From: Lineus longissimus
Lineage: Eukaryota; Nemertea; Pilidiophora; Heteronemertea; Lineidae
Length of the DNA: 64,000 bases
Reading direction: 5' to 3'
Assembly (NCBI RefSeq): GCF_910592395.1
Contig: NC_088311.1
Coordinates: forward strand, 14,818,501-14,882,500
Part shown: positions 1 to 64,000 of the stretch, in pieces
Layout of the letters: each line of letters opens with the position of its first letter
How positions within the stretch are numbered: the stretch's first letter is position 1
The notes under the pieces: generated by a model
Database searches by the model: none
What the model was told of the DNA's origin: nothing
The model's input: only the letters and a program-made list of their open reading frames with translations
Program-made: the position numbers and the translations under genes

Positions 1-525
1 GGAAAAATGAATTGGCTTATCAAATCATACCTTTTGGGTACTTTTTTTACAAACAATTGAGTAAAAAATCCTCGAGGGCTATTTTTGAGTCATCCCGATA
101 AGTTTTTGGTCATCTCGATAAGATATTCAAAGGAAGATCCCGATTCCTGTTAGTCATATTTTCCCAGGATATTTCATTGAACTTCTTATACTAGCTACTT
201 ATACTCTACAACTATAAATGATATGAAAGAAATAACAACAGACACCCTCATTTTAGGAAGACTCTCACCATTTTATTAAAAAAACCTGAAAAAAATCTCA
301 TTGTTTTGCAGATTATCCCTTTGAAAGTTGGTGTCCCATTTTAAGGAAGACTCTCTCCATCCATGTGTGACAATATTAGGAATTGCTTACTATATCTATA
401 ATTATTATTTCTGTGTTTCTCTCTAGCCCTGGTGAACCCAGACACCCATAATCGTTAATCGTTATAAGTTTCAACACCTTCCTTCTTAATTGCTCCTTTC
501 CATCGTTTTATAATCTTTATATCTT
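1..525. other. Non-coding flank
   Basis: AT-rich sequence with no open frame I can assign and no recognisable repeat boundary. It lies beyond the 3' tail of the minus-strand LINE that follows. Confidence 0.5.
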
Positions 526-649
526 ATTCAATTCAATTCAATTCAAATAAGACTTATATAGCGCAATTATCCAATAACGTATGATTGCTCGGCTGCGCTT
601 TGAAAACAAAGTCACCATAATCTCGACTTCAGCACCTTTTTGAATGTGC

Positions 650-2364
650 TCACGGAGCATTTCGCACATTCATGTCTAGTCTGTTCCAGAGTTGTGTAGC
701 ATACACCACAAAACTTCTGCCACCATATGATGCCAGGCGGTACCTGGGTACTTGGAGCAAACCTAGGTTCTGGGACCTCAGGGATCGGCTGGGTTCATAC
801 AGTGGCACAATATCTGATAGATAGCATGGGGCAAGGTCAGCTTTACACTTAAACAAAAGGAGTGACACCTGGAAGTCAATTCTTTGAGGAATAGAAGGCC
901 AGTGCAGCCTCCTGAGCACGGATGTAATGTGCTGGTCACGACGAGTTCGAGTTATTATCCTGGCTGCATGATTTTGTGTAAGTTGGAGTTTGTGCATTAG
1001 GTTCTTGGTAATGCCGGCAAGGAGGCTGTTGCAATAATCCAGTCTTGTTAACACAAGGGATTGGATCAGGAGTTTAGCTGCACTTTCGGTAAGACAATTG
1101 CGTATCCGGCCAATGTTCCGAAGATGGTACGTTGCAGATTTTACAACACTATTCACTTGATTTTCCATTGACATTGTTTGATCGAAAAGAACTCCCAGGT
1201 TTCTCACTGGTCCTGTTGTCACTTGGACTCAATCCCCGCTACTGAGAGGGACTCCATATTGAGACGGTTCAAAGCTTGTTGAGAGCCAAACAACTTGAGT
1301 TCAGTTTTCGTTGGGTTCCCCTTGAGCATGTTCTTGGCTAACCAGTCCTGAATCTTGAGCAGGCAGTCCTCTAACTGAACAATTTTCTGCTGTGCTTGCC
1401 CTATTGGCAATGCAACATAGACTTGAGTGTCGTCAGCGAAGCCATGACGTGGGGTAGAGAAACTGTCAATCAGGTCGCCAAGTGGTAGGATATAGATAAG
1501 GAAAAGAATAGGCCCAAGTACTGAGCCCAGTGGGACACCATAGCGCAGGGTACGAGGAGCAGATCTGCTTCCATTGATCACGATATGTAGCGATCTAAGT
1601 GAGAGGTATGACCTGAACCAGTTTAGCGCAGTTCCGTCGATGCCCAGCCTAGTCCTCATCCTCATCAGGAGAATATCGTGGTCGACAGTGTCGAAGGCGG
1701 CACTCAAATCAAGGAGTATCAGGAACGCTGCACCATGCTTGTCTACCATGAGCCGAATGTCATTTTGGACCCGCAGCAACGCTGTTTCAGTGCTGTGGAA
1801 TGCCTTGTATGCCGATTGAAATGTGTCATGGAGGCTGTTTTCGTCCATGTATTTGATGAGCTGACTCGCAACCACTCGCTCAAGGACCTTAGAGATGAAG
1901 GGTAGGTTGCTAACAGGACGATAATTCTGCAGAACCTCAGGATCGAGCGAGGGCTTCTTTAGTAGTGGGGTTACAAGTGCAACTTTCAGTGTCTGTGGAA
2001 CTGTCCCATCTCTAAGCGAAGCATTGATGATGTCTGTTAGGATGGGGAGTAGTTCAAGGGTTGCTCCTTTGACCAGCCACGTTGGAAGCGGATCAAGCTG
2101 ACAGGATTTACATGGAGATTTGCCGATAATGTGTGCAATGTCTTCACCGGAGGCAGACTCGAAGGCTGTCAATGAGCTACACCGGCCCACGCCGGTTGCA
2201 GACTCGCCTCCAGTCGGATCTTGAACTGACATGTCAGATCTGATCTTCTCCACTTTGTCCTCAAAGAATTCAGCAAATTTATTTGCGAGTTCTTTTGAGT
2301 CCAAATGACATGGGAGCTTCCTCTCGGAAGTGTCATGTAAGGCGCTGCGGAGGATCCTCTGCAT
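650..2364 (-). pseudogene. LINE reverse transcriptase (broken)
   Basis: Two overlapping minus frames together cover an RT domain and its C-terminal thumb/connection region. 2364-1219 carries NYRPVSNLPFISK (finger motif), LLDLSAAFDTVDH (motif A, first catalytic Asp), a GVPLGSVLGP turn (motif B) and FADDTQVY (motif C, catalytic DD). 1222-650 continues with VRNLGVLFDQTMSM and a DYCNSLLAG segment typical of the region after the palm in CR1/L2 RTs. The two parts lie in different frames and meet around 1,220, so at least one frameshift separates them. The protein would copy LINE RNA at nicked target DNA. This copy cannot make a full-length enzyme. Confidence 0.85.
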
Positions 2365-2716
2365 TTCCCGTGAATCTGAGCCAGCTTCCTCGATCTGCCT
2401 GTTGTAATAGTTCGACTTAGCAGCCTTAAGCTGGAAGTTGAAGATATTCCTCGCCTGTTGGAATATTTACCGATGGACTTGGAGACCAGATATTCGCCAC
2501 TATTTCTCCGCCTTACGCTCATCCCGCTTGGCCACATTGAGTTCAGGGGAATACCAAGGCTGGGATGGTCGGATAGTGATTGTACGTTCTTTCTCAGGTG
2601 CATGATGATCAAGAAGATCGTGTAATCATTGGTGATACAAACTACACATGACTTCAATACCCAAATCGGATGAAGGGAACTCGAGTATCGAAATGTCATG
2701 TTTGAACGACTCAAGA

Positions 2717-3167
2717 TCAATATATCGCAGGCGACGAGTACTTTACACAGCACAAAGTTATGATCAGATATCATATCCCCCTGGCTCAGATGGGAAATGA
2801 TGTTCTCATCACTTCGTGTTATGGCAACATCTAGCGTATGGAGTGAACGATGTGTCGGAAAACTGATGTGTTGTACTAGGTTGAATGAGTCCAAAAGTTC
2901 GATAAAACGTCGTGGCCCGGATTCATCTGGGAGATCGAGGTGGAAGTTGATGTCTCCTGTGATGATCCCTTGGATCCCTAGGTCACAAGGGGAAGTGGCA
3001 TGTTCATGCAGGAATTGTGGGAATTCCTGAAAGAACAATGGAACAGAGAGTTTGTTTTTCCGTGATGGCGGAGGTCGATACAAAGTGGCATTTGACACTT
3101 GTGTGTAATTATCCCCGTCTAAACGAAAAAGTTTGATAGGGATAGAGCGTGGATCCGTCTGTCCCAA
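2717..3167 (-). pseudogene. LINE APE endonuclease, C-terminal part
   Basis: The minus frame begins near 3,167 and shows the second half of an exonuclease-endonuclease-phosphatase fold: an ATLYRPPP strand, IITGDINFHLD (the GDxN catalytic pair) and MISDHNFVLC (the terminal SDH with catalytic His). The first half, with the Asn and Glu metal ligands, is missing, matching 5' truncation of the element. Downstream of about residue 150 the frame becomes nonsense, and recognisable LINE sequence resumes only in the RT frame. Confidence 0.75.
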
Positions 3168-3170
3168 TCC

Positions 3171-3846
3171 CTAACTTTGCAACCCAAGGCGGATTTGAGG
3201 TCAATATTTTCAGGTAAGGTGTGTTAGCAGTCAAAGGTGTGTCGCGCACCGCACCGTCACGATACGACCATTGACCTTGATTGACCCTGTGACCTATTTA
3301 AAATCCTTTTCAGCCCATAACGTTTCCACAAAAGCAGTTTTCTGGCCAGTATTTTCAAAATAATATGTAATAGCCATCAAAAGCACACCACCAGATCTTC
3401 CCCTAAACAGGATTATATTCTTGTTTTGACCACAATTTGACCTTGAAGTTGAACCCATCAGTGGCACTCTCAGTATCAACCTGGCTGGCAATAGACCAAG
3501 TTGGTCGGTTAAAAATCGGTTTATTTTTTGGTGGCAATTGCCCAGTTCATGTATGATTGAATTTGACGCGCTGACCTCGGCCTCTGCCCTTGTGACGTTG
3601 GCCTTTAACCAATTTGAACTTCAGTCACACTCCCGGGATCGACTTGCATAACCCGTACCAAGTTTGGTGACAATATGTGTATTGGCCTTAGTCATGAACA
3701 TTATATGCATTATAGTGTGGTAAAAATTAGAGAAATCGTAAATTATGTTTGTTTTCCGTTGCTATTGGAAATTGTGTGCACGATGGTCATTTTTCGTATT
3801 GTAATTGTAGAGGATTTTATTAATGGCACTTATTGGCAGAGAACTG
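3171..3846. other. Non-coding, repeat-derived
   Basis: No supported gene. Short repeats of the GACCTTGACC type recur here (about 3,270-3,300, 3,425-3,445 and 3,570-3,600). The same phrase is reiterated in the tandem repeat at 16.4-17.3 kb, so this is probably decayed material from the same repeat family. Confidence 0.45.
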
Positions 3847-4321
3847 TTTTTAGCTCACCTGTCAAGGTGTATAAAGCTGCCCCTAGGCAACTTCTACGAA
3901 GTTTTGGCCTGATTTGGTTTCAAATATGGCCACTACGGGGCAAATTCCAAAATTTGTTGCTCAAACTAGATGTCCTAGGATTATGATTTCTGAAGACATA
4001 CCAAATCAGCAAATATCGGCTTGATCGGATTTCAAATATCGCCACCAGGGGGCAAAGTAAAAAATTCTTCTTTTGCCAAAACTATAATGCCAACAAATAA
4101 AAATATATGATGTGTTGGTATTGCCCACAAATTTCAACCCGATCAAATTCCAAATATGGTAAAGTCCATTTTTGCCAAAACTACGATTCCTAGGTTAATA
4201 GTTAGCTATGTGACATCATCCTATGCGCACGACATATTTTGGCCCGATCAGATTCCAAAAGCCACCAGGGGGCGAAGTCCAAACCTCATCAATGTCTGCT
4301 GTTGATGTCCACAGGTGAGCA
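3847..4321. mobile_element. MITE-like repeat with TTTTTAGCTCACCTG ends
   Basis: About 475 bp bounded by TTTTTAGCTCACCTG on the left and CAGGTGAGCACG on the right, an imperfect terminal inverted repeat. Inside, a unit containing CCAAATATGGCCACCAGGGGGC recurs about four times in degenerate form (near 3,918, 4,025, 4,145 and 4,250). The same terminal phrase (AGGTGAGCTAAAAA) closes the intronic repeat at 17.4 kb, so the two belong to one family. It has no coding capacity and no clear TSD. Confidence 0.5.
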
Positions 4322-4425
4322 CGTCCTTGGCCTCGATTGAGAGAATCTGAAGAAGTGTCTGATGAATATATACCTAAAGTTAACCCCCTTAGGCTTGAGT
4401 CTCAACACCAAAATCATTTTTGATA

Positions 4426-4735
4426 TGTGGTGAACTGGGTCACAGTCTTGGTTCCGTGGTTGGCCACGGCGGCGCCAGCATTACGGACGTGCCCCGGTCA
4501 CCCGGCCATCCCCGCCCGTGTGTTACGTCACTCGGCTGCGCTCGGTATTTCCCGCTGTACTGTCGATGACGCAACGACGCGTAATGTCGTTACGTCATCG
4601 ACAGAGCGGGGTTGAAGCGGAGAGACGAGCGGGTTCGAACGTGGAAAGTGACGAGGAGAGATAAAATCGAGTATTAATCAACGTTAGTCGAGTCTTTCAT
4701 TTAGCAAAACTATTGCTACAACATTATTCTTTTCA
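4426..4735 (+). repeat. 5' LTR of gypsy element
   Basis: Begins TGTGGTGAACTGGG and ends ATTCTTTTCA (TG...CA). It is GC-rich in its first half with several CpG and short inverted segments. The near-identical partner is at 20907-21216. The primer-binding site starts one base after the end. Confidence 0.9.
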
Positions 4736-4736
4736 T

Positions 4737-4749
4737 TGGCGCCCAACGT
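4737..4749 (+). promoter_or_regulatory. Primer-binding site (tRNA-Lys type)
   Basis: TGGCGCCCAACGT lies one base downstream of the 5' LTR. It is complementary to a tRNA 3' end ACGTTGGGCGCCA, the sequence of animal tRNA-Lys 3' ends. It is where minus-strand cDNA synthesis would be primed. Confidence 0.8.
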
Positions 4750-4880
4750 CTAAAGAATCTTCGAATAATTTATCGATTTTGGTGTTTTTATGAGTATTTT
4801 GTGAACGGTTTGTAATTGCGAGAATTTGATAACATTATTTGTTGTGCGTATTATACAAGTAGACCCTATACTGCGTTAAA

Positions 4881-6005
4881 ATGAATAATTCAGAAAATGA
4901 GGAAGGTTACGACCGCGATAATGTTGTAATTAATGATGCGGGCGACGGAAATGCAGGTTCAGCCCAAGAAGATATGAACATGAATTTAGGCTCAGGGCCC
5001 GGGCATATTTTGCCTGAAAATAGGCCGGAGTACCGTGGCGCATCGGATGCCGCTGTAGGTGCGTTGGTGTCTGCGTTTTCCAATATTTTAAACAAATTGG
5101 ATAATGCGCAGCCAACCCGTATTATGAGTAACAGTAGTGCCGCAAAGGTACAGGCACCAAAGAATTATATGGTAAACCAGAATTTCAGAATTTGGTTGGA
5201 AATATTCAACACATTTGCAGATCTGGCGCGCGTATCGGAGTGCGAGCGTAGACAACAGTTATTGTCTAGATTAGATCACCAGGCTTACATTGCCGTAGCA
5301 AATTTACATTTGTCTGCGGAACTATCCTACGATCATTTTACGGCAGCGTTAATCAAACGTTTTCATAACGTAACGCGCGAAGATTACAAACTGCATTTGC
5401 ATGCGCGAGTCCAGGCTTCAAATGAAACTTATGAAGCTTATGCCGACTCATTACAGGAACTTGCGTTGAATGCGTACCCAAGCGGCGGTTTCGCATTACA
5501 ACAGGAGATGGCGCTAGACCACTTTTTAGTAGGGGTGAAAGTGACTGATCAAATAAAACAACAACTGTTAATGAGTGCCACAATTGGTCTGGTCGAAGCC
5601 ATCCGGAAAACACGCCAACTTGACGCGGCTCAAATGCTTTTGATGGAGGGTTGGTATGCAATACCTTCCTCGCATAATAGGAAAGAGCATAAGCCTCACG
5701 TCATAGCAAATATTGATCCGGTAATAGCAGCATCCTCGGTGCCAAACCAGACATCAGAGATGAGTCGAGTCCTCAATCTTCTGGAGAAGTTAGAAACCAG
5801 GATTACCAACTTGGAAAAGTCGAAGACGAGCAGTTCCACTTCCAACCAGTGTTGGTGCTGTCATGGCGACGGGCATGGGCCTTCGCAGTGCCCTACTTTG
5901 GAATGCTACAATTGCCATGAGTTTGGTCATCTTTCTCGCCATTGTACCAAACTGGTTTCGGGAAACGCCAAGAAGGGATTGTCAAGGGGTGGACAGTCCC
6001 AGTAA
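4881..6005 (+). CDS. gag: Gag polyprotein (gypsy)
   Basis: A 374-residue frame starting at the first ATG after the LTR/PBS leader. The middle (residues about 85-270) is the helical capsid-like region of Ty3/gypsy Gag, with the retrotransposon-gag signature around the FRIWLEIFNTFADLA segment. The C-terminus carries two zinc knuckles of CX2CX4HX4C form, CWCCHGDGHGPSQC followed by CYNCHEFGHLSRHC, which bind genomic RNA. It would assemble the virus-like particle in the cytoplasm. The downstream pol frame starts inside gag at 5,942 and lies two bases out of phase. A -1 frameshift in the 64-bp overlap is the likely route to Gag-Pol. This frame is intact. Confidence 0.85.
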   Translation: MNNSENEEGYDRDNVVINDAGDGNAGSAQEDMNMNLGSGPGHILPENRPEYRGASDAAVGALVSAFSNILNKLDNAQPTRIMSNSSAAKVQAPKNYMVNQNFRIWLEIFNTFADLARVSECERRQQLLSRLDHQAYIAVANLHLSAELSYDHFTAALIKRFHNVTREDYKLHLHARVQASNETYEAYADSLQELALNAYPSGGFALQQEMALDHFLVGVKVTDQIKQQLLMSATIGLVEAIRKTRQLDAAQMLLMEGWYAIPSSHNRKEHKPHVIANIDPVIAASSVPNQTSEMSRVLNLLEKLETRITNLEKSKTSSSTSNQCWCCHGDGHGPSQCPTLECYNCHEFGHLSRHCTKLVSGNAKKGLSRGGQSQ

Positions 6006-7375
6006 ACCCAATAGGAGCCCCAAAAGTGTGTGACAGTATTGACGGCAGTCATTACAACCATGACGAGCAGAGGAACACCTCGTTAATTCATGGTTATGAT
6101 AAACCACAACCTCCCCTGTGGACACCTAGCTCCTACAATGATGTTACTGTAGGATGTGGGTATCAAAATCAGAAGAGGAAAACCTCATCCGGTGGGCAAA
6201 AATCACATGTCTACATGCCACAATCAGTATCACTATCAAGCAATTACAACCATGAGTGGATGAGGAGCTCTTCATCAACTCTTGTTTGTGATGTTGAATC
6301 AAATCTTATAAGCGGGGACAATAGTCACAACCGTGTGCAGATGAGGAACACCTCATCGTCCCGTGTTTGTGATGTTCAGTCACAACCTGTTACAGTTATT
6401 GATTATCAGTCGTCTATTCTGAATCAGGATCATGTAACGGCTAGAGCAACTCCAAGTGCAGTGTTTAATGCAGACTCCTTGGAGAGCGGTGATATTGATG
6501 CAGTACCCATGCAACAGCCTATACATACATCACCTGTGAAAGCAAGCGTTATTGATGGTGACTTGAAGGATACTCCGTTATTGACACAAGATTTGACAGA
6601 GCCGGTGCAGCCAATCATAATGCAGTCTGATCCAGTGAAACCTCCTAGTGAGAAGGCCATTAACCAAGACAGGAAGAGGAGCACCTCAGCTTGCCCTGGT
6701 AAACTGTTGTCACCAGGTGGTCCACCATTACCTAGGTATCAAACAGCAGCTGCAAATAAACCTTGGAATTGTGAAATGACAGAGCTTACAGTGATGTCAC
6801 AATCTACGTCTACACTACAAGAACAGACAAGTTTATTGGACGCTCCTACTCCTGATGTATCAAATAGCACGGAGAAAGAAAACGGGTTGAAGTCTAAGGA
6901 AGCAACCTCTGTATTGCTAGATACCGGAGCTGCACTTACCTGTATCAGTGGCGAATTGTGGAGACAAATTTTAGCTGCGACACCTAACCTGAAGATTAAG
7001 GAAACTGAAGGGAATCTACATTCTGCCACTGGAGAAAATTTGAAAATCCTAGGAGTTGCCGACGTGAATGTTAGTTTAGGATCGCGGGAGTTCAACCACT
7101 CAGTTGTAGTTGTTGACAATTTGTCACAAACATGTCTGTTAGGAAGTGATTTCTTTTCAGATAACCATTGTACAATTAGTTACGATACAGTAACTCTGTA
7201 TCTTGGTGACATGGAGTTGCCTCTGAGGAGACAACCGGGTGAATTAAAAGTACGTAGGATATTATTGGGAAAAGGAATGTGTATTCCTCCAAACACAGAA
7301 ATGATACTTCCTGGAAAACTGGCCAAGTCAGGGTCATTTAAACAGTTGGTACCGGGATGGTTGAGGCCAAGTTAG
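5942..7375 (+). CDS. Pol N-terminus: long linker and retroviral-type aspartic protease
   Basis: A 477-residue frame overlapping gag in the -1 frame. Residues about 1-320 are a low-complexity linker with imperfect internal repeats (a VCDVESN/VCDVQSQ phrase recurs, each after a run of Ser/Thr) and one copy of a 63-bp in-frame module (6446-6508) that also occurs at 9,277 and 10,965. Residues about 322-440 form an aspartic protease: SVLLDTGAALTCIS holds the catalytic D-T-G, with an ILGVADVNV strand and a CLLGSDFF flap/dimer region after it. It would cleave Gag-Pol. The frame stops at 7,375, before RT, so the polyprotein is interrupted here in this copy. Confidence 0.8.
   Translation: MYQTGFGKRQEGIVKGWTVPVNPIGAPKVCDSIDGSHYNHDEQRNTSLIHGYDKPQPPLWTPSSYNDVTVGCGYQNQKRKTSSGGQKSHVYMPQSVSLSSNYNHEWMRSSSSTLVCDVESNLISGDNSHNRVQMRNTSSSRVCDVQSQPVTVIDYQSSILNQDHVTARATPSAVFNADSLESGDIDAVPMQQPIHTSPVKASVIDGDLKDTPLLTQDLTEPVQPIIMQSDPVKPPSEKAINQDRKRSTSACPGKLLSPGGPPLPRYQTAAANKPWNCEMTELTVMSQSTSTLQEQTSLLDAPTPDVSNSTEKENGLKSKEATSVLLDTGAALTCISGELWRQILAATPNLKIKETEGNLHSATGENLKILGVADVNVSLGSREFNHSVVVVDNLSQTCLLGSDFFSDNHCTISYDTVTLYLGDMELPLRRQPGELKVRRILLGKGMCIPPNTEMILPGKLAKSGSFKQLVPGWLRPS
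6446..6508 (+). repeat. In-frame 63-bp module, copy 1 (gypsy pol)
   Basis: Encodes ATPSAVFNADSLESGD plus a short acidic tail ending AVP, in the linker upstream of the protease. Near-identical DNA recurs at 9,277-9,339 between RNase H and integrase, and a diverged copy at 10,965-11,027 after integrase. Confidence 0.8.
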
Positions 7376-7839
7376 ATCAGACCAATTTTACAACGGGAAG
7401 ATGTTTGGTGAGAGCAATCAACGCAAAAATGCCTGTTGAGTTGCTAATTTTTCAGATAAGACTTTGCATATCAGAACTAATCAGACACTAGGATATTTTC
7501 ACCCTGTTGCTGAGGTCGAGGCTGCAAAGAGCTTGACGAAAATGAAAACAAACAGAACAATTCGAGAAAATCCAAGAGATCAAACGAGATCAGAAGCCAC
7601 CGCCAAGAAAACCGGCAGAAGAAAATAAACAACAGTCAAATTTTACAGTGTCAGGGAACAACCCTAGTATAATTTCTTATGTTACTAGTACCAAAGTTAA
7701 AGATCAAGAACCAGATGACACCGGTGAAGCGAAAGGTACTCAAGCCAAAGAAGACGAGGAGGCTAAGATCCGTCTGGAGTCCTTGCTGCTTAAATTGGAG
7801 ATAAATGACATTGGACTGGATCCAGGTAAATGAGAAATG

Positions 7840-9411
7840 GAGGTCCAGTTGATCGAGAAATTTCAATTTGCATTTTCATTGGGTGATTTTGATCTGGGGC
7901 ATACGACCGTACTACAACACACCATCGATACTGGAGATGCCCTCCCCATCAAACAGAACCCAAGACGTTTGCCCCCACATCAAGAACCCTTCGTACTTAA
8001 CACAATTAAATAATCGGAAGAGAGAGGACTAGTTAATAAGAAGCAGAGTCCTTGGAGCTCGCCGATTGTCGTAGCGAAGAAGCACAACGGTTCGTTTCGT
8101 TTGTGTGTGGATTACAGAAAACTGAATGCATGCATAGTTAAATCAGCCCTTAACAGCCCTTACCCTTAACAGCCTATCAGGATCGGTATACTTCACAACT
8201 CTAGATTGTGCCAGCGGATATTGGCAGGTAGGCGTTGCACCCGAGGATCGCGCCAAAACTTCGTTTGTTGTCGGAACTCAACAGTATGAATGGAATTCGA
8301 TGCCATTCGGGCTTACCTCGGCACCGAGTACCTTTACCAGAATGATGAATATTGTCCTAGGGGGCGTGGAACATTGTCTGATATACTTGGACGACGTAAT
8401 CGTACATTCGCTGACCTTTGAGGATCATCTGAGGCAACTAGCTAGTGTGTTTGAACGTCTGCAAGTTGCAAATCTCAAACTTAAACCAAGTAAATGCAAG
8501 CTTTTCAGGAGCTTGGTGAAATTTCTTGGGCACGTGGTATCCAAGGACGGAATTGCAACTGACCCGGAAAAAGTACAGAAGGTAGCTGAATGGCCAAGGC
8601 CGAATTCTGTCGCTGAAGTCCGGTCTTTTATGGGACTAGCTACATACTACCAGAATTACGTCAACAACTTTGCAAATACTGCTGCTCCACTGCATCGTCT
8701 AACGAGAAAGAACACTACCTTTGTTTGGACAGACGAGTGTGAAAAAGCATTTGTGTCATTGAAGGAAAGTTTAGTTTCTTCACCAGTACTTGCACATCCT
8801 GATTTTAGTGAGAGTGCCGGAATGTTTGTATTAGACACTGATGCCAGCGACTTCGGAATGGGGGAGTGTTGTCTCAGAAACAAAATGATGAGTCTGAGAA
8901 AGTGATCGGATATGGGAGCAAAAGTTTCCATGGGGGCGAACTAAACTACTGTATTACCAGAAGGGAGATGCTTGCCCTTGTAACATTCGCCGAACACTTT
9001 CGTTATTTCCTTCTTGGGAAAAAGTTTCTGGTCAGAGTTGATAATATGGCAGTGTCCTGGCTTCTGAACTTCAAGGAACCATCTGGTCAGATTGCGAGGT
9101 GGATAGAGAGGCTGGCGGAGTTTGATTTTATTATTGAACACAGGCCTGGCGTAAAGCAGGGCAATGCCGATGCTCTCCCGAGACGCCCAGTAAGGATGCG
9201 GCAGCATGGAGACTGCCCATCTTGTGGACCTACATATATCAAGAAAGATAATCATAAATCGCATGAAGAGACCAAGGCCACTCCAAGTGCAGTGTTTAAT
9301 GCAGACTCCTTGGAGAGCGGTGATAGCCATGCAGTACCCAGGCTGCGGTCAAGACATGAAATTCGACGAAATCTGATGTTACGACACAAAGAATTGAGGC
9401 TGTGCGTGTAA
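7840..9411 (+). pseudogene. Gypsy reverse transcriptase / RNase H (frameshifted)
   Basis: RT homology begins around 7,900 (an IDTGDALPIKQNPRRLP segment, then SPWSSPIVVAKKHNGSFR and LCVDYRKLNA) with stops and a small duplication near 8,150. From 8,300 an open stretch holds the palm motif YLDDVIVHS (8,387-8,413), whose YLDD contains the catalytic aspartates. LGHVVSKDGIATDPEKV follows, then the connection. Near 8,870 a frameshift moves the RNase H (TDASDFGMG; SKSFHGGELNY; VDNMAVSWLL; EHRPGVKQGNADALPR) into another frame, ending at 9,411. These domains copy the RNA genome and remove the template. At least two frame breaks make this copy inactive. Confidence 0.85.
9277..9339 (+). repeat. In-frame 63-bp module, copy 2 (gypsy pol)
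   Basis: Almost identical to 6446-6508, including the phrase CTCCTTGGAGAGCGGTGAT, and read in the same frame as that copy (ADSLESGD). It lies at the RNase H/integrase boundary. Confidence 0.8.
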
Positions 9412-11204
9412 AGACAGATAACAAGGAGCTTCCTGCCATGTTGTCAAAAGAAGCTATTGCAACAGCCCAGATGACCGACCCAGAAATTAGGAACCTTTAT
9501 GACCACATAGCTGAAGACAAGAGTGAGCCTTCAAAAGCAACTTTGCAAGGATATGGACTCTTAGAACGCGCCTTATGGGCACAAAGAGCTAGCATGGAAA
9601 TATCCAATGCTATACTGTACATTAGGCCAGAAAAGGATTCCAAACATAAGAACCACAGATTGGTATTACCCAAGTCCCTGATTAAACCTATTTTCCGGGA
9701 AATACACGAGGGATTTGCTGGAGGACACCTTGGAATAAGGAAGACGGAAGCAAAGTTGAGGGAGAGATGCTGGAGGCCTCAAATGAAAAGGGAAGTTACT
9801 GATCTTATTAGATCATGCGAGACTTGCCAAAAATGTAAGTCACCTCCTCATGGAACAAAAGGACCATTACAGAGCATTCCTGTTGGGAGGAGGAATCAGA
9901 GGGTACATGTTGACGTCATAGAACCGATTAATCCACCGTCTCGGAAGAGACACAAATTCATTCTTGTCCTTCAAGATGCCTTTACAAAGTGGCCGGAGGC
10001 ATGGCCTCTGCGCAATCAGAAGGCAACAACATGCCCCAAAGTGATAGTAAATGATTACATTTCACGTTTCGGTACTCCAGAAAATCTTCACACAGATCAA
10101 GGAACCAATTTCCAGTCGAATGTATTTGATGACATGTGCAAGATTCTCAACATCCACAAGACGAAGACGACAGCTTTTCATCCACAACGGAATGGTCAGG
10201 TGGAAAATCTTAACAAGACTTTGAAAAGTATGCTGACAGCCATGGTTGATGAAGAAGGTCGCGACTGGGATGATCGCCTTCCTGGTGTGTTAATGGCTTA
10301 CAGATCAAGCGTTCAGGTTTCCACGGAAGAGACACCCTTTCTCTTAACCTTTGGAGATGAGATGCAGCTACCCTTAGACTTGATCATCGGCACTGCAGAT
10401 TCCGATAGAGAGATTCCTTATCACAACTACGTATCAGAATTGAGGGCGAAAATCGAATCTTCATTCAATCGGGCTCGTTCGAATCTTAAGTTAGCACAAC
10501 GGAGACAAAGGACATACTACGACCGGAAATGTAAGGATGGTTCCTTTGCCGTTGGAGATTTGGTGCTTCTCAGAAACCACTATGTAAAGCCAGGCGTTCC
10601 ACCCAAGTTCCACCGTCGTTGGATGGGACCGTTCCGGGTGTTAGATGTGTTATCTGAAGTCAACTACAGAGTAATAACGACGGAAGGGAAGGCCCCGAAG
10701 AGTAAAGTTGTCCACCTGAATAATATGAAGCGTTTCTATGCAAGAGAAATCGAAGAGTTGGACAAACCCAGCGATGACGATGATGATGACGATGATGACA
10801 AGATGTCGACTGTGACTACGGAGGAGTCAGATAATGAGTCTTACAGCTCAAACTCTGAATTCGAATTCCGTTCTTATAGACCAATGGTTCTTAGATCAGA
10901 TAAAATAAATGAAATCGCTAAAGAGCCAGGTGTTAACAAATCAGAGTCTAATGTGACGGATGAAGCAGCTCCTTTTGAGGCGTGTGATGCTTCCTCTTTG
11001 GAGAGCGGTGTGGACCATGCAGAGCCCCTGCCGATTCCTAATCATGATGTATCTGATGTTTCTGTTGATGCCACTATAAGCAACTATGATCTGAGACCAC
11101 GTGAGAAATTGCGCGCGCCGATTCGCTATCCGCAGTTAACTGAAAGTGTAACTTTGTGTCGGATAAGAGCCCACAAGAATGTTAGGCTCAAGAGCAAACT
11201 GTAA
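9402..11204 (+). CDS. Gypsy integrase region of Pol
   Basis: A frame of about 600 residues, open through the entire integrase; the upstream part is out of frame, so it has no natural start. The zinc-binding HHCC module is EIHEGFAGGHLGIRK...CETCQKC (residues about 105-147). The catalytic core shows HVDVIEPI (first Asp), HTDQGTNFQS (second Asp) and NGQVENLNKTLK (Glu), the D,D-35-E triad. The C-terminal GPF/Y-type module (GDLVLLRNH...RRWMGPFRVL...VVHLNNMKRF) is followed by a run of aspartates and a long variable tail, with the third copy of the in-frame 63-bp module at about 10,965-11,027. It inserts cDNA into host chromatin. Confidence 0.87.
   Translation: MRVKTDNKELPAMLSKEAIATAQMTDPEIRNLYDHIAEDKSEPSKATLQGYGLLERALWAQRASMEISNAILYIRPEKDSKHKNHRLVLPKSLIKPIFREIHEGFAGGHLGIRKTEAKLRERCWRPQMKREVTDLIRSCETCQKCKSPPHGTKGPLQSIPVGRRNQRVHVDVIEPINPPSRKRHKFILVLQDAFTKWPEAWPLRNQKATTCPKVIVNDYISRFGTPENLHTDQGTNFQSNVFDDMCKILNIHKTKTTAFHPQRNGQVENLNKTLKSMLTAMVDEEGRDWDDRLPGVLMAYRSSVQVSTEETPFLLTFGDEMQLPLDLIIGTADSDREIPYHNYVSELRAKIESSFNRARSNLKLAQRRQRTYYDRKCKDGSFAVGDLVLLRNHYVKPGVPPKFHRRWMGPFRVLDVLSEVNYRVITTEGKAPKSKVVHLNNMKRFYAREIEELDKPSDDDDDDDDDKMSTVTTEESDNESYSSNSEFEFRSYRPMVLRSDKINEIAKEPGVNKSESNVTDEAAPFEACDASSLESGVDHAEPLPIPNHDVSDVSVDATISNYDLRPREKLRAPIRYPQLTESVTLCRIRAHKNVRLKSKL
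10965..11027 (+). repeat. In-frame 63-bp module, copy 3 (diverged)
   Basis: Keeps the core CTTTGGAGAGCGGTG and reads SSLESGVDHAEP in the integrase C-terminal tail, with the same spacing and frame as copies 1 and 2. Confidence 0.65.
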
Positions 11205-11335
11205 TTAATAAGCAACCAATAAATGTATTAATGTAAATATGAAAATAATTGTTATCGTTAGATATGAAATTATTGGAAGAGAAATACTAAAGCTAAATAA
11301 TTGCATAAAGTAATTATACCATTTTGCCTTTACAG

Positions 11336-12217
11336 ATGGATATTTTACAATTAGACCCGTTCCCTGTTGAAGTTAAAGAATTGAAGAGGGGGAGCAGTAG
11401 ACAAGTCTATTTATTCCTTAAGGACATATTACATCGCCATCTCAATGTTGAGATTTCGTTCGGGCAGGCTCTGCAACATCTCGTGGAGGCGGGTAATATT
11501 TACCTTATGAACACAAGAGAGTTGGTGACCGGCTGTATGATTCATGGCATCCGTCTATTTATGGCCCGTGTGAAGAAATCCTGGAAAGTGGAGCCGGTAG
11601 AGATGGCTTTTGTCAAAGAGCGTATGCTGTCGATAACCAAGGTGTATAACGATGACGAGAAGGACGTTGGGAGTTGGTTGGCCAAACTTGAAGCCAAGTT
11701 GCTTCCAGGTAATTCGCAAACTCCCTCTGTGGTTGCGCAACCTGCAACCTATGATCTCCCCATTTTAGTTATTTCTGATTCTATGTTTAGATTTTGCAAA
11801 CCATCTGGAGAAATTTATCCAATCTCTCATTCTGGCGAGCGTGCCGAAGGTGTTAGGCACACCGTATATCTTTTTCATAACATCCAATGTAGGGCCATCG
11901 TCCTTAATCATGGTCTTAACCACACCTGCCAGTATGGCAATCCTCGTCCATTTATGGAAGATATTTTTCGGTCGCTGACCCATCGTTTCCGAAACATTCC
12001 CCTCTATCACTTTCAGCCTCCAGTCTTCCCATCTGTATTGAACAATCCTCTTCATGTTTTTCGTTTTAGCAATTTTTGCAGGATGATGGTAGATGTGGTA
12101 TTCACCCCCATTGAACATCCTTCACTTAGTAGAGCTGCGTTCGACCGAAAGGGCTTTCATTATTCGCGTCAGGGGATGGATGATGTCACCCGTTTCCTCG
12201 TGGATGTCATTCATTGA
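11336..12217 (+). CDS. Third ORF of gypsy element: SGNH-hydrolase-like protein
   Basis: A 293-residue intact frame between integrase and the 3' non-coding region, where errantiviruses carry env. I chose ATG 11,336 because TTTGCCTTTACAG directly precedes it, a good 3' splice-acceptor, suggesting a spliced subgenomic mRNA. The N-terminal half (about 1-140) is helical and unrecognised. The C-terminal half fits SGNH/GDSL-type hydrolase blocks: ILVISDSMF (block I, Ser nucleophile), VLNHGLNHTC (where a GxND block would lie) and FDRKGFHYSRQGM (block V Asp/His). I see no signal peptide or membrane segment, so it is not a typical envelope. An esterase-like role is inferred from motif order only, and some expected residues are replaced. 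Confidence 0.6.
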   Translation: MDILQLDPFPVEVKELKRGSSRQVYLFLKDILHRHLNVEISFGQALQHLVEAGNIYLMNTRELVTGCMIHGIRLFMARVKKSWKVEPVEMAFVKERMLSITKVYNDDEKDVGSWLAKLEAKLLPGNSQTPSVVAQPATYDLPILVISDSMFRFCKPSGEIYPISHSGERAEGVRHTVYLFHNIQCRAIVLNHGLNHTCQYGNPRPFMEDIFRSLTHRFRNIPLYHFQPPVFPSVLNNPLHVFRFSNFCRMMVDVVFTPIEHPSLSRAAFDRKGFHYSRQGMDDVTRFLVDVIH

Positions 12218-12555
12218 ATGAAAAGGAATACAATGTTGTTCTTCGTCTTGGAACCCTTCGGAGTAGTTTTATATTCGTTGGGGGAAGAGATGGGTTTGGC
12301 GTGTTTTTGCAGCACAAGCCCATGAACTCATTAAATCCTAAGCAGCTCACCGAATCCTGAATGCATGAGACATCTGGGACAACCGCACGAACCGTTGAGG
12401 ATCACCTTCGGTAAACTGTAACAACCACTTGTAAATTACTGTAAAAAGGTTTAAATTTATATTTGATTATCGTTCCAGGTTGTCACACACCACGTTGGTA
12501 GATAGTATGTCCGTACGTTACTTGTTGACATCGTTACTCATTACGCTTGCGGGGA
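12218..12555 (+). other. Gypsy 3' non-coding region, proximal part
   Basis: No supported gene between the third ORF and the TTAA target of the nested Kolobok element. The distal part of the same region is 20,568-20,895. Confidence 0.5.
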
Positions 12556-12966
12556 TTAAAGGTTAAATGCCAAAGTTAGGCCTAATCTTAATCAAAGTAC
12601 ATCAGGATAACCTTTTGTTACCTTTAGATGTCAAATGTAGTAAATTTATTTGCATAAATATCGCATGGAATAAAGAAATTCAAATAAACCGCCCTGTCTC
12701 AGCGTGAATTTGCTTCGGCAAAGTTCGTATTTCGTTCGGAAACTCTCGCGGTTTTGGGGAATTCCAAATGAGGAGTGACGTCACTAGTGCTGTCGTTGTT
12801 AGACTGATCCCACTGCCTGCATACACAAACGCCATGCTGTAGATGCCTGCGCAAGACAGGAGACCAGTTTTGTTTTCATTCATCTGACAGCTGATTCTAC
12901 TTTCTGGCTGCGTTCACGCCGTTCCTACCATGTAAAACCAATTATTTTACAGGTTCTAAAGCAAAA

Positions 12967-15900
12967 ATGGTTTACTGCGTCGCACCAAACTACAGCAGTG
13001 ATTCAACGAAGGTGTTGAAAGTAGATGGGGTCGGTTATTACAATTTTCCTCGCGACAAGAAGGCCCGAAAAGTATGGGTAAGACGCATGCATCGTCCGTC
13101 TTCTTGGGTCCCGTCTCTCGGTGCGAGGGTATGTTCGAAGCACTTCGTTGCCGGAGATTACCTGCTGGACCCAGCCATATGCCGTGCGATAGGATTTGAC
13201 CCTAAAAAACGCCTGTTGAAGCCAGGTGCCTTCCCTACACTCTTCAGTCATGGTGAAGGCGATGCCATGGATGGTACGCCTACGACCAGTGCGCCGCGGT
13301 CAGCTGTGCAGAAGAGGGCACATCAGCAGGTGATTATTATTTATTATGAAATCAGTATGGTAGGTATGAAATTATACCCCATGGCCATAGGCCTAGGCTA
13401 GTAATACCTCCATCTCGAGTGCATGACCATGGGGTAGGCATGGTGAAGTGTAGGATGTGGTGTTGCTGGGGCCTGAGGACCTTTTAAGACTACAACTTGA
13501 TAATTTTCATAATTGATACTGCACGACTGCACCTACTAGGCTACATTCAGCTGTAGGAGCAAGTCAAATACAAAAGTCCTACTCCTATTAGTCAATTATG
13601 ATAGGCCTTCTATTTAAAATATTTGTTTCTCATTTCGTAGGCTGTAGCAGAGGCGGTAGCGGGATACAACGTGTTGTATGGAGAGGAAGCGGAGGAGGCA
13701 GCTGAGCAGGATGATGGTTTTTTGATGGCTGATGAAGGCCGATTTGAGGAGGTTGGCAATCACCTGATAGAGGATGCAGTACTGCCACAGAGTTTAGACG
13801 ATTTGGAGGTTTTGCCACAAGTATGTTCAATCATAACCCAGCCCCATGTGTCATAAGCTTACTATTAACTGACTTCAGGGTGTGGCTCTACAAAAACTGG
13901 TTATATTGGGTGATCATATTTACATAGATAAATGTCCCGAACAGTGTAGACTAATAAATCAGAGGATGGATTAATACAATCTTGTAATAAAAATTAGCTG
14001 CATTAATAATGTAGTGAAAGTTAATGTAAACAACATCCCCGGAACAATAGCCTCAATTCTCTTTCTTATCTTTGCAGGAACATCCTGAAACCTTTGCCAT
14101 TGGGACACAAGTTGGCTCCTCAGTCTCCATGCGGTTTGCCAAGGCTGTCCAGGTCAATATTGTCACTGGGTCTCGGAACAAAGGTTCACAGACAACCTCC
14201 TGCACCGGGGATATTGGCTGTCAGGCAGAACCAGAAGTCCGAGAAATTGCCATTCAGACAGATCTGTTTGACATTGATGTGCCAGTTTTCCAAGGTAACC
14301 CCAAACCTGAAAATTATGTTGATACTAGTAGCAACCCGACAAGGTGTCAGACAGTTTGCGTTTTACTATCTAACACAATTTTGGTTTGTGCCTGGCAATA
14401 CGACAGATAAGTCACAGTTTGGTGCCAGACAATGTCTTTGACCACCCCAATATTTTCAGGCTTGAAACCAAGTGATGAAGACATGGAGGATGAAGAGGTG
14501 CACTTTCCAAGTCAGGAAACGATGAAGACTGATGACAGTGACGATGAAGACTGGGAGCCATGTGAAGATGATTATTGTCAAGAATTTGATGACTCGCTCC
14601 TTGATGATGAAAATGTGTAAGTGTTTGTTGTAGCTTTCTTGAGAAATTGATTCTTTAAAACAATTGAATTGTATTAGAGTGAATGAATAGAATGATAGTC
14701 ATAAAAGTACCGGTATGGCAGTTTCTGGGACCTGTTATTAGTGTTAACACTAATAAAACTTTACTTTTTTCATGAAGGACTCACTAACGATGCTCTACAG
14801 TGAGTTTATAAACTGATAAAAAACAATCATTGTCAAATCTTTAACCATAATTATTTACTATTTCAGATCCGGCAAACATTATGATTTCGACAATGAGTAT
14901 GAACAGCCCTCCCCTCAATATGAGAGAAAATTCATTGTCTTTGAATCAAGCTTGAGGCTTCTGTTCATGTTTTGTCAAGTTTGCAGGGTACCATGTCGAG
15001 TCGCACTCCGTACACCTGGCACAGCTGTGATGGTGATGGCGATTTGTGAAAATCAACATCAACAGGAATGGACATCACATCCATTTAAAGGACAGCTTCC
15101 CATTGGAAATTTGCTTTTGGCTGCAAGTAGGCTACATACGTATGCTGCATGATTCTCAAAACATTAGTCGGGAATATACGAAAAAACATGGAACAAATTG
15201 CAACAAATGATTTTTTCGATGTTTTCTATGCTATTGAGATATGGAGAATAAAAAATCAAAAATAGGACAACCGGAAATACCAAAAAAAGGGTAAATTCAT
15301 AAATCCTGAAAGAAAGCCAAACCAGTATTATGATTTCTCATTAAATTGTTTCAGGAATTCTATATTCTGGTTCAAGTCCAGTAAGAGGACTCAATATCCT
15401 GAAAAACATTGGTGTGGCAGTGATAAGCCGAAGGACATTCTACACTATACAAGGCCTCTACCTCATACCATCAGTGTTCGCAGTCTGGCAAAGGAAGCAA
15501 GACAGTATGTTTAAGGAGCGAAAGAGGAAACAACTGTTCTTGTCTGGAGATGCGAGGTGTTGCTCGCCAGGCCACACTGCCAAATATGGGAGCTACAGTT
15601 TGATGGATGAGTCAGCCGGTAAGGTGCTGGATGTAAGCCTTGTACAGGTACGTTAGTAATAGTGCATTGCGATGTCAACATGACAAACCTTGCCCTTGTG
15701 TCAAGTTTAACGAAGTTCTGGAACAAATCAGAAGTCAATATTCCATCAAAATGGATTGCTGACTTCCCTAATGAAATTGATTGTTCACTGTCAGTGTTAA
15801 CTTTACACTTCACTTACAATTTTATAGTGCCATTCATCCTCATGCAGATAGCTTCCCCACATTGATCAGATCCTTCTCTTTATCCCAATAGTTATTACCA

Positions 15901-18755
15901 GCAATAGGTTTAAAAACATGAATAACATGGTTTATTGGTTACTTATTTTTCAGCCAAATGAAGTGAAAAATTCTTACTGGATGGAACTCGAGGGTTTGAA
16001 ACGTAGCATGGCACTACTTGTTACCGAGAAGAAATTGGCAATTGCAGAGATGGTCACAGATCAGCATTCACAAATCAAAAAGTATCTGAGAGACAAATGG
16101 CCTGGAGTACAACACTGGTTTGATTGCTGGCATATCGCGAAAGGTGTGTTATTGCTCATTTTAACATAAACAAGTCAAAAAAACAACTCGTCCGTCAAGT
16201 ATCTTTGCCTTTTTCAATTTAGCCAATGAAAGACATTGTAGGCACTGGTCAAAAGTCAAGTGGGTTTCTCATAAATTGGAACATAATGTTTCATTCTAAA
16301 TTCATTACACATGATATATACATGTACATGTATTTCAGGTGTAAATGAAATGGCCAGGGCCATTGTGCTCACCTCATGTGGAGGAAAGATGGATAAAGAG
16401 CATGGTATTGTGTCATGTAGTGTTAGGTTTGATGTAGGTCCAAGCAATTACAATTTCCCCAAAATGGCCAATTTACAGTACATTCGACCTCTGTGACCTT
16501 GAAAAGTAGGTCAAATCAAAGAAGACCCGGGTGACACATTGAATGGTTGTTAGAATTAGATGTACCTATGATATAAAATCGGGCAAGTCATTACTAGGAA
16601 TAATGGCATTTTGAAGAATTTAGGATTTGGCCCCCTCCCTGGAGGCCAAACGGCAAATCAGATCGCGCCAAACTTCGGTACCTGAGATCACCTGACCAAG
16701 TGGTACATGTGTCCTTAATTTGTGATCAATAGTCATTGCAGTTAAGAAACGTGCCATAGTTACGGCCGGACGGCGAATTTACGCCATTTGACCTCTGTGA
16801 CCTTGACAAGAAGGTCAAATTAAAAACCTGTGCGACATATACTGTATGGTGGTTAGATGTACCCATGATATCAAATTGGTGGCAATCGGGCAAGAAGTTA
16901 AGGAATAATCACATTTTTAAGGTTTTTGGATTTTGCCCCCTGGTGGTCAAGTGGTGAATCATATTGGACCAAACTTCGGTCCCTGAGATCACCTGACTAA
17001 GGGGTAAATGTGTACCAAATTTGGTATCAATAGTCATTGCAGTTTAGAAACGTGCCATCGTTACATCCTAACGGCCAATTTACACCATTTGACCTCTGTG
17101 ACCTTGAAAAGGAGGTCAAATCAAAAACCCGGAGGATATATGATGCACCTTTGCTAGAAGTACCTACCATATTTTTTTCAAAATTTCCAGACTACTATTA
17201 AGGGAGATATTGCATATTTTCACTTTTAACGTTTGGCCCCCTGATGGCCAAACCATGAAACGAATCGGACCGAAACTTGGTCTCCAAGGTGTCATTACAT
17301 AAGGGTACATGTGTACCAAGTTTCAACTCAATAGCTCTAACAGTTACGAAACGTGCCCTGCTAACGGACGACGGACGACGACGGACGACGACGACGGACG
17401 ACGACGACGACGACGACGGACGACGGACGCCACGGTATGGGATAAGCTCACCTCTGCTAAGAGGTGAGCTAAAAAGAAAATGGACAATATTGCCAAGAAG
17501 TACAAACTTTGCAGGATACTCGCAAAATGGTCCCAATCAGTGTCCAACCATATCTTCTGGTGTGCTGCCTCAATTAATGGGAATGGTGACTTGGTTGAAG
17601 CAAAGTGGCTCTCCATTCTAAACCATGTTGCCGACGTACACGATGGGCATGGGGATTTGTACCCAAAATGTCTTCATGGTCCTCTAGAAGACAGAGAATG
17701 GATCAAGAAAGGTTCGTTTAAAGTTACGTTTTAAAAGGAACTTGCAAATGCCATAAAGCCCATGCTATGAATGCAATTTGTCTTGAGAATTTTTGTTGAA
17801 TTATTTCATACCAGCACCAGCATGACTGACAAGTAAGGAGTGCCCTCAATCAAAAGAAAAACAGCTAGTCATTTGGCCCTGTCAATTCTTTGTTCCTTAT
17901 TACTTAAACCAGTATTACTCTTTCAGGTAGCAAGGCCCACAAGGAACTTACACTGATTCTCACTCAAAAGATATTGCTCAAGGACATCAGAAAGGTTTCA
18001 CCAGGAGTACAGACTTCATCTCTTGAGTCGTATCACAAAATTGTTGGTTATTTCGCTCCCAAATCCCGCCATTTCTTCTATGAGCCAATGAAAGCAAGGT
18101 ATGATAGACTACAATGTATTCTCAGGGGTCATTACTAAATCACGAAAAAAATTTCATGCAATGCTTTGAGTGAGTGCTATCAAAGCCCACTTTTCCTTAT
18201 TCGTGATGCAACTGAACTTTGTTCTTGCACTCTACTTGGACTATAAGGCGTGAGGCGAGTAAAACATTGATTGAAAGCATTGACCAGTCATACCAGTATT
18301 ACAAATTCTCTTTACAGGTTACTGCTCGCCACACTCCACTTTAATGAAAATTCAAATCGGAAACAGCGTATGGGACAAGATGAACAGCCGCAGTGGTCGA
18401 TTTCATACCCCAAGGGGAGAGGAGGAGCTGCAGTAGCAAATGAGGTCAAAATTGAATCAACATATGGTAGGTATAACGGCCAGCATCGTTACTTTAGTGC
18501 TAGCACTGCAAGAAACAAGAAGAAACAAGATTACTTGTATTAATACTTCCCTTTATGTTTTCAGACTATGTACAGCTAATTCTGGAGGACCTGCTGAAGC
18601 GGAGAGATGACCTGCCATCTTACAAATTGGCAAGAGATGCAAAGGACAAGTACCAAGTGACTCATCCTATTCCAGGTCCAGTGTGCTCAAAGTACGACAA
18701 GCAGGAAAAGATGAAAGTTGTAGAAGAAACAAAAACGAGGTTTAACAAACTGTAG
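12967..18755 (+). CDS. Kolobok-like transposase with N-terminal THAP domain (11 exons)
   Basis: Exons inferred from GT/AG sites: 12967-13329, 13641-13820, 14078-14294, 14460-14616, 14867-15126, 15355-15647, 15954-16143, 17469-17711, 17927-18098, 18318-18466, 18565-18755. Joined they total 2,415 nt, 804 residues, with every phase compatible and no internal stop. Residues about 1-90 are THAP-like (YYNFPRDKKARKVWVRR, VCSKHF, then GAFPTLF), but only one cysteine stands where CX2-4C is usual. Two acidic exons follow, then a CQVC-containing zinc-ribbon-like segment. An RNase H-like catalytic core has VTDQHSQIKKYL (Asp), WFDCWHIAKG (Asp-x-x-His) and TSSLESYHK (Glu). Expected function is cut-and-paste transposition in the nucleus. 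The long intron 7 contains a separate repeat. Confidence 0.82.
16367..17468 (+). repeat. Tandem ~300-bp repeat / MITE-like insert in intron 7
   Basis: Three units of about 300 bp, each containing ACCTCTGTGACCTTGA followed by AGGTCAAAT (near 16,489, 16,791 and 17,091) and a CCCCCTGGTGGTCAAG-type phrase. After the third unit comes a GGACGACGACGG minisatellite (about 17,365-17,430). The right end is a hairpin, AGCTCACCTCTGCTAAGAGGTGAGCT then AAAA, sharing its terminal phrase with the MITE at 3.85 kb. The left edge near 16,367 (GTGCTCACCTC) is approximate. Confidence 0.65.
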
Positions 18756-19231
18756 AGTTCATTCATAGCACCATCAGAGTTCACTATCACAGATCAATTG
18801 AACGGTCACACCAAATCAATTGAACGTAGGATACTTGAATCCTGTGTACCCGTCATTGTCCGGAGCAGGCCAAGCAGCACGTATCTTGTCCCGAGCACAA
18901 ACAGGGAGCGGCAAACGGTTCCTTCTCCCCAACCTCTTCCAAACCCAACGGACAAGGTTCCTATAGGCCACGTATCGATATAACCTGAAATTGTTGGGAA
19001 GAAAACAATGTTTGTACATTTAATTGACAGTTTTTTTTAAATTTATTGAAAACTTGTAATATTATTACTAAATACATGTAGATACATTTTATTATATCTA
19101 TTTTCTATATTTCTAGTCTTCAAAGGGAGAAAAAAATCTCATTTCTGAATTGATATTGCCTTTTCTTGTCTTCAATTATACAGCGATGGAGGTGGTCATC
19201 ATTACTTACTTGTGAATGGGCTGGTCATCGC
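18756..19231. other. Intergenic between convergent Kolobok genes
   Basis: Non-coding space between the 3' ends of the transposase (plus) and the cysteine-rich protein (minus). I see no additional frame. It presumably carries both polyadenylation signals. Confidence 0.5.
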
Positions 19232-20353
19232 CTATTTGTCCCTGCTCTTCGATGTAGTGATACATCGACATTTTTCCAGCACCTGTCTTGATAGATGGGT
19301 GCTGGAAAAACCTGGGTGTTGCGTGATGCACTCTACTTTCAGCTCATCCTTCTTGGCCTGGACTGGTGAATAGTCTGAGCAGCACAAGGATTCCCTCCCC
19401 TTCTCTTGTGGAGTGCAGACACCACAATGACACCTACAAATACAAGTATAATATAAATGTTATTGTTATACAGCAGTGATGATATCTCGATAGCCATTGC
19501 CATCAATGAATCAGGGCCTAGGCCAAGGGTAGGCCAAATTTGAGTGAGAGGCAGGCCCCTGGAGCTCAGCTCAGTAAGATTTAGCATTGTTTCAATCAAT
19601 CAATTAATGTAGTATTGTCGAAGGCTTTCGCCTTAAGTTGTTACGGTGAGAATAAACTGTTGTCTTTGCGCGGGTGTAGTATTTCACTATTTGGTGTGGT
19701 AATGCTCCGCAATGGAAGAGTCTCAGTATAGTAATAATCCAAATTATTAGGCCTAGAGTTCACTCCATTCGAGTAGGCCTACTACCAAACCCTGAGGCTT
19801 AGTATTCCGATCCGAGATCCTACTTACTATAAAATAACCATGTGGAATGAACTCACTCAACTCAAGATACGTTGTGGTTTCGACATATTCGAGGTGAAAA
19901 ACGCCAATTGTTTACTGACAACACTCGATCCGTGAACGATGGAGCCCTATGTAGAGATGTACATGAATACATGCACATGATGACATGGCTCATATCAGCA
20001 TAGGCCCCCTATAATGTCCCGCTGATGCCGCGCCTATACACATGGCATGCACAGTGCACTGCCACTGCACTTGGAACTCACCAATTGATATTTCCTATGC
20101 GATCAAGTCGCTCATCCTCCATCTCCCCATCATCACCTTCGCCCGATTCAGAACAAGAATCTGAATCGTCTCTCGCACTCTCCACTACTGGCTCGTACAT
20201 GTAGGGTTGAATCACACCATTGCCTTCATCAACAACCAAATCGTCATCAAACAAATCTCCCGCGCAATCTTCGCTCGCCATGCTTGCAGCCGCCATTTTT
20301 ACTTGCGCAGTGGTCAATGATCGTGGATTTGACAGCACTAGTGACGTCACCAA
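19232..20353 (-). CDS. Kolobok second protein: P2X7 C-terminal (ballast)-like cysteine-rich protein (2 exons)
   Basis: Minus-strand exons 20353-20082 and 19433-19232 join at a GTGAGT donor and a TTGTAG acceptor. The total is 474 nt, 157 residues, in frame; a later ATG at about residue 20 is an alternative start. Exon 1 is acidic (SESGEGDDGEMEDERLDRIG). The splice creates NWCHCGVC. Exon 2 continues with an ESLCCSD pair, VECITQHPGF and a VLEKCRCI end. The order CxCGxC...CC...C-I-T...VL matches the cysteine-rich ballast domain of vertebrate P2X7 receptors, without any channel or membrane part. In P2X7 that domain binds zinc and guanine nucleotide; here the role is unknown, perhaps accessory to transposition. 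Family assignment is by motif recognition only. Confidence 0.7.
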
Positions 20354-20567
20354 TGTGAACCTAGCGGCGAATAGCGTAACTACACATCTGGCGGTCTTTT
20401 CAAAAGCGCCTTCAAAAACGAGCTCGCAGAGGACTTAACAAATAGCACTTATTTCACAAAAAATCACTATTTTTTGAATTCCTTCCGGTTTATTATGTTT
20501 TTTAAGATAGCATATTATGAAAATTCACCACAAATACAGGTTAAATAGCTCAGCATTTGACCTTTAA

Positions 20568-20895
20568 GCCTGGATTGGATGGTGCTACGTTGATTCATTT
20601 TGTATATAGCAGACTTCCTAGCGGACTGATTGTTTGATGGACGCTATCCCTTGTAATAATATATTGGACATGTTGGATATTACTGAATTGTACATTGGAA
20701 AGATAGTTGTACAGCTCGCGTTTGTGATTCATATATTATTATAGTGGACATTGCTGAGATCCGGTAGTTCGTGCGTAATGGATTGTGTGGTGTATATATT
20801 GTATAGTTTATTTCTTATTGTAATACAGTTGGAATTCTGGAGCGTAGCTATGAGGACTATTTTGTTCAAAATTTTTGATATTTGAACAATTTTTT
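20568..20895 (+). other. Gypsy 3' non-coding region, distal part
   Basis: AT-rich, no gene. It continues the gypsy 3' region interrupted by the Kolobok insertion and leads into the purine tract. Confidence 0.5.
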
Positions 20896-20906
20896 GGTGG
20901 GGATGG
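20896..20906 (+). promoter_or_regulatory. Polypurine tract of gypsy element
   Basis: GGTGGGGATGG immediately abuts the TGTGG start of the downstream LTR, as expected for the plus-strand cDNA primer. Its presence here and absence before 4,426 identifies 20907-21216 as a true 3' LTR and not a solo LTR. Confidence 0.7.
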
Positions 20907-21216
20907 TGTGGTGAACTGGGTCACAGTCTTGGTTCCGTGGTTGGCCACGGCGGCGCCAGCATTACGAAAGTGCCCCGGTCACCCGGCCATCCCCGCCCGT
21001 GTGTTACGTCACTCGCCTGCGCTCGGTATTTCCCGCTGTACTGTCGATGACGCGACGACGCGTAATGTCGTTACGTCAGCGACAGAGCGGGGTTGAAGCG
21101 GAGAGACGAGCGGGTTCGAACGTGGAAAGTGACGAGCAGAGATAAAATCGAGTATTAATCAACGTTAGTCGAGTCTTTCATTTAGTAAAACTATTGCTAT
21201 TACATTATTCTTTTCA
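20907..21216 (+). repeat. 3' LTR of gypsy element
   Basis: 310 bp, TGTGGTGAACTGGG to ATTCTTTTCA, with nine differences from the 5' LTR by eye. Followed by GATA, the TSD partner of 4422-4425. Confidence 0.88.
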
Positions 21217-21533
21217 GATAGATGAACTACTAATATATCTATTTTTTATCTCCAGAAATTCCATTTCAAGAACCTCCTGTGACGTGGCCTTCACAGCTAA
21301 GGACTGGCATCAAGTTTCTTTTGTCTCTCTCGGCACATGACTTTAAAGGGGAGATATACAGGTTGTATCCTAAATAAGGAGATACTCCCTTTAAAGTAAT
21401 GTCGGCTGGCAGGAACAGAACATTGGTGCATATTGTAAATCCTTCACCAGCAGCCATCCGTTCCCTTTCCGCCACAAATGCTCCTACTATTTATATCCGG
21501 CCGGTGCATAAACTGTCAAATGTATCTGGAAGT
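21217..21533. other. Non-coding
   Basis: No gene or repeat boundary recognised between the gypsy 3' end and the tandem duplication. Confidence 0.45.
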
Positions 21534-23897
21534 ACATTTAAGCTTGCTATTCGATCACCACAACCATGCTAGTATTAAACAAGAGTTAATGCCAGGCAGC
21601 TGTAGCGATTTTCCGACTTCGGGACTTTGTCACTTATAGGTATTTCTGGGGGGGGGGGGGGAATTATACCGGGTTCTAATAGAGGCGTTCCCCAGTTTTC
21701 ATTGGTGCATCCTCATGGTACCGGGCTGAATACTCTACCGTGAGATGACCGTTTGATAGACATTGTTGTATAGAGACGGGGTGGCACGTAGAATCCCGTA
21801 ATTACGTTTTGAAGTCGTCCTTTCTTCTCCGTTGATTAGTGGTTGAAACATTGCATGGACAGAGTCGTGCGAGAACACGGTTATGTCGCGCCAGTACAAC
21901 TTGGTATCGTCCTTCCTTCTTGGTCGATGGCAGGTAAAACTCGCATGGACATAGACGCCCAGTTCAACCTGGGGTCGTCCTCCCTTCATTGTGGGTGGCA
22001 GGGTGAAACTTGGCATGGACAGAGTCGCGCCAGTTCAACTTGGGGTTGTCCTCCCTTCTTGGTGAGTGGCAGGATGAAACTTGGCATGGACTGAGTCGCG
22101 CCAAAGAGATCGCGAAATAATGAAATGCAAGCTCAGTACCATAAGGATGTTCACCAACTATCCCCTTCGTAACGACAAGTGACTAAATCCGTGACTCGTG
22201 ACCTTACGTTAGTCCGTCAGGGCACGCCACAAAGCTTGTAGGTAATAATATCAACGAAGTCAAATGTATAAAATATCCCGAGATTTGTTTAATAGGTGCT
22301 CATGCGCACAATCGATATCATTCATGGAAATGAAATATGATATATATATATATATATACTCTAGTCTCGGCTTTTTATGGTGGGTTTGCAATATGCAGGC
22401 CATTCCCCTTCACAAACTACGGAGAGCATGGTTACTCACCGCTTTTGTGATGAAATGGCCAATCAGATGGCGGAGCAATGCCGAAGTGTGCTATGGTCGA
22501 TTTCGCGGTTATGCTAAACACTCGGGCAGTTTGTTGAATCGCTCCTATGAAATAGATCTGACCTATGAGCAGTTCCGAAGTTCCAGTGTCAATGGTATTT
22601 CCAAAATTGGGTCCGGGGTGGTTTTTTGAGTTGTTTGTTATGGAAACGAGTGACTTTTAATAAATCAGTTGGTAATTGGTTTATTGTAATCACACAAAAT
22701 TTAGGGATGGTTCAACATTTAAGCTTGCTATTCGATCACCACAACCATGCTAGTATTAAACAAGAGTTAATGCCAGGCAGCTGTAGCGATTTTCCGACTT
22801 CGGGACTTTGTCACTTATAGGTATTTCTGGGGGGGGGGGGGGGGAATTATACCGGGTTCTAATAGAGGCGTTCCCCAGTTTTCATTGGTGCATCCTCATG
22901 GTACCGGGCTGAATACTCTACCGTGAGATGACCGTTTGATAGACATTGTTGTATAGAGACGGGGTGGCACGTAGAATCCCGTAATTACGTTTTGAAGTCG
23001 TCCTTTCTTCTCCGTTGATTAGTGGTTGAAACATTGCATGGACAGAGTCGTGCGAGAACACGGTTATGTCGCGCCAGTACAACTTGGTATCGTCCTTCCT
23101 TCTTGGTCGATGGCAGGTAAAACTCGCATGGACATAGACGCCCAGTTCAACCTGGGGTCGTCCTCCCTTCATTGTGGGTGGCAGGGTGAAACTTGGCATG
23201 GACAGAGTCGCGCCAGTTCAACTTGGGGTTGTCCTCCCTTCTTGGTGAGTGGCAGGATGAAACTTGGCATGGACTGAGTCGCGCCAAAGAGATCGCGAAA
23301 TAATGAAATGCAAGCTCAGTACCATAAGGATGTTCACCAACTATCCCCTTCGTAACGACAAGTGACTAAATCCGTGACTCGTGACCTTACGTTAGTCCGT
23401 CAGGGCACGCCACAAAGCTTGTAGGTAATAATATCAACGAAGTCAAATGTATAAAATATCCCGAGATTTGTTTAATAGGTGCTCATGCGCACAATCGATA
23501 TCATTCATGGAAATGAAATATGATATATATATATATATATACTCTAGTCTCGGCTTTTTATGGTGGGTTTGCAATATGCAGGCCATTCCCCTTCACAAAC
23601 TACGGAGAGCATGGTTACTCACCGCTTTTGTGATGAAATGGCCAATCAGATGGCGGAGCAATGCCGAAGTGTGCTATGGTCGATTTCGCGGTTATGCTAA
23701 ACACTCGGGCAGTTTGTTGAATCGCTCCTATGAAATAGATCTGACCTATGAGCAGTTCCGAAGTTCCAGTGTCAATGGTATTTCCAAAATTGGGTCCGGG
23801 GTGGTTTTTTGAGTTGTTTGTTATGGAAACGAGTGACTTTTAATAAATCAGTTGGTAATTGGTTTATTGTAATCACACAAAATTTAGGGATGGTTCA
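21534..23897 (+). repeat. Direct tandem duplication, two ~1.18-kb units
   Basis: Units 21534-22714 and 22715-23897 look identical by eye except for the length of a poly-G run (14 versus 16). The junction shares ACATTT with both outer edges (21534-, 22715-, 23898-), a 6-bp microhomology. Each unit contains the left TIR of the pogo-like element (from 22,359 and 23,542) and about 830 bp of its upstream flank, including a four-fold GGCATGGACAGAGTCG-type sub-repeat. A recent duplication or an assembly duplication are both possible. Confidence 0.9.
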
Positions 23898-26666
23898 ACA
23901 TTTTCAACATTAACACACGAGTACAAAGATTACACTAGGAAAATGTTGAGTTAGAAATCCACATTTTTCAGAGTACCCGTTTCTTCAGGAGGGAGGGGGT
24001 CAGAGAAAAGATTAATCTCTGTACGCTTGTGAAAATGTTGAACCATCCGTTACCGTTTTCATACTTGCAACACCGTGTATTGTGAGGCTATGTCTGATTG
24101 AACTTCCCCAGGCATCATGCCTACGCCGAGGCCCTATGTTGTATAATCGGGGACGTTATAAACTGGGCCAAGTGTCCGTACTGTCCGTGCTGCCATTCGT
24201 GCGAAATCGCAATGGATGAACCCATGCCAAAAAGAAGACGAAGCTACTCCGTTTCGGAAAAGATCAGGTACCTGCGACAACTTGAAACTGCCATAATGAA
24301 TGGAAATGTGGCTAACATGACAGAATTTGCTAACCACTATCACATATCCATCCACACCTTTAGAAAGTGGGACTTAGCAAGTTAAGAACGAATGGAGCAA
24401 GAACATCAGGGTGAAAGCAGAAGAGTGAAGCCAAAGAATACGGGTGCCTGGCCAGAAGTCGAGGAGCAGCTGCACGAATGGTTCCGGCAGCAACGTGAGC
24501 TACGCTTCCCCATCGCCGTACATGACCTGAAGGAAAAAGGTTTAGACATTTTCCAAGCTTGGTGGAGAAACCTCGCTGATGCACGGCGAGATGAAATTAT
24601 TGGCACTAGACCCACACTCCACGATTTCCGTGCGTCAGATGGATGGGTGGACGGTTTCAAGGACAGGAAACATGTTTCATTACGCAAAGTTGATAAACAC
24701 TCAACTACCCTGCCTCAAGACGCCGCAAATCGAGTGGAGGAATTTAGGAACGATGTCACCGGGAATATAGAACATTTCGAGATCGCCATGATGTTCATAT
24801 TCAATATGGATGAAGCCTTCATGCTATTAGACTTTCGTCCAATGCACACTTGTAATGAAACGGGGTCATCTTCAGTAGACGTCCGGACGTCAAGATCCAA
24901 TGTGAAACTTGGCTGTACTGTAATACTCTCTGTGTCACAGCCGACGGCAACATGACGACAGCCCACATCACGTTTCCCCGTCGTGGATTTGTTCGTCAGC
25001 TAGCCCTCCTGGAAGGACGCCAAGATCTACCACCTAACGTCATCGTGACCTCCTCTGCGAATGGATGGGTGAGGGAGGAGACCTTAGGACACTGGATGGA
25101 GAATGTCTTCGAGCCCTACCTGGAGAGGCATGAAGTAGAACAGTTCCTTCTGCTGGTTGACCGTTACCGAGTACATCAAACGGAATACTTCGGTATGAGA
25201 GTCACAGAATTAGGAGGACTTTTAAATTTCATACCTGCAGGATGCACATCTCTGGTGCAACCTCTAGACGTATCGGTAATGAAATCCTTTAAATCCCACG
25301 CCAGAAAAGAGTGGACATTGTGGAAAAAGCGCAATACGAATGCGGAAGGACAGTGTGACCGAATCCAGCTGAATGACGTTGTCAACATTTTGTGAGCAAT
25401 GCCTGTGGTGCCGTGAGTCCCCAGGTTATCGAAAATGGAGGCAGCTTTACGCCAAGGCCAGGTCGAGGCTGGACCACTTCCACAACTTGACGAAGAACAT
25501 GCAGATGGAATTGAGTTCATGGCCATGCTAGATGATGAAGTGGATCAGGCGTAGTGCTCTGCAGGATGCGAGAGAACACGGACTGTGTCTTTGCACTGTC
25601 TGTGTGAACATTAGTTGTCCACCATAAATCACCTTCGTGGCACTTATTTACCCAACAAATCTCTAAAAACTTCCCCAAAATAATCTCTGATTTTTAAACC
25701 TGCATTCAGTGGTATTTCAACAGAACTACCATGTTTTGCTGCAATGAAATGCAGAAAAATACTACTGAATGCAAGTTTCCCAAATCTGAATTTGATTTTG
25801 TGGAAGTTTTTAGATAAGTATTTGATGGGTAAATAAGCGCCATGAAGCCGATTTATGGTGGGCAACTAATTTTGACCCAGACAGAAGCCTGAATATCTAT
25901 AAAGCAGATCCATGACGTCGACTTACGTCATGACGTCAGTCACATTGGCAAGAGGAAAAACCATTGTGGCCGTTATGCAACATTTCGTCGCTGCATGTGC
26001 TTACTGTGTACATTACCGAGTGACGTACTGCACATCTTAGCAATCTATGGGTAATAAGGTTCACGTTGGTGCATAAAAGTAGCGGTTGGCTTTTGTCCTT
26101 AGCGACGTTTGACGTGTTTAGAAAAAGATGGCCTGTGTTGAAACGTGTAAACAGGTTCCCCAATCATCCCCCCGGATCTATCTATCTATCTATCTCATTT
26201 CTTGTTTACCTCGATGTGAAAAGTTCAATTCTGAATTGAGACTGTAGTCATTTCTTATGTTTAGAGAAAAATGCACCAAACGTTGCAATTTTAAAGAAAA
26301 TTTAGACACCCAGGCAATTTATGGTTCATACTCAGAATGTAAAATTCGCGCATTTCTTTTGCGACACCCTGCATTATAGCATTAATTTTATTTATCGTAA
26401 TAGCAGTGTGAAGTAAAACTTTCAATATTACAAACTGTATCAATTTCGGTCATACATTGAACATTAAAAGATTGGATGTAATGAACCATAACTTTCCCTG
26501 TGGCTCAATCAATTTCACAAGGACCGCGTCCCATGCTAGCAGTCACACGATCCAAATGTGAATGACAGACGTTCAGCCATTCATATGGTGGAGGCGGTCT
26601 CACATCACATTACTGGCTAGTGTAGGCGGTAGATAATGAACCCACCATAAAAAGCCGAGACTAGAG
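23542..26666 (+). mobile_element. pogo/Tigger-like DNA transposon
   Basis: The ends CTCTAGTCTCGGCTTTTTAT... (23542-) and the inverted copy ending ...GCCGAGACTAGAG (26666) match over about 28 of 29 bases. TA dinucleotides outside (23540-23541 and 26667-26668) fit the TA target of Tc1/mariner-pogo elements. The 3,125-bp interior contains a decayed transposase with a CENP-B-like DNA-binding part and a DDD catalytic core. A second, partial left end lies at 22,359 in the duplicated unit. Near 23,887-24,049 an internal inverted pair (GGATGGTTCAACATTTTC) suggests a further small insertion. Confidence 0.82.
24212..25554 (+). pseudogene. pogo-like transposase, decayed
   Basis: ATG 24,212 begins MDEPMPKRRRSYSVSEK, a helix-turn-helix like the paralogue at 60,927. 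After KWDLAS there is an in-frame TAA. The same frame reopens with a CENP-B/Tc5-type second HTH (WPEVEEQLHEWF) and the start of the catalytic core (FIFNMDEAF, first Asp). A frameshift near 24,940 moves the rest (ITFPRRGFVRQLA; FLLLVDRYRVHQ; TSLVQPLDVSVMK, third Asp) to another frame that stops at 25,395. A recognisable acidic tail (EFMAMLDDEVDQA) ends at 25,554. At least three breaks, so inactive. It would have performed cut-and-paste at TA sites. Confidence 0.85.
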
Positions 26667-27386
26667 TATATATAATTTTGATGACGACGACAGCAGAACG
26701 GATGAGAAGGCGACGTTTAAGTTCAGTTTCCAGTTAAACTAAAAGATAGTGATATTATGATAAACTCCTGATGAGTATCTTAAATCTTAAAACAGGACGG
26801 TTCTTTAATAAATCAACGTATTAGCCATCCAGGCTAAGCGAAGCGAGAAGTGGTCTGATTACGAAGTACTTGTAGAAATTTAGATGTAAATGAATTATGA
26901 ATGGATTTAAATATTTGACCGTGGTCTAAAGTGCATTAGGGTCTGCCCGCGCTGACATAATGGGAAGCATGGGGCAGACAAGTGCACAGTAACACATAGG
27001 AATAGAAAAAGAAATGCTAGAATTGAGTGCCAATTCCGTAATTAAGACTAAAATTCCATGTATTATGTACATTCCTAATAGCATGGACCTACTCGCAGGC
27101 AAGACTACGAGGATCTCGCTTTAAATTTTTAGGATTTGAACCTTACAAGTGGAGTCCAAAATTGAAACTGCCAAACTGTTCAGAAATGACGCCTTTTATA
27201 CATTTTAGACGTCAAAAACATGACGTCACAACAGCGATTGACCAATAGGAACCGTCGAAATTTGGATTCTGAGGACGTAGAATTCCGTCTAAAAATGTCT
27301 AACATTTACATTTCAAACTGAAAAATTATTATTTTACAAGTTGTCGCAAAGAAATCATACACACGTGATAGAGTAAGGGTATATGC
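26667..27386. other. Non-coding
   Basis: Nothing assignable. A short (TCTA)n microsatellite lies a little upstream, at 26,176-26,196 inside the pogo element. Confidence 0.45.
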
Positions 27387-28105
27387 ATGTTGATTGGCTC
27401 CAGGCAGCAGCTTGGAAAGGTGAGCATTGACGGAGTCAGGGTGGGGAACTCGACAGTCAGCACCAGTGCGTCAGTCAGAAATCTGGGTGTCTTTTTTGAC
27501 GAACACAAGTCGATGGAAACTCATGTCAGTAAAGTCTGCTCCAGAGCTTTCTTTGGCCTCTACAAGATTCGTTAGATTCGCGGGTTTCTGACTGTCGGCA
27601 CCACCAAAACCCTGGTGCATGCGTTTGTTACATCTCACCTGGACTACTGCAATGCTCTCCTCTACGGCATCACGGAACAGCAGTATGGCAGGTTGCAGCG
27701 TGTTCTAAATGCTGCAGCCAGGGTTACATGCTTGGTTCCCAAGTTTGACCGTATCAGTCCGGTTCTGATGCGGCTCCATTGGCTGCCTCTCAAGGCAAGG
27801 GTTGAGTTAAAGATACTCTTGCTCACCTACAAGGCAGTCCATGAGCGTCACCGGCTTACCTGACTGATATGGTACAACGCCGATATGGGTCAGCCTATTC
27901 CCTCAGGGCTGATGCCGCTTTCCTTTTACAGGAGCCACGCACCAAGTGCATACGTTTTGGTGACATATCCTTCTACAAGTCGGCGCCACTCCTATGGAAT
28001 GGGCTGCCCACACACATTAGACTTGCGGGGTCAAAGGCAGATGTCACAAGAGAGGTACGATTTGCGAAAGGTGTCACCCAAGATCACTTTTACCAAGCTA
28101 CATGA
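27387..28105 (+). pseudogene. LINE RT C-terminal relic (L2/CR1-like)
   Basis: Three adjacent frames give SVRNLGVFFDEHKSME, SHLDYCNALLYGI and VLMRLHWLPLKARVELK. These are the post-palm region of a CR1/L2-type reverse transcriptase, comparable in content to 650-1222 but on the plus strand. Stops at about 27,573 and 27,861 and frame changes show decay. The catalytic palm and endonuclease are absent. Confidence 0.75.
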
Positions 28106-29329
28106 AAGTTGACAGAGGTGAGAGTCAGTTCTGAGTGATTTTCTAGAATAGGAAAAATAACAGGGAGACGTCATGTTGGCTGTTCGACGGAACCTGTAAA
28201 GAAGTCATCCCAAATGAAACTTGAATAAAATGTGGCAATTGTGGTCTAACACCACGACTTAATCGTGAAACGATATAAAAATGTCGAGAGATTATGAATT
28301 TTGAGGGATGAGATAAATGGAACTTGATAGATTGATGAAAATACACTCCGAAGTCGACTCTGACATCTGTCAAAACGCATGTAGAATAACATGTATAAAC
28401 ACAGTATAAACACAGTACACGGTAAACTACATGGTTTAGATCCGATGACGATTAACAGAAAAAGGTTCTTTAACGTTCTTGATTGATGATTTATTATAAA
28501 ACACATTCTGCAAAAACAAATATACAAACATGAGGCAATGAAACACATACGGTATTGCGAATGAACATTACAAACGAATCAAAGAGAAATCGAAAGGAAA
28601 GTAATCATACCTAAGAGTGCGATTTTCATGTTATCCTTACTAAATTCGAGAAAAGTTTGTGTGTTTGTTTGTTTGTTTGTTTGTGCGCTCATATCTCCCA
28701 TACCGAATGGCTGAGCGACCCCAGATTTTGCATGTAGCATTCAACGGGTCCCGAAAGTGTCCTTACGAAGCCCGATTTTTGAATTTCCAACTAACATCCG
28801 ATATAACGCCGTTTATTGGTTTTATCTAACGTTATTCAGCTTGCCCGCGCGGTGATTTTACCTTCGCGTCATGCGCGTCACGGGCGACGCCGACGTCACT
28901 CCCGACACAGCCTGATCGCGTCACGGCTCCGACGTCAGGATGGGTCTGCTGACGTCATGACGTCACAATGCGACGTCTCGAGCCCTGTCACTTCAGTCAA
29001 AAGCTTTGGTGCGTTCACACTGAGCTTGGTGATCAATTTTTGTTCGATTTCGGAATCAAATTGTGAAAAGAAGGTTTGTATTAAATGTACAGAGTCAACA
29101 TAGGGTTAACAACTATGAAATTCATGATTGCATCTTCCTGTGTGGTTAATGGCTATCAAAATCAACTCACCAACGCTAGCGTCTTTTCAGGACACTGCAT
29201 CTGCATAACATAACTTATTGACCATTTTTACAGGTTTTCGCTGGAAAAAAGCCCTGTATTATACTCCTTGCACACCTGATAATATGACATGTCTGACAAC
29301 AAAATAAAACAAACTTACCCTTTCCACAT
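28106..29329. other. Non-coding; short microsatellite
   Basis: No supported gene. (GTTT)n near 28,657-28,683. 28,840-28,990 is CpG/GACGTC-rich with several GACGTCA octamers, which I could not link to any element end. Confidence 0.4.
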
Positions 29330-29432
29330 TATTTATTTATTTATTTATTACACTAAGGCCTGTCGGCCTAAAGTACAGGAGTACAAGGTAATAAGTGTCT
29401 TACATCATTTTGGCAGCGTGAGGATACATACA

Positions 29433-31095
29433 CCATCAATTTAGGCTATCTCGTCTTCTAAACAAATGATATACCGGTACAAAGTTTCCCAGATTATTGC
29501 AAACTTTCTTATTGTCCGAATTAAGTAATTCAATAAATTTAAACATACTGGGTCTAGTTCTATAGAATCTTGGGATCCATTTGGTTCTTAGATTATTATA
29601 CAAAGGACACCTAAGAGCAGACAAGCATGATATTCATCCTCGAGATCATTTAGGTCGCAGAATTATTATATTCTTGCTTCTCTAGGTATAGGTCTTGGCT
29701 TATGCCACCTACCACTCTCAATATATAACTTATGTGCAGAGCAACTAAGCCTTGTTAAAGCTATTCTAAGTTTCTCGTCTTTTACAACATTCAGATAATT
29801 TGAGAGAACATAGCTAGTTTTCGTTTCTACTAACAAATTCAATTTACTCATTCCTCGACTTTCCATCTCCCATGATTGTTGGTAACAATCATACACTCTC
29901 TGTTTAAAGGCACTCAAGAACACTTTCTCGTTCGCTACACCCTGGTTTTCCCATACATCTCTAAAACCATACATAGACAGTAAATTACTAACACTCTTTG
30001 ACAAGTTTTTACCACGCGTCTGACGTAAGCCATCATAACATATTCTTGGGTAGCGATCCTCATTCATATTAAAAATTTTTAACCAGTATTTGACAATAGA
30101 TAGTTCTAAATCCTTCTGGACCGGCAGGCGTCCACATTCAATTCGTACAGCATTATTTGGAGTACTCGTTCTAACACACAGTATTTTTTTCAAGAAATCT
30201 GTCTGAACTTTTTCAACACATCTGGCTGTTGCAAAGCCCCAAATCTCGGCTCCATACTTATAAACTGGTGCAACACATGTATCAAAAAATTTTAATCTTT
30301 CGTTAACATTGATATTGTAGAATTTCTTTAACTTGTCTTGAAGGGCAAATAAACTTCTGTTAGCTGCACTTGCAGTCTGTTCTATGTGATAAAACCATTT
30401 ACCTTTATAATGGAACTACAGACCTATATATTTATAGATGGGAACAATTTCGATCTCCTCTTCATTAAAATACCACTTCTCATTTACTAGTAGTTCTTCT
30501 GTATTACGAAAAACAACGATCTTCGTCTTAAGCAGGATTACAATCAGACCCCATTTTTCTGTGTACTTCTGAAGGGAATCTATCAAGGCTTGTAGTTCTT
30601 CTGGTGTGTTTGCCATTAATACCATGTCGTCTGCGAACATCAGTATAAATATATCGAGCCAAGCGATACCTGTTCGTATTTTACCAATACCTAGTTGTGA
30701 TACTACTTAGTATATCATTAGTGAACAGCTAAAATAATATAGGTGACAATAAACAACCTTGTTTCAAACCTGTATTGCATGTGAAACCGTCTCCAACATC
30801 ACCATTTACCAAGACATGTATCAGGACACTGCTGTATAGTACCATCAGAGCATTTACTAGATACTCTGGGACACGACATTTAATTAGTTTATACCGTCAA
30901 TTCGATCGAAGCACTTCGAAAAATCTATAAATAGACAATAACGTTTACCTTTCCGTCTTTTCAGTGCTTCTTGTATCCTGGCATTTAGTATGAACATGTT
31001 ATCAACCGTTGAATATTTTGGTCTAAAGCCCGATTGCTCTTCGACTAGAATGTTCCGCTCTTTTACACACTTTTTAAATCTTAAACTGATTTAAC
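29433..31095 (-). pseudogene. LINE reverse transcriptase and C-terminal region
   Basis: Reading on the minus strand from about 31,095: an EEQSGFRPKYSTVDNMFIL segment, LFIDFSKCFDRID (motif A with catalytic Asp), and MFADDMVLMANTPEELQ (motif C, FADD; from 30,640). A stop near 30,416 interrupts it. It resumes with SLFALQDKLKKFYN and the 175-residue frame 30193-29666, then a C-terminal RCPLYNNLRTKWI region to about 29,433. Several stops and shifts interrupt it. The part between the endonuclease linker and EEQSGFRP is missing at the Harbinger insertion. Confidence 0.8.
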
Positions 31096-31201
31096 AAGTG
31101 GAGCACAATGGCTCATGATGTAATGAGTAGAGCAATTGAAATGAAAATACCCTCATCTGCTGTGCTTTGCACTTGCACTAGGCCCATATACTTTGAAGGC
31201 T

Positions 31202-32414
31202 ATGGAGGCAAAGGTAGCAAAAGCTGGTGACGGAATTAGGAAGAGGAGAGTATTTTCTGAACTAGAGAAGCATTTGCTGCTGCAGCTTATTGAAAAGGAA
31301 AGGGAGGTAATTGAACTGAGGCAGAATACATCCAAGATACTGAAACAAAAGAATGATGCCTGGGATCGTATTGTGACGAGTTTTAATTCGTAGAAAGGTA
31401 TTGAAGCTACAGATGGGAAAACTCTGAAAAAGGTTTGGGACAATCTCAAAACTAAGGCGAAGAAAGATGTGAGCAAAGAAAAAAAAGATCGTCGGTTAAC
31501 AGGCGGTGGTGAAGCGGATCCAGAGGCACCGGCTGATGATGTGTCCCACCTTGTGTCTTCAATGTGCAGTGATGTTCTGAAACCACTTGATAACGACATT
31601 GATGACGATACAGGATATCATAAAGAAGGTACTTTGATTTCACTTTTTATTAACACACTTCATTACAAAGTCCACTATTTGGTCGGAGAAAACTACATAC
31701 AAACACACTACATTATTACGGAGTCCACTATTTTGGTCGGAAATACCTCGGCAGATAAATAATGATGAGTTAACATTGTAGACAAAAGTATACTCCATTC
31801 AATATAATACAGCGCCTCTCACCTGGCCCCATTGTGCCTTATCTCTAATGGTATTCAGTTATTGAGCCACTACTCAGACTACCTGGAACCAGGTCAGAGA
31901 TGCAATACTATGCTGAATAGTAATAACATTCCTTACAATTTCAGATGCCAAAATGAGTTTCTTGCCATCATTGGATCCTGCGTCTGCATTCGGAGACGTT
32001 CAGCCGAGTTTTCCCAACCCACCTGTACATGTACAGCCACATCAACCACAGCCGTGCACATCATCAGCTACAAAGCCGAAGAACCTAAAGCTAGCTACAT
32101 TGGAGGTCGTCAAAGGCAAAGCGCAACGTAAACGAGCTAACGTTCCAGAAAATCAAGCTTCAGAGAAGGATGCATCTGCTACGGCATCCTCGTTTGACAG
32201 AGCGCTTAAGATGCAGGAAATAGAGCATGAACTGCAGGTGAAACGCCTAAAGCAAAAGATGGCATACGATGAGGAAGAACACTCAGAGCGCATGGAATTG
32301 ATTAAAATGCAACAGGAATTCATACAGCATTTGCATGACAGGATGGAACCAGCTTCTAATTCGTCTAATCAATCGGGATACTCTCTTTACAATATTTCTT
32401 CACAGATGAATTAG
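31202..32414 (+). pseudogene. Harbinger SANT/Myb-like DNA-binding protein (2 exons, one stop)
   Basis: Exon 1 (31202-31628) reads KRRVFSELEKHLLLQLI, a SANT/MADF-like helix start, and KTLKKVWDNLKTKAKKDVS, the third-helix region of Harbinger Myb-like proteins. An in-frame TAG at 31391-31393 separates the two. A donor (GAAG/GTACTT) joins an acceptor (TTTCAG) at 31,944, and exon 2 (31945-32414) adds a proline-rich segment and a C-terminal coiled coil (LKMQEIEHELQVKRLKQKM). In active Harbingers this partner brings the transposase to the nucleus and the element ends. The stop codon suggests inactivation. The transposase gene is convergent and overlaps by four bases. Confidence 0.7.
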
Positions 32415-33481
32415 TAACGGAAATACTGTTCAACTATAGTCTGTCTCATGGCATTGCCAAGCACATCATTGTCGTTCATATAAAGCTCATTGTCATGTTC
32501 ATCTTCTTCGGGTTCATCTTCGTCATCTGAAATTTCTGGTTCCCCAAGGTCTCTAGCTATATTATGGAGCACAGATGTAGCAACGATAACTTTCATAGCC
32601 GTTTCCAATTTGCACCGGATTCCAAATTTCAAGCAGGGAAAGCGCTTCTTCCAAACCCCAAACAAGCGTTCGACAACTGAACGAGTTCTCTTATGTGCGG
32701 TATTGTAGCGGTTTTCAGCTGGGTTATTCGGGTTGCGAAATGGTGTCATCAGGAAGGGTCGGCATGGGTATCCCTTGTCACCAAGCAACAGCCCGGGTAT
32801 TTCATTGTTTTCAAACCGATTGCAAATCAGACTGTTGTCAAAAATCCTAGCATCGTGAGTTGAACCAGGCCATCTTGCCACAATGTTTAAGAAGCGGAGG
32901 TCCGCATCACTTATGCCCTGGACGTTCAACGACATGAATGCTTTTCTGCATCGATATATCTCCTTATTTTCCACGGGTGGGGCTTGAATTTGAATGTGCA
33001 CACCATCCACACATCCAACAACATGCGGAAAACCAGCAGTATCCATGAATTTCTGCTGCATAGTAGTTGCTGCGTGACCAGATGGAAACCGTATGATTTG
33101 GGCACGTTTCCTGGCAATTGCTGAGGAAACTTTGGCAACGATTTTCGATAATGAAGCCTGTGAAATATCCACAAGGTCCCCTGCTACAATTTGGAAACTA
33201 CCACATGCATAAAAACGCAATGCTGCTTTGAGTTGAATACTTGGTGGGATCGGGTTTCCACGATTATCAGGTGGCTCTGGTATGTCGTCTTGCAGGATAT
33301 CCAAAATGTTGGCGAAGCCTTCTCTGGTAAATCTGTAACGTTTTTTAAATTCTCTGTCATTCCTACGTCTATCTGGATCAACGTAAATGACGTGACGAAT
33401 CATTGGACCTTGCAAATCACCAATATTGTTTATATCCTGCAGCCTCCCTAAGTTTGCTACACGGTTTAGGTAATCGCCCAT
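32411..33481 (-). CDS. PIF/Harbinger transposase (HARBI1-like)
   Basis: An intact 356-residue frame close to the usual length. The N-terminal part (about 1-90) is helical and presumably contacts the SANT partner. The DDE_4 catalytic core shows HVVGCVDGVHIQI (first Asp), GLLLGDKGYPCRPFLMTPF (second Asp) and RTRSVVERLFGVWKKRFPCL (Glu), preceded by a LRFYACGSFQ helix and FLNIVARWPGSTHDARIF. The C-terminus is acidic (ISDDEDEPEEDEHDNE). It would catalyse cut-and-paste at TTA/TAA targets. I see no stops or shifts, unlike its partner gene. Confidence 0.9.
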   Translation of the reverse strand: MGDYLNRVANLGRLQDINNIGDLQGPMIRHVIYVDPDRRRNDREFKKRYRFTREGFANILDILQDDIPEPPDNRGNPIPPSIQLKAALRFYACGSFQIVAGDLVDISQASLSKIVAKVSSAIARKRAQIIRFPSGHAATTMQQKFMDTAGFPHVVGCVDGVHIQIQAPPVENKEIYRCRKAFMSLNVQGISDADLRFLNIVARWPGSTHDARIFDNSLICNRFENNEIPGLLLGDKGYPCRPFLMTPFRNPNNPAENRYNTAHKRTRSVVERLFGVWKKRFPCLKFGIRCKLETAMKVIVATSVLHNIARDLGEPEISDDEDEPEEDEHDNELYMNDNDVLGNAMRQTIVEQYFRY

Positions 33482-33793
33482 GTTGCTCCTTCGGAAATCA
33501 CCAACAAAATAACCGAAACAGCTCTCTGAGGACGCTCTTAAGGAAGCCCCAGACCATCCTTAGGATTTAAGGGCTTCCTAACCAAAAATAAAGGTGTCCT
33601 CAACTTTAAGGAGCATTCTAAATACGGGCCGACCTTAGGCTTAGGTGGCGATAGAAAGGAAGCCTTTTCTTCGAAATGAAGGTTATTTCTAAAATACTGT
33701 AAGGCAGCCTTAACTAGACAACAATAGGCATAAAGGAAGCCTTTTAAGTAAAGGAACATTCTAAAATATCAGCCTTAGACCATGTTTCCGGGT

Positions 33794-34721
33794 ACTGGCC
33801 ATCTAGCAATATACGATTAAACATGACTCTCAAAAACTCTCTCCACAGGTCCGGGTAAGACTTGAATAACTCGGGGGGGCAGGCCGTCAATCCCTGCAGA
33901 TTTATCCGCCTTGAGACGCTTAATACAAAGCTCTACCTCGATGCTTTATATCGGTTCTACATCCAGAGTTGTTGTTCTATTCCACCACGTTAGATATTCT
34001 GAAACATACTCTAGCCACTGCGCATTCTTATTATGTGTTGTGTCTACGTTCAAAAGCACATTAAAATATCTTGTCCATTCTTCCATTCTCACATTCGGTA
34101 GTATAAGTGGGCTTTTATTTCCTTTTAGCTCTCGCCAGAACTCTCTTGGGTTTCCTTTTTTCATCATTAAATTCCTCGTTTTCGTTTTCATGAACGCTCT
34201 CCTTTTCTTTCTAACCAATGTCCTATATATTTTTTTCTCTTCGTGATATCTCTGCTTGGTTATAAGGTGTCTTACTCTTCGCAAATGATTTAATAGCCTT
34301 GTTAACCTTGTTTTACTCTCTCGACACTCTCGGTCAAACCATGATTTCCAATTTGCTTTCAATACTTTCTTATTTCCTCCACGTGCACTGAACATGTCTT
34401 TACCTATTTTTTGTAGAATTCTGTTTACACTCTTTTCAAAGGTATTAACACTCAGATCATCATTTCTTTCAACACATAAATCTAGTTCCCTCGCAATTAC
34501 ATTCAATTTATTTTCAAAAATATGACGATTTTGATCACACCATCTAACTGACATTAACACTCGCTTGTTTTCGTTCACCTTCAGCTGCACATTCGCTGTC
34601 CGGTTCGAAACACGCCCGGTGTTGGACAAATCATATCTAAATTGTAGCGGTAAGTGATCTGATTCACACCTTAGACCAATCTCGAAATCGATCAGTTTAC
34701 TGAAATTTCTAAAGCTGCACA
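33794..34721 (-). pseudogene. LINE endonuclease C-terminus and EN-RT linker
   Basis: The minus frame from 34,721 starts SFRNFSKLIDFEIGLRCESDHLPLQF, which includes the terminal SDH of an APE endonuclease. A basic linker follows, ending at a TAA near 33,946. The same frame then continues past the stop with IKRLKADKSAGIDGL and LLDGQYPETW, the RT finger region, up to the Harbinger edge. It joins without frame change to 35,934 once the nested MITE is removed. Confidence 0.8.
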
Positions 34722-35933
34722 GGGTGTATACAAAACCAAGACCTAAGATATAAGACCTAAGACCTAAGATCCCCCGAAGTACAAAACTAAGACCCAGGTA
34801 CAAAACTAAGACCCCTCGAGGTACAAAACTAAGACCCATGATTTATTTCCAAATTCTGCCCCTCTTTCGAATTCATTTTGATGTAGTAATATCACCTTTG
34901 AGATGCATGCAGTTGCTCCATCTCAATAATACCTCCATATGCACTATGCAGGCACGACCGGTCATCACTCTAGCATATACTCTAGCATATACGGCCTCCA
35001 TCCAGCTCCACAAAAAGTGGCGAAACCGGTGCAATACTCCTTTGAGTCATTCGGAGGAGCGCCGCCATCGGAAGAGTTGGAACGAGTAAAATATTAACGT
35101 TTTCTTATCCATCAATTACATACTAACCGAGTCAAACAACGTTATTGCAATATAGGCCATTATTTAATGAATTTACATAAATCGAACAGAATATTTTGAG
35201 AATTGTGTACAAAATATTTGTGGGAGACTTAACTGAAAATATACCAAGAAGCAAAATGAAAATGTTCCTTTGGCATTTAAGTGTACAGAGTCGTCAAACA
35301 CAGCTTTTACAACAAAATGAACATGGGTTGTATCAAACATCCATGCGTATGTACATGTTGCATATAACAATACATTATACACAACAGAGACTCCCTTCTT
35401 ACCTCAACACACTACTAAGCTATTTCATTTATGACTTGTAAAATGGGAAATTTTTGTGGTATTTTCAATTTTGCGTTTTTTGCGAATGTCTGTAATCCGC
35501 AAAAATAAAAATTGCAAAACAGGAATTCTAAATAAAGTTTATTCAAACAAATCCGTGAAAATACCGTAACCAGCCGCAAAAATTGTCCGTTTTATAATAT
35601 ACTACAAAAATTAATTAATTTTCTTCCAAACAATATCAATTATGGGTTAGGGTTAGGGTTAGGGTTAGGGTTAGGGGCAGAATTTGGAAAGAAATCATGG
35701 GTCTTAGTTTTGTACCTCGAGGGGTCTTAGTTTTGTACGTACAAAACTAAGATCCCCTGATGTACAAAACTAAGACTCTGATATTTTTCTTCAAAATTTT
35801 AGTTTGGAATTGGCCTCCCGGGTCTTAGTTTTGTACCTCGGGGATCTCAGTTTTGTACCTGGGTCTTAGTTTTGTACTTCGGGGATCTTAGGTCTTAGGT
35901 CTTATGTCTTAGGTCTTGGTTTTGTATACACCC
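34722..35933. mobile_element. Mutator-like MITE with 9-bp TSD
   Basis: 1,212 bp. It begins GGGTGTATACAAAACCAAGA and ends with the inverted copy TCTTGGTTTTGTATACACCC. The inverted repeat extends about 130 bp on each side with repetitive ACAAAACTAAGACCC and CTAAGACCTAAGA phrases. AGCTGCACA flanks both ends (34713-34721 and 35934-35942). A 9-bp duplication fits Mutator-like elements; hAT (8 bp) is the alternative. No transposase is encoded, so it is non-autonomous. It interrupts the LINE endonuclease frame. Confidence 0.85.
35644..35678 (+). repeat. Internal (TTAGGG)n block inside the MITE
   Basis: Five consecutive TTAGGG units plus a partial one, located inside the MITE next to its right inverted repeat. 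The unit equals the common animal telomere repeat but the block is interstitial. Confidence 0.9.
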
Positions 35934-36669
35934 AGCTGCACAGCAAGTAATCAACAGAACTCTGCCCTTGTGCGCCGATAAAGGTGAAGTCACCAATGTC
36001 TTTGTCCTTGCCTACTCTACCATTCACAATTCCTACACCAATACCAGCACAAAAATTACAGAGGGTTCGACCGAATGCATTTACCTTCTTAATCTTATCC
36101 CTATTTCTATTATAAGGGGTGTCAATTGTGTCATTAAACATCAAGTTTGTAAACACGTCATTTGGTTCGGCTTTACACATGCCATCACTTAATGTTCCAG
36201 TCCGTCCATTGAAATCACCAAAAATCAAAAGGACGCAATCTGGGCGTTCAGTAACACAACTTTGAATATCATCATAGATGTCATAATTGTTTGTCTGTAT
36301 CCGATAGGTTGAATCACTTGGGATATTATACACAAGCATCATTAGTAAATCATTTTGGGCTCCTATGTTTCTATTGTTCAGTTTACAGCACAAACTATCT
36401 TTACATTTCATTTGTACATTAACACATATCGGTTTAAGCCATGATTTAACGTAAAAGAGCAGGCCGCCAGAGTGTCTTCCTAGTATAGAAGTTTTGGGTC
36501 TATCAGAGTAAGTTTTTACATACCCGGGAAGGTTGAAGTTAGCACATGAGTCATCCTCCAGCCAAGTTTCCACTAAGCCTATTATATCGAATTGCGTGAT
36601 GTAATCTAGAAAGGATGCGTCCTCGAATTTGTCCCCAGACGTTAACCCATTCACATTCCAAATATACAC
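35934..36669 (-). pseudogene. LINE APE endonuclease, main part
   Basis: The minus frame shows IWNVNGL (strand with the first Asn), GLVETWLEDD (catalytic Glu), GGLLFYVK, LLIFGDFNGRTG (GDFN) and DFTFIGAQGQSSVDYLL (the DY motif before the final strand). The frame is cut by the MITE at 35,933; the terminal SDH lies beyond it at 34.68 kb. A stop sits just upstream of the first strand and the nearest in-frame start would be non-ATG, so the ORF2 start is lost or unusual. The role is to nick target DNA for target-primed reverse transcription. Confidence 0.85.
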
Positions 36670-36837
36670 AGATATTTAGTTGCTTTTTAGAGCGCCATCT
36701 CGGTTTCTTTGCTATGCTTGGTTGGTTGCGTTGTACGGCTTCCCATTAACATGAAGCTTAGATCCTCGGAAATATACTTTGTCGGTGGCTTGTAGTGTTT
36801 GGGGTAAATGTTTGAAAGTCCCCATTTGCGCTTGTTT

Positions 36838-37370
36838 CTATGTATATTGCTTCTTGGTGAGATCATCAGACACAGAGTAATCGGAATTTTTCAACTTTTT
36901 ACAATTCTGCAGAATTGTCCGTTTAGTTTCCCATCTAGCGAATCGAACAATCACTGCCTGTTTCCCTTTTGTAGCTTTCCCCACCTTGTGAGCACGGTTT
37001 ATATCCTCAGGGTTAATATTGACATCTAGTTTGTCCTTACAAAATGAGATCACTCGATCCTTGCATTGATCCTCATTGTCGTCATTTTGATCGAATCCAA
37101 AAATTCGTATATTCTGCCGGCGACTGTGTGCTTCTATCTCGTCAACTTTGTTCACTAAACTTTCATTCGTCTTTTTCGAATCTCGCAGTTCATTTTTCAC
37201 ATGCTCCAGTTCGGTATTGACACGGGCCTGTTCCCCACAGATGGAGTCCAAGCGAGCACCAATGGTTGTCTTGAAATCTATTAGGTCGTATCTCATAGCC
37301 TGGACATTTTGCGTAAGAATATTGATTGATTGTTGAATGTCGTTTAGAGGGTCGATTACAGGCGTGACTG
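36838..37370 (-). pseudogene. LINE ORF1, coiled-coil and RRM-like part
   Basis: The minus frame holds a coiled coil (VNTELEHVKNELRDSKKTNE), RRQNIRIFGFDQNDDNEDQC and DINRAHKVGK...VIVRFARWETKRTIL. This is the layout of L1-type ORF1 proteins (transposase_22 family, RNA-binding chaperone). The frame runs through the TSD up to the Polinton at 37,371 and continues uninterrupted on the other side at 58,511, where the N-terminus lies. The stop is at 36,838. Confidence 0.8.
37365..37370. repeat. Polinton target-site duplication, left
   Basis: TGACTG directly before the left TIR; an identical hexamer follows the right TIR at 58511-58516. A 6-bp TSD is characteristic of Polinton/Maverick integration. 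Confidence 0.93.
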
Positions 37371-37582
37371 AGAAAGTGTATATTGTGGTGGTAGGAATAT
37401 AGGTATTTTGAAGCTATTTTGACCAAAAGCCCTTACAGGTCTTTTGCCCCAAATTAGCCTACAACCCCCAAAGAACCAATCCACCACAATATACACTTTC
37501 TATCATTCATGAGATTCCCAGTGAAGCGTTGCAATGAAATGGTCAGTGAAATGGTGAGGGAATACTAGAGTTCAATGGGTTA
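37371..37582 (+). repeat. Polinton left TIR
   Basis: 212 bp, identical in inverted orientation to 58299-58510. Its first 131 bp are themselves bounded by a 21-bp inverted pair: AGAAAGTGTATATTGTGGTG plus G at the outer end (37371-37391) and its reverse complement at about 37,481-37,501. The TIR can therefore fold on itself. In protein-primed replication the terminus is the PolB origin. Confidence 0.95.
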
Positions 37583-38130
37583 TTCCATTAAAATAAATGG
37601 CCTTTTTACTGTCTTCATTATCCAAAATTCAAGGAAAAAATTCAAGTAAATTAAATGTATTATCCAATAGCAAATCAACATAAAAGTAAATTCACCTATG
37701 ACTTCTTTAATTTAGAAGTAACTGTTAATACTAATAACTTCTTCAGACTACAAGAAACTAAGATAACACCTGGGTTTTTGAGCCTGAAAAATAAGAAAGA
37801 CTGTCTGCGACTGGAAAAGAATCCATTATCGTTTTACCAGAACCAATTTAACATGGCTGTTTGGTTTGCTACAACAGGTTGTGGTATTTCAATAGACGAT
37901 CACTTGAATCACAGTGACCCATTGTTAAGGTCAATTTACAGGTTTCATGTTTACTATCAAATATTGAAGATCATGAAGAATCTAGAGATACCAATTCCAG
38001 GTGAAAGTGATTTTAATGAGACAAACAATAACATTAACCGTAGGAAACTAGGAGGGTTATTGAGTGAATTTGGTTTAAAAGACGAGTACGATTTCTCGGT
38101 GTTTGAAAATAACGGTGGTTGGATATGGCA

Positions 38131-39290
38131 TGTTTTTTGTAGCAAAATTCGATTTGAGCAACATTGCAATTAAAATTCGATTTTTGTGCCTATCTATTCG
38201 ATTTTAATCAACTTTGTTCGATTCTTCCCTCAATCATTTGATTTTTTTGCATATTCATTCGATTTTTTTCAAACATTTATCAACAAAAAATACTGTTCTT
38301 GTTGTATATCAAATCAAACACTATAAATTCATAATCGAATATAACTTAGAAAAAATCAAAAGGTGAAAGAAATAGATCAAAATCAGATTCAAATATATCG
38401 CATTAACTGGTCAAAAAACGAAGCATTTTCGATTTTAATTACACCAAATCTTTCTATTTAATCAAAGTATATTCAATTTCAGAATCAAATAAGAAGTATA
38501 TACGATTTTGAAATCGAATACTCATTCGATTTAAATCGAATAGGTCATTCGATTTAAAATCGAATAGGTCATTCGATTTAAAATCGAATAGACCATTCGA
38601 TTTAAAATTGAATATGTCATTCGATTTTTGTAGATTTCTATTCGATTTTGATTGGTCAATCGTAGTCACGTGACAAACTAGCAACCAATTAGAATCGAAT
38701 GGAATAGAAGCAGAATCGAAAAGACCATTCGATTTAAAACCGAATAGGTCATTCGATTTTGTGTAGATTTCTATTCGATTTTGATTGGTCAATCATAGTC
38801 ACGTGACAAACTAGCAACCAATTAGAATCGAATGGAATAGGAGCAGAATCGAATGAGACCATTTGATTTAGAAATCGAATACTCATTCGATTTAAATCGA
38901 ATAGTCATTCGATTTAAATCAAATAGACCATTTGATTTTTAAATCGAATATTGCTTTTCATTTGATATGGAATCGAATGAACATTCATTCTTAAAATCAA
39001 ATTATCATTCAATTTTTTGTAAGAACTATTTGATTATATCGAAATGTACTTTAATCTATATGACGAATTATGCGATTAATATTGAATAGGTGATTTGTAA
39101 GAATCGAATGAGATTGTTTGATCTCGGTCTTGATATTTTAAACTCTTTCCAATACATTTTTGATAAAACAACCTATCATTCGATTCGATTGACAATTTAT
39201 TTGATTTATTTTTCACTAAAGAAACTATTCATTCGATTTCTGACTGAAATATTGAATGAATCAGTGAATCGCATAGTGCTACACATAACA
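38131..39290. mobile_element. AT-rich foldback insert built of ATTCGATTT/AAATCGAAT repeats
   Basis: 1,160 bp of degenerate ATTCGATTTnAAATCGAAT units in both orientations (dozens), including a 132-bp tandem pair with GATTGGTCAATCGTAGTCAC near 38,650 and 38,780. The edges TGTTTTTTGTAGCAAAATTC (left) and the inverted right edge TGTTATGTGTAGCACTATGC agree at most positions, suggesting degenerate TIRs. The base composition and repeat content differ sharply from the surrounding coding sequence. I found no convincing TSD, and the phase of the flanks is not restored by simple removal. An intron-like or expanded satellite origin is the alternative. Confidence 0.6.
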
Positions 39291-40017
39291 GGCCATAGTT
39301 GGAGGTCATGGAGTGTACCGGATTACAACCCGAACATAACTGATCCCGGATATTACATCAATGATTCTAAAATCAATTTCTTCCTCATGCAAGTTCATGA
39401 AAATAGAATGCCACCGATGTTCAGTAAAGACTGGGATGCTGGAATGGCTAATTTCAAATATCCAGATATTTTCATCAAGGATCATGTCAGGAGACACAAG
39501 AATGTATTTGATGTAATTACACAAAATGAATGTCAAACCTATCAACAATTCATGATATTTAAATCAAATGGTTTCTCTAATCCTGGAATAGAGAGGTTAA
39601 ATGATACAATAAGAACATATGTTTAATGTATTCTGGGTGCTCAGGCGTTGACCAGAACTACAATAATTGGAGTACCGGGTACAGAATTGGATGCACAGAA
39701 GGAATTTAACAAACTATTAAAGGACTCGATTAATCAACATCCTGATATTCCCACTTCAATTCAAAGATACCAAAAAGCAGTGAGTGACACTCATACAAGA
39801 CTAGATTATGTAATAGCACCAGGATTGTATGTCATAGGATCAAATATGGTACTCGTTATTGGTAAGCTGGATAACTACAATAATAACATTTTAATAGCAC
39901 CAAAAAATGCTAAACCCGGTAAGAATGACATTAACCACAAAAAGACCTTACCACCACCACTGATGGAAGGAAATAGTTCTAAGAAAATAAGAGTTAAGAG
40001 TAGCGTTGGTACTGTCA

Positions 40018-40053
40018 AGACGGACTTCGTCCTGAGAGCAAAGCTCGAGACCA
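40018..40053. repeat. Palindromic module (half unit)
   Basis: GGACTTCGTCCTGAGAGC then AAAGCTCGA: stems GGAC/GTCC and GAGC/GCTC. Translated in frame as TDFVLRAKLE inside the 39627-40226 gene. Confidence 0.8.
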
Positions 40054-40236
40054 GTCATAAACCAAAGAGTAATGTTGATACACCAAAAACAACTGAAACC
40101 TCAAAGAATACTCCTACTACTACTAAACTTGACACCAAAGTTGAGAAGGTGGATGATACTCATGAAACAATTAAATTCATGCTTTACTCAGTTGTTGGTA
40201 CATTGATTGTTTTTATGGTTAGATAAATAAGTAATT

Positions 40237-41829
40237 ATGGCTGAAGGAGGTGAAAATTATGAAATGAGTGATTACGATACACAATCATCATCATCAGGAA
40301 CTGATGAAGACTGGGATAATTGGAGAAAGTTTATCTTTTATCCAAAAAGGCCAGACACAACATACAACACAGGAGGTGAAGATATCCAAATGGGTGAGTT
40401 AGATAATTATCGCTTTCGTAATGTGGATGATCCTAATACAGTTGAAACCAATAGAACTTTTCAAGATGACGGCACAACATACAACACAGGAGGTGGAAAT
40501 CTTACTACTGAAACTTCATTCATTACACCAGAAAGAGTAAGAGGTATTGTCCCTGAATTGATGGAAAAGGAGTTAAGTTACGATACAATAGAGGATAAAC
40601 TTGATACAGCATTGGGAGGATCAAACTGGAATTATGACAAGAAAAAATTGAGTAATCTTGCACCACACATTAGTTACAAAGGTAACAAACTTTATTACGA
40701 TCCGAAAACAAAGTATGAAGTTGATTTGATTAAAGATAAACTAGAAAACAAAAATTTATTTGACTATCCTAATAAGGATGAAACCATTATTACCAAGTTA
40801 ATTCCTTTAACTAAGGATAATGGAAGCTTCTATGCTGAAGGCACATTAAAGACTAAGTTTGGTACTAGATTTGTTGACATGATTAGAGGTATGATTGCAC
40901 CTGACCCACCAGTAAGGGAACCTAAATCTGCATCCACTCAAACAGACATATTAATTAATGAGGTAAACAGTTCAAACAAACCAATAGATAAACTGATAGA
41001 TTCTAATGATGATGAACTTAAAACACTGGGTTTTACTGAATATGCCTTGAGAGAACTTAGAGGGTTAAAACAGGCTGGTGATGATCTAGCTGCAGTAAAG
41101 AGGGATAAGGACATGCAAATAGAGGAATTAGAAAATAAACTTCGTAATTTAACAAGAGACTATGTAAAGTCTGTAGAAGAAGATACTAAAGATAAAGTGG
41201 AGTTGAAAAAGCAAAAAGATGAACTAAATGACAAATTGCATGAGGAACAGTCAAAGGTATGGAGGTTAGACAATGACAGGGAGTCACAAACTAGAAGAAT
41301 TAAACGTTTAATTGTTGATGTTCTAAAGAAACCAGATTCAACTATTCCTCTGAAGGACAGAATAAAGTTACTTTTTAAGACATATGGTGTAACCATTAGC
41401 GCCATAATAACAGCTGTTGTAATGACATTTACAACTCTAGGTCTTAGTATCAGTAGTGCTTTAAGTGGTGCCACTAAATCTGTAAAACCAACTCCAGGAC
41501 CAGGACCATCTCCAGGACCAGACCCAACTCCAGGACCTACACCAGAACCAGGACCAAAACCATCAATACCAGATAAAGTAAAAGAAGGTCTCAAGAAGTT
41601 TGCTGAATGGCTAAAAGAACTAGCCAAGAAATCAGCTGCGGCTTTACCGGGAATCATCGGTTCTATCGTATCATTTCTCCTGAAAACAATTGGTGCAGTT
41701 GTTGGCTTTCTAGCTGAACATCTGATCATAGCAGTTATTGCTATTGTTAGTTCCATAATTTATGGTTTAATTGGGGGTGTTAAAGCCTTAAAATCACGTA
41801 AAACAGTAAAATCACGTAAAAGGTCTTAG
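40237..41829 (+). CDS. Polinton accessory protein: coiled coil, Pro-rich hinge, C-terminal membrane segments
   Basis: A 530-residue intact frame. Residues about 1-190 include two copies of a TTYNTGG phrase and a folded region (YDPKTKYEVDLIKDKL). Residues 260-370 are a coiled coil (DMQIEELENKLRNLTRDYVK). Then come a hydrophobic segment (VTISAIITAVVMTFTTLGLS), a GPGPSPGPDPTPGPTPEPGP hinge, an amphipathic helix (LKKFAEWLKELAKKSAAAL) and two further hydrophobic stretches ending in a basic tail. This layout is conserved in invertebrate Polintons as far as I recognise. A membrane-active or internal virion role is inference. It sits in the left plus-strand gene block. Confidence 0.75.
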   Translation: MAEGGENYEMSDYDTQSSSSGTDEDWDNWRKFIFYPKRPDTTYNTGGEDIQMGELDNYRFRNVDDPNTVETNRTFQDDGTTYNTGGGNLTTETSFITPERVRGIVPELMEKELSYDTIEDKLDTALGGSNWNYDKKKLSNLAPHISYKGNKLYYDPKTKYEVDLIKDKLENKNLFDYPNKDETIITKLIPLTKDNGSFYAEGTLKTKFGTRFVDMIRGMIAPDPPVREPKSASTQTDILINEVNSSNKPIDKLIDSNDDELKTLGFTEYALRELRGLKQAGDDLAAVKRDKDMQIEELENKLRNLTRDYVKSVEEDTKDKVELKKQKDELNDKLHEEQSKVWRLDNDRESQTRRIKRLIVDVLKKPDSTIPLKDRIKLLFKTYGVTISAIITAVVMTFTTLGLSISSALSGATKSVKPTPGPGPSPGPDPTPGPTPEPGPKPSIPDKVKEGLKKFAEWLKELAKKSAAALPGIIGSIVSFLLKTIGAVVGFLAEHLIIAVIAIVSSIIYGLIGGVKALKSRKTVKSRKRS

Positions 41830-41876
41830 GTGACCTTCTATCAAAACAATGTTTAAAAAATAATTATTATGTAAAT

Positions 41877-43016
41877 ATGAATAAATACATCTCATTAAAA
41901 GACTATTATTCTAGTGAGTGGAACAATGAGAATCTTAAAGGATACATTCGTCCTAGGGTTATGGATCGAGCAGAGCTCTCAGGACGAAGTCCGACTAGGA
42001 CAAAGTCCCGAGAGCAAAGCTCGACTGAGACAGGCAAAGTAGTCCTGCCAAGAATGAAAGAATATGACGTCAGTACCAACACTAATGCTCAATTCTGCCG
42101 TAATTGTAAAAGGTGGACACTTTTTGAGTATCAAAAAAACTTGAATTCAGCAAGGTACGCAGCTAAAACTGTGAAGTATCAATTCTGCACCAATTGCAAT
42201 TCGACTACTTACGACGATGATTTTAAAACTCTTGAGATCAATATTGACAACAAGACACGTTACTTTGACAGTATTCTAAGGAAACTTGGATGGAGTCGGC
42301 TGTCCGAATCGGCAGTTAAGTATTTAAAGGACTTTGTGGAAGGGTATTTACAGTGCTACTTTTCAAGTCACAGAAAATGTCTTAGTAAGCAGAGATATGA
42401 AAGTACTCTTCAGTCAGCCCTAAAAATGGGTATTAACACTCTCCCCTCTAAGTTATGTAACCAAGGGTTACATGGTGAAGCCATGCTTTTTAAATTTCAC
42501 TGTGGGGAATATGATTGGTTTCTTGCCATTGAATTTATTAACAGGGCAATTGGTAAACCGCAATTAACCGATGAGAATATCACTGACCTTAGACTAGTGT
42601 ACTATGCTTTCCTTAGATTTCTGCATTACTGTGGTGTGAAGGTCACCATTAACTACAAGGTATTTTTACACCAAGCCTTTAAAACGCTGAAAATTGATTA
42701 TGTAATATTTACACCTTTTTTAACCAACAAGGAGCGAGTAAATGATTTGGAGAGATTATGGTATGATTTCACTCAAAGTATTTTCTTCCAGAATTACAAG
42801 GTTGAGAAGGAATATGACCAGGATATTGACAAGCAGTTTGACGTTTTATTGGGTGCTAGTGCAGGTCGAGACATTAACTGCATCAGTAGTATTAAGTTTA
42901 CACCAGCCGGACTTCGTCCTGAGAGCATAGCTCGAGCCGGACTTCGTCCTGAGAGCATAGCTCGAGCCGGACTTCGTCCTGAGAGCATAGCTCGAGCTAG
43001 TGTTAAGATGCAATAA
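41877..43016 (+). CDS. Polinton protein with zinc-ribbon-like Cys pairs; palindrome insertions
   Basis: 379 residues. It starts MNKYISLKDYYSSEW; a palindromic module occupies residues about 30-50 (SGRSPTRTKSREQSS). Then FCRNCKRWTLFEY and FCTNCNSTTY form two CxxC pairs about 35 residues apart, suggesting a zinc ribbon. The remainder is helical (LHGEAMLFKFHCGEYDWFLA, NITDLRLVYYAFLRFL). The C-terminus ends in three perfect 30-bp tandem module units translated GLRPESIARA. I recognise the family as a recurrent Polinton gene without a known function. The modules lie at the poorly conserved N- and C-terminal parts, and the frame remains open through them. Confidence 0.75.
   Translation: MNKYISLKDYYSSEWNNENLKGYIRPRVMDRAELSGRSPTRTKSREQSSTETGKVVLPRMKEYDVSTNTNAQFCRNCKRWTLFEYQKNLNSARYAAKTVKYQFCTNCNSTTYDDDFKTLEINIDNKTRYFDSILRKLGWSRLSESAVKYLKDFVEGYLQCYFSSHRKCLSKQRYESTLQSALKMGINTLPSKLCNQGLHGEAMLFKFHCGEYDWFLAIEFINRAIGKPQLTDENITDLRLVYYAFLRFLHYCGVKVTINYKVFLHQAFKTLKIDYVIFTPFLTNKERVNDLERLWYDFTQSIFFQNYKVEKEYDQDIDKQFDVLLGASAGRDINCISSIKFTPAGLRPESIARAGLRPESIARAGLRPESIARASVKMQ
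41965..42024. repeat. Palindromic module (full unit)
   Basis: Four hairpins in a row, GAGC-AGA-GCTC, GGAC-GAA-GTCC, GGAC-AAA-GTCC, GAGC-AAA-GCTC, forming one larger 60-bp inverted repeat with centre GACTA. Translated SGRSPTRTKSREQSS. Confidence 0.93.
42905..42994. repeat. Three tandem 30-bp half modules
   Basis: Three identical 30-bp units AGCCGGACTTCGTCCTGAGA... each with GGAC-TTC-GTCC and GAGC-ATA-GCTC. Translated three times as GLRPESIARA. The only perfect tandem array of the module in the element. Confidence 0.95.
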
Positions 43017-43067
43017 AGTTGTGAAAACAGCATTTTGCACTTAACAGTCATTTTTCCATAATTTTAA

Positions 43068-43910
43068 ATGAATAATCAGCAAATGAATAGTCAGACATCT
43101 GCAGTGATTGAACAACAGATGAAACAGATTGGTGTTATGAGTCCTGAGAGCTTAGCTCGAGTTGGGGCTTCTAACCAACAGAACACTGGTAGTTACCAAC
43201 AAAACAGAACTAACTTTCAACAGAACTGCTCTACAAATCAACAAGTTTCAAACAAGCAGTTGAATAGTTCAAATTTAGTTACTCCTAGTCAGGGAATAGT
43301 TAATCCCAGTCAGGGAATAGTCAATTCTAGTTACCAACTAGGATTAACTAGCAATCAACAAGGTTCAAGTAACAATCAACAAAATTTGAACTATTTGACT
43401 GATAGTGGCCTTAAAGCCAAACAAGACTTAGAGATTCTAGTTGCAACTGGTAAAAGCAAGGATTTCCTTAATAAACAAATAACTTTTAATGACTTAGATA
43501 ATATGACTGAAAAAGAAATCTTAAAACATCATAGAATGTATGAAACAAAGATGGCTGCCAGACTTAATGATTCTTTGGGTAAGACAGTAATTAAAGCTTA
43601 CACTAAATTATCAAGGTGGTTATTACCAATAGATGATGAAGATAATCTTTATCATGATCTTAGAAATGATTATTTGATAACTAACGAGTTGGATAAATGG
43701 CTTGGATGGCTGAGTTTGAGAATGGGTCCATTAACTGCACTTGCTTCAACAACACTTATTACTTTAGGTCATTGTCATGAGGAATCATCTATGAATACAT
43801 CGAGTATGACTGCATCAAATATGAATACACCAAATATGACTGTCTCTGAATGTGACAAACCAATAGATGAAAGTCTAGATATCACAGGTAGTGATGACAA
43901 AGAAGACTAA
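43068..43910 (+). CDS. Polinton protein with N/Q-rich N-terminus
   Basis: 280 residues from an ATG preceded by TTAA. Residues 1-115 are Asn/Gln/Ser-rich with a partial palindromic module near residue 25 (SPESLARVG) and a duplicated SQGIVN phrase. Residues about 120-240 form a conserved helical domain (LNDSLGKTVIKAYTKLSRWL, ITNELDKWLGWLSLRMGPL) with a weak hydrophobic end. The tail repeats MNTSSMTASNMNTPNMT. It is recognised as a recurring Polinton protein of unknown function, possibly structural. Next gene starts 49 bp downstream on the same strand. Confidence 0.7.
   Translation: MNNQQMNSQTSAVIEQQMKQIGVMSPESLARVGASNQQNTGSYQQNRTNFQQNCSTNQQVSNKQLNSSNLVTPSQGIVNPSQGIVNSSYQLGLTSNQQGSSNNQQNLNYLTDSGLKAKQDLEILVATGKSKDFLNKQITFNDLDNMTEKEILKHHRMYETKMAARLNDSLGKTVIKAYTKLSRWLLPIDDEDNLYHDLRNDYLITNELDKWLGWLSLRMGPLTALASTTLITLGHCHEESSMNTSSMTASNMNTPNMTVSECDKPIDESLDITGSDDKED
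43141..43160. repeat. Palindromic module (fragment)
   Basis: GTCCTGAGAGCTTAGCTCGA with GAGC-TTA-GCTC; the GGAC arm is lost. Translated SPESLAR. Confidence 0.75.
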
Positions 43911-43958
43911 ATTAACCTGGTTATGAGAACATAGTTCGAATTAATTTGAGCAAGATAA

Positions 43959-44525
43959 ATGGAACTTGAAACTGTAACTGATACTACTCGAGCTATGCTC
44001 TCAGGACAAAGTCCGACTAGGACTACGTCAAGAGAACAAAGTTCGACTAAAGTTTCAGTGTCTAAGAAACCTCGATCAGAGAAACAATTAGCATGGTCTA
44101 GAGAACTGGGTAGAAGATCTAAGGAATTTAAGAGGAAAAAAAAGGATAAGACGACATTTAAAGTACAGGACTCCTCACCAAACAACAGAGTTGTGGAAAA
44201 GGAGGAAGAAGAATTAGAGGAAGAAGAACCACAATCTCAAAATACTGATGTATCACTGCGTGAATCTAGTAGTAATACTTATGTCTATGTACTAGGTTTA
44301 GGTGCCGTTATTTTAGCAGCATTCATTATGTTTAAGAAACTTCCTAAAAAAGTAAGTAAAGAGCAGCGATCAGGCTTGAATCGAGCTATGCTCTCAGGAC
44401 AAAGTCCTAATCGAACTTTGTTCTCTGGACAAAGTCCGAATGAAGCAGTCATGAAGGGATCAATTAACCCTCTTGTTAAACCTGTAGTTAAAGAGAAGAA
44501 ATGTACTATTCCTTTAATGGAATGA
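43959..44525 (+). CDS. Small single-pass membrane protein (Polinton accessory)
   Basis: 188 residues, ATG preceded by ATAA. A palindromic module fills residues about 11-30 (SGQSPTRTTSREQSS). A basic segment KPRSEKQLAWSRELGRRSK follows, then acidic stretches, one transmembrane helix (YVYVLGLGAVILAAFIMF) and a second module pair (SGQSPNRTLFSGQSP) in the C-terminal tail. The basic motif plus one TM helix recurs in Polintons. A virion membrane or core-linking role is inference. The 3' end overlaps the convergent minus-strand gene by 20 bp. Confidence 0.72.
   Translation: MELETVTDTTRAMLSGQSPTRTTSREQSSTKVSVSKKPRSEKQLAWSRELGRRSKEFKRKKKDKTTFKVQDSSPNNRVVEKEEEELEEEEPQSQNTDVSLRESSSNTYVYVLGLGAVILAAFIMFKKLPKKVSKEQRSGLNRAMLSGQSPNRTLFSGQSPNEAVMKGSINPLVKPVVKEKKCTIPLME
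43988..44046. repeat. Palindromic module (full unit)
   Basis: GAGC-TAT-GCTC, GGAC-AAA-GTCC, then a diverged GGACTACGTCA and GAAC-AAA-GTTC. Translated SGQSPTRTTSREQSS. Confidence 0.88.
44381..44440. repeat. Palindromic module (full unit, direct halves)
   Basis: GAGC-TAT-GCTC, GGAC-AAA-GTCC, GAAC-TTT-GTTC, GGAC-AAA-GTCC: here two halves are in direct instead of inverted order. Translated SGQSPNRTLFSGQSP. Confidence 0.9.
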
Positions 44526-45519
44526 TCTCATCAGGTGGTCGAGCAGAGCTCTCAGGACGAAGTCCGTCTAGGACAAAGGCCAGAGAGCAAAGCTCGATTC
44601 TTAACTCTAAAGAAACCTCTGTTCCTCTGAAATTAACTAGCTTACCATTCTCATCAGTGATTTCGAATTTTATGTGATTAGTACACTTATTTATCGTTTT
44701 CTTACAATTCGGTTCGTATCGCTGCATTTTTATTTGGTCACCATCTTCTACAGGTATGATGCAGAAAATGTTAGATGGTTTATTGTTGTAGAGGGTCTTA
44801 GCTTTGTCAACCAAATTAGCTTGCAGGAATAGATATTTCCTGTAAAAGTTGAGTGGTCTTGTGGAGTAGTATTTTCCTTTCTTGGTGAATTTAGTTTGCT
44901 TAAAGCCAAACCACTCATTCACCACTGTGAGCTGTTTTTCTTTCACCTCTCTTATGGTTTTGCTTATTTGAAAACCTTCTGTGTTTCTCTCAATCTTGAT
45001 TTTTTCATTTTTATCTAACTTGTCTACTTTCAGAGGGTACTCTTTATCCTCTGTAAGTTCAAGGGTTATGTAATTATTGTTATCACAGTAAATTTTCACA
45101 TGGCTTATTCCAATTTCTTTTATGTATTTTTGCCATACCTCACAAAACTCACTTAAACTAAAATGTCGAGAGTATGGAAATGTGTATTGAGTAATGGTGT
45201 CTTTAGTTGTGGTAGAATCATTTTCCAAATGCCGTTCGCAAATTTTCATGACTTCCTTTTCAAGTGTATCTGTTTCAAGTCCAGGAGCAAATAATGTCCT
45301 ACACCATAATTGTTTATCTAAGGGCTCATGTGTTGTAATTCTGGTTATTTCGACTAGAAATGAGAAAATCCTGACTCCCTCCGGTAGAAAATCACCTGTC
45401 CACCATGAATTGTAAAAGGTTATCGATTTCAAAGTAATGGATTTTATGTCTAATTGGTCTGTTAAGTAGTACTCAAATTTGGCTTCATTACATTCTTGTT
45501 CATTGATTATGAAGTCCAT
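44506..45519 (-). CDS. Penton/minor-capsid-like protein 1 (Polinton)
   Basis: 337 residues on minus, convergent with the gene before it and divergent from PolB. The C-terminal 60 residues show IKFEITDENGKLVNFRGTEV, the ending seen again in the 54930-54163 protein (IRLTDEKGDIIDLNGHNV), so the two are paralogues or share a domain. Such endings are typical of the minor capsid/penton-like proteins that accompany Polinton major capsid proteins. The N-terminal region (FDFIIN...YNSWWTG) appears beta-rich. A palindromic module is translated at the extreme C-terminus (SLAFVLDGLRPESSA), after the conserved end, lengthening the protein. Structural role inferred. Confidence 0.6.
   Translation of the reverse strand: MDFIINEQECNEAKFEYYLTDQLDIKSITLKSITFYNSWWTGDFLPEGVRIFSFLVEITRITTHEPLDKQLWCRTLFAPGLETDTLEKEVMKICERHLENDSTTTKDTITQYTFPYSRHFSLSEFCEVWQKYIKEIGISHVKIYCDNNNYITLELTEDKEYPLKVDKLDKNEKIKIERNTEGFQISKTIREVKEKQLTVVNEWFGFKQTKFTKKGKYYSTRPLNFYRKYLFLQANLVDKAKTLYNNKPSNIFCIIPVEDGDQIKMQRYEPNCKKTINKCTNHIKFEITDENGKLVNFRGTEVSLELRIELCSLAFVLDGLRPESSARPPDEIIPLKE
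44539..44597. repeat. Palindromic module (full unit)
   Basis: GAGC-AGA-GCTC, GGAC-GAA-GTCC, GGAC-AAA-GGCC (one stem mismatch), GAGC-AAA-GCTC. Read from the minus strand as the C-terminus of the 45519-44506 protein (FVLDGLRPESSA). Confidence 0.9.
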
Positions 45520-45575
45520 TTCTATTTAATTCAAGAGATTTATTGAATTTAATAAATTTTAATCTAATAAATAGA

Positions 45576-48500
45576 ATGACTGATAAGAATCAGAAAATAC
45601 TTTGCACTACATGTGACAAGTACATATCCTACAATAATATGGCTATTCACAGGAGAACCAAAGGTCACTTAAGTAAATTAAATCCGGATTATGTCCCTAT
45701 TGCTCAACCCCGAGCCCCATCACTGATCCCTAAAACTATGGATAAGAAACTTGCATTTGAGGAAAATGAGCTAGATGGCATAAAGAAAGTGAGTGGAATA
45801 GAAATAGTAAAACAATTTGGCAAGCCTGTAGTCACCATTAGTTTGAAGATTGACAGAGAAGCTAAACAAGTGTATGAATACAGAGATAAATTAGAGGAGG
45901 TATTATTTCAACTCAATGATTACCATCACAAAATTAGCATATCAGTATTTGCTCAGTTTGATCGACCTTTGGTCGAAGAGCAGAGCATTGATCGTCAGGG
46001 TGAAAGTGTAACCCGGACAAAGTCCCGAGAACAGAGTTCGACACACCCCATACAGTCTCCAATGGAAAGCATAATTTCAAGGAACCAGGCAATTTATGCC
46101 ATAACCAACCAGTTAAACTACATTAAGACACAGATTGAGGAAAGGTACTTTCAAGGTTCTGGACTTACTTTAAATAAAATAGAGTCTTGTAACATGACCA
46201 TCTGTTCTTACAAGAGGTGTAAAGGTGGTCATTACACTAAATTACCATTTAAAACAAAAGCAGTAATAAATGTGGAATCAAATGACAATAAATGTTTTCT
46301 CTGGTCTTTATTGGCCGCTAAATATCTAAAAGAAAATCCAGAGACGGACTTTGTCCTGAGGGCAGAGCTCGAGAGTACATTCAATATCACTACCGATATG
46401 CTAGAAATGACTTCGTCACGAGAACAGAGTTCGAAAACTACTGATATCAAAATCAAATCATTTCCTGTATGTATTCAAAAGGATATCCCTAAGATAGAGA
46501 GTGATAATAATCTCAAAATTAATGTGTTCAAGTTAGAGAACGAATGGGCTAAAAGCACCTGTGAGGCAAAACTAGAACCTCTCTACCTGTCCAAGAATTA
46601 TGATGATGATGATGATTTCATCGATCTGCTCTATTTCAAGGACCATTTCATGTACATAAGAGACATCAATCTTTTCTTCAGGACACTAGCTCATAGAGTG
46701 TATCTTTGCAGGAGATGCATGAATTACTTTTACAGGAAGTCAACACTAGATAAACATAAAAAGAAATGTGGAGAACACGATTACTGTAAGATTACTTTGC
46801 CTCCACCTAACAGTAAATGGTCACAAATTAAATTTGAAAAACACTCATTCAAAAATAGAGTTCCGTTTGTTATCTATGCTGATTTCGAAGCGATAAGCAC
46901 AACAGTCAATGATAACTCGAGCTCTGCTCTCACAACTCAGACAGATACCACTGTTACCACTAAAAAACTTTTTAAACAAAATGCATCAGCTGTTGGTGTT
47001 TATGTTCACTCAGACTACACACACCTTTACAGTAGCCAGTATGTGTCTCACAGGGGTGCTGATGTTGTAGATGTGTTCTGTAATTGGTTAATCAGGATGG
47101 AAGAACAATTATCTAATTTATTGAACTGTAACTTTCCTCTAACAATGACAGATGAAGACTGGCATAAATATCAATTAGAAACACATTGTTACTATTGTAA
47201 TCAACCTTTGGGATATGACAAGGTCAAGGATCATGATCACTACTGTGGTAGATATCGAGGTGCTGCTCACAACTCGTGTAATTTGAATGAAAAGAAAGCT
47301 ATGTTTGTTCCAGTGTTTTTTCACAATCTCAGTAATTACGATTCTCACTTATTTATTAAAGAATTAATGAATAAGCTACCGAAGTACAAGAAACTGAAAA
47401 TACTTGCCAAAACATCAGAGGAATACATCTCATTTCAGTTCGGTTGTTTCAGGTTTTTGGACTCGTACAGATTCCTGCAGTCCAGTTTAGACAACATAAC
47501 CAAATCAATGTTGGATGATGATTTTAAAATTACCAGACAGCTGTTCCCAAATACCACTGACTTTAAGCTATTGAGGAAGAAGGGTTCAGTACCTTACTCT
47601 TTTTACACATCACATGAAAGCTACAATGTTACTTACCTAGAAAAGTCTATGTTTTTTGACGAATTGAAAAATGAAATGGCACCTGATTCTGCCTATGATG
47701 AGGCTAAGGTAATATGGGATCATTTCAAGATCAGGAATCACGGTGAGTTCATTGACCTCTACCTCAAAACTGATGTGATCCTTTTAGCTGATTTATTTGA
47801 GAAATTCAGGGATGTCAATTTGAACTACTTTCAGATAGATCCATGTCACTGTTACTCGGCACCAGGCCTAACCTGGCAAGCTGGTTTGAAGTACACAGGA
47901 ATAAACCTAGAACTACTGACTGATACCAACATCTTACTTACTTTTGAGAAAGCAATACGAGGTGGAATTTCGGGTGTTATGGGAACAAGACATGTCAAGG
48001 CAGATGAACACCACAAACTACTCTATGTAGACGCAAATAATCTCTACGGCTGGTCCATGATGGAACCTCAACCCTATGGTAGTTTTGAAATGATAGATAT
48101 TGATCCACTTAACATGAATGTTATCAGTAAAGAGCAGATTATGGCAATTCCAAGTGATAGTGAGGTAGGGTATTTCTTAGAGGTGGATTTGGAGTATCCA
48201 GGAAATATTAAATTTAAGTCAAGGAACTTTCCATTCTGTCCCGAATCTCTCTTTATTGAAGATGATGAATTAAGTCCTTACCAGAGAGAGTTACTGGGCG
48301 ATGATAAAAGATCAAATGTAGAGAAACTAATACTAACACAAAAGGATAAAACTAATTACATAGTGCATTACAGAATGCTACAATTTTACCTCAAGCACGG
48401 AATGGTACTTAAGAGGGTTCATTCAGTGATAAGCTTTAAACAATCAAAGTGGTTAGCACCATACATTGATTTTAACACTAAAAGACGTATGGATTCTAAG

Positions 48501-49328
48501 ACTGATTTTGAGAAAGACTATTTTAAGCTCATGAATAATGCGTTCTACGGAAAGACCTGTGAGAATGTAAGGAACAGGGTTGAAATTGAATTTGTATCGG
48601 ACGGGGAGAGAGCCAGGAATGTAATGGCCAATCCCAGGTTTTCATCGATATGCGTATTTGACGAACATAATGCTGCTATTAGCATGAGGAAAACATCAAT
48701 GAAATTCAACAAACCAATCTACATAGGAGCTTCAGTACTTGAATTGTCTAAATTATTAATGTATGAATTCTATTATGAAGTTCTTCAACCGTACTTTGGT
48801 GAGAAAAATATTGAACTACTGTATCTAGATACAGATTCCTTTGTACTTAACATTAATACTGATGACTTAACTAAAGACTTAAAGGAGTTTAAACACTATT
48901 TTGACTTCAGTAATTATCCAAAAGATCATACACTCTATGACACCAGTAAGAAGAAGGTACCAGGCTACTTTAAGGATGAGCTAGGAGGAGTAGAGATGAC
49001 TGAATTCATTGCCCTGAGAAGTAAGATGTACGCTTACAGAACAAAAGATTACGATTCTAAGAAATTGAAGGGTATTGCCAAGAATGTAGTAAGGAGAAAT
49101 ATCTCATTTGATGACTATGTTGATTGTCTTGAAAAGAGTAGGTCATTTTACCACAAGATGAGACACTTAAGATCAGATAAACACCAAATCTATTTGGAAG
49201 AAGTTGACAAAAAAAGCCTCAGTCCTTTTGATGACAAGAGGTTCATACTTGAAGATGGAATAAGCACCTTACCATTTGGAATGTATTATGAAGGCTACAT
49301 AGATAACAGCGATTCAAACTTCGCTTGA
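45576..49328 (+). CDS. polB: Protein-primed family B DNA polymerase (PolB)
   Basis: 1,250 residues from ATG 45,576. The N-terminus has a C2H2-like finger (residue 10, CTTCDKYISYNNMAIHRRTK), a second near 385 (CRRCMNYFYRKSTLDKHK) and an HNH-like Cys/His cluster at about 538-570 (CYYCNQPLGYDKVKDHDH). 3'-5' exonuclease: ExoI VIYADFEA (about 433), ExoII HNLSNYDSHLF (583), ExoIII YLKTDVILLADLF (729). Polymerase: motif A DANNLYGWSM (819), B KLMNNAFYGKTCENV (985), C YLDTDSF (1084). All catalytic acidic residues are present. It would replicate the element by protein priming from the TIRs. Four palindromic modules are translated between residues about 130 and 455, all in linkers and none in a conserved motif. 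The frame is intact. Confidence 0.95.
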   Translation: MTDKNQKILCTTCDKYISYNNMAIHRRTKGHLSKLNPDYVPIAQPRAPSLIPKTMDKKLAFEENELDGIKKVSGIEIVKQFGKPVVTISLKIDREAKQVYEYRDKLEEVLFQLNDYHHKISISVFAQFDRPLVEEQSIDRQGESVTRTKSREQSSTHPIQSPMESIISRNQAIYAITNQLNYIKTQIEERYFQGSGLTLNKIESCNMTICSYKRCKGGHYTKLPFKTKAVINVESNDNKCFLWSLLAAKYLKENPETDFVLRAELESTFNITTDMLEMTSSREQSSKTTDIKIKSFPVCIQKDIPKIESDNNLKINVFKLENEWAKSTCEAKLEPLYLSKNYDDDDDFIDLLYFKDHFMYIRDINLFFRTLAHRVYLCRRCMNYFYRKSTLDKHKKKCGEHDYCKITLPPPNSKWSQIKFEKHSFKNRVPFVIYADFEAISTTVNDNSSSALTTQTDTTVTTKKLFKQNASAVGVYVHSDYTHLYSSQYVSHRGADVVDVFCNWLIRMEEQLSNLLNCNFPLTMTDEDWHKYQLETHCYYCNQPLGYDKVKDHDHYCGRYRGAAHNSCNLNEKKAMFVPVFFHNLSNYDSHLFIKELMNKLPKYKKLKILAKTSEEYISFQFGCFRFLDSYRFLQSSLDNITKSMLDDDFKITRQLFPNTTDFKLLRKKGSVPYSFYTSHESYNVTYLEKSMFFDELKNEMAPDSAYDEAKVIWDHFKIRNHGEFIDLYLKTDVILLADLFEKFRDVNLNYFQIDPCHCYSAPGLTWQAGLKYTGINLELLTDTNILLTFEKAIRGGISGVMGTRHVKADEHHKLLYVDANNLYGWSMMEPQPYGSFEMIDIDPLNMNVISKEQIMAIPSDSEVGYFLEVDLEYPGNIKFKSRNFPFCPESLFIEDDELSPYQRELLGDDKRSNVEKLILTQKDKTNYIVHYRMLQFYLKHGMVLKRVHSVISFKQSKWLAPYIDFNTKRRMDSKTDFEKDYFKLMNNAFYGKTCENVRNRVEIEFVSDGERARNVMANPRFSSICVFDEHNAAISMRKTSMKFNKPIYIGASVLELSKLLMYEFYYEVLQPYFGEKNIELLYLDTDSFVLNINTDDLTKDLKEFKHYFDFSNYPKDHTLYDTSKKKVPGYFKDELGGVEMTEFIALRSKMYAYRTKDYDSKKLKGIAKNVVRRNISFDDYVDCLEKSRSFYHKMRHLRSDKHQIYLEEVDKKSLSPFDDKRFILEDGISTLPFGMYYEGYIDNSDSNFA
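45962..46042. repeat. Palindromic module (diverged) in PolB
   Basis: A TCGACC-TTT-GGTCGA hairpin, then GAGC-AGA-GC, and at the right end CGGACAAAGTCCCG and GAAC-AGA-GTTC. Translated in frame at PolB residues about 130-156 (SVTRTKSREQSS). Confidence 0.8.
46346..46434. repeat. Two palindromic half modules in PolB
   Basis: 46346-46372: GGAC-TTT-GTCC, GGGC-AGA-GCTC (DFVLRAELE). 46409-46434: GAC-TTC-GTC, GAAC-AGA-GTTC (TSSREQSS). They lie 36 bp apart, read in frame but in different frames of the module. Confidence 0.85.
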
Positions 49329-49330
49329 GT

Positions 49331-49420
49331 CCGACTACGTCCTGAGAGCATAGCTCGAGTTGCAAAAATCATTATTCGGACTTTCTCCTAGTCGAGCTTT
49401 GACCTGAGAGCAGAGCTCGA
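49331..49420. repeat. Palindromic modules after PolB stop
   Basis: 49331-49358 (GAC-TAC-GTC, GAGC-ATA-GCTC) and 49376-49420 (GGACTTTCTCC, GAGCTTTGACC, GAGC-AGA-GCTC), non-coding and with more stem mismatches than the in-gene copies. Confidence 0.8.
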
Positions 49421-49537
49421 TTAAACTAATGAATAGGGTGGTGCTGATGGTAGTGTTACTTGGTGAAATTCATCCCTAACATCAAAGTAATGATAATAGT
49501 GATAGTGATACACCACATTAGGATTAGGACTATTTAG

Positions 49538-49624
49538 TCGAACTTTGTTCTCTGGACTTTGTCCTAGTCCGACTTCGTCTTGAGAGCATAGCTCGAGTCG
49601 AACTTTGTTCTCTGGACGTAGTCC
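49538..49624. repeat. Palindromic module array (about 1.5 units)
   Basis: GAAC-TTT-GTTC, GGAC-TTT-GTCC, CCGACTTCGTC, GAGC-ATA-GCTC, GAAC-TTT-GTTC, GGAC-GTA-GTCC in succession, intergenic. Confidence 0.9.
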
Positions 49625-49638
49625 GGGTCCTGTTTGAT

Positions 49639-50298
49639 TTACTGAACTTTTAGTTTTTCTAGCATCTCTGTCTGTGCTAGTTTTTTTCCTTCTTCTAAAA
49701 AAGTCTTCTTTAAAGACTCTACATCAACAGCTGAACTTGCCTCCCTTTGTTTTTTCCTAATGGCATTTTTCATCGAAATGTATTTCTCCTTCTCCTTGAG
49801 AATCAAAGTAAACTCATCTGTAGATATGTGAGAATCGGTTAAGGCTTTACTAACCAAATCATTGATTGTGTTCAGTTTTGAAATTGCCAACATTCTGATA
49901 TTCTCATGCTTTTCAATTTTCCTTAGAATATTCTTTTTCTCCCAGCCTAAGGCTGATGAAATAATGGCACTACCTATTGTTACGCCACCCAAAGCTAAGC
50001 CTATCGGTGCCGTGATGACACCAGCTAGAGCGGAAACACCAACAGATCCGGCTGCTACGCTAGTTAAATTAAGGAAGTGGCTAATGCCAGTAATTACGCT
50101 AAATGCTTTTTTGTACTTTGAAAATATCTTTCTTCTAAATTCAATCTCGCTTTCTAAGAAACTCTTAACCTCACATATTTGTTGTAGTCTGAAAGCCTGA
50201 GGGTTACTTTCTGTATGCTTTTCAGACCTTTCATAGTTCAATTGACTTTCAGAGTTTAAATTACTTAAATCTGGATAAACCTTATTGTCTCCATCCAT
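49639..50298 (-). CDS. Polinton protein with Gly/Ala-rich hydrophobic core and coiled coil
   Basis: 219 residues, start ATG preceded by TTAA. Residues about 1-60 are polar, then a helix-hydrophobic block (FLNLTSVAAGSVGVSALAGV, ITAPIGLALGGVTIGSAIIS) resembling a two-helix membrane hairpin. A coiled-coil, Lys/Glu-rich C-terminus follows (LRKIEKHENIRMLAISKLNT). Similar proteins recur in Polintons and other invertebrate repeats. The function is unknown; membrane association is inferred from hydrophobicity. No palindromic module is inside it. Confidence 0.7.
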   Translation of the reverse strand: MDGDNKVYPDLSNLNSESQLNYERSEKHTESNPQAFRLQQICEVKSFLESEIEFRRKIFSKYKKAFSVITGISHFLNLTSVAAGSVGVSALAGVITAPIGLALGGVTIGSAIISSALGWEKKNILRKIEKHENIRMLAISKLNTINDLVSKALTDSHISTDEFTLILKEKEKYISMKNAIRKKQREASSAVDVESLKKTFLEEGKKLAQTEMLEKLKVQ

Positions 50299-50302
50299 TT
50301 AA

Positions 50303-50572
50303 TTAGTGGGAATAACTAGAATCAGTTGTTCTGTCATTTCTAGTGTTTAGTGTTGATCCTACAGACACTACAGGTTTTTGTTGTACATTAAATTTTAAAG
50401 GTTTTTCTGACCCAACAGGTTTTTCTGTCCCAGCAGGCACAGCAGGTTTTAAAGGTTTTTCGGGACCAGGCTCCAACTTTGACTCTACTTCTGCCTCTAA
50501 TTCTCTATGAAATCGTTCTAATCTTTCTTTCCAATTACGTGGTCGTTTTGTGTAACCCCAAGTTCTATTTAT
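50303..50572 (-). pseudogene. Short basic/proline-rich Polinton ORF without ATG
   Basis: An open frame of 89 codons on minus, reading NRTWGYTKRPRNWKERLERF, a Glu-rich helix, then Pro/Lys repeats (GPEKPLKPAVPAG and similar), and ending at a TAA just before the next gene's start. The frame opens directly after a stop with ATA AAT AGA ACT where a start would be expected, so the ATG may be mutated to ATA. The amino-acid composition and position between two Polinton genes support it being a real, possibly start-less gene. Function unknown. Confidence 0.5.
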
Positions 50573-50591
50573 TTAATTAAGTAAAATAAAA

Positions 50592-51791
50592 TCAATTCAC
50601 TGCAAAGAGTAAATTTCTTTCAAGTCTATTATTCAACTTAATCATCTCGTTTATGATTTCTGTCTGACTACATATGTTAATGTTCTGGTTCATTCTCATG
50701 TTATTATTTAAATTCGATAATCTATCAAGCAGAATCATATTTTCATCACGAAGATAATCCCCGAAATGCTGTGATATCACTATTTTCCAATCTGGCATTA
50801 CATCCTGGTCTCGAAAGACAAACCAGTTTTCACTTCTCATCTTTACCATGAAATCCATTGACCTATCCAATTGATCCTTAAATAGTGTGTAGTCTACTTT
50901 AGCACTCTTCTGTCTGTTTTCTGTCTTTTCCATTGGTCTAATGTTAAACCAAGCAAAGCACAGTTCAGGTTTATCTTTGAATTCCTTGATTGGTAAGACA
51001 TGATCCAACTCTTCTTCTATTCGAACTCTGTTCTCGGGACTTTGTCCTATTGTAGATAGACTCCTCTGGTACTCTAACCACTGTGAGAAGAAACTGTCTG
51101 TACATCCTAGATTGAATGATGAATTACCGGTCGAGCTTTGCTCTCTGGACCTTGTCCTAGTCGGACTTCGTCCTGAGAGCAGAGCTCGATTACACTCTCC
51201 CTTAGAAATGCGGTTTAGACCAACTCTAATTTTGTGTCTGTCTCTATTACCATTTTGGTCAAGGTAATCCTTTTTGTAATATGAATTAAAACATGATCTG
51301 CAGTTACCTCTATTTCCGTCTTTACCAAATTCACCATCACTTAGTAATTTAACTTCTCCACATTTACCACATTTCTTGGTTTTACTTGAACCACATTCTT
51401 TACAGTTATCAAGTAGTTTATTACGCCTGTTCTTTTCAAAATTAATTTCAGGTTTCTTTTCACAGCACTTAACACAATAAATTGTAGGTTGATTTTCCAT
51501 GTTTTGATTCATCATATTATTCTGATTTTCCATGTTTTGATTTATCATATTTTGATTTTCCATGTTTTGATTTTCCATGTTTTGATTTAAGATAAACTGA
51601 TTTATCATATTTTGATTTAACATAATCTGATTTATCATATTTTGATTTAACATATTATTTTGATGCAAATAATACAAAAACTTCTGAATATTCTGATTCA
51701 TCATATTATCATAATTCATCATATTATTCTGATTCATCATACCATTTTGATTCATCATACCATTTTGATTATCAAATATTGCTCCATCCAT
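50592..51791 (-). CDS. HNH-endonuclease-like protein with Asn/Met/Gln repeat N-terminus
   Basis: 399 residues. Residues 1-100 are tandem NQNMMNQ/NQNMEN repeats. About 103-165 carry zinc-binding Cys pairs (CVKCCEKKP, CKECG, CGKCGEVK, CRSCFNSYYKK). A palindromic module is translated at about 200-222 (SGRSPTRTRSREQSS) and a half module near 245 (IGQSPENRV). About 255-300 read ELDHVLPIKEF...WFNIRPMEKTENRQKSAK, fitting an HNH fold (DH..P, N..P, N..K). The C-terminus is helical with an Asn-rich stretch. Nuclease function is inferred from the HNH-like signature. A role in homing, packaging or resolution is unknown. Confidence 0.65.
   Translation of the reverse strand: MDGAIFDNQNGMMNQNGMMNQNNMMNYDNMMNQNIQKFLYYLHQNNMLNQNMINQIMLNQNMINQFILNQNMENQNMENQNMINQNMENQNNMMNQNMENQPTIYCVKCCEKKPEINFEKNRRNKLLDNCKECGSSKTKKCGKCGEVKLLSDGEFGKDGNRGNCRSCFNSYYKKDYLDQNGNRDRHKIRVGLNRISKGECNRALLSGRSPTRTRSREQSSTGNSSFNLGCTDSFFSQWLEYQRSLSTIGQSPENRVRIEEELDHVLPIKEFKDKPELCFAWFNIRPMEKTENRQKSAKVDYTLFKDQLDRSMDFMVKMRSENWFVFRDQDVMPDWKIVISQHFGDYLRDENMILLDRLSNLNNNMRMNQNINICSQTEIINEMIKLNNRLERNLLFAVN
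51020..51189. repeat. Palindromic modules in the HNH-like gene
   Basis: 51020-51048 half unit (GAAC-TCT-GTTC, GGGAC-TTT-GTCCT) and 51131-51189 full unit (GAGC-TTT-GCTC, GGAC-CTT-GTCC, GGAC-TTC-GTCC, GAGC-AGA-GCTC). Both translated in frame on minus. Confidence 0.9.
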
Positions 51792-51879
51792 TTCTTTCTT
51801 TATTTAGTAGGACATTTTTTTTTTTAATTTCGTTTTTCGAACTTGTTCTTGTGACTTAAGTCACTTTAGAGACTTTATT

Positions 51880-53031
51880 TCATTTCAATGATTTGATATC
51901 AGAAACTGGTAACCATTCATTGAACTTATCACTGTAACCCTTCCACTTCACTAATCCGTATTTCTTGCCTTTACTGGTCTTGTACCTTAGGATTTTCTCG
52001 ATCTTGTACTCTAGCTGGTCAGGATTAGGAACATAGCTCAATTCCTCTTCATAGAAATATCCTTGAATTTCTTCTTTGTGGTAATCCTCAAGCTGGTAGA
52101 CGATAGGGTGAGTAAAGATGATCTGTTTGATTTGGAACACCTCCTCAGTGTAGTTGGGCATGTAACCTTTACCGAAAATGGACTTGTACTTTGAAATTCT
52201 TACACTGTCACCTACTTTGTACTTTGTATCACCAAATGTCTCTTTGAGGTGAAGACCGTAAAGATTGTACCACACTGTTCCTTCGTTTTCCATCTTTCTG
52301 GCGTCTACAGGTTTCATACCTATTGATGAGTGAAATGTGTTATTGTAGCCGCTGACCAGGTCATCCAGAACGTCAATCCACTTGTCAGTCTCCTTAGCGG
52401 TGAAATAACGCCACATTTTTTCTTTAAGGGTTCTATTGAATCTCTCTACTACTGCTGCCTTCTTATCAGATTTTGTGGAGAACCATTCTATGTCATTTTC
52501 TGTTAAGAGTTCCTTGAAGTGTTTGTTGTAAAATTCTTTACCGTAATCAAACTGGATTTTCGTTGGTTTTGCTTCCTCAAATATCACTTTAAATGCATCT
52601 CTGATTTCTTCTCCCCTCTTACTCTTAACTGCTAGAACCCAAGAAAAACGACTAAATAGATCTATGACTGTTAAAATGAATATGTTGCCTTTATTTTGTT
52701 TCTCAAATTTTTGCATGTCAACCAGATCTGCTTGCCATTGTTGATCGATGTACGATACCATTGTCTTCCTGAAGGTGAATTTCTTAATGGCCGGTTTGTG
52801 TAGTTGGTGAGTTGGTAGTGTTTCTAGAAATTCTTCCACTTCTTTTTGTTTAATAAGTTTTCCTGAGCGGGACTTTGTCCCTAACAACGAAGTTGTGCTC
52901 TGCTCTCGTGACGAAGTCATATCTTCCTTGACCTGTTTCCAGATTTTACTCAAAGAACTGTAAGCCACGGGACTCTCGGGGTTGTAGTACAAATCCCTTA
53001 GATACTGCTGTGTGTCATCCTTTACATTCAT
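51880..53031 (-). CDS. int: Polinton DDE integrase with C-terminal chromodomain
   Basis: 383 residues. The catalytic rve core has QADLVDMQKFE (D102), IQFDYGKEFYN (D162) and KAAVVERFNRTLKEKMW (E196). It resembles retroviral/gypsy integrases. The C-terminal module (KYKVGDSVRISKYKSIFGKG) is followed by a chromodomain at about 340-383 (KYGLVKWKGYSDKFNEWLP) that would target chromatin. A palindromic module is translated at about 38-57 (MTSSREQSTTSLLGTKSRSG), upstream of the core. It generates the 6-bp TSD. Its start codon lies four bases from that of the divergent ATPase gene, both sharing CATTTAAATG. Confidence 0.95.
   Translation of the reverse strand: MNVKDDTQQYLRDLYYNPESPVAYSSLSKIWKQVKEDMTSSREQSTTSLLGTKSRSGKLIKQKEVEEFLETLPTHQLHKPAIKKFTFRKTMVSYIDQQWQADLVDMQKFEKQNKGNIFILTVIDLFSRFSWVLAVKSKRGEEIRDAFKVIFEEAKPTKIQFDYGKEFYNKHFKELLTENDIEWFSTKSDKKAAVVERFNRTLKEKMWRYFTAKETDKWIDVLDDLVSGYNNTFHSSIGMKPVDARKMENEGTVWYNLYGLHLKETFGDTKYKVGDSVRISKYKSIFGKGYMPNYTEEVFQIKQIIFTHPIVYQLEDYHKEEIQGYFYEEELSYVPNPDQLEYKIEKILRYKTSKGKKYGLVKWKGYSDKFNEWLPVSDIKSLK
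52868..52918. repeat. Palindromic module (diverged) in integrase
   Basis: GGGAC-TTT-GTCCC, then a diverged CAACGAAGTTG hairpin, GTGCTCTGCTC and GACGAAGTC. Translated in integrase at residues about 38-57. Confidence 0.75.
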
Positions 53032-53038
53032 TTAAATG
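53029..53038. promoter_or_regulatory. Bidirectional start palindrome CATTTAAATG
   Basis: A perfect 10-bp palindrome in which CAT is the reversed start codon of the integrase and ATG the start of the ATPase, with only TTAA between. No room exists for separate 5' UTRs, so each mRNA must begin inside, or very close to, the other's coding region. Confidence 0.8.
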
Positions 53039-53656
53039 AGTGAAGTATGTATTTACGAGCCACACAATATGTTAATTTCTGGTGTTACCAATTGTGGTAA
53101 GACATATTTTGCCCTTGACCTCTTAGAAAAGGAGTATCGGCACAAGTTCCAGAACATAGACATTTTCTGTCCAACATATTTCAACAATAAGACATATGAA
53201 AGGAAATGGATTTACCAAGACAAGAACGTCTACATAGTTAATCCCGAAGCTGTGGCCAGTAATTTGGACCTTGTGCTTCAGTTTGCTACTCTGACCTTTG
53301 CTGGTTCTAACACATTATTCCTCATTGATGACTGTGCTAATTTGAGAGACACAAAAAAGAAGGTGTCCGAGTTATGTAATCTTGCCTTTTCCGGCAGGCA
53401 CTACAATCTCACTGTTTGGTTACTAGTTCAGAAGTACAATTCAGTTGTTAAGGACTACAGAGAGAACATAACAATTTTAGTATTATTTTTTAATAAGGAT
53501 GAATCAGCCATGAAAGATGCCTTAGAAGAAAACAGTGTTATTCCTAAGCAGAAAAGACAGTACTACATAGAAGAACTTAAGATGAAAAAAGGATCAAAAC
53601 TGATCATTAGACTACAACATCCATTTGGATTTACTCTTTCACATCAAAAATCTTAG
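53036..53656 (+). CDS. A32/FtsK-like genome-packaging ATPase
   Basis: 206 residues. Walker A ISGVTNCGKT at residues 15-23 and Walker B TLFLIDD at 93-99, followed by a GRHYNLTVWLLVQKYNSV sensor-type strand. This is the small DNA-packaging ATPase typical of Polintons and related to poxvirus A32. It would translocate element DNA into capsids. The frame is intact and no palindromic module lies inside; one begins at 53,669, immediately after the stop. The start is shared as a palindrome with integrase. Confidence 0.92.
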   Translation: MSEVCIYEPHNMLISGVTNCGKTYFALDLLEKEYRHKFQNIDIFCPTYFNNKTYERKWIYQDKNVYIVNPEAVASNLDLVLQFATLTFAGSNTLFLIDDCANLRDTKKKVSELCNLAFSGRHYNLTVWLLVQKYNSVVKDYRENITILVLFFNKDESAMKDALEENSVIPKQKRQYYIEELKMKKGSKLIIRLQHPFGFTLSHQKS

Positions 53657-53668
53657 TCCCGCTTCTCA

Positions 53669-53696
53669 TCGAGCTATGCTCTCAGGACTGTGTCCG
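53669..53696. repeat. Palindromic half module between ATPase and membrane-protein genes
   Basis: GAGC-TAT-GCTC, GGAC-TGT-GTCC, in the 25-bp space after the ATPase stop and overlapping the end of the minus-strand gene. Confidence 0.85.
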
Positions 53697-54140
53697 ATCA
53701 GTTGTCTTAGTCTTTCTAACCCTAGTAAAATAATAAATTATTAACCCTAAACCACTAAGTCCTAGGATAATCCATAGGTACTCGTATTTCTTCATTTCAT
53801 CACTAGGTTGGTAGTAATCACTTAATTGTGGTCGCTGAGGTAGTACAATAGTTCTTTCTGGATGTAAATGATTGTAAAACGTAAGTGCTGAATCATTATT
53901 GTTAAAATCAATAGAAGCGTCTCTTTCTCTCTTTAATTCAAGATTAACAAAGTCAATGGTACTTTTCCTATGCTCATCCCATTCTGTGGAGGCCTTCTGT
54001 AATTGCTCCTGAGCCAAATCATGTCTTTTCACTTCAGTCTCATAACCGTTTTTGTCTAGTTTTTTAAAAAGGTAACCGGATCCAGTGAATGCTAATCCAT
54101 TGATTATTGCAGATCCAAATAACATGCCAATGCCAGCCAT
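53682..54140 (-). CDS. Two-TM-type small membrane protein (Polinton)
   Basis: 152 residues with ATG preceded by TTAA. An N-terminal Gly-rich hydrophobic segment (MLFGSAIINGLAFTGSGYLF), a charged central helix (residues about 30-75), then a C-terminal transmembrane helix (YLWIILGLSGLGLIIYYFT) and a basic tail. It is recognised as a recurrent protein between ATPase and minor capsid genes in Polintons, perhaps a virion membrane component. The last residues (TDRTQS) are encoded by a palindromic module, which appears to supply the stop codon. Confidence 0.72.
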   Translation of the reverse strand: MAGIGMLFGSAIINGLAFTGSGYLFKKLDKNGYETEVKRHDLAQEQLQKASTEWDEHRKSTIDFVNLELKRERDASIDFNNNDSALTFYNHLHPERTIVLPQRPQLSDYYQPSDEMKKYEYLWIILGLSGLGLIIYYFTRVRKTKTTDRTQS

Positions 54141-54162
54141 TTAATTTCAACGAATTTTAATT

Positions 54163-54930
54163 TCAATGATGTGTCGCTGAGAGCATAGCTCGAGTTAATA
54201 CCAATTGGTACTGTACATTATGACCATTAAGATCGATGATGTCACCTTTTTCATCAGTTAAGCGAATATTCAGCTTATTGAATCTTGGTTTACAGGGAAT
54301 TGCTATTGGTTTCTCAAATGTGTATGCTATTAAATCCCCAAAATTAGCTTCCTTTATTGGTCTTGTGGTTAGCACATCAGATGCTTCACCATTACTTAAT
54401 ACACTATAAGATTCGATTATGTCACAGTGAAAAACAAAATGGTTAATTGGTCTAAAATTGATGGGTTTCTCGCTTACAACATCATCCTTACTTTTATTGT
54501 CTAAAGGGTAAGGCCATTCTGATTTCATGCCAAATAATTCATTACTTTTACCAAGAAAATAGATCTGATAATGCGCCTCATTTTTTCTCTTTAGGAAGTG
54601 TAAGATGGCCTTACCTGTTGGTTCTTCAAGGTCAAATCTGACAGCACCTCTACTCATACTATTTTCTTTCAACTTATCCGCAAATACTTTTGAAAAGCTC
54701 TGTAGGTCATAGAGACCATCTGGTAGCGTAATCTCTGCCACATCAAACCCCTTAACTTTGATTCGGTTATTCTCCCTGGCTGCACTTATGTTGTAGAATG
54801 TACAAGGTATTACTGCAAAAGTTAAAGTGATGCTACATGCATCCTGAATTTCAGTCTTGAGATTGACTGTTAAATCACTTGAACTCTGATCTGGATAGTC
54901 ACTTGAATCTATGTTCATTACAGTAACCAT
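54163..54930 (-). CDS. Penton/minor-capsid-like protein 2 (Polinton)
   Basis: 255 residues, ATG preceded by GTAA. Beta-rich, with NIDSSDYPDQSSSDLTVNL near the start, ITLPDGLYDLQSFSKVFADK in the middle and IRLTDEKGDIIDLNGHNVQY near the end. The ending matches the 45519-44506 protein. This is the arrangement of Polinton minor capsid (penton-like) proteins, next to the major capsid gene and transcribed with it. A half palindromic module supplies the C-terminal residues RAMLSATHH. The frame is intact. Function inferred from family and neighbourhood. Confidence 0.75.
   Translation of the reverse strand: MVTVMNIDSSDYPDQSSSDLTVNLKTEIQDACSITLTFAVIPCTFYNISAARENNRIKVKGFDVAEITLPDGLYDLQSFSKVFADKLKENSMSRGAVRFDLEEPTGKAILHFLKRKNEAHYQIYFLGKSNELFGMKSEWPYPLDNKSKDDVVSEKPINFRPINHFVFHCDIIESYSVLSNGEASDVLTTRPIKEANFGDLIAYTFEKPIAIPCKPRFNKLNIRLTDEKGDIIDLNGHNVQYQLVLTRAMLSATHH
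54177..54193. repeat. Palindromic module fragment at end of minor capsid gene
   Basis: CTGAGAGCATAGCTCGA (GAGC-ATA-GCTC), encoding the last residues of the 54930-54163 protein. Confidence 0.8.
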
Positions 54931-54987
54931 TTACTTAAGCAAATTTTCGTTTTCAAATTTAGCTTTTATCAAATAAGTAAATTATTC

Positions 54988-55224
54988 TTACTTCATAATA
55001 TTTCTGGGTAGGATTCCTTGATCGTAAAGGTACTCTAATGTTCCATTACTAATAGCTACAGTTCCTCCCAGTTTAAGAATTTCCTCTAGGTTGGCCTGAC
55101 TTGGGGGACCAATATTGATTCTCAAGAACCTTTTCAGTAACATAGAGTAACCAATTGTTGTTGATGCCAACAGTAAACTTTGATACAGTGTATTTATGAT
55201 ATCTTTCTTTCCTGGTGTATCCAT
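54988..55224 (-). CDS. Small conserved Polinton protein (78 aa)
   Basis: 78 residues, start ATG preceded by TTAA. A hydrophobic N-terminal half (LYQSLLLASTTIGYSMLL) then LRINIGPPSQANLEEILKLG, and an end YLYDQGILPRNIMK. It lies between the major and minor capsid genes on the same strand. I recognise it as a recurring small gene at this place in invertebrate Polintons. Probably membrane-associated; function unknown. Confidence 0.7.
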   Translation of the reverse strand: MDTPGKKDIINTLYQSLLLASTTIGYSMLLKRFLRINIGPPSQANLEEILKLGGTVAISNGTLEYLYDQGILPRNIMK

Positions 55225-55337
55225 TTAATTACTTAGAAAATCACTAGTAAAACTCATTTATCTAGTATTCAGTGCTGGAGCGAACTTTTGTTCTTGCAAC
55301 ACCTCAGTGTTGGATCGAACTTTGTTCTTGCAGCACC
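55225..55337. repeat. Tandem hairpin repeat at the capsid gene 3' end
   Basis: Two and a half copies of a unit with GAACTTTGTTC (a GAAC-nnn-GTTC hairpin) and CAGCACCTCAGTGCTG (CAGCAC/GTGCTG hairpin), between 55,266 and 55,352. The first half is the same as in the dispersed modules; the second is a new hairpin. It ends inside the last codons of the capsid gene. Confidence 0.75.
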
Positions 55338-56594
55338 TCAGTGCTGGAGTGAAGCAATCTGAGAATTCTGGATGTTTACCTGGGCGTCAGAAACCACGAA
55401 TATGTGCATTTTGTATGGTCCCTTTCCAGATTTCTTTGTAATAGATAATTGAATACCATCTTTTGTGTTCTGGAGCTTCTTTCCTGATCCGTGTAGACGA
55501 TTATCTTCAGAAGTTCTCAGGTCCAACCATAAACCATAGTGATTAGAATCACCATAGTATTTCTCCATGGTCATGTTACAGTCATGAGTTTTCTTCAAAT
55601 CTTCAGACATAAAATGTTTCTTGATCTCCTCCCATTGATCCATCATTCTCATTCCTTCTGGGAACACCTGATTGGCAACACCCTCTATTGTGATCTGCAC
55701 TTTACTTATGTTAGGGTTTTCAAACTTCTCTGAATCTCTAGCTCCATCTACATAGTCAGACACAAATAGTAACAATAATCCTTTAATAGACATTCTTGGA
55801 AAGTTGATGTTCTCATTAATTAGTGTTTCATTAGCAGTAACATTGACTGTCTTAAAATGGTCTACCCAATCATAAAATATTGAGAATCCAGAATTGTACT
55901 TGTTACTCAATTGACTAGCAATCATCTTATTAGTAACCGTGTCGTATTCAAAACAAATATTTTCAAGTTTGTAGCCCATGCTAGCTGTGGTTGTGGTGAC
56001 TATGATTTCCTCCTTTGGTGCTAAAGTTATTTCAATAATCACATCTTCTTGAATTGGAAACTTGTAAAATGGAGCATGATGATGGAATAGTTCAAAATCT
56101 AATGGTATTTTGTACTTCTTGTCAAACACTTTCTTTAAAGTCTTTTCATTAGCTGTTTCTCCAGTGACATCAGCTTCAGCGACTCCTGATCTTAATTCTC
56201 TAAGATTTTTTGACTAAATACCCTGAAAAACTCTATCATTTCTTTCTTCTTCTGTAAACCACAGATCTTTAAATGTAGAATAATGACTGTATTCATCAAG
56301 GTCAAATATCTGCTCTGTTCCCCACTTAACCACCATCTTTGAAATCAGGTTTCTACCAAGATTATTTACAACACTATTTTTAGAATCACCAGAAATGGTT
56401 ACATCAGCAGACAGATAAAGAGATTTAGGTACAAAGAATGTATTCTCTCGCAATGCCGGTATTCTAACATACAGTGTTTCTTTGGGGTTAGCAGATGATG
56501 GGTTATAAGTAATGATATGATGCTGCCTCTCAGCTTTCAAACCAAGTGGAATCTTATGTGCCCTTTCGGTATTTAATAAATATCCTGTTGCCAT
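55338..56594 (-). pseudogene. Major capsid protein (double-jelly-roll type) with one in-frame stop
   Basis: One minus-strand frame of 419 codons, broken by a single TAG at 56214-56216, after about 126 residues. The N-terminal part has LKAERQHHIITYNPSSANPK, a LYLSADVTISGD strand and VKWGTEQIFDLDEY. The second part has IPLDFELFHHHAPFYKFP, EDVIIEITLAPKEEII, KGLLLLFVSD and ends in QNSQIASLQH. The content and the position beside penton-like, small conserved and ATPase genes identify the Polinton capsid protein. The stop would truncate it severely. I see no other lesion. Assembly of virions from this copy is therefore improbable unless the stop is read through or is a sequence error. Confidence 0.82.
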
Positions 56595-57325
56595 TTTCTA
56601 TTTATTTACTAGTAAAATTATGTTACATTTTCCAGGCAAAATTAAGACCTCTAAAAACCACTTGGTTCCACAGTAAATAGAAATACTACAGGTGGCGCCA
56701 CATGGTGTCAAACTGGTACATCATTCCCCTTACTACACAGATAAACCACCGCATCTAATCCCTTTAAGCAGAATTACATATATCTTTGACTACCGGTAGT
56801 TCAAAAATTCCCGCCCATGACGTCATCACCTAGCTCATGAAGAACTGAACAACACACAACACACTTCTTTACTAGAGGACTGTTTTATTCTAGACTAAAA
56901 GATTTTGAAATATATCCTCATGTCATCCTATCAATTTACATGAAATATATTTTCAAATGTTGGTTTAAAGAGAGTTATCCGCAAAGATAATCAGTAGGGT
57001 CCACTCCTGAATGTAATTGGCATTCCCATCACGGCTGTGGTCTGTCAAAATCAGTGTCACCAGGGCACACCAGGGTACATGTGAATGGACACAGTCGTCG
57101 TCAACTGGGGACTACCAGTGGTTGTCTGCAAGATGAATGAAGATTTCAGTTACGCACAATCTCACCAGATGGAGGAAGTGTGACGTTAACATCATGTCTC
57201 CATGGAATCAATAACAGCATTGTGCAAGAATAATACCAGGAGGCTTACATCTGTGGTTACGGTTGTACAATTGCGGAGCATACATGAATCTACAAATAAA
57301 AGATTGGAAAAAGCACTAACCTGTG
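56595..57325. other. Polinton non-coding stretch
   Basis: About 730 bp between the capsid gene start and the Gln-rich gene. No convincing frame in either strand. 56,800-56,880 contains repeated AACACACAACACAC. It may hold an upstream promoter region for the minus-strand capsid block. Confidence 0.5.
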
Positions 57326-57748
57326 TTAAAAGTCTTCCTTCATGATTTCTGATTTCCTCAAATCGATCTCTTTCTCAATCGATTGAAGTTCCTGATGGTC
57401 TTTGAGAATTTCAAAGGAGAGTTTTTCCATACATTCTTTTTTCTTTTTAATCTTGTCTAGCAATCGATTTCTGTCCTTCCTGAGATCCCTCAAAATGTCG
57501 TTTGAGTTGCCTGGAAGCTTTCGAATCGAAAGTAAACTTTCATAAAAGTGTGCCAATGTTTGTGATCTATCGGTCACGGGCAGAACTTGCGAATTGGACG
57601 TTTCCATTGGTGATTGTTGCTGCATTTGCGGCTGAACATGTTGTTGAAACTGTTGTTGCTGCATTTGCGGCTGAAACTGTTGTTGCTGGGATGTGCCAGG
57701 ATTTGAAAAATTGGATCCTTCCATTATTAGAGACTTATGATGTGTCAC
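57326..57748 (-). CDS. Gln-rich coiled-coil protein near right end (Polinton)
   Basis: 140 residues. Residues about 15-50 are Gln-rich repeats (QQQQFQPQMQQQQFQ, HVQPQMQQQ), and the C-terminal 75 residues are a charged coiled coil (LRDLRKDRNRLLDKIKKKK to LQSIEKEIDLRKSEIM). The likely start is the internal ATG at about residue 9 (MEGSNFSNPG); an earlier ATG also exists. It is the rightmost gene before the TIR. No family recognised; a DNA- or protein-binding role is only a guess. Confidence 0.6.
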   Translation of the reverse strand: MTHHKSLIMEGSNFSNPGTSQQQQFQPQMQQQQFQQHVQPQMQQQSPMETSNSQVLPVTDRSQTLAHFYESLLSIRKLPGNSNDILRDLRKDRNRLLDKIKKKKECMEKLSFEILKDHQELQSIEKEIDLRKSEIMKEDF

Positions 57749-58298
57749 ACAGCGCTTAAATCTGGTGAAAGATATTTCATCAGAATAACATTTGCCTTTA
57801 AACCATAGTGATATTCAGTTGTACAATGGCCATATCAGATGTTGCAGTCATTAATTATTTTTGCTTGTCAAAGACATGAAAAGGCCTATTGTGTCTTAAT
57901 GCGTTTATCCGACAGAATTTTCGAAAAATATTTTCAGCGCTGAAAATTATTTTTGCGTCGTTAAAATAATTTCTCGAAATTCTGTCGGATAAACGCATTA
58001 ACGAACAATAGACCTTTGTAATACTTTGGGACGTGAGTATTGTTTGATAACATATGTTACCATGTACATGCAGACTCTGTCAACAATATTTTCAATAGAT
58101 TCAAGCAACAATGATTAATCACTGTATCAGCTGTCGTGTAGGCCTACAGCATTTATTAGAATACGCTGGGACTGTCAAGATGTGCGAACTTCAAGGGTTC
58201 ATTTCTCTGCTAGTTTTTAACGGATATTTGCAATGATGTATCCTTGGAAAGCTATTGACGTGTACTTTCTGTTGGAATACAGTAAGTCATGATTACAT
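57749..58298. other. Non-coding subterminal region with long hairpin
   Basis: About 550 bp between the last gene and the right TIR. The main feature is the inverted repeat at 57,881-58,015. Otherwise nothing seen. Confidence 0.6.
57881..58015. repeat. 135-bp near-perfect inverted repeat
   Basis: Arms of about 42 bp: AGGCCTATTGTGTCTTAATG... outward left and its inverted partner ...CATTAACGAACAATAGACCT. The core ATGCGTTTATCCGACAGAAT is matched perfectly, with a 50-bp centre that is itself palindromic (TTTTCAGCGCTGAAAA). It could be a tiny MITE or a structural/replication element close to the terminus. Confidence 0.75.
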
Positions 58299-58510
58299 TA
58301 ACCCATTGAACTCTAGTATTCCCTCACCATTTCACTGACCATTTCATTGCAACGCTTCACTGGGAATCTCATGAATGATAGAAAGTGTATATTGTGGTGG
58401 ATTGGTTCTTTGGGGGTTGTAGGCTAATTTGGGGCAAAAGACCTGTAAGGGCTTTTGGTCAAAATAGCTTCAAAATACCTATATTCCTACCACCACAATA
58501 TACACTTTCT
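58299..58510 (-). repeat. Polinton right TIR
   Basis: Perfect inverted copy of 37371-37582, ending ...ATATACACTTTCT, followed by the second TGACTG. It contains the same nested 21-bp inverted pair. Confidence 0.95.
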
Positions 58511-58796
58511 TGACTGTAGGGCCTAATGGCGGTATAGTATGGTGAATGTGAGCGTCCATTGGTACATGCCCTACATGGTATTGGTTTGCCTCGGGTCTGC
58601 CCTCCTGTTGCATTGGTGGTGGGCCTGGGTTGATTTCCACCGAGCAGCAAATTGCAAGGAGCATGAATAAACAAAGCCTTACGGCTAGACTTAGACTACA
58701 CTTGATTCCGTGAACTTCTAATGACACACTCCTCCATGCACGTGGCATAGTGTATGTACCTATGCGTTCCCGATATGCTGTAATATCAATTCCCAT
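58511..58796 (-). pseudogene. LINE ORF1 N-terminus with 2A-like motif
   Basis: The minus frame from ATG 58,796 encodes a hydrophobic stretch (SLAVRLCLFMLLAICC) ending in SVEINPGP, close to the 2A consensus D(V/I)ExNPGP with Ser in place of the first Asp. It then runs to the Polinton edge at 58,511. Across the Polinton the frame is continuous with 37370-36838. N-terminal 2A or signal-like peptides are known in non-LTR elements of sea urchin, lancelet and molluscs. The Ser substitution may weaken ribosome skipping. The codons past 58,511 that appear open belong to the Polinton TIR, not to ORF1. Confidence 0.75.
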
Positions 58797-58800
58797 TTTA

Positions 58801-59073
58801 TCCTCTTTCTCTGGGGTGCACTTCTTCTAAGGAGCCTATACTGCTTGGGTGGGTGTTTACTTACTTAATAATCACTGACATAATGTCACTTCTATCAGAA
58901 AAACTCCAAAAAATTGGGAATTTGTTGGAGGGGTTGTATGTGGTGTCCTCCTCACGCCGCCATGCCATCTCAATAAAATGATGCCATGCCTTTTCTCTAT
59001 TGACACACGCTTTGTTTTTTTTACACAATATACAAGTTCGTTTTGGAATCGCATAATTGCGTACTATAATATT
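58801..59073. other. Non-coding
   Basis: Upstream of the LINE 5' end on the minus strand. No gene or clear LINE 5' UTR boundary recognised. Confidence 0.4.
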
Positions 59074-59358
59074 TTAATACATAGCATCCTTAAATACCAA
59101 GTAAAAGTTAGTGTCATTCGCGTAATATGCAGACCGACAACTTTGCAAAATGAACCACTGCCTCAGGGCTATTTCGATTTTAATAATTTGCATTGTGTCT
59201 CGTTCAATAACTGTAACACGTGAGTCATCGGCCATTTCAACACATGTCACCACCCCTGGCACCACGATGACACCCTCGCAACTGTCTAATTCAGGGTTGT
59301 ACGATGTAAATGCAAACTCATGGGATTTTCTCACATAACTTGGCGGACACCTTTGCAA
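59074..59358 (-). CDS. Unrecognised ORF (94 aa)
   Basis: A minus-strand frame, 94 residues, with alternating hydrophobic strands (DSCEGVIVVPGVVTCVEM, VTVIERDTMQIIKIEIALRQ) and a WFILQSC helix start. It lies just downstream of two further minus ORFs and may be a later exon of the same gene. No family assigned. It could equally be fortuitous. Confidence 0.3.
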   Translation of the reverse strand: MQRCPPSYVRKSHEFAFTSYNPELDSCEGVIVVPGVVTCVEMADDSRVTVIERDTMQIIKIEIALRQWFILQSCRSAYYANDTNFYLVFKDAMY

Positions 59359-59732
59359 TAAAGATTTTCCATTTTCTGCTGTTCCCAGCCTTCATCTCGA
59401 GATAGACCGTGAATGTCAGGATATTTTGCAAAATATTCTATGCATTCAACAGCTGTCCGAACCGTTGTTCTTTGCATTTTAAAAATCTCAAGCATCTCAA
59501 ACGGTCCATATTTCCGTTTTACAGGTATGGTGCGATTTAGACAGAAAAGCGTACTGTTAATCATTACATTGCCAAGAGACACCATTTTTACATTTTCATT
59601 CTGATCCATCAAATCATCATAGACTTTCTGGCCTACAAATATACACACTTGACACGGATTCTTTGCCACGTACGGTAAACTGCTCATGCAGCACAAAATT
59701 AAGCGATGCTTTGACGGGTACAGGTAGACCAT
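59331..59732 (-). CDS. Unrecognised ORF (133 aa)
   Basis: A 133-residue minus frame with NPCQVCIFVGQKVYDDLMDQ and TTVRTAVECIEYFAKYPDIH. The composition (hydrophobic strands, scattered Cys) looks protein-like. It overlaps the next ORF by 28 bp in another frame, suggesting decay or splicing. No family assigned. Confidence 0.35.
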   Translation of the reverse strand: MVYLYPSKHRLILCCMSSLPYVAKNPCQVCIFVGQKVYDDLMDQNENVKMVSLGNVMINSTLFCLNRTIPVKRKYGPFEMLEIFKMQRTTVRTAVECIEYFAKYPDIHGLSRDEGWEQQKMENLYCKGVRQVM

Positions 59733-59827
59733 TCATGATGACTGCCTGACATTGAATGACACCACAACACACACACACATGAGGTTTTTTTCAACTGCTT
59801 GAATACCGCGTTGGACCCCAGGCGTTA

Positions 59828-60238
59828 TTAAACGTTCAAATAAGATGATATGTTGGCCATTATTTCCATTAGATTGTACCAATTGTCCACCGTTAGACCT
59901 ATACCAATATACTGAGGTCTCTGATCTATGAATTTTCGAATATCTACCACCTGTTTATTATGAGCGAGGCAAACATGAAGAAATATATCACTGCCTAAGT
60001 GTATGCCCTTTGTACAGTTTGGTAAGGGACCACCCACGACATCTTTGTACGACACCGTTTCATTTATGCTAGACAGCGGTACAAGGTCGTCAACCTGATT
60101 TTTTGTATTCGACGTGTAAGCTATAATGAACACCAAAAACAAAACACATTCCAGCGCGAACCTTCCCAATACAATAGAAGGCCACATTGACGCTTTACAA
60201 CGTTGTTCCATTGGGTTCATCATTGTTGACACATGCAT
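59828..60238 (-). CDS. ORF with membrane segment and PC4-like domain (136 aa)
   Basis: Residues about 20-45 are a hydrophobic segment (IVLGRFALECVLFLVFIIAY). Residues about 72-130 read GIHLGSDIFLHVCLAHNKQV, VDIRKFID, then GIGLTVDNWYNLMEIMANI. The order strand-strand-DIR-GI-L-x-x-W-helix resembles the PC4/Sub1 single-stranded-DNA-binding fold. I cannot run a profile search, so this is a hypothesis. Context: among LINE and pogo fragments, in an otherwise unexplained minus-strand ORF cluster. Confidence 0.4.
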   Translation of the reverse strand: MHVSTMMNPMEQRCKASMWPSIVLGRFALECVLFLVFIIAYTSNTKNQVDDLVPLSSINETVSYKDVVGGPLPNCTKGIHLGSDIFLHVCLAHNKQVVDIRKFIDQRPQYIGIGLTVDNWYNLMEIMANISSYLNV

Positions 60239-60427
60239 AAACGGAGCGTGTGCGTGCTTGACCTGTCTAATACGGCGTCATCATCATAAATGCACTGCCT
60301 TCCTAATTAACACCTCATTATATCATGCAATGGCTTTTTTACTAACACCCCTCTACCTATTCACGCACACACTCACACATGCATACAAATACTCTAGTTT
60401 CTTCTCAATAACACCCCTTCTAGATAT

Positions 60428-60778
60428 TCAAGCTTGCATTCTACGTACCGCCCCCGAAATAGGTACACAAAGCTCATTCACTGTGGATGACCAATCGCTA
60501 GGCCTCACTATTGCGGCGTTCAAACTACTCGAGTGTTCCAGACCGTGTCTGGCGATTGGGTTTATGCAATCGGTGTTATTCAATCGGTCCATGTTCACTT
60601 CATACAGGGTAACCCGAAAAAATACCCACGCGTTCCTTTCATAAAGTATGCATGATGATAAAACATCGCTGGTCGACATTTTCTCTACATTCGAGCGTGG
60701 TGTTTGGATCAAGAATGTCCTTGCCTGTTGATTACTATTCGCAAGCAATAAAAATAACCCGCTGCAAAGAGATGACAA
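60428..60778 (-). CDS. Unrecognised ORF (116 aa)
   Basis: A minus frame; an internal ATG at about 60,680 gives MSTSDVLSSCILYERNAWVF and then ...SSLNAAIVRPSDWSSTVNEL. The ending (L..a.vrpsdW...vnel) loosely echoes the ending of the PC4-like ORF that follows it on minus. No family assigned; real gene status unproven. Confidence 0.3.
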   Translation of the reverse strand: MSSLCSGLFLLLANSNQQARTFLIQTPRSNVEKMSTSDVLSSCILYERNAWVFFRVTLYEVNMDRLNNTDCINPIARHGLEHSSSLNAAIVRPSDWSSTVNELCVPISGAVRRMQA

Positions 60779-60926
60779 ATACCTGGCGGAATTTTTTTGG
60801 GACAGGGCAATGCATTTTTTATAAAACAGTGTGTCACGTGCCCTGTCGTGTCGGTTGCGTCTGCCCCAGGCCTTTATAAGCGACTGGTTAGCAGCTGACC
60901 ATTCTCAAAGACGTACCGAAGTGAAA

Positions 60927-61750
60927 ATGGACGATGAACATGCATTGCTGAAGAGAAGACGTAGATACTCGGTATCAAAGAAAATACGGTACCTGTCTGA
61001 CCTCGAGGAAGCTATACTGAACAGGACCGTGACCAGCATGACAGAATTTGCGACCCTCCACAGAATTCCAGTACAGACGATGAAGCGATGGAACTTGGCG
61101 GAACTGCAACGGCAAGCACGCGAGGGGCGTGGCAGTGATCGAACGGTCCACGAAAAAGACGTTGGGCGCTGGCCAGTGGTAGAGGAAAGATTGCACCAGT
61201 GGTTTGGGCAACTACGCGACAGAAAGTTACCAGTCTCTGTCAAAGACATTCAGGAAAAGGCCCTGACATCATTCGAGACTTGGTGGAATGAGCTTCCAGA
61301 AGAACAGAGACAAGACCTCATCGAGAGTAGACCCCAACACCATGACTTCCATGCATCTGCTGGATGGTTTGAATGTTTTATGGCCAGAAAGAGAATCTCC
61401 CTGCGAAAGGTCAACAAAAACAGCACAGCCATACCCGCAGATGCTGCAAATCGTATCCAAGTATTCCGTGACAACGTGATGGAGACTATCGAGCAGTTTG
61501 ACCTTGCTATGCGCTTCCTGTTCAACATGGACCAAACGTTTTCACTTTTTGAGTTTCGTCCGATGTACACAGCCAACAACACAGGAGCCAATTCGGTAAA
61601 TGTGCGCACGCCAAGATCTAATACCAAATTGGGCTGTACGGTAATCCTCACCATCACTGCCACGGGAGGAAAACTCCCAGCACACGTTACATTTCCCCGG
61701 AGAGGTTTCGTTAGACAACTCGCTGCGCTACAGGAAGGGAAATTGCCAGA
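60927..61750 (+). pseudogene. pogo-like transposase, 3'-truncated
   Basis: From ATG 60,927 an open frame of about 275 homologous residues: LKRRRRYSVSKKIRYLSDLE (first HTH), WPVVEERLHQWFGQLRDRKL (CENP-B-type second HTH), FLFNMDQTFSLFEF (first catalytic Asp) and VTFPRRGFVRQLAALQEGKL. Homology to the 24,212 copy ends at about 61,750. The remaining frame is unrelated, and the second and third catalytic Asp are absent. It is better preserved than the 24-kb copy over the shared part, with no stop, yet truncated. The two are diverged paralogues, not copies of the same insertion. Confidence 0.82.
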
Positions 61751-62116
61751 CAACGTCTGTCACTCTCCTAACAAGACGGGATTCCTAAAAAATCGGTTTT
61801 TCAGCTCCAAAAGAAACGGTGGCCGCGCCTAAAAGATCGGTAATTTTTCGCTCCTAACGAAACGGTGCCGCTCCAAAAGAAACGGCGAGCATGCGCATAT
61901 TCAATTGATGACGTCATTCGGAATCAAGATAGATTGCAAAGCACGTGTTTACTTTCCGCGAATGTTTAATGTTTAAAGTTATGATTCGATATTTCTATTT
62001 TGGCCTTACTTTAGGCCTAATTTTGAATGCGCCTTTATTGGTCAACAGTTCCGAGGTAAGTAAAAGACTGTGATAGGCTAGAAGACGAGACTTTTATGCA
62101 TCGCACAAGTAAAGAA
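61751..62116. other. Non-coding; short repeats
   Basis: 61,790-61,890 has a reiterated CTCCAAAAGAAACGG phrase (three times, one diverged) with intervening AAAGATCGG/AAAATCGG. This is probably the end of another repeat that truncated the pogo-like gene. No gene. Confidence 0.45.
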
Positions 62117-62124
62117 TCTGCTGG

Positions 62125-63684
62125 GGTATCTACCCATTTCGCCTTAACCTTATTCGCCTTATCCAATTTTGCCTTCTCCCATTTAGCCTTCTCCTAACTT
62201 GCCTTTTCTCAATTCGCCTTCTACGATTTCGCCATCGTCTTATCTCGCCTTTGTTCCAATTGGCCTTCTTCCTAACTCGCCTTCCTCTCATCTTGCCTCA
62301 TCCTAGTTTGCCTTTTCTTATTTTGCCTTTGTCCTATTCTGCCTTGGTTCCATCCTGCTTTATCTCATCTTACCTTTTCTTGATTGACCTTTGTGTCAAT
62401 TCGCCTTCTTCCCATTTTGCCTTCTCCCGTTTCGCCATATCTCACCTCGCCTTTTATCAATCCGCCTTCGTTAAGCAAAGGGTCTATTATTCGCAGGGGG
62501 GGGGGGGGGCAGTGTTTTGAGTAGTTTAATGATTCTGTTCAAAAAAACTTTGGAACTTGTATTATCTCATGCTAAGTTATAGAATTGCTGTGAATGAAGA
62601 ACATCAAACGTACCAAAACCATCTAAAGGGAACACTGCGTGGGACGTTCTTGAGAGCTAACTCGTTCTGTGAGAAGGCCTCATAATTCCCCAATGATCAA
62701 AGGAATACATCTTCCAGATTGCTGGATTTGAGTAGGCCTATTGACCATAGTCCATAATAAAGAACTTCAGAAGCACTCACACTTTGAAAGATCAATAAAA
62801 TACTTAGCACCCCCATCCCTCCTATATTGTACCAGGTCACAAGTCTTACTCATCAAAGAATGCCAAAACACTATGCCAAAATATTTCCATGAAAGACTTG
62901 GAAAACTCTAAGATTTGACAAACATGGGTAAAGATAATAAGTTGGTTTTGGAGATACATGTAAGCTTACATGTAGATGGTTCAGAAGTTATGAAGATTTG
63001 AAAATATTGGTAATTAAGCAACAGCCTTGGGTAGGGTACCAAAACATAATTCGTGGAAACACTCTTATATGAAGACTGGCCCCACAAACATGGGTAAAAG
63101 AGACAAAAGTCTTTTGTAATATGGTATGTAATGTAATATGACTATAATGGCTGAGAAGTTATCTACACTTGTAATTTTGGCAATGTCCACCGGGTTTTGG
63201 TTAGGGGTACCCCCGAATGGACCCTAGAAGCCCTTCAACACTGTTGAAGACACTTTCATATGAAAGATTGACTCAACAAACATGGGTAAAGACACCAAGT
63301 TTGTTGCAAAGTAGGAAGAAGGCGAAATGGGAAGAAGGCGAAATGATACAAAGGCGGGGCGGCTAAAGGCGAGATAGGATGAAGGCGAATTTGGACAAAG
63401 GTAAATTAGGACAAGGTGAAATAGGAGAAGGCAGATTAAGACAATGGCAAACAGAGACGAAGGCAAGAATGGATAAGGCAACTTGTGATAAGGCAAGATA
63501 AAACAGAGGCAAAATAGCATAAGGCGAAAAATGAAAAGGCGAAAAAAGACAAAGGCGAGATAGAATAAGGCGGATTGGGAAGAGGCAAAATTGGAAAAGG
63601 CGAAATAGGAGAAGGCGAAATGTATATTTTTTAAAGGCAAAATGGGAAAAGGCGAAAAAAGACAAGGCGAAATGGGCATGAACC
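62125..63684. mobile_element. Foldback element with inverted arrays of a GGCGAAA repeat
   Basis: The left array (about 62,133-62,480) consists of degenerate 13-17-bp units containing TTCGCCTT; the right array (about 63,310-63,676) has the complementary AAGGCGAA units. The ends CCCATTTCGCC and GGCGAAATGGG mirror each other and extend to GGT...ACC. TCTGCTGG occurs directly outside both (62117-62124 and 63685-63692), an 8-bp TSD. The 830-bp centre is AT-rich and non-coding. It resembles Drosophila FB-type elements. Mobilising enzyme unknown; the 8-bp TSD suggests hAT. Confidence 0.8.
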
Positions 63685-63692
63685 TCTGCTGG

Positions 63693-64000
63693 TCATCTCT
63701 TGCCCAAGGCACCTGTAATGTAGCCTTATATACAGTTACATTGTGTACAAGCAGTACTAACAGAGGATTTGGCTATGTAATTACATATATGGGCTCCATT
63801 GCATGATAGTGTATGTTGTAGGCTTAAGTTGCTGCATCTCTTGAGCCGCTCTTGAGTTTTACCAGGTATTACTTCTCAGGCATATATAGGGCCGTTTAGA
63901 CGCTTCCCAAGAAAACTGCATTCGGATCCGATCGGATCGAACCCATTCCAGAACGAATGGGGTCTCATTAAAATGTACCCGTTTAGACATCCTGACAATA
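63693..64000. other. Non-coding
   Basis: No gene or repeat recognised. Confidence 0.4.

Follow-up and report, generated by a model that had tools for sequence, protein, structure and literature searches.

The Polinton carried in 64,000 nt of contig NC_088311.1 of the nemertean Lineus longissimus (the window) contains 27-bp units that almost certainly represent a mobile, frame-neutral mini-element, and apart from one unit on C19 the genomic places examined that carry them lie in Polinton-related DNA. According to a previous sequence-only reading, a palindromic mini-element is dispersed in frame throughout a Polinton, a proposal that is borne out by filled and empty sites among Polinton copies and by the reading frames flanking the units. 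The evidence for mobility is this comparison of copies.

Structure and distribution of the 27-bp unit in its Polinton carrier

The carrier is delimited by terminal inverted repeats of 212 bp at 37371..37582 (plus strand) and 58299..58510 (minus strand), which are 100% complementary, and the sequence TGACTG just outside both ends gives the 6-bp target duplication of Polintons/Mavericks. Pfam searches detected core genes of this class, namely PolB (PF03175, 4.9e-19), an rve integrase (PF00665, 1.2e-11) and a packaging ATPase (PF04665, 2.5e-15). The PolB gene (DNA_pol_B_2; 45543..49328, plus strand) contains four units and is under purifying selection (ten comparisons involving seven copies gave pN/pS of 0.10-0.19), the HNH/endonuclease VII-like gene (50592..51791, minus strand; phrog_1035, 2e-10) contains three, and the integrase gene, which includes a chromodomain (51880..53031, minus strand), contains one decayed unit. 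Candidate ORFs for the double-jelly-roll major capsid protein are located at 55338-56594.

The moving unit is the module CGAGC-nnn-GCTC-TCn-GGAC-nnn-GTCCG, in which two short hairpins are joined by TCn. A direct repeat of 3 bp, most frequently ANT, borders it on both sides. Its ends, CGAGC and CGGAC, resemble each other in inverted orientation. Only one stem pair shows clear covariation (A3, with 13 double changes versus 1 broken), and over all eight stem pairs 25 double changes stand against 44 broken pairs. A structured RNA family was considered and rejected, as no Rfam family reached its gathering score in 39900-54300. Scanning the window with up to 5 mismatches to the 27-bp pattern identified 27 units, all within the Polinton (40021 to 53696) and 0 in the other 43 kb, while two block-shuffled controls returned 0 units each. 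With a single-hairpin pattern and up to 2 mismatches, 30 matches were obtained in the window, 29 of them in the Polinton, compared to a shuffled mean of 1.88. The sequence-only reading had counted at least 18 copies or fragments, a number exceeded by the 27 units plus a fragment at 54179. It had also described full units of about 60 bp and half units of about 28-30 bp; here, the half unit proved to be the real unit, and the 60-bp palindrome consists of two oppositely oriented 27-bp units at one triplet. As proposed, at least eight genes including PolB, the integrase and the HNH-like gene are occupied, with 21 of the 27 units located in eight genes (g3, 5; g5, 4; PolB, 4; HNH, 3; g6, 2; one each in g1, g4 and the integrase). 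The remaining 6 are intergenic, an enrichment given that intergenic DNA makes up 921 of 15,283 bp.

Filled and empty sites among Polinton copies

Other Polinton copies within the Lineus longissimus genome, which are related and possibly recombining, served as the comparison set. In g1, the unit at 40021..40047 (minus strand) lies between AGA triplets, and copy C has the empty site AGA. In g3, the unit at 41967..41993 (plus strand, triplets GAT/ACT) is present in copy F and its site is empty (GAT) in copies C, D and E; a second, inverted unit at the same triplet (41997..42023, minus strand, hairpin z -6.28) completes a 60-bp palindrome. Further along g3, three tandem units at triplet AGC (42908..42994, minus strand) encode the peptide AGLRPESIAR three times, and this array varies from 1 to 10 units across 30 loci, the window being one of them. 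A degenerate or truncated unit in g4 (43133..43159, minus strand) corresponds to a fuller unit in copies C and E. Four units are found in g5: the unit at 43989..44015 (plus strand, ACT/ACT), whose site is a single ACT in the empty copies C, D and E; a second, inverted unit at 44019..44045 (minus strand), where copies A, F and G have the first unit only; and two units in the same orientation at 44382..44408 and 44412..44438 (both plus strand, AAT/AAT). Near the 3' end of g6, units at 44540..44566 (plus strand) and 44570..44596 (minus strand) have the window-strand triplets GGT/TCT and TCT/ATT, respectively.

Within PolB, the unit at 46014..46040 (minus strand, window-strand triplets ACC/ACA, target ACA) is missing from 8 aligned PolB homologues, and the site of the unit at 46345..46371 (minus strand, AGA/AGA) is empty in copy E. 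A decayed PolB unit with 5 mismatches (46407..46433, minus strand) is followed by a shortened one (46918..46932, plus strand), which equals the empty site plus 15 bp; copy F has a full unit there and copies C, E and G are empty. Directly past the PolB stop lies the unit at 49331..49357 (minus strand, AGT/AGT), followed by a degenerate intergenic unit (49393..49419, minus strand) and by three chained units (plus, minus, plus; 49539..49625) in the PolB/g8 intergenic DNA, which are missing from copy B (L009). The HNH gene contains a unit at 51022..51048 (plus strand, ATT/ATT; copy E empty), a unit at 51132..51158 (plus strand, GGT/AGT; A, C, D, E, F and G empty) and an inverted unit at 51162..51188 (minus strand), a site at which copy B has one unit. 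The decayed integrase unit (52894..52920, plus strand, 5 mismatches) lies in a linker, the unit at the ATPase/g12 junction (53670..53696, plus strand) is absent from the empty copy C, and a hairpin fragment is found at the g13 3' end (54179..54193, plus strand).

Among the copies, 284 distinct indels were recorded, including 79 of exactly 30 bp and 20 of exactly 60 bp; 3 of the 79 are devoid of any hairpin core and represent an unrelated repeat. Relatives lacking the module at individual sites, on whose existence the sequence-only reading had made its proposal depend, do exist: a counterpart without cluster was found for 61 of 137 clusters, two of them inside a tandem array. For 47 of 124 clusters the empty counterpart is exact and ungapped, and the implied duplication is 3 bp in 43 of these, 2 bp in 3 and 0 in 1. 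Approximately 20 separate sites carry units and are empty in other copies, and identical 27-mers are found at different sites beside different triplets. Extra units are added at one triplet in either orientation, resulting in arrays of 60, 90 and up to 300 bp. Near-identical copies differ by whole units, and of the 274 indels counted in 66 such pairs, 168 have a length divisible by 30. Summed over these non-independent pairs, the 168 changes compare to 1347 substitutions in the compared region, or about one per eight, a turnover that may appear inflated since neither units nor copy pairs are independent.

Maintenance of the reading frame

Each insertion adds 27 + 3 = 30 bp and therefore keeps the reading frame. 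Of the units with both flanks placeable in a gene, 314 have flanks in the same frame and 3 do not. The claim that internal units preserve the frame is supported, with the reason for it now given by the 30-bp step and by the near absence of stop-bearing readings inside genes. With the frame assigned from the flanks, the spacer is a base other than A in 51 of 53 units of the stop-prone phase versus 42 of 338 elsewhere; inside genes, spacers that would read TGA carry another base instead. Both stop-bearing cases in the stop-prone phase belong to one site, at which the unit at 53670..53696 supplies the TGA stop of ORF g12 (53682-53684, minus strand). In g3, the C-terminus is the same in 28 of 30 copies, with a protein of 359-459 aa.

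Mechanism of spread and alternative explanations

The insertion triplet, which is repeated at insertion, is normally xxT in unit orientation. Taking the commonest triplet per site, all 31 sites have a T immediately left of the unit, and ACT is the most frequent triplet (11 of 31). When the same 27-mer is found at two sites, the triplet is shared in 23 of 63 pairs, versus 877 of 5324 for different 27-mers, a test affected by non-independence to the same degree as the turnover. Nine flank combinations that differ from the target show 0 differences at the unit-distal base; the two exceptions with a unit-distal difference are copy A at 40013, which has an altered outer flank, and copy C at 49018, a decayed unit. 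Because of the invariant T, the nine combinations and the triplet sharing, the mechanism tentatively favoured is template switching through short homology, coupled to Polinton replication. Units would spread by copy-and-paste while Polinton DNA replicates: a nascent strand ending in xxT would jump to another Polinton molecule at an xxT adjoining a unit, copy that unit and return through the next triplet. The required pause might be caused by hairpins exposed on single strands during strand displacement by PolB, and the survival of units inside genes may be explained by their frame-neutral length and their readability in all frames. Taken as a whole, mobile 27-bp mini-elements that spread by template switching are considered the probable explanation.

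A point against template switching is that enzymes making a staggered cut, whether transposase or endonuclease, likewise leave a fixed 3-bp duplication, and an HNH protein is among the products of the Polinton. The units could alternatively be ultra-short MITEs, for which an enzyme supplied in trans, either a transposase or an HNH endonuclease, would make a 3-nt staggered cut at ANT, join the unit and repeat the triplet through gap filling. This reading is rather unlikely. In its favour are the fixed length of the target duplication (3 bp in 43 of 47), the inverted similarity of the CGAGC and CGGAC ends, to which the likeness to terminal inverted repeats is limited, and the presence of the endonuclease VII-like protein. 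However, 27 bp is too small for the usual transposase sites, and no autonomous element with such ends was seen in the stretches examined; moreover, later mutation should strike all flank positions, whereas differences from the target are, apart from the two exceptions, unit-proximal. Site-specific recombination of a circle of about 30 nt with a 3-nt overlap would leave the donor triplet on one flank and the target on the other, as resembled by several imperfect cases in which one flank is identical to the target and the second looks like a common donor triplet. Nevertheless, a duplex circle of 30 bp is implausible on physical grounds and neither tyrosine nor serine recombinases were detected among the 10 proteins scanned with Pfam, making this route improbable.

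Tandem-repeat slippage, through which 30-bp repeats grow and shrink with no movement between sites, fits the arrays of 1-10 units at 42908 and the three 30-bp indels of an unrelated repeat, and it is probably responsible for some of the changes in unit number within arrays. As the sole explanation it is very improbable, being contradicted by the scattered filled and empty sites, the repeated triplets, both orientations and the recurrence of the same 27-mer at different sites. Selection for the encoded peptide, either as a structural repeat or as the conserved protein motif that the sequence-only reading had named as speaking against its proposal, deserves the least credence of all. Although the units are open in nearly all copies and recurrent peptides such as AGLRPESIAR exist, all six orientation/phase classes are occupied and give unrelated peptides, units are denser between genes, and the aligned PolB homologues (8 of 22 found) do not contain the inserted peptides. 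A search of other proteins for the unit peptide returned 0 matches with E up to 10.

Occurrence beyond the window

Among 120 genomic places examined, 119 are Polinton-related DNA, and the remaining one, a unit on C19, is surrounded by sequence in which no Polinton similarity was detected; another copy of this C19 stretch contains one further unit place. The suggestion that the element occurs nowhere else in the window than in the Polinton holds, and it extends to 119 of the 120 genomic places, so that confinement is not absolute. The window and the copies reside on contigs of 13-29 Mb, unlike mitochondrial elements. An 18-base pattern searched in 257 Gb of prokaryote genomes gave five isolated matches, which is about chance (approximately 7 expected by our estimate), and prokaryotic relatives of the unit were therefore rejected. 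Viral contigs contained neither the unit pattern nor a related integrase. In agreement with the sequence-only reading, which knew of no such case, a literature search in which most subscription journals were beyond reach returned no description of such an element in Polintons among the papers listed and no paper linking Polintons with Nemertea.

Comparison to known palindromic elements

Among known elements, yeast mitochondrial GC clusters and the palindromic elements of Rickettsia come closest, and the unit belongs to neither. GC42 is a 42-nt cluster at 89 positions, intergenic or in introns; the gene var1 (rps3) is also mentioned as containing a cluster of 48 nt, and the mechanism of spread is left open (Wu and Hao, 2015; PMC4478555). 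In contrast, the Lineus units reside in a nuclear Polinton, measure 27 bp + 3 and lie mostly inside protein-coding genes (21 of 27 in the window). Rickettsia palindromic elements are described as bacterial, approximately 150 bp long and each encoding a conserved peptide (PMC10969869). The likeness to these drawn by the sequence-only reading, which also named mitochondrial double-hairpin elements, extends to in-frame insertion and not to size, peptide or location: palindromic structure and insertion into many unrelated genes (here eight) are shared with the Rickettsia elements, while the Lineus unit is 27 bp + 3, belongs to an animal Polinton and, with six orientation/phase classes, has no conserved peptide. 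Hairpin elements of sponge (RHE; PMC2800124) and placozoan (PMC7813641) mitochondria are small and multiply within one replicon, and those of sponges also occur in protein-coding genes (PMC7813641); hairpin and double-hairpin elements of this kind inhabit organelle genomes, and the passages describing them mention no 30-bp step. PARCELs are palindromic coding repeats that recur across many ORFs and are in part carried by mobile elements; they differ as protein-domain repeats with an amphipathic peptide, for which the main text does not use the term target site (PMC2996958). REPs are palindromes of 20-40 bp with high copy number (PMC3733652), extragenic by name, prokaryotic and without sequence relation to the Lineus unit.

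How tiny palindromic elements multiply is an open question in yeast mitochondria, Rickettsia and sponges, for which good comparisons of filled and empty sites are scarce. The unit may, more speculatively than the template switching itself, be a self-spreading 27-nt DNA hairpin, a geneless hyperparasite of an animal virus-like transposon that jumps by 1-3 nt homology on carrier replication, and whose 27 + 3 size and all-frame readability would have been selected to occupy carrier genes unbroken, adding and removing decapeptides. Insertion that is frame-neutral by arithmetic allows replicon proteins to change in 10-residue steps. Young Polinton copies are numerous in this genome (40 scored of 295 first-look candidates obtained with one probe), and with many states per site, target choice, boundaries, donor flanks and gain or loss become directly measurable.

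The unit and its carrier

The Polinton at 37371-58510 encodes PolB, an rve integrase with a chromodomain and an A32-like ATPase, and is bounded by 212-bp inverted repeats that are 100% complementary, with TGACTG just outside each end; its genes carry our own labels, g1-g13. Comparison of copies delimits the unit as 27 bp, CGAGC-nnn-GCTC-TCn-GGAC-nnn-GTCCG, composed of two hairpins with 4-bp stems and a TCn spacer between them. The palindromes of 60 bp and halves of 28-30 bp described in the sequence-only reading are present, but the moving piece is the 27-bp unit. With up to five mismatches, 27 units were detected in the window, all inside the Polinton, while none was found outside it or in two shuffled controls, in agreement with the earlier claim that the element occurs nowhere else in the window.

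Folded as single strands, three +- pairs gave z-scores of -6.28, -3.30 and -7.12 and a same-orientation pair -4.15; a three-unit tandem array folded no better than shuffles (z -0.09). Across 69 distinct units, covariation is seen at stem pair A3, with 13 double changes against 1 broken; the other seven stem pairs combined give 12 double changes and 43 broken, so that old units preserve the hairpin only in part. The left non-coding end of the Polinton (38160-38963) also contains short palindromes of a different, unrelated family (AATCGAATnnnTCATTCGATT type), arranged both in tandem and inverted.

Filled and empty sites

Eight family copies (the window and copies A to G on contig C1) and two more distant stretches were compared, and alignments between copies break at units. 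Unit-blind pairwise alignments yielded 284 distinct indels 8 bp or longer, counted as distinct strings so that a single event may appear repeatedly; the length is precisely 30 bp in 79 and precisely 60 bp in 20, with 21 bp (n=13) the next most frequent. Three of the 79 lack any hairpin core by a loose pattern and a fourth lacks it by eye. For 47 of 124 clusters (places holding one or more units), another copy provides an exact ungapped empty counterpart, implying a duplication of 3 bp in 43, 2 bp in three and 0 in one. The clearest series, at 43989, consists of a single ACT in copies C, D and E, ACT-unit-ACT in copies A, F and G, and ACT-unit-ACT-inverted unit-ACT in the window and copy B. Differences run both ways between the window and other copies, the window being empty where others are filled at 41914, 43360, 46430, 47130, 48077, 49021 and 52364. 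The inserted peptides are absent from all eight PolB homologues aligned (22 were found), and unit presence is therefore the derived state at those sites. The comparison of orthologous sites that had been proposed thus defined both the unit limits and the 3-bp duplication, and the aligned PolB homologues bear out a dispersed in-frame mini-element rather than a shared protein motif.

Units within genes

Reading frames were evaluated for 419 units (up to four mismatches) in 46 sequences, a few being double-counted in overlapping pieces. Among units with both flanks assignable to a gene, the frame agrees for 314 and disagrees for three, two of them in the broken locus L050, which upholds the in-frame insertion initially proposed; 77 further units had one flank in a gene and 25 had none. 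In 28 of 30 copies, gene g3 contains 3-13 units and retains an open frame of 359-459 aa with the same C-terminus, the exceptions being an early stop in L042 and a frame lost near the end in L050. Units occupy all six orientation/phase classes. In the one stop-prone class, where the usual TCA spacer would read as the stop TGA, 51 of 53 units carry TCG, TCT or TCC; outside it, the spacer ends in A in 296 of 338 units. The two exceptions come from a single site, 53670, in the window and in copy A; there the TGA serves g12 as its stop codon. Counted by site bins, non-A spacers make up 5/6 in the stop-prone class versus 4/30 elsewhere.

Genes are not neutral ground for units, since the 921 bp of intergenic DNA in the 15,283-bp gene region hold 6 of the 27 units, and the window Polinton contains no unit (up to five mismatches) beyond 53696, where capsid candidates sit. 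The pN/pS ratio is 0.10-0.19 for PolB (ten comparisons, seven copies) and more variable in the remaining genes, at 0.10-0.72 for the integrase, 0.12-0.62 for the ATPase (one undefined), 0.14-0.69 for g3 and 0.38-0.90 for the HNH protein. Fast-evolving g2 (40237-41829; 0.72-1.39, seven comparisons), which has no unit in the window, encodes a protein with a Pro/Gly repeat and a C-terminal part that is hydrophobic. The Asn/Met/Gln-rich start of the HNH protein (51459-51790) is encoded by 15-bp tandem repeats. In P0014, an integrase paralogue of Lineus longissimus, the peptide GHSPESIA resembles a unit peptide and occupies the linker that carries a unit in the window integrase, with a different reading.

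Turnover and a possible mechanism

An 871-bp probe returned 295 first-look genome candidates, and the 40 that were scored all showed 99-100% identity; thirty loci were fetched, including the window (L033) and copy D (L054). Units flanking the probe differ in 86 of 94 pairs with at most four differences per 850 bp. The 66 near-identical pairs of 435 (at most 25 substitutions across roughly 2.1-2.75 kb) contain 274 indels in total, 168 of them with a length divisible by 30 bp, alongside a summed 1347 substitutions. Recombination between copies may contribute to these unit differences. At site 42908, two loci hold one unit, 16 hold two, ten hold three, one holds four and one holds ten. The last of these is L053 (C4:9467351-9468216 plus flanks), whose ten tandem 30-bp units at the g3 C-terminus are read as repeated decapeptides without loss of frame.

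The comparison of genomic copies shows that the unit measures 27 bp and comes with a 3-bp duplication, that whole units distinguish near-identical copies and that the frame is retained. The preferred reading is that the unit spreads by copy-and-paste, with template switching at xxT as Polinton DNA replicates. Its main competitor is insertion by a staggered-cut enzyme, for which the carrier's own endonuclease VII-like HNH protein (50592-51791, minus strand) is the obvious suspect. The flanking triplets bear on this choice. By commonest triplet, all 31 sites have T immediately left of the unit (unit orientation), and 21 of them have A as the first triplet base; single exceptions to the left T are one of 168 units in one count and L037 in another set. 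Of 20 distinct sites with an empty counterpart, by our own grouping, 14 have one or more filled copies in which left, right and target triplets are identical, and 17 have a target triplet that itself ends in T. Across 48 sequences, triplets agree fully in 22 of 31 site/flank combinations, and in the other nine every difference falls on left position 3 or right positions 1-2, sparing the unit-distal base. Two counter-examples with a unit-distal difference do occur, one in copy A (40013), whose outer flank is altered, and one in copy C (49018), where the unit is decayed. Pairs of identical 27-mers located at different sites have the same triplet in 23 of 63 cases versus 877 of 5324 for different 27-mers; 0 of 1000 permutations give such a value, although the entries lack independence. 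Because flank differences are mostly unit-proximal and identical 27-mers share triplets more often, we infer that donor-flank bases travel with the unit, which suggests short-homology copying rather than a clean staggered cut.

No earlier description of Polinton elements of this kind emerged from the literature searched. In behaviour, the Lineus units most resemble the GC clusters of yeast mitochondria, short palindromes flanked by AG or ACT that undergo mergers; GC42 turnover exceeds substitution, and that source does not settle on a mechanism (PMC4478555). Rickettsia palindromic elements likewise insert in frame but measure about 150 bp and encode a conserved peptide (PMC10969869). The Polinton units belong to neither group.

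Distribution in the host genome

In the 391-Mb host genome (30 contigs; C16 has 16,534,156 bases), the exact hairpin pattern has 3199 matches, compared with 7 for a reversed control. The 100 places among the matches listed, on C1 up to 12,995,119, all lie in nine fetched stretches, and every place is no further than 95 bp from a window-Polinton match 100 bp or longer. A rarer loop variant occurs at 37 places (control 0), 20 of which were fetched; 17 of these match the window Polinton over more than 80 bp, many at only 70-77% identity, and the carriers of these low-identity matches are therefore probably other Polinton families. Two more, L065 and L080, match Polinton-related stretches, some of these assigned by short matches themselves. 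The genome search with the module thus places 119 of 120 examined places in Polinton-related DNA, the remaining one being the L083 unit (around 1437, C19), with no Polinton match within 2.8 kb. Matches to another repeat stop close to this unit. C19 carries the surrounding stretch three times, and the second of these copies contains one of the 17 unfetched loop-variant places.
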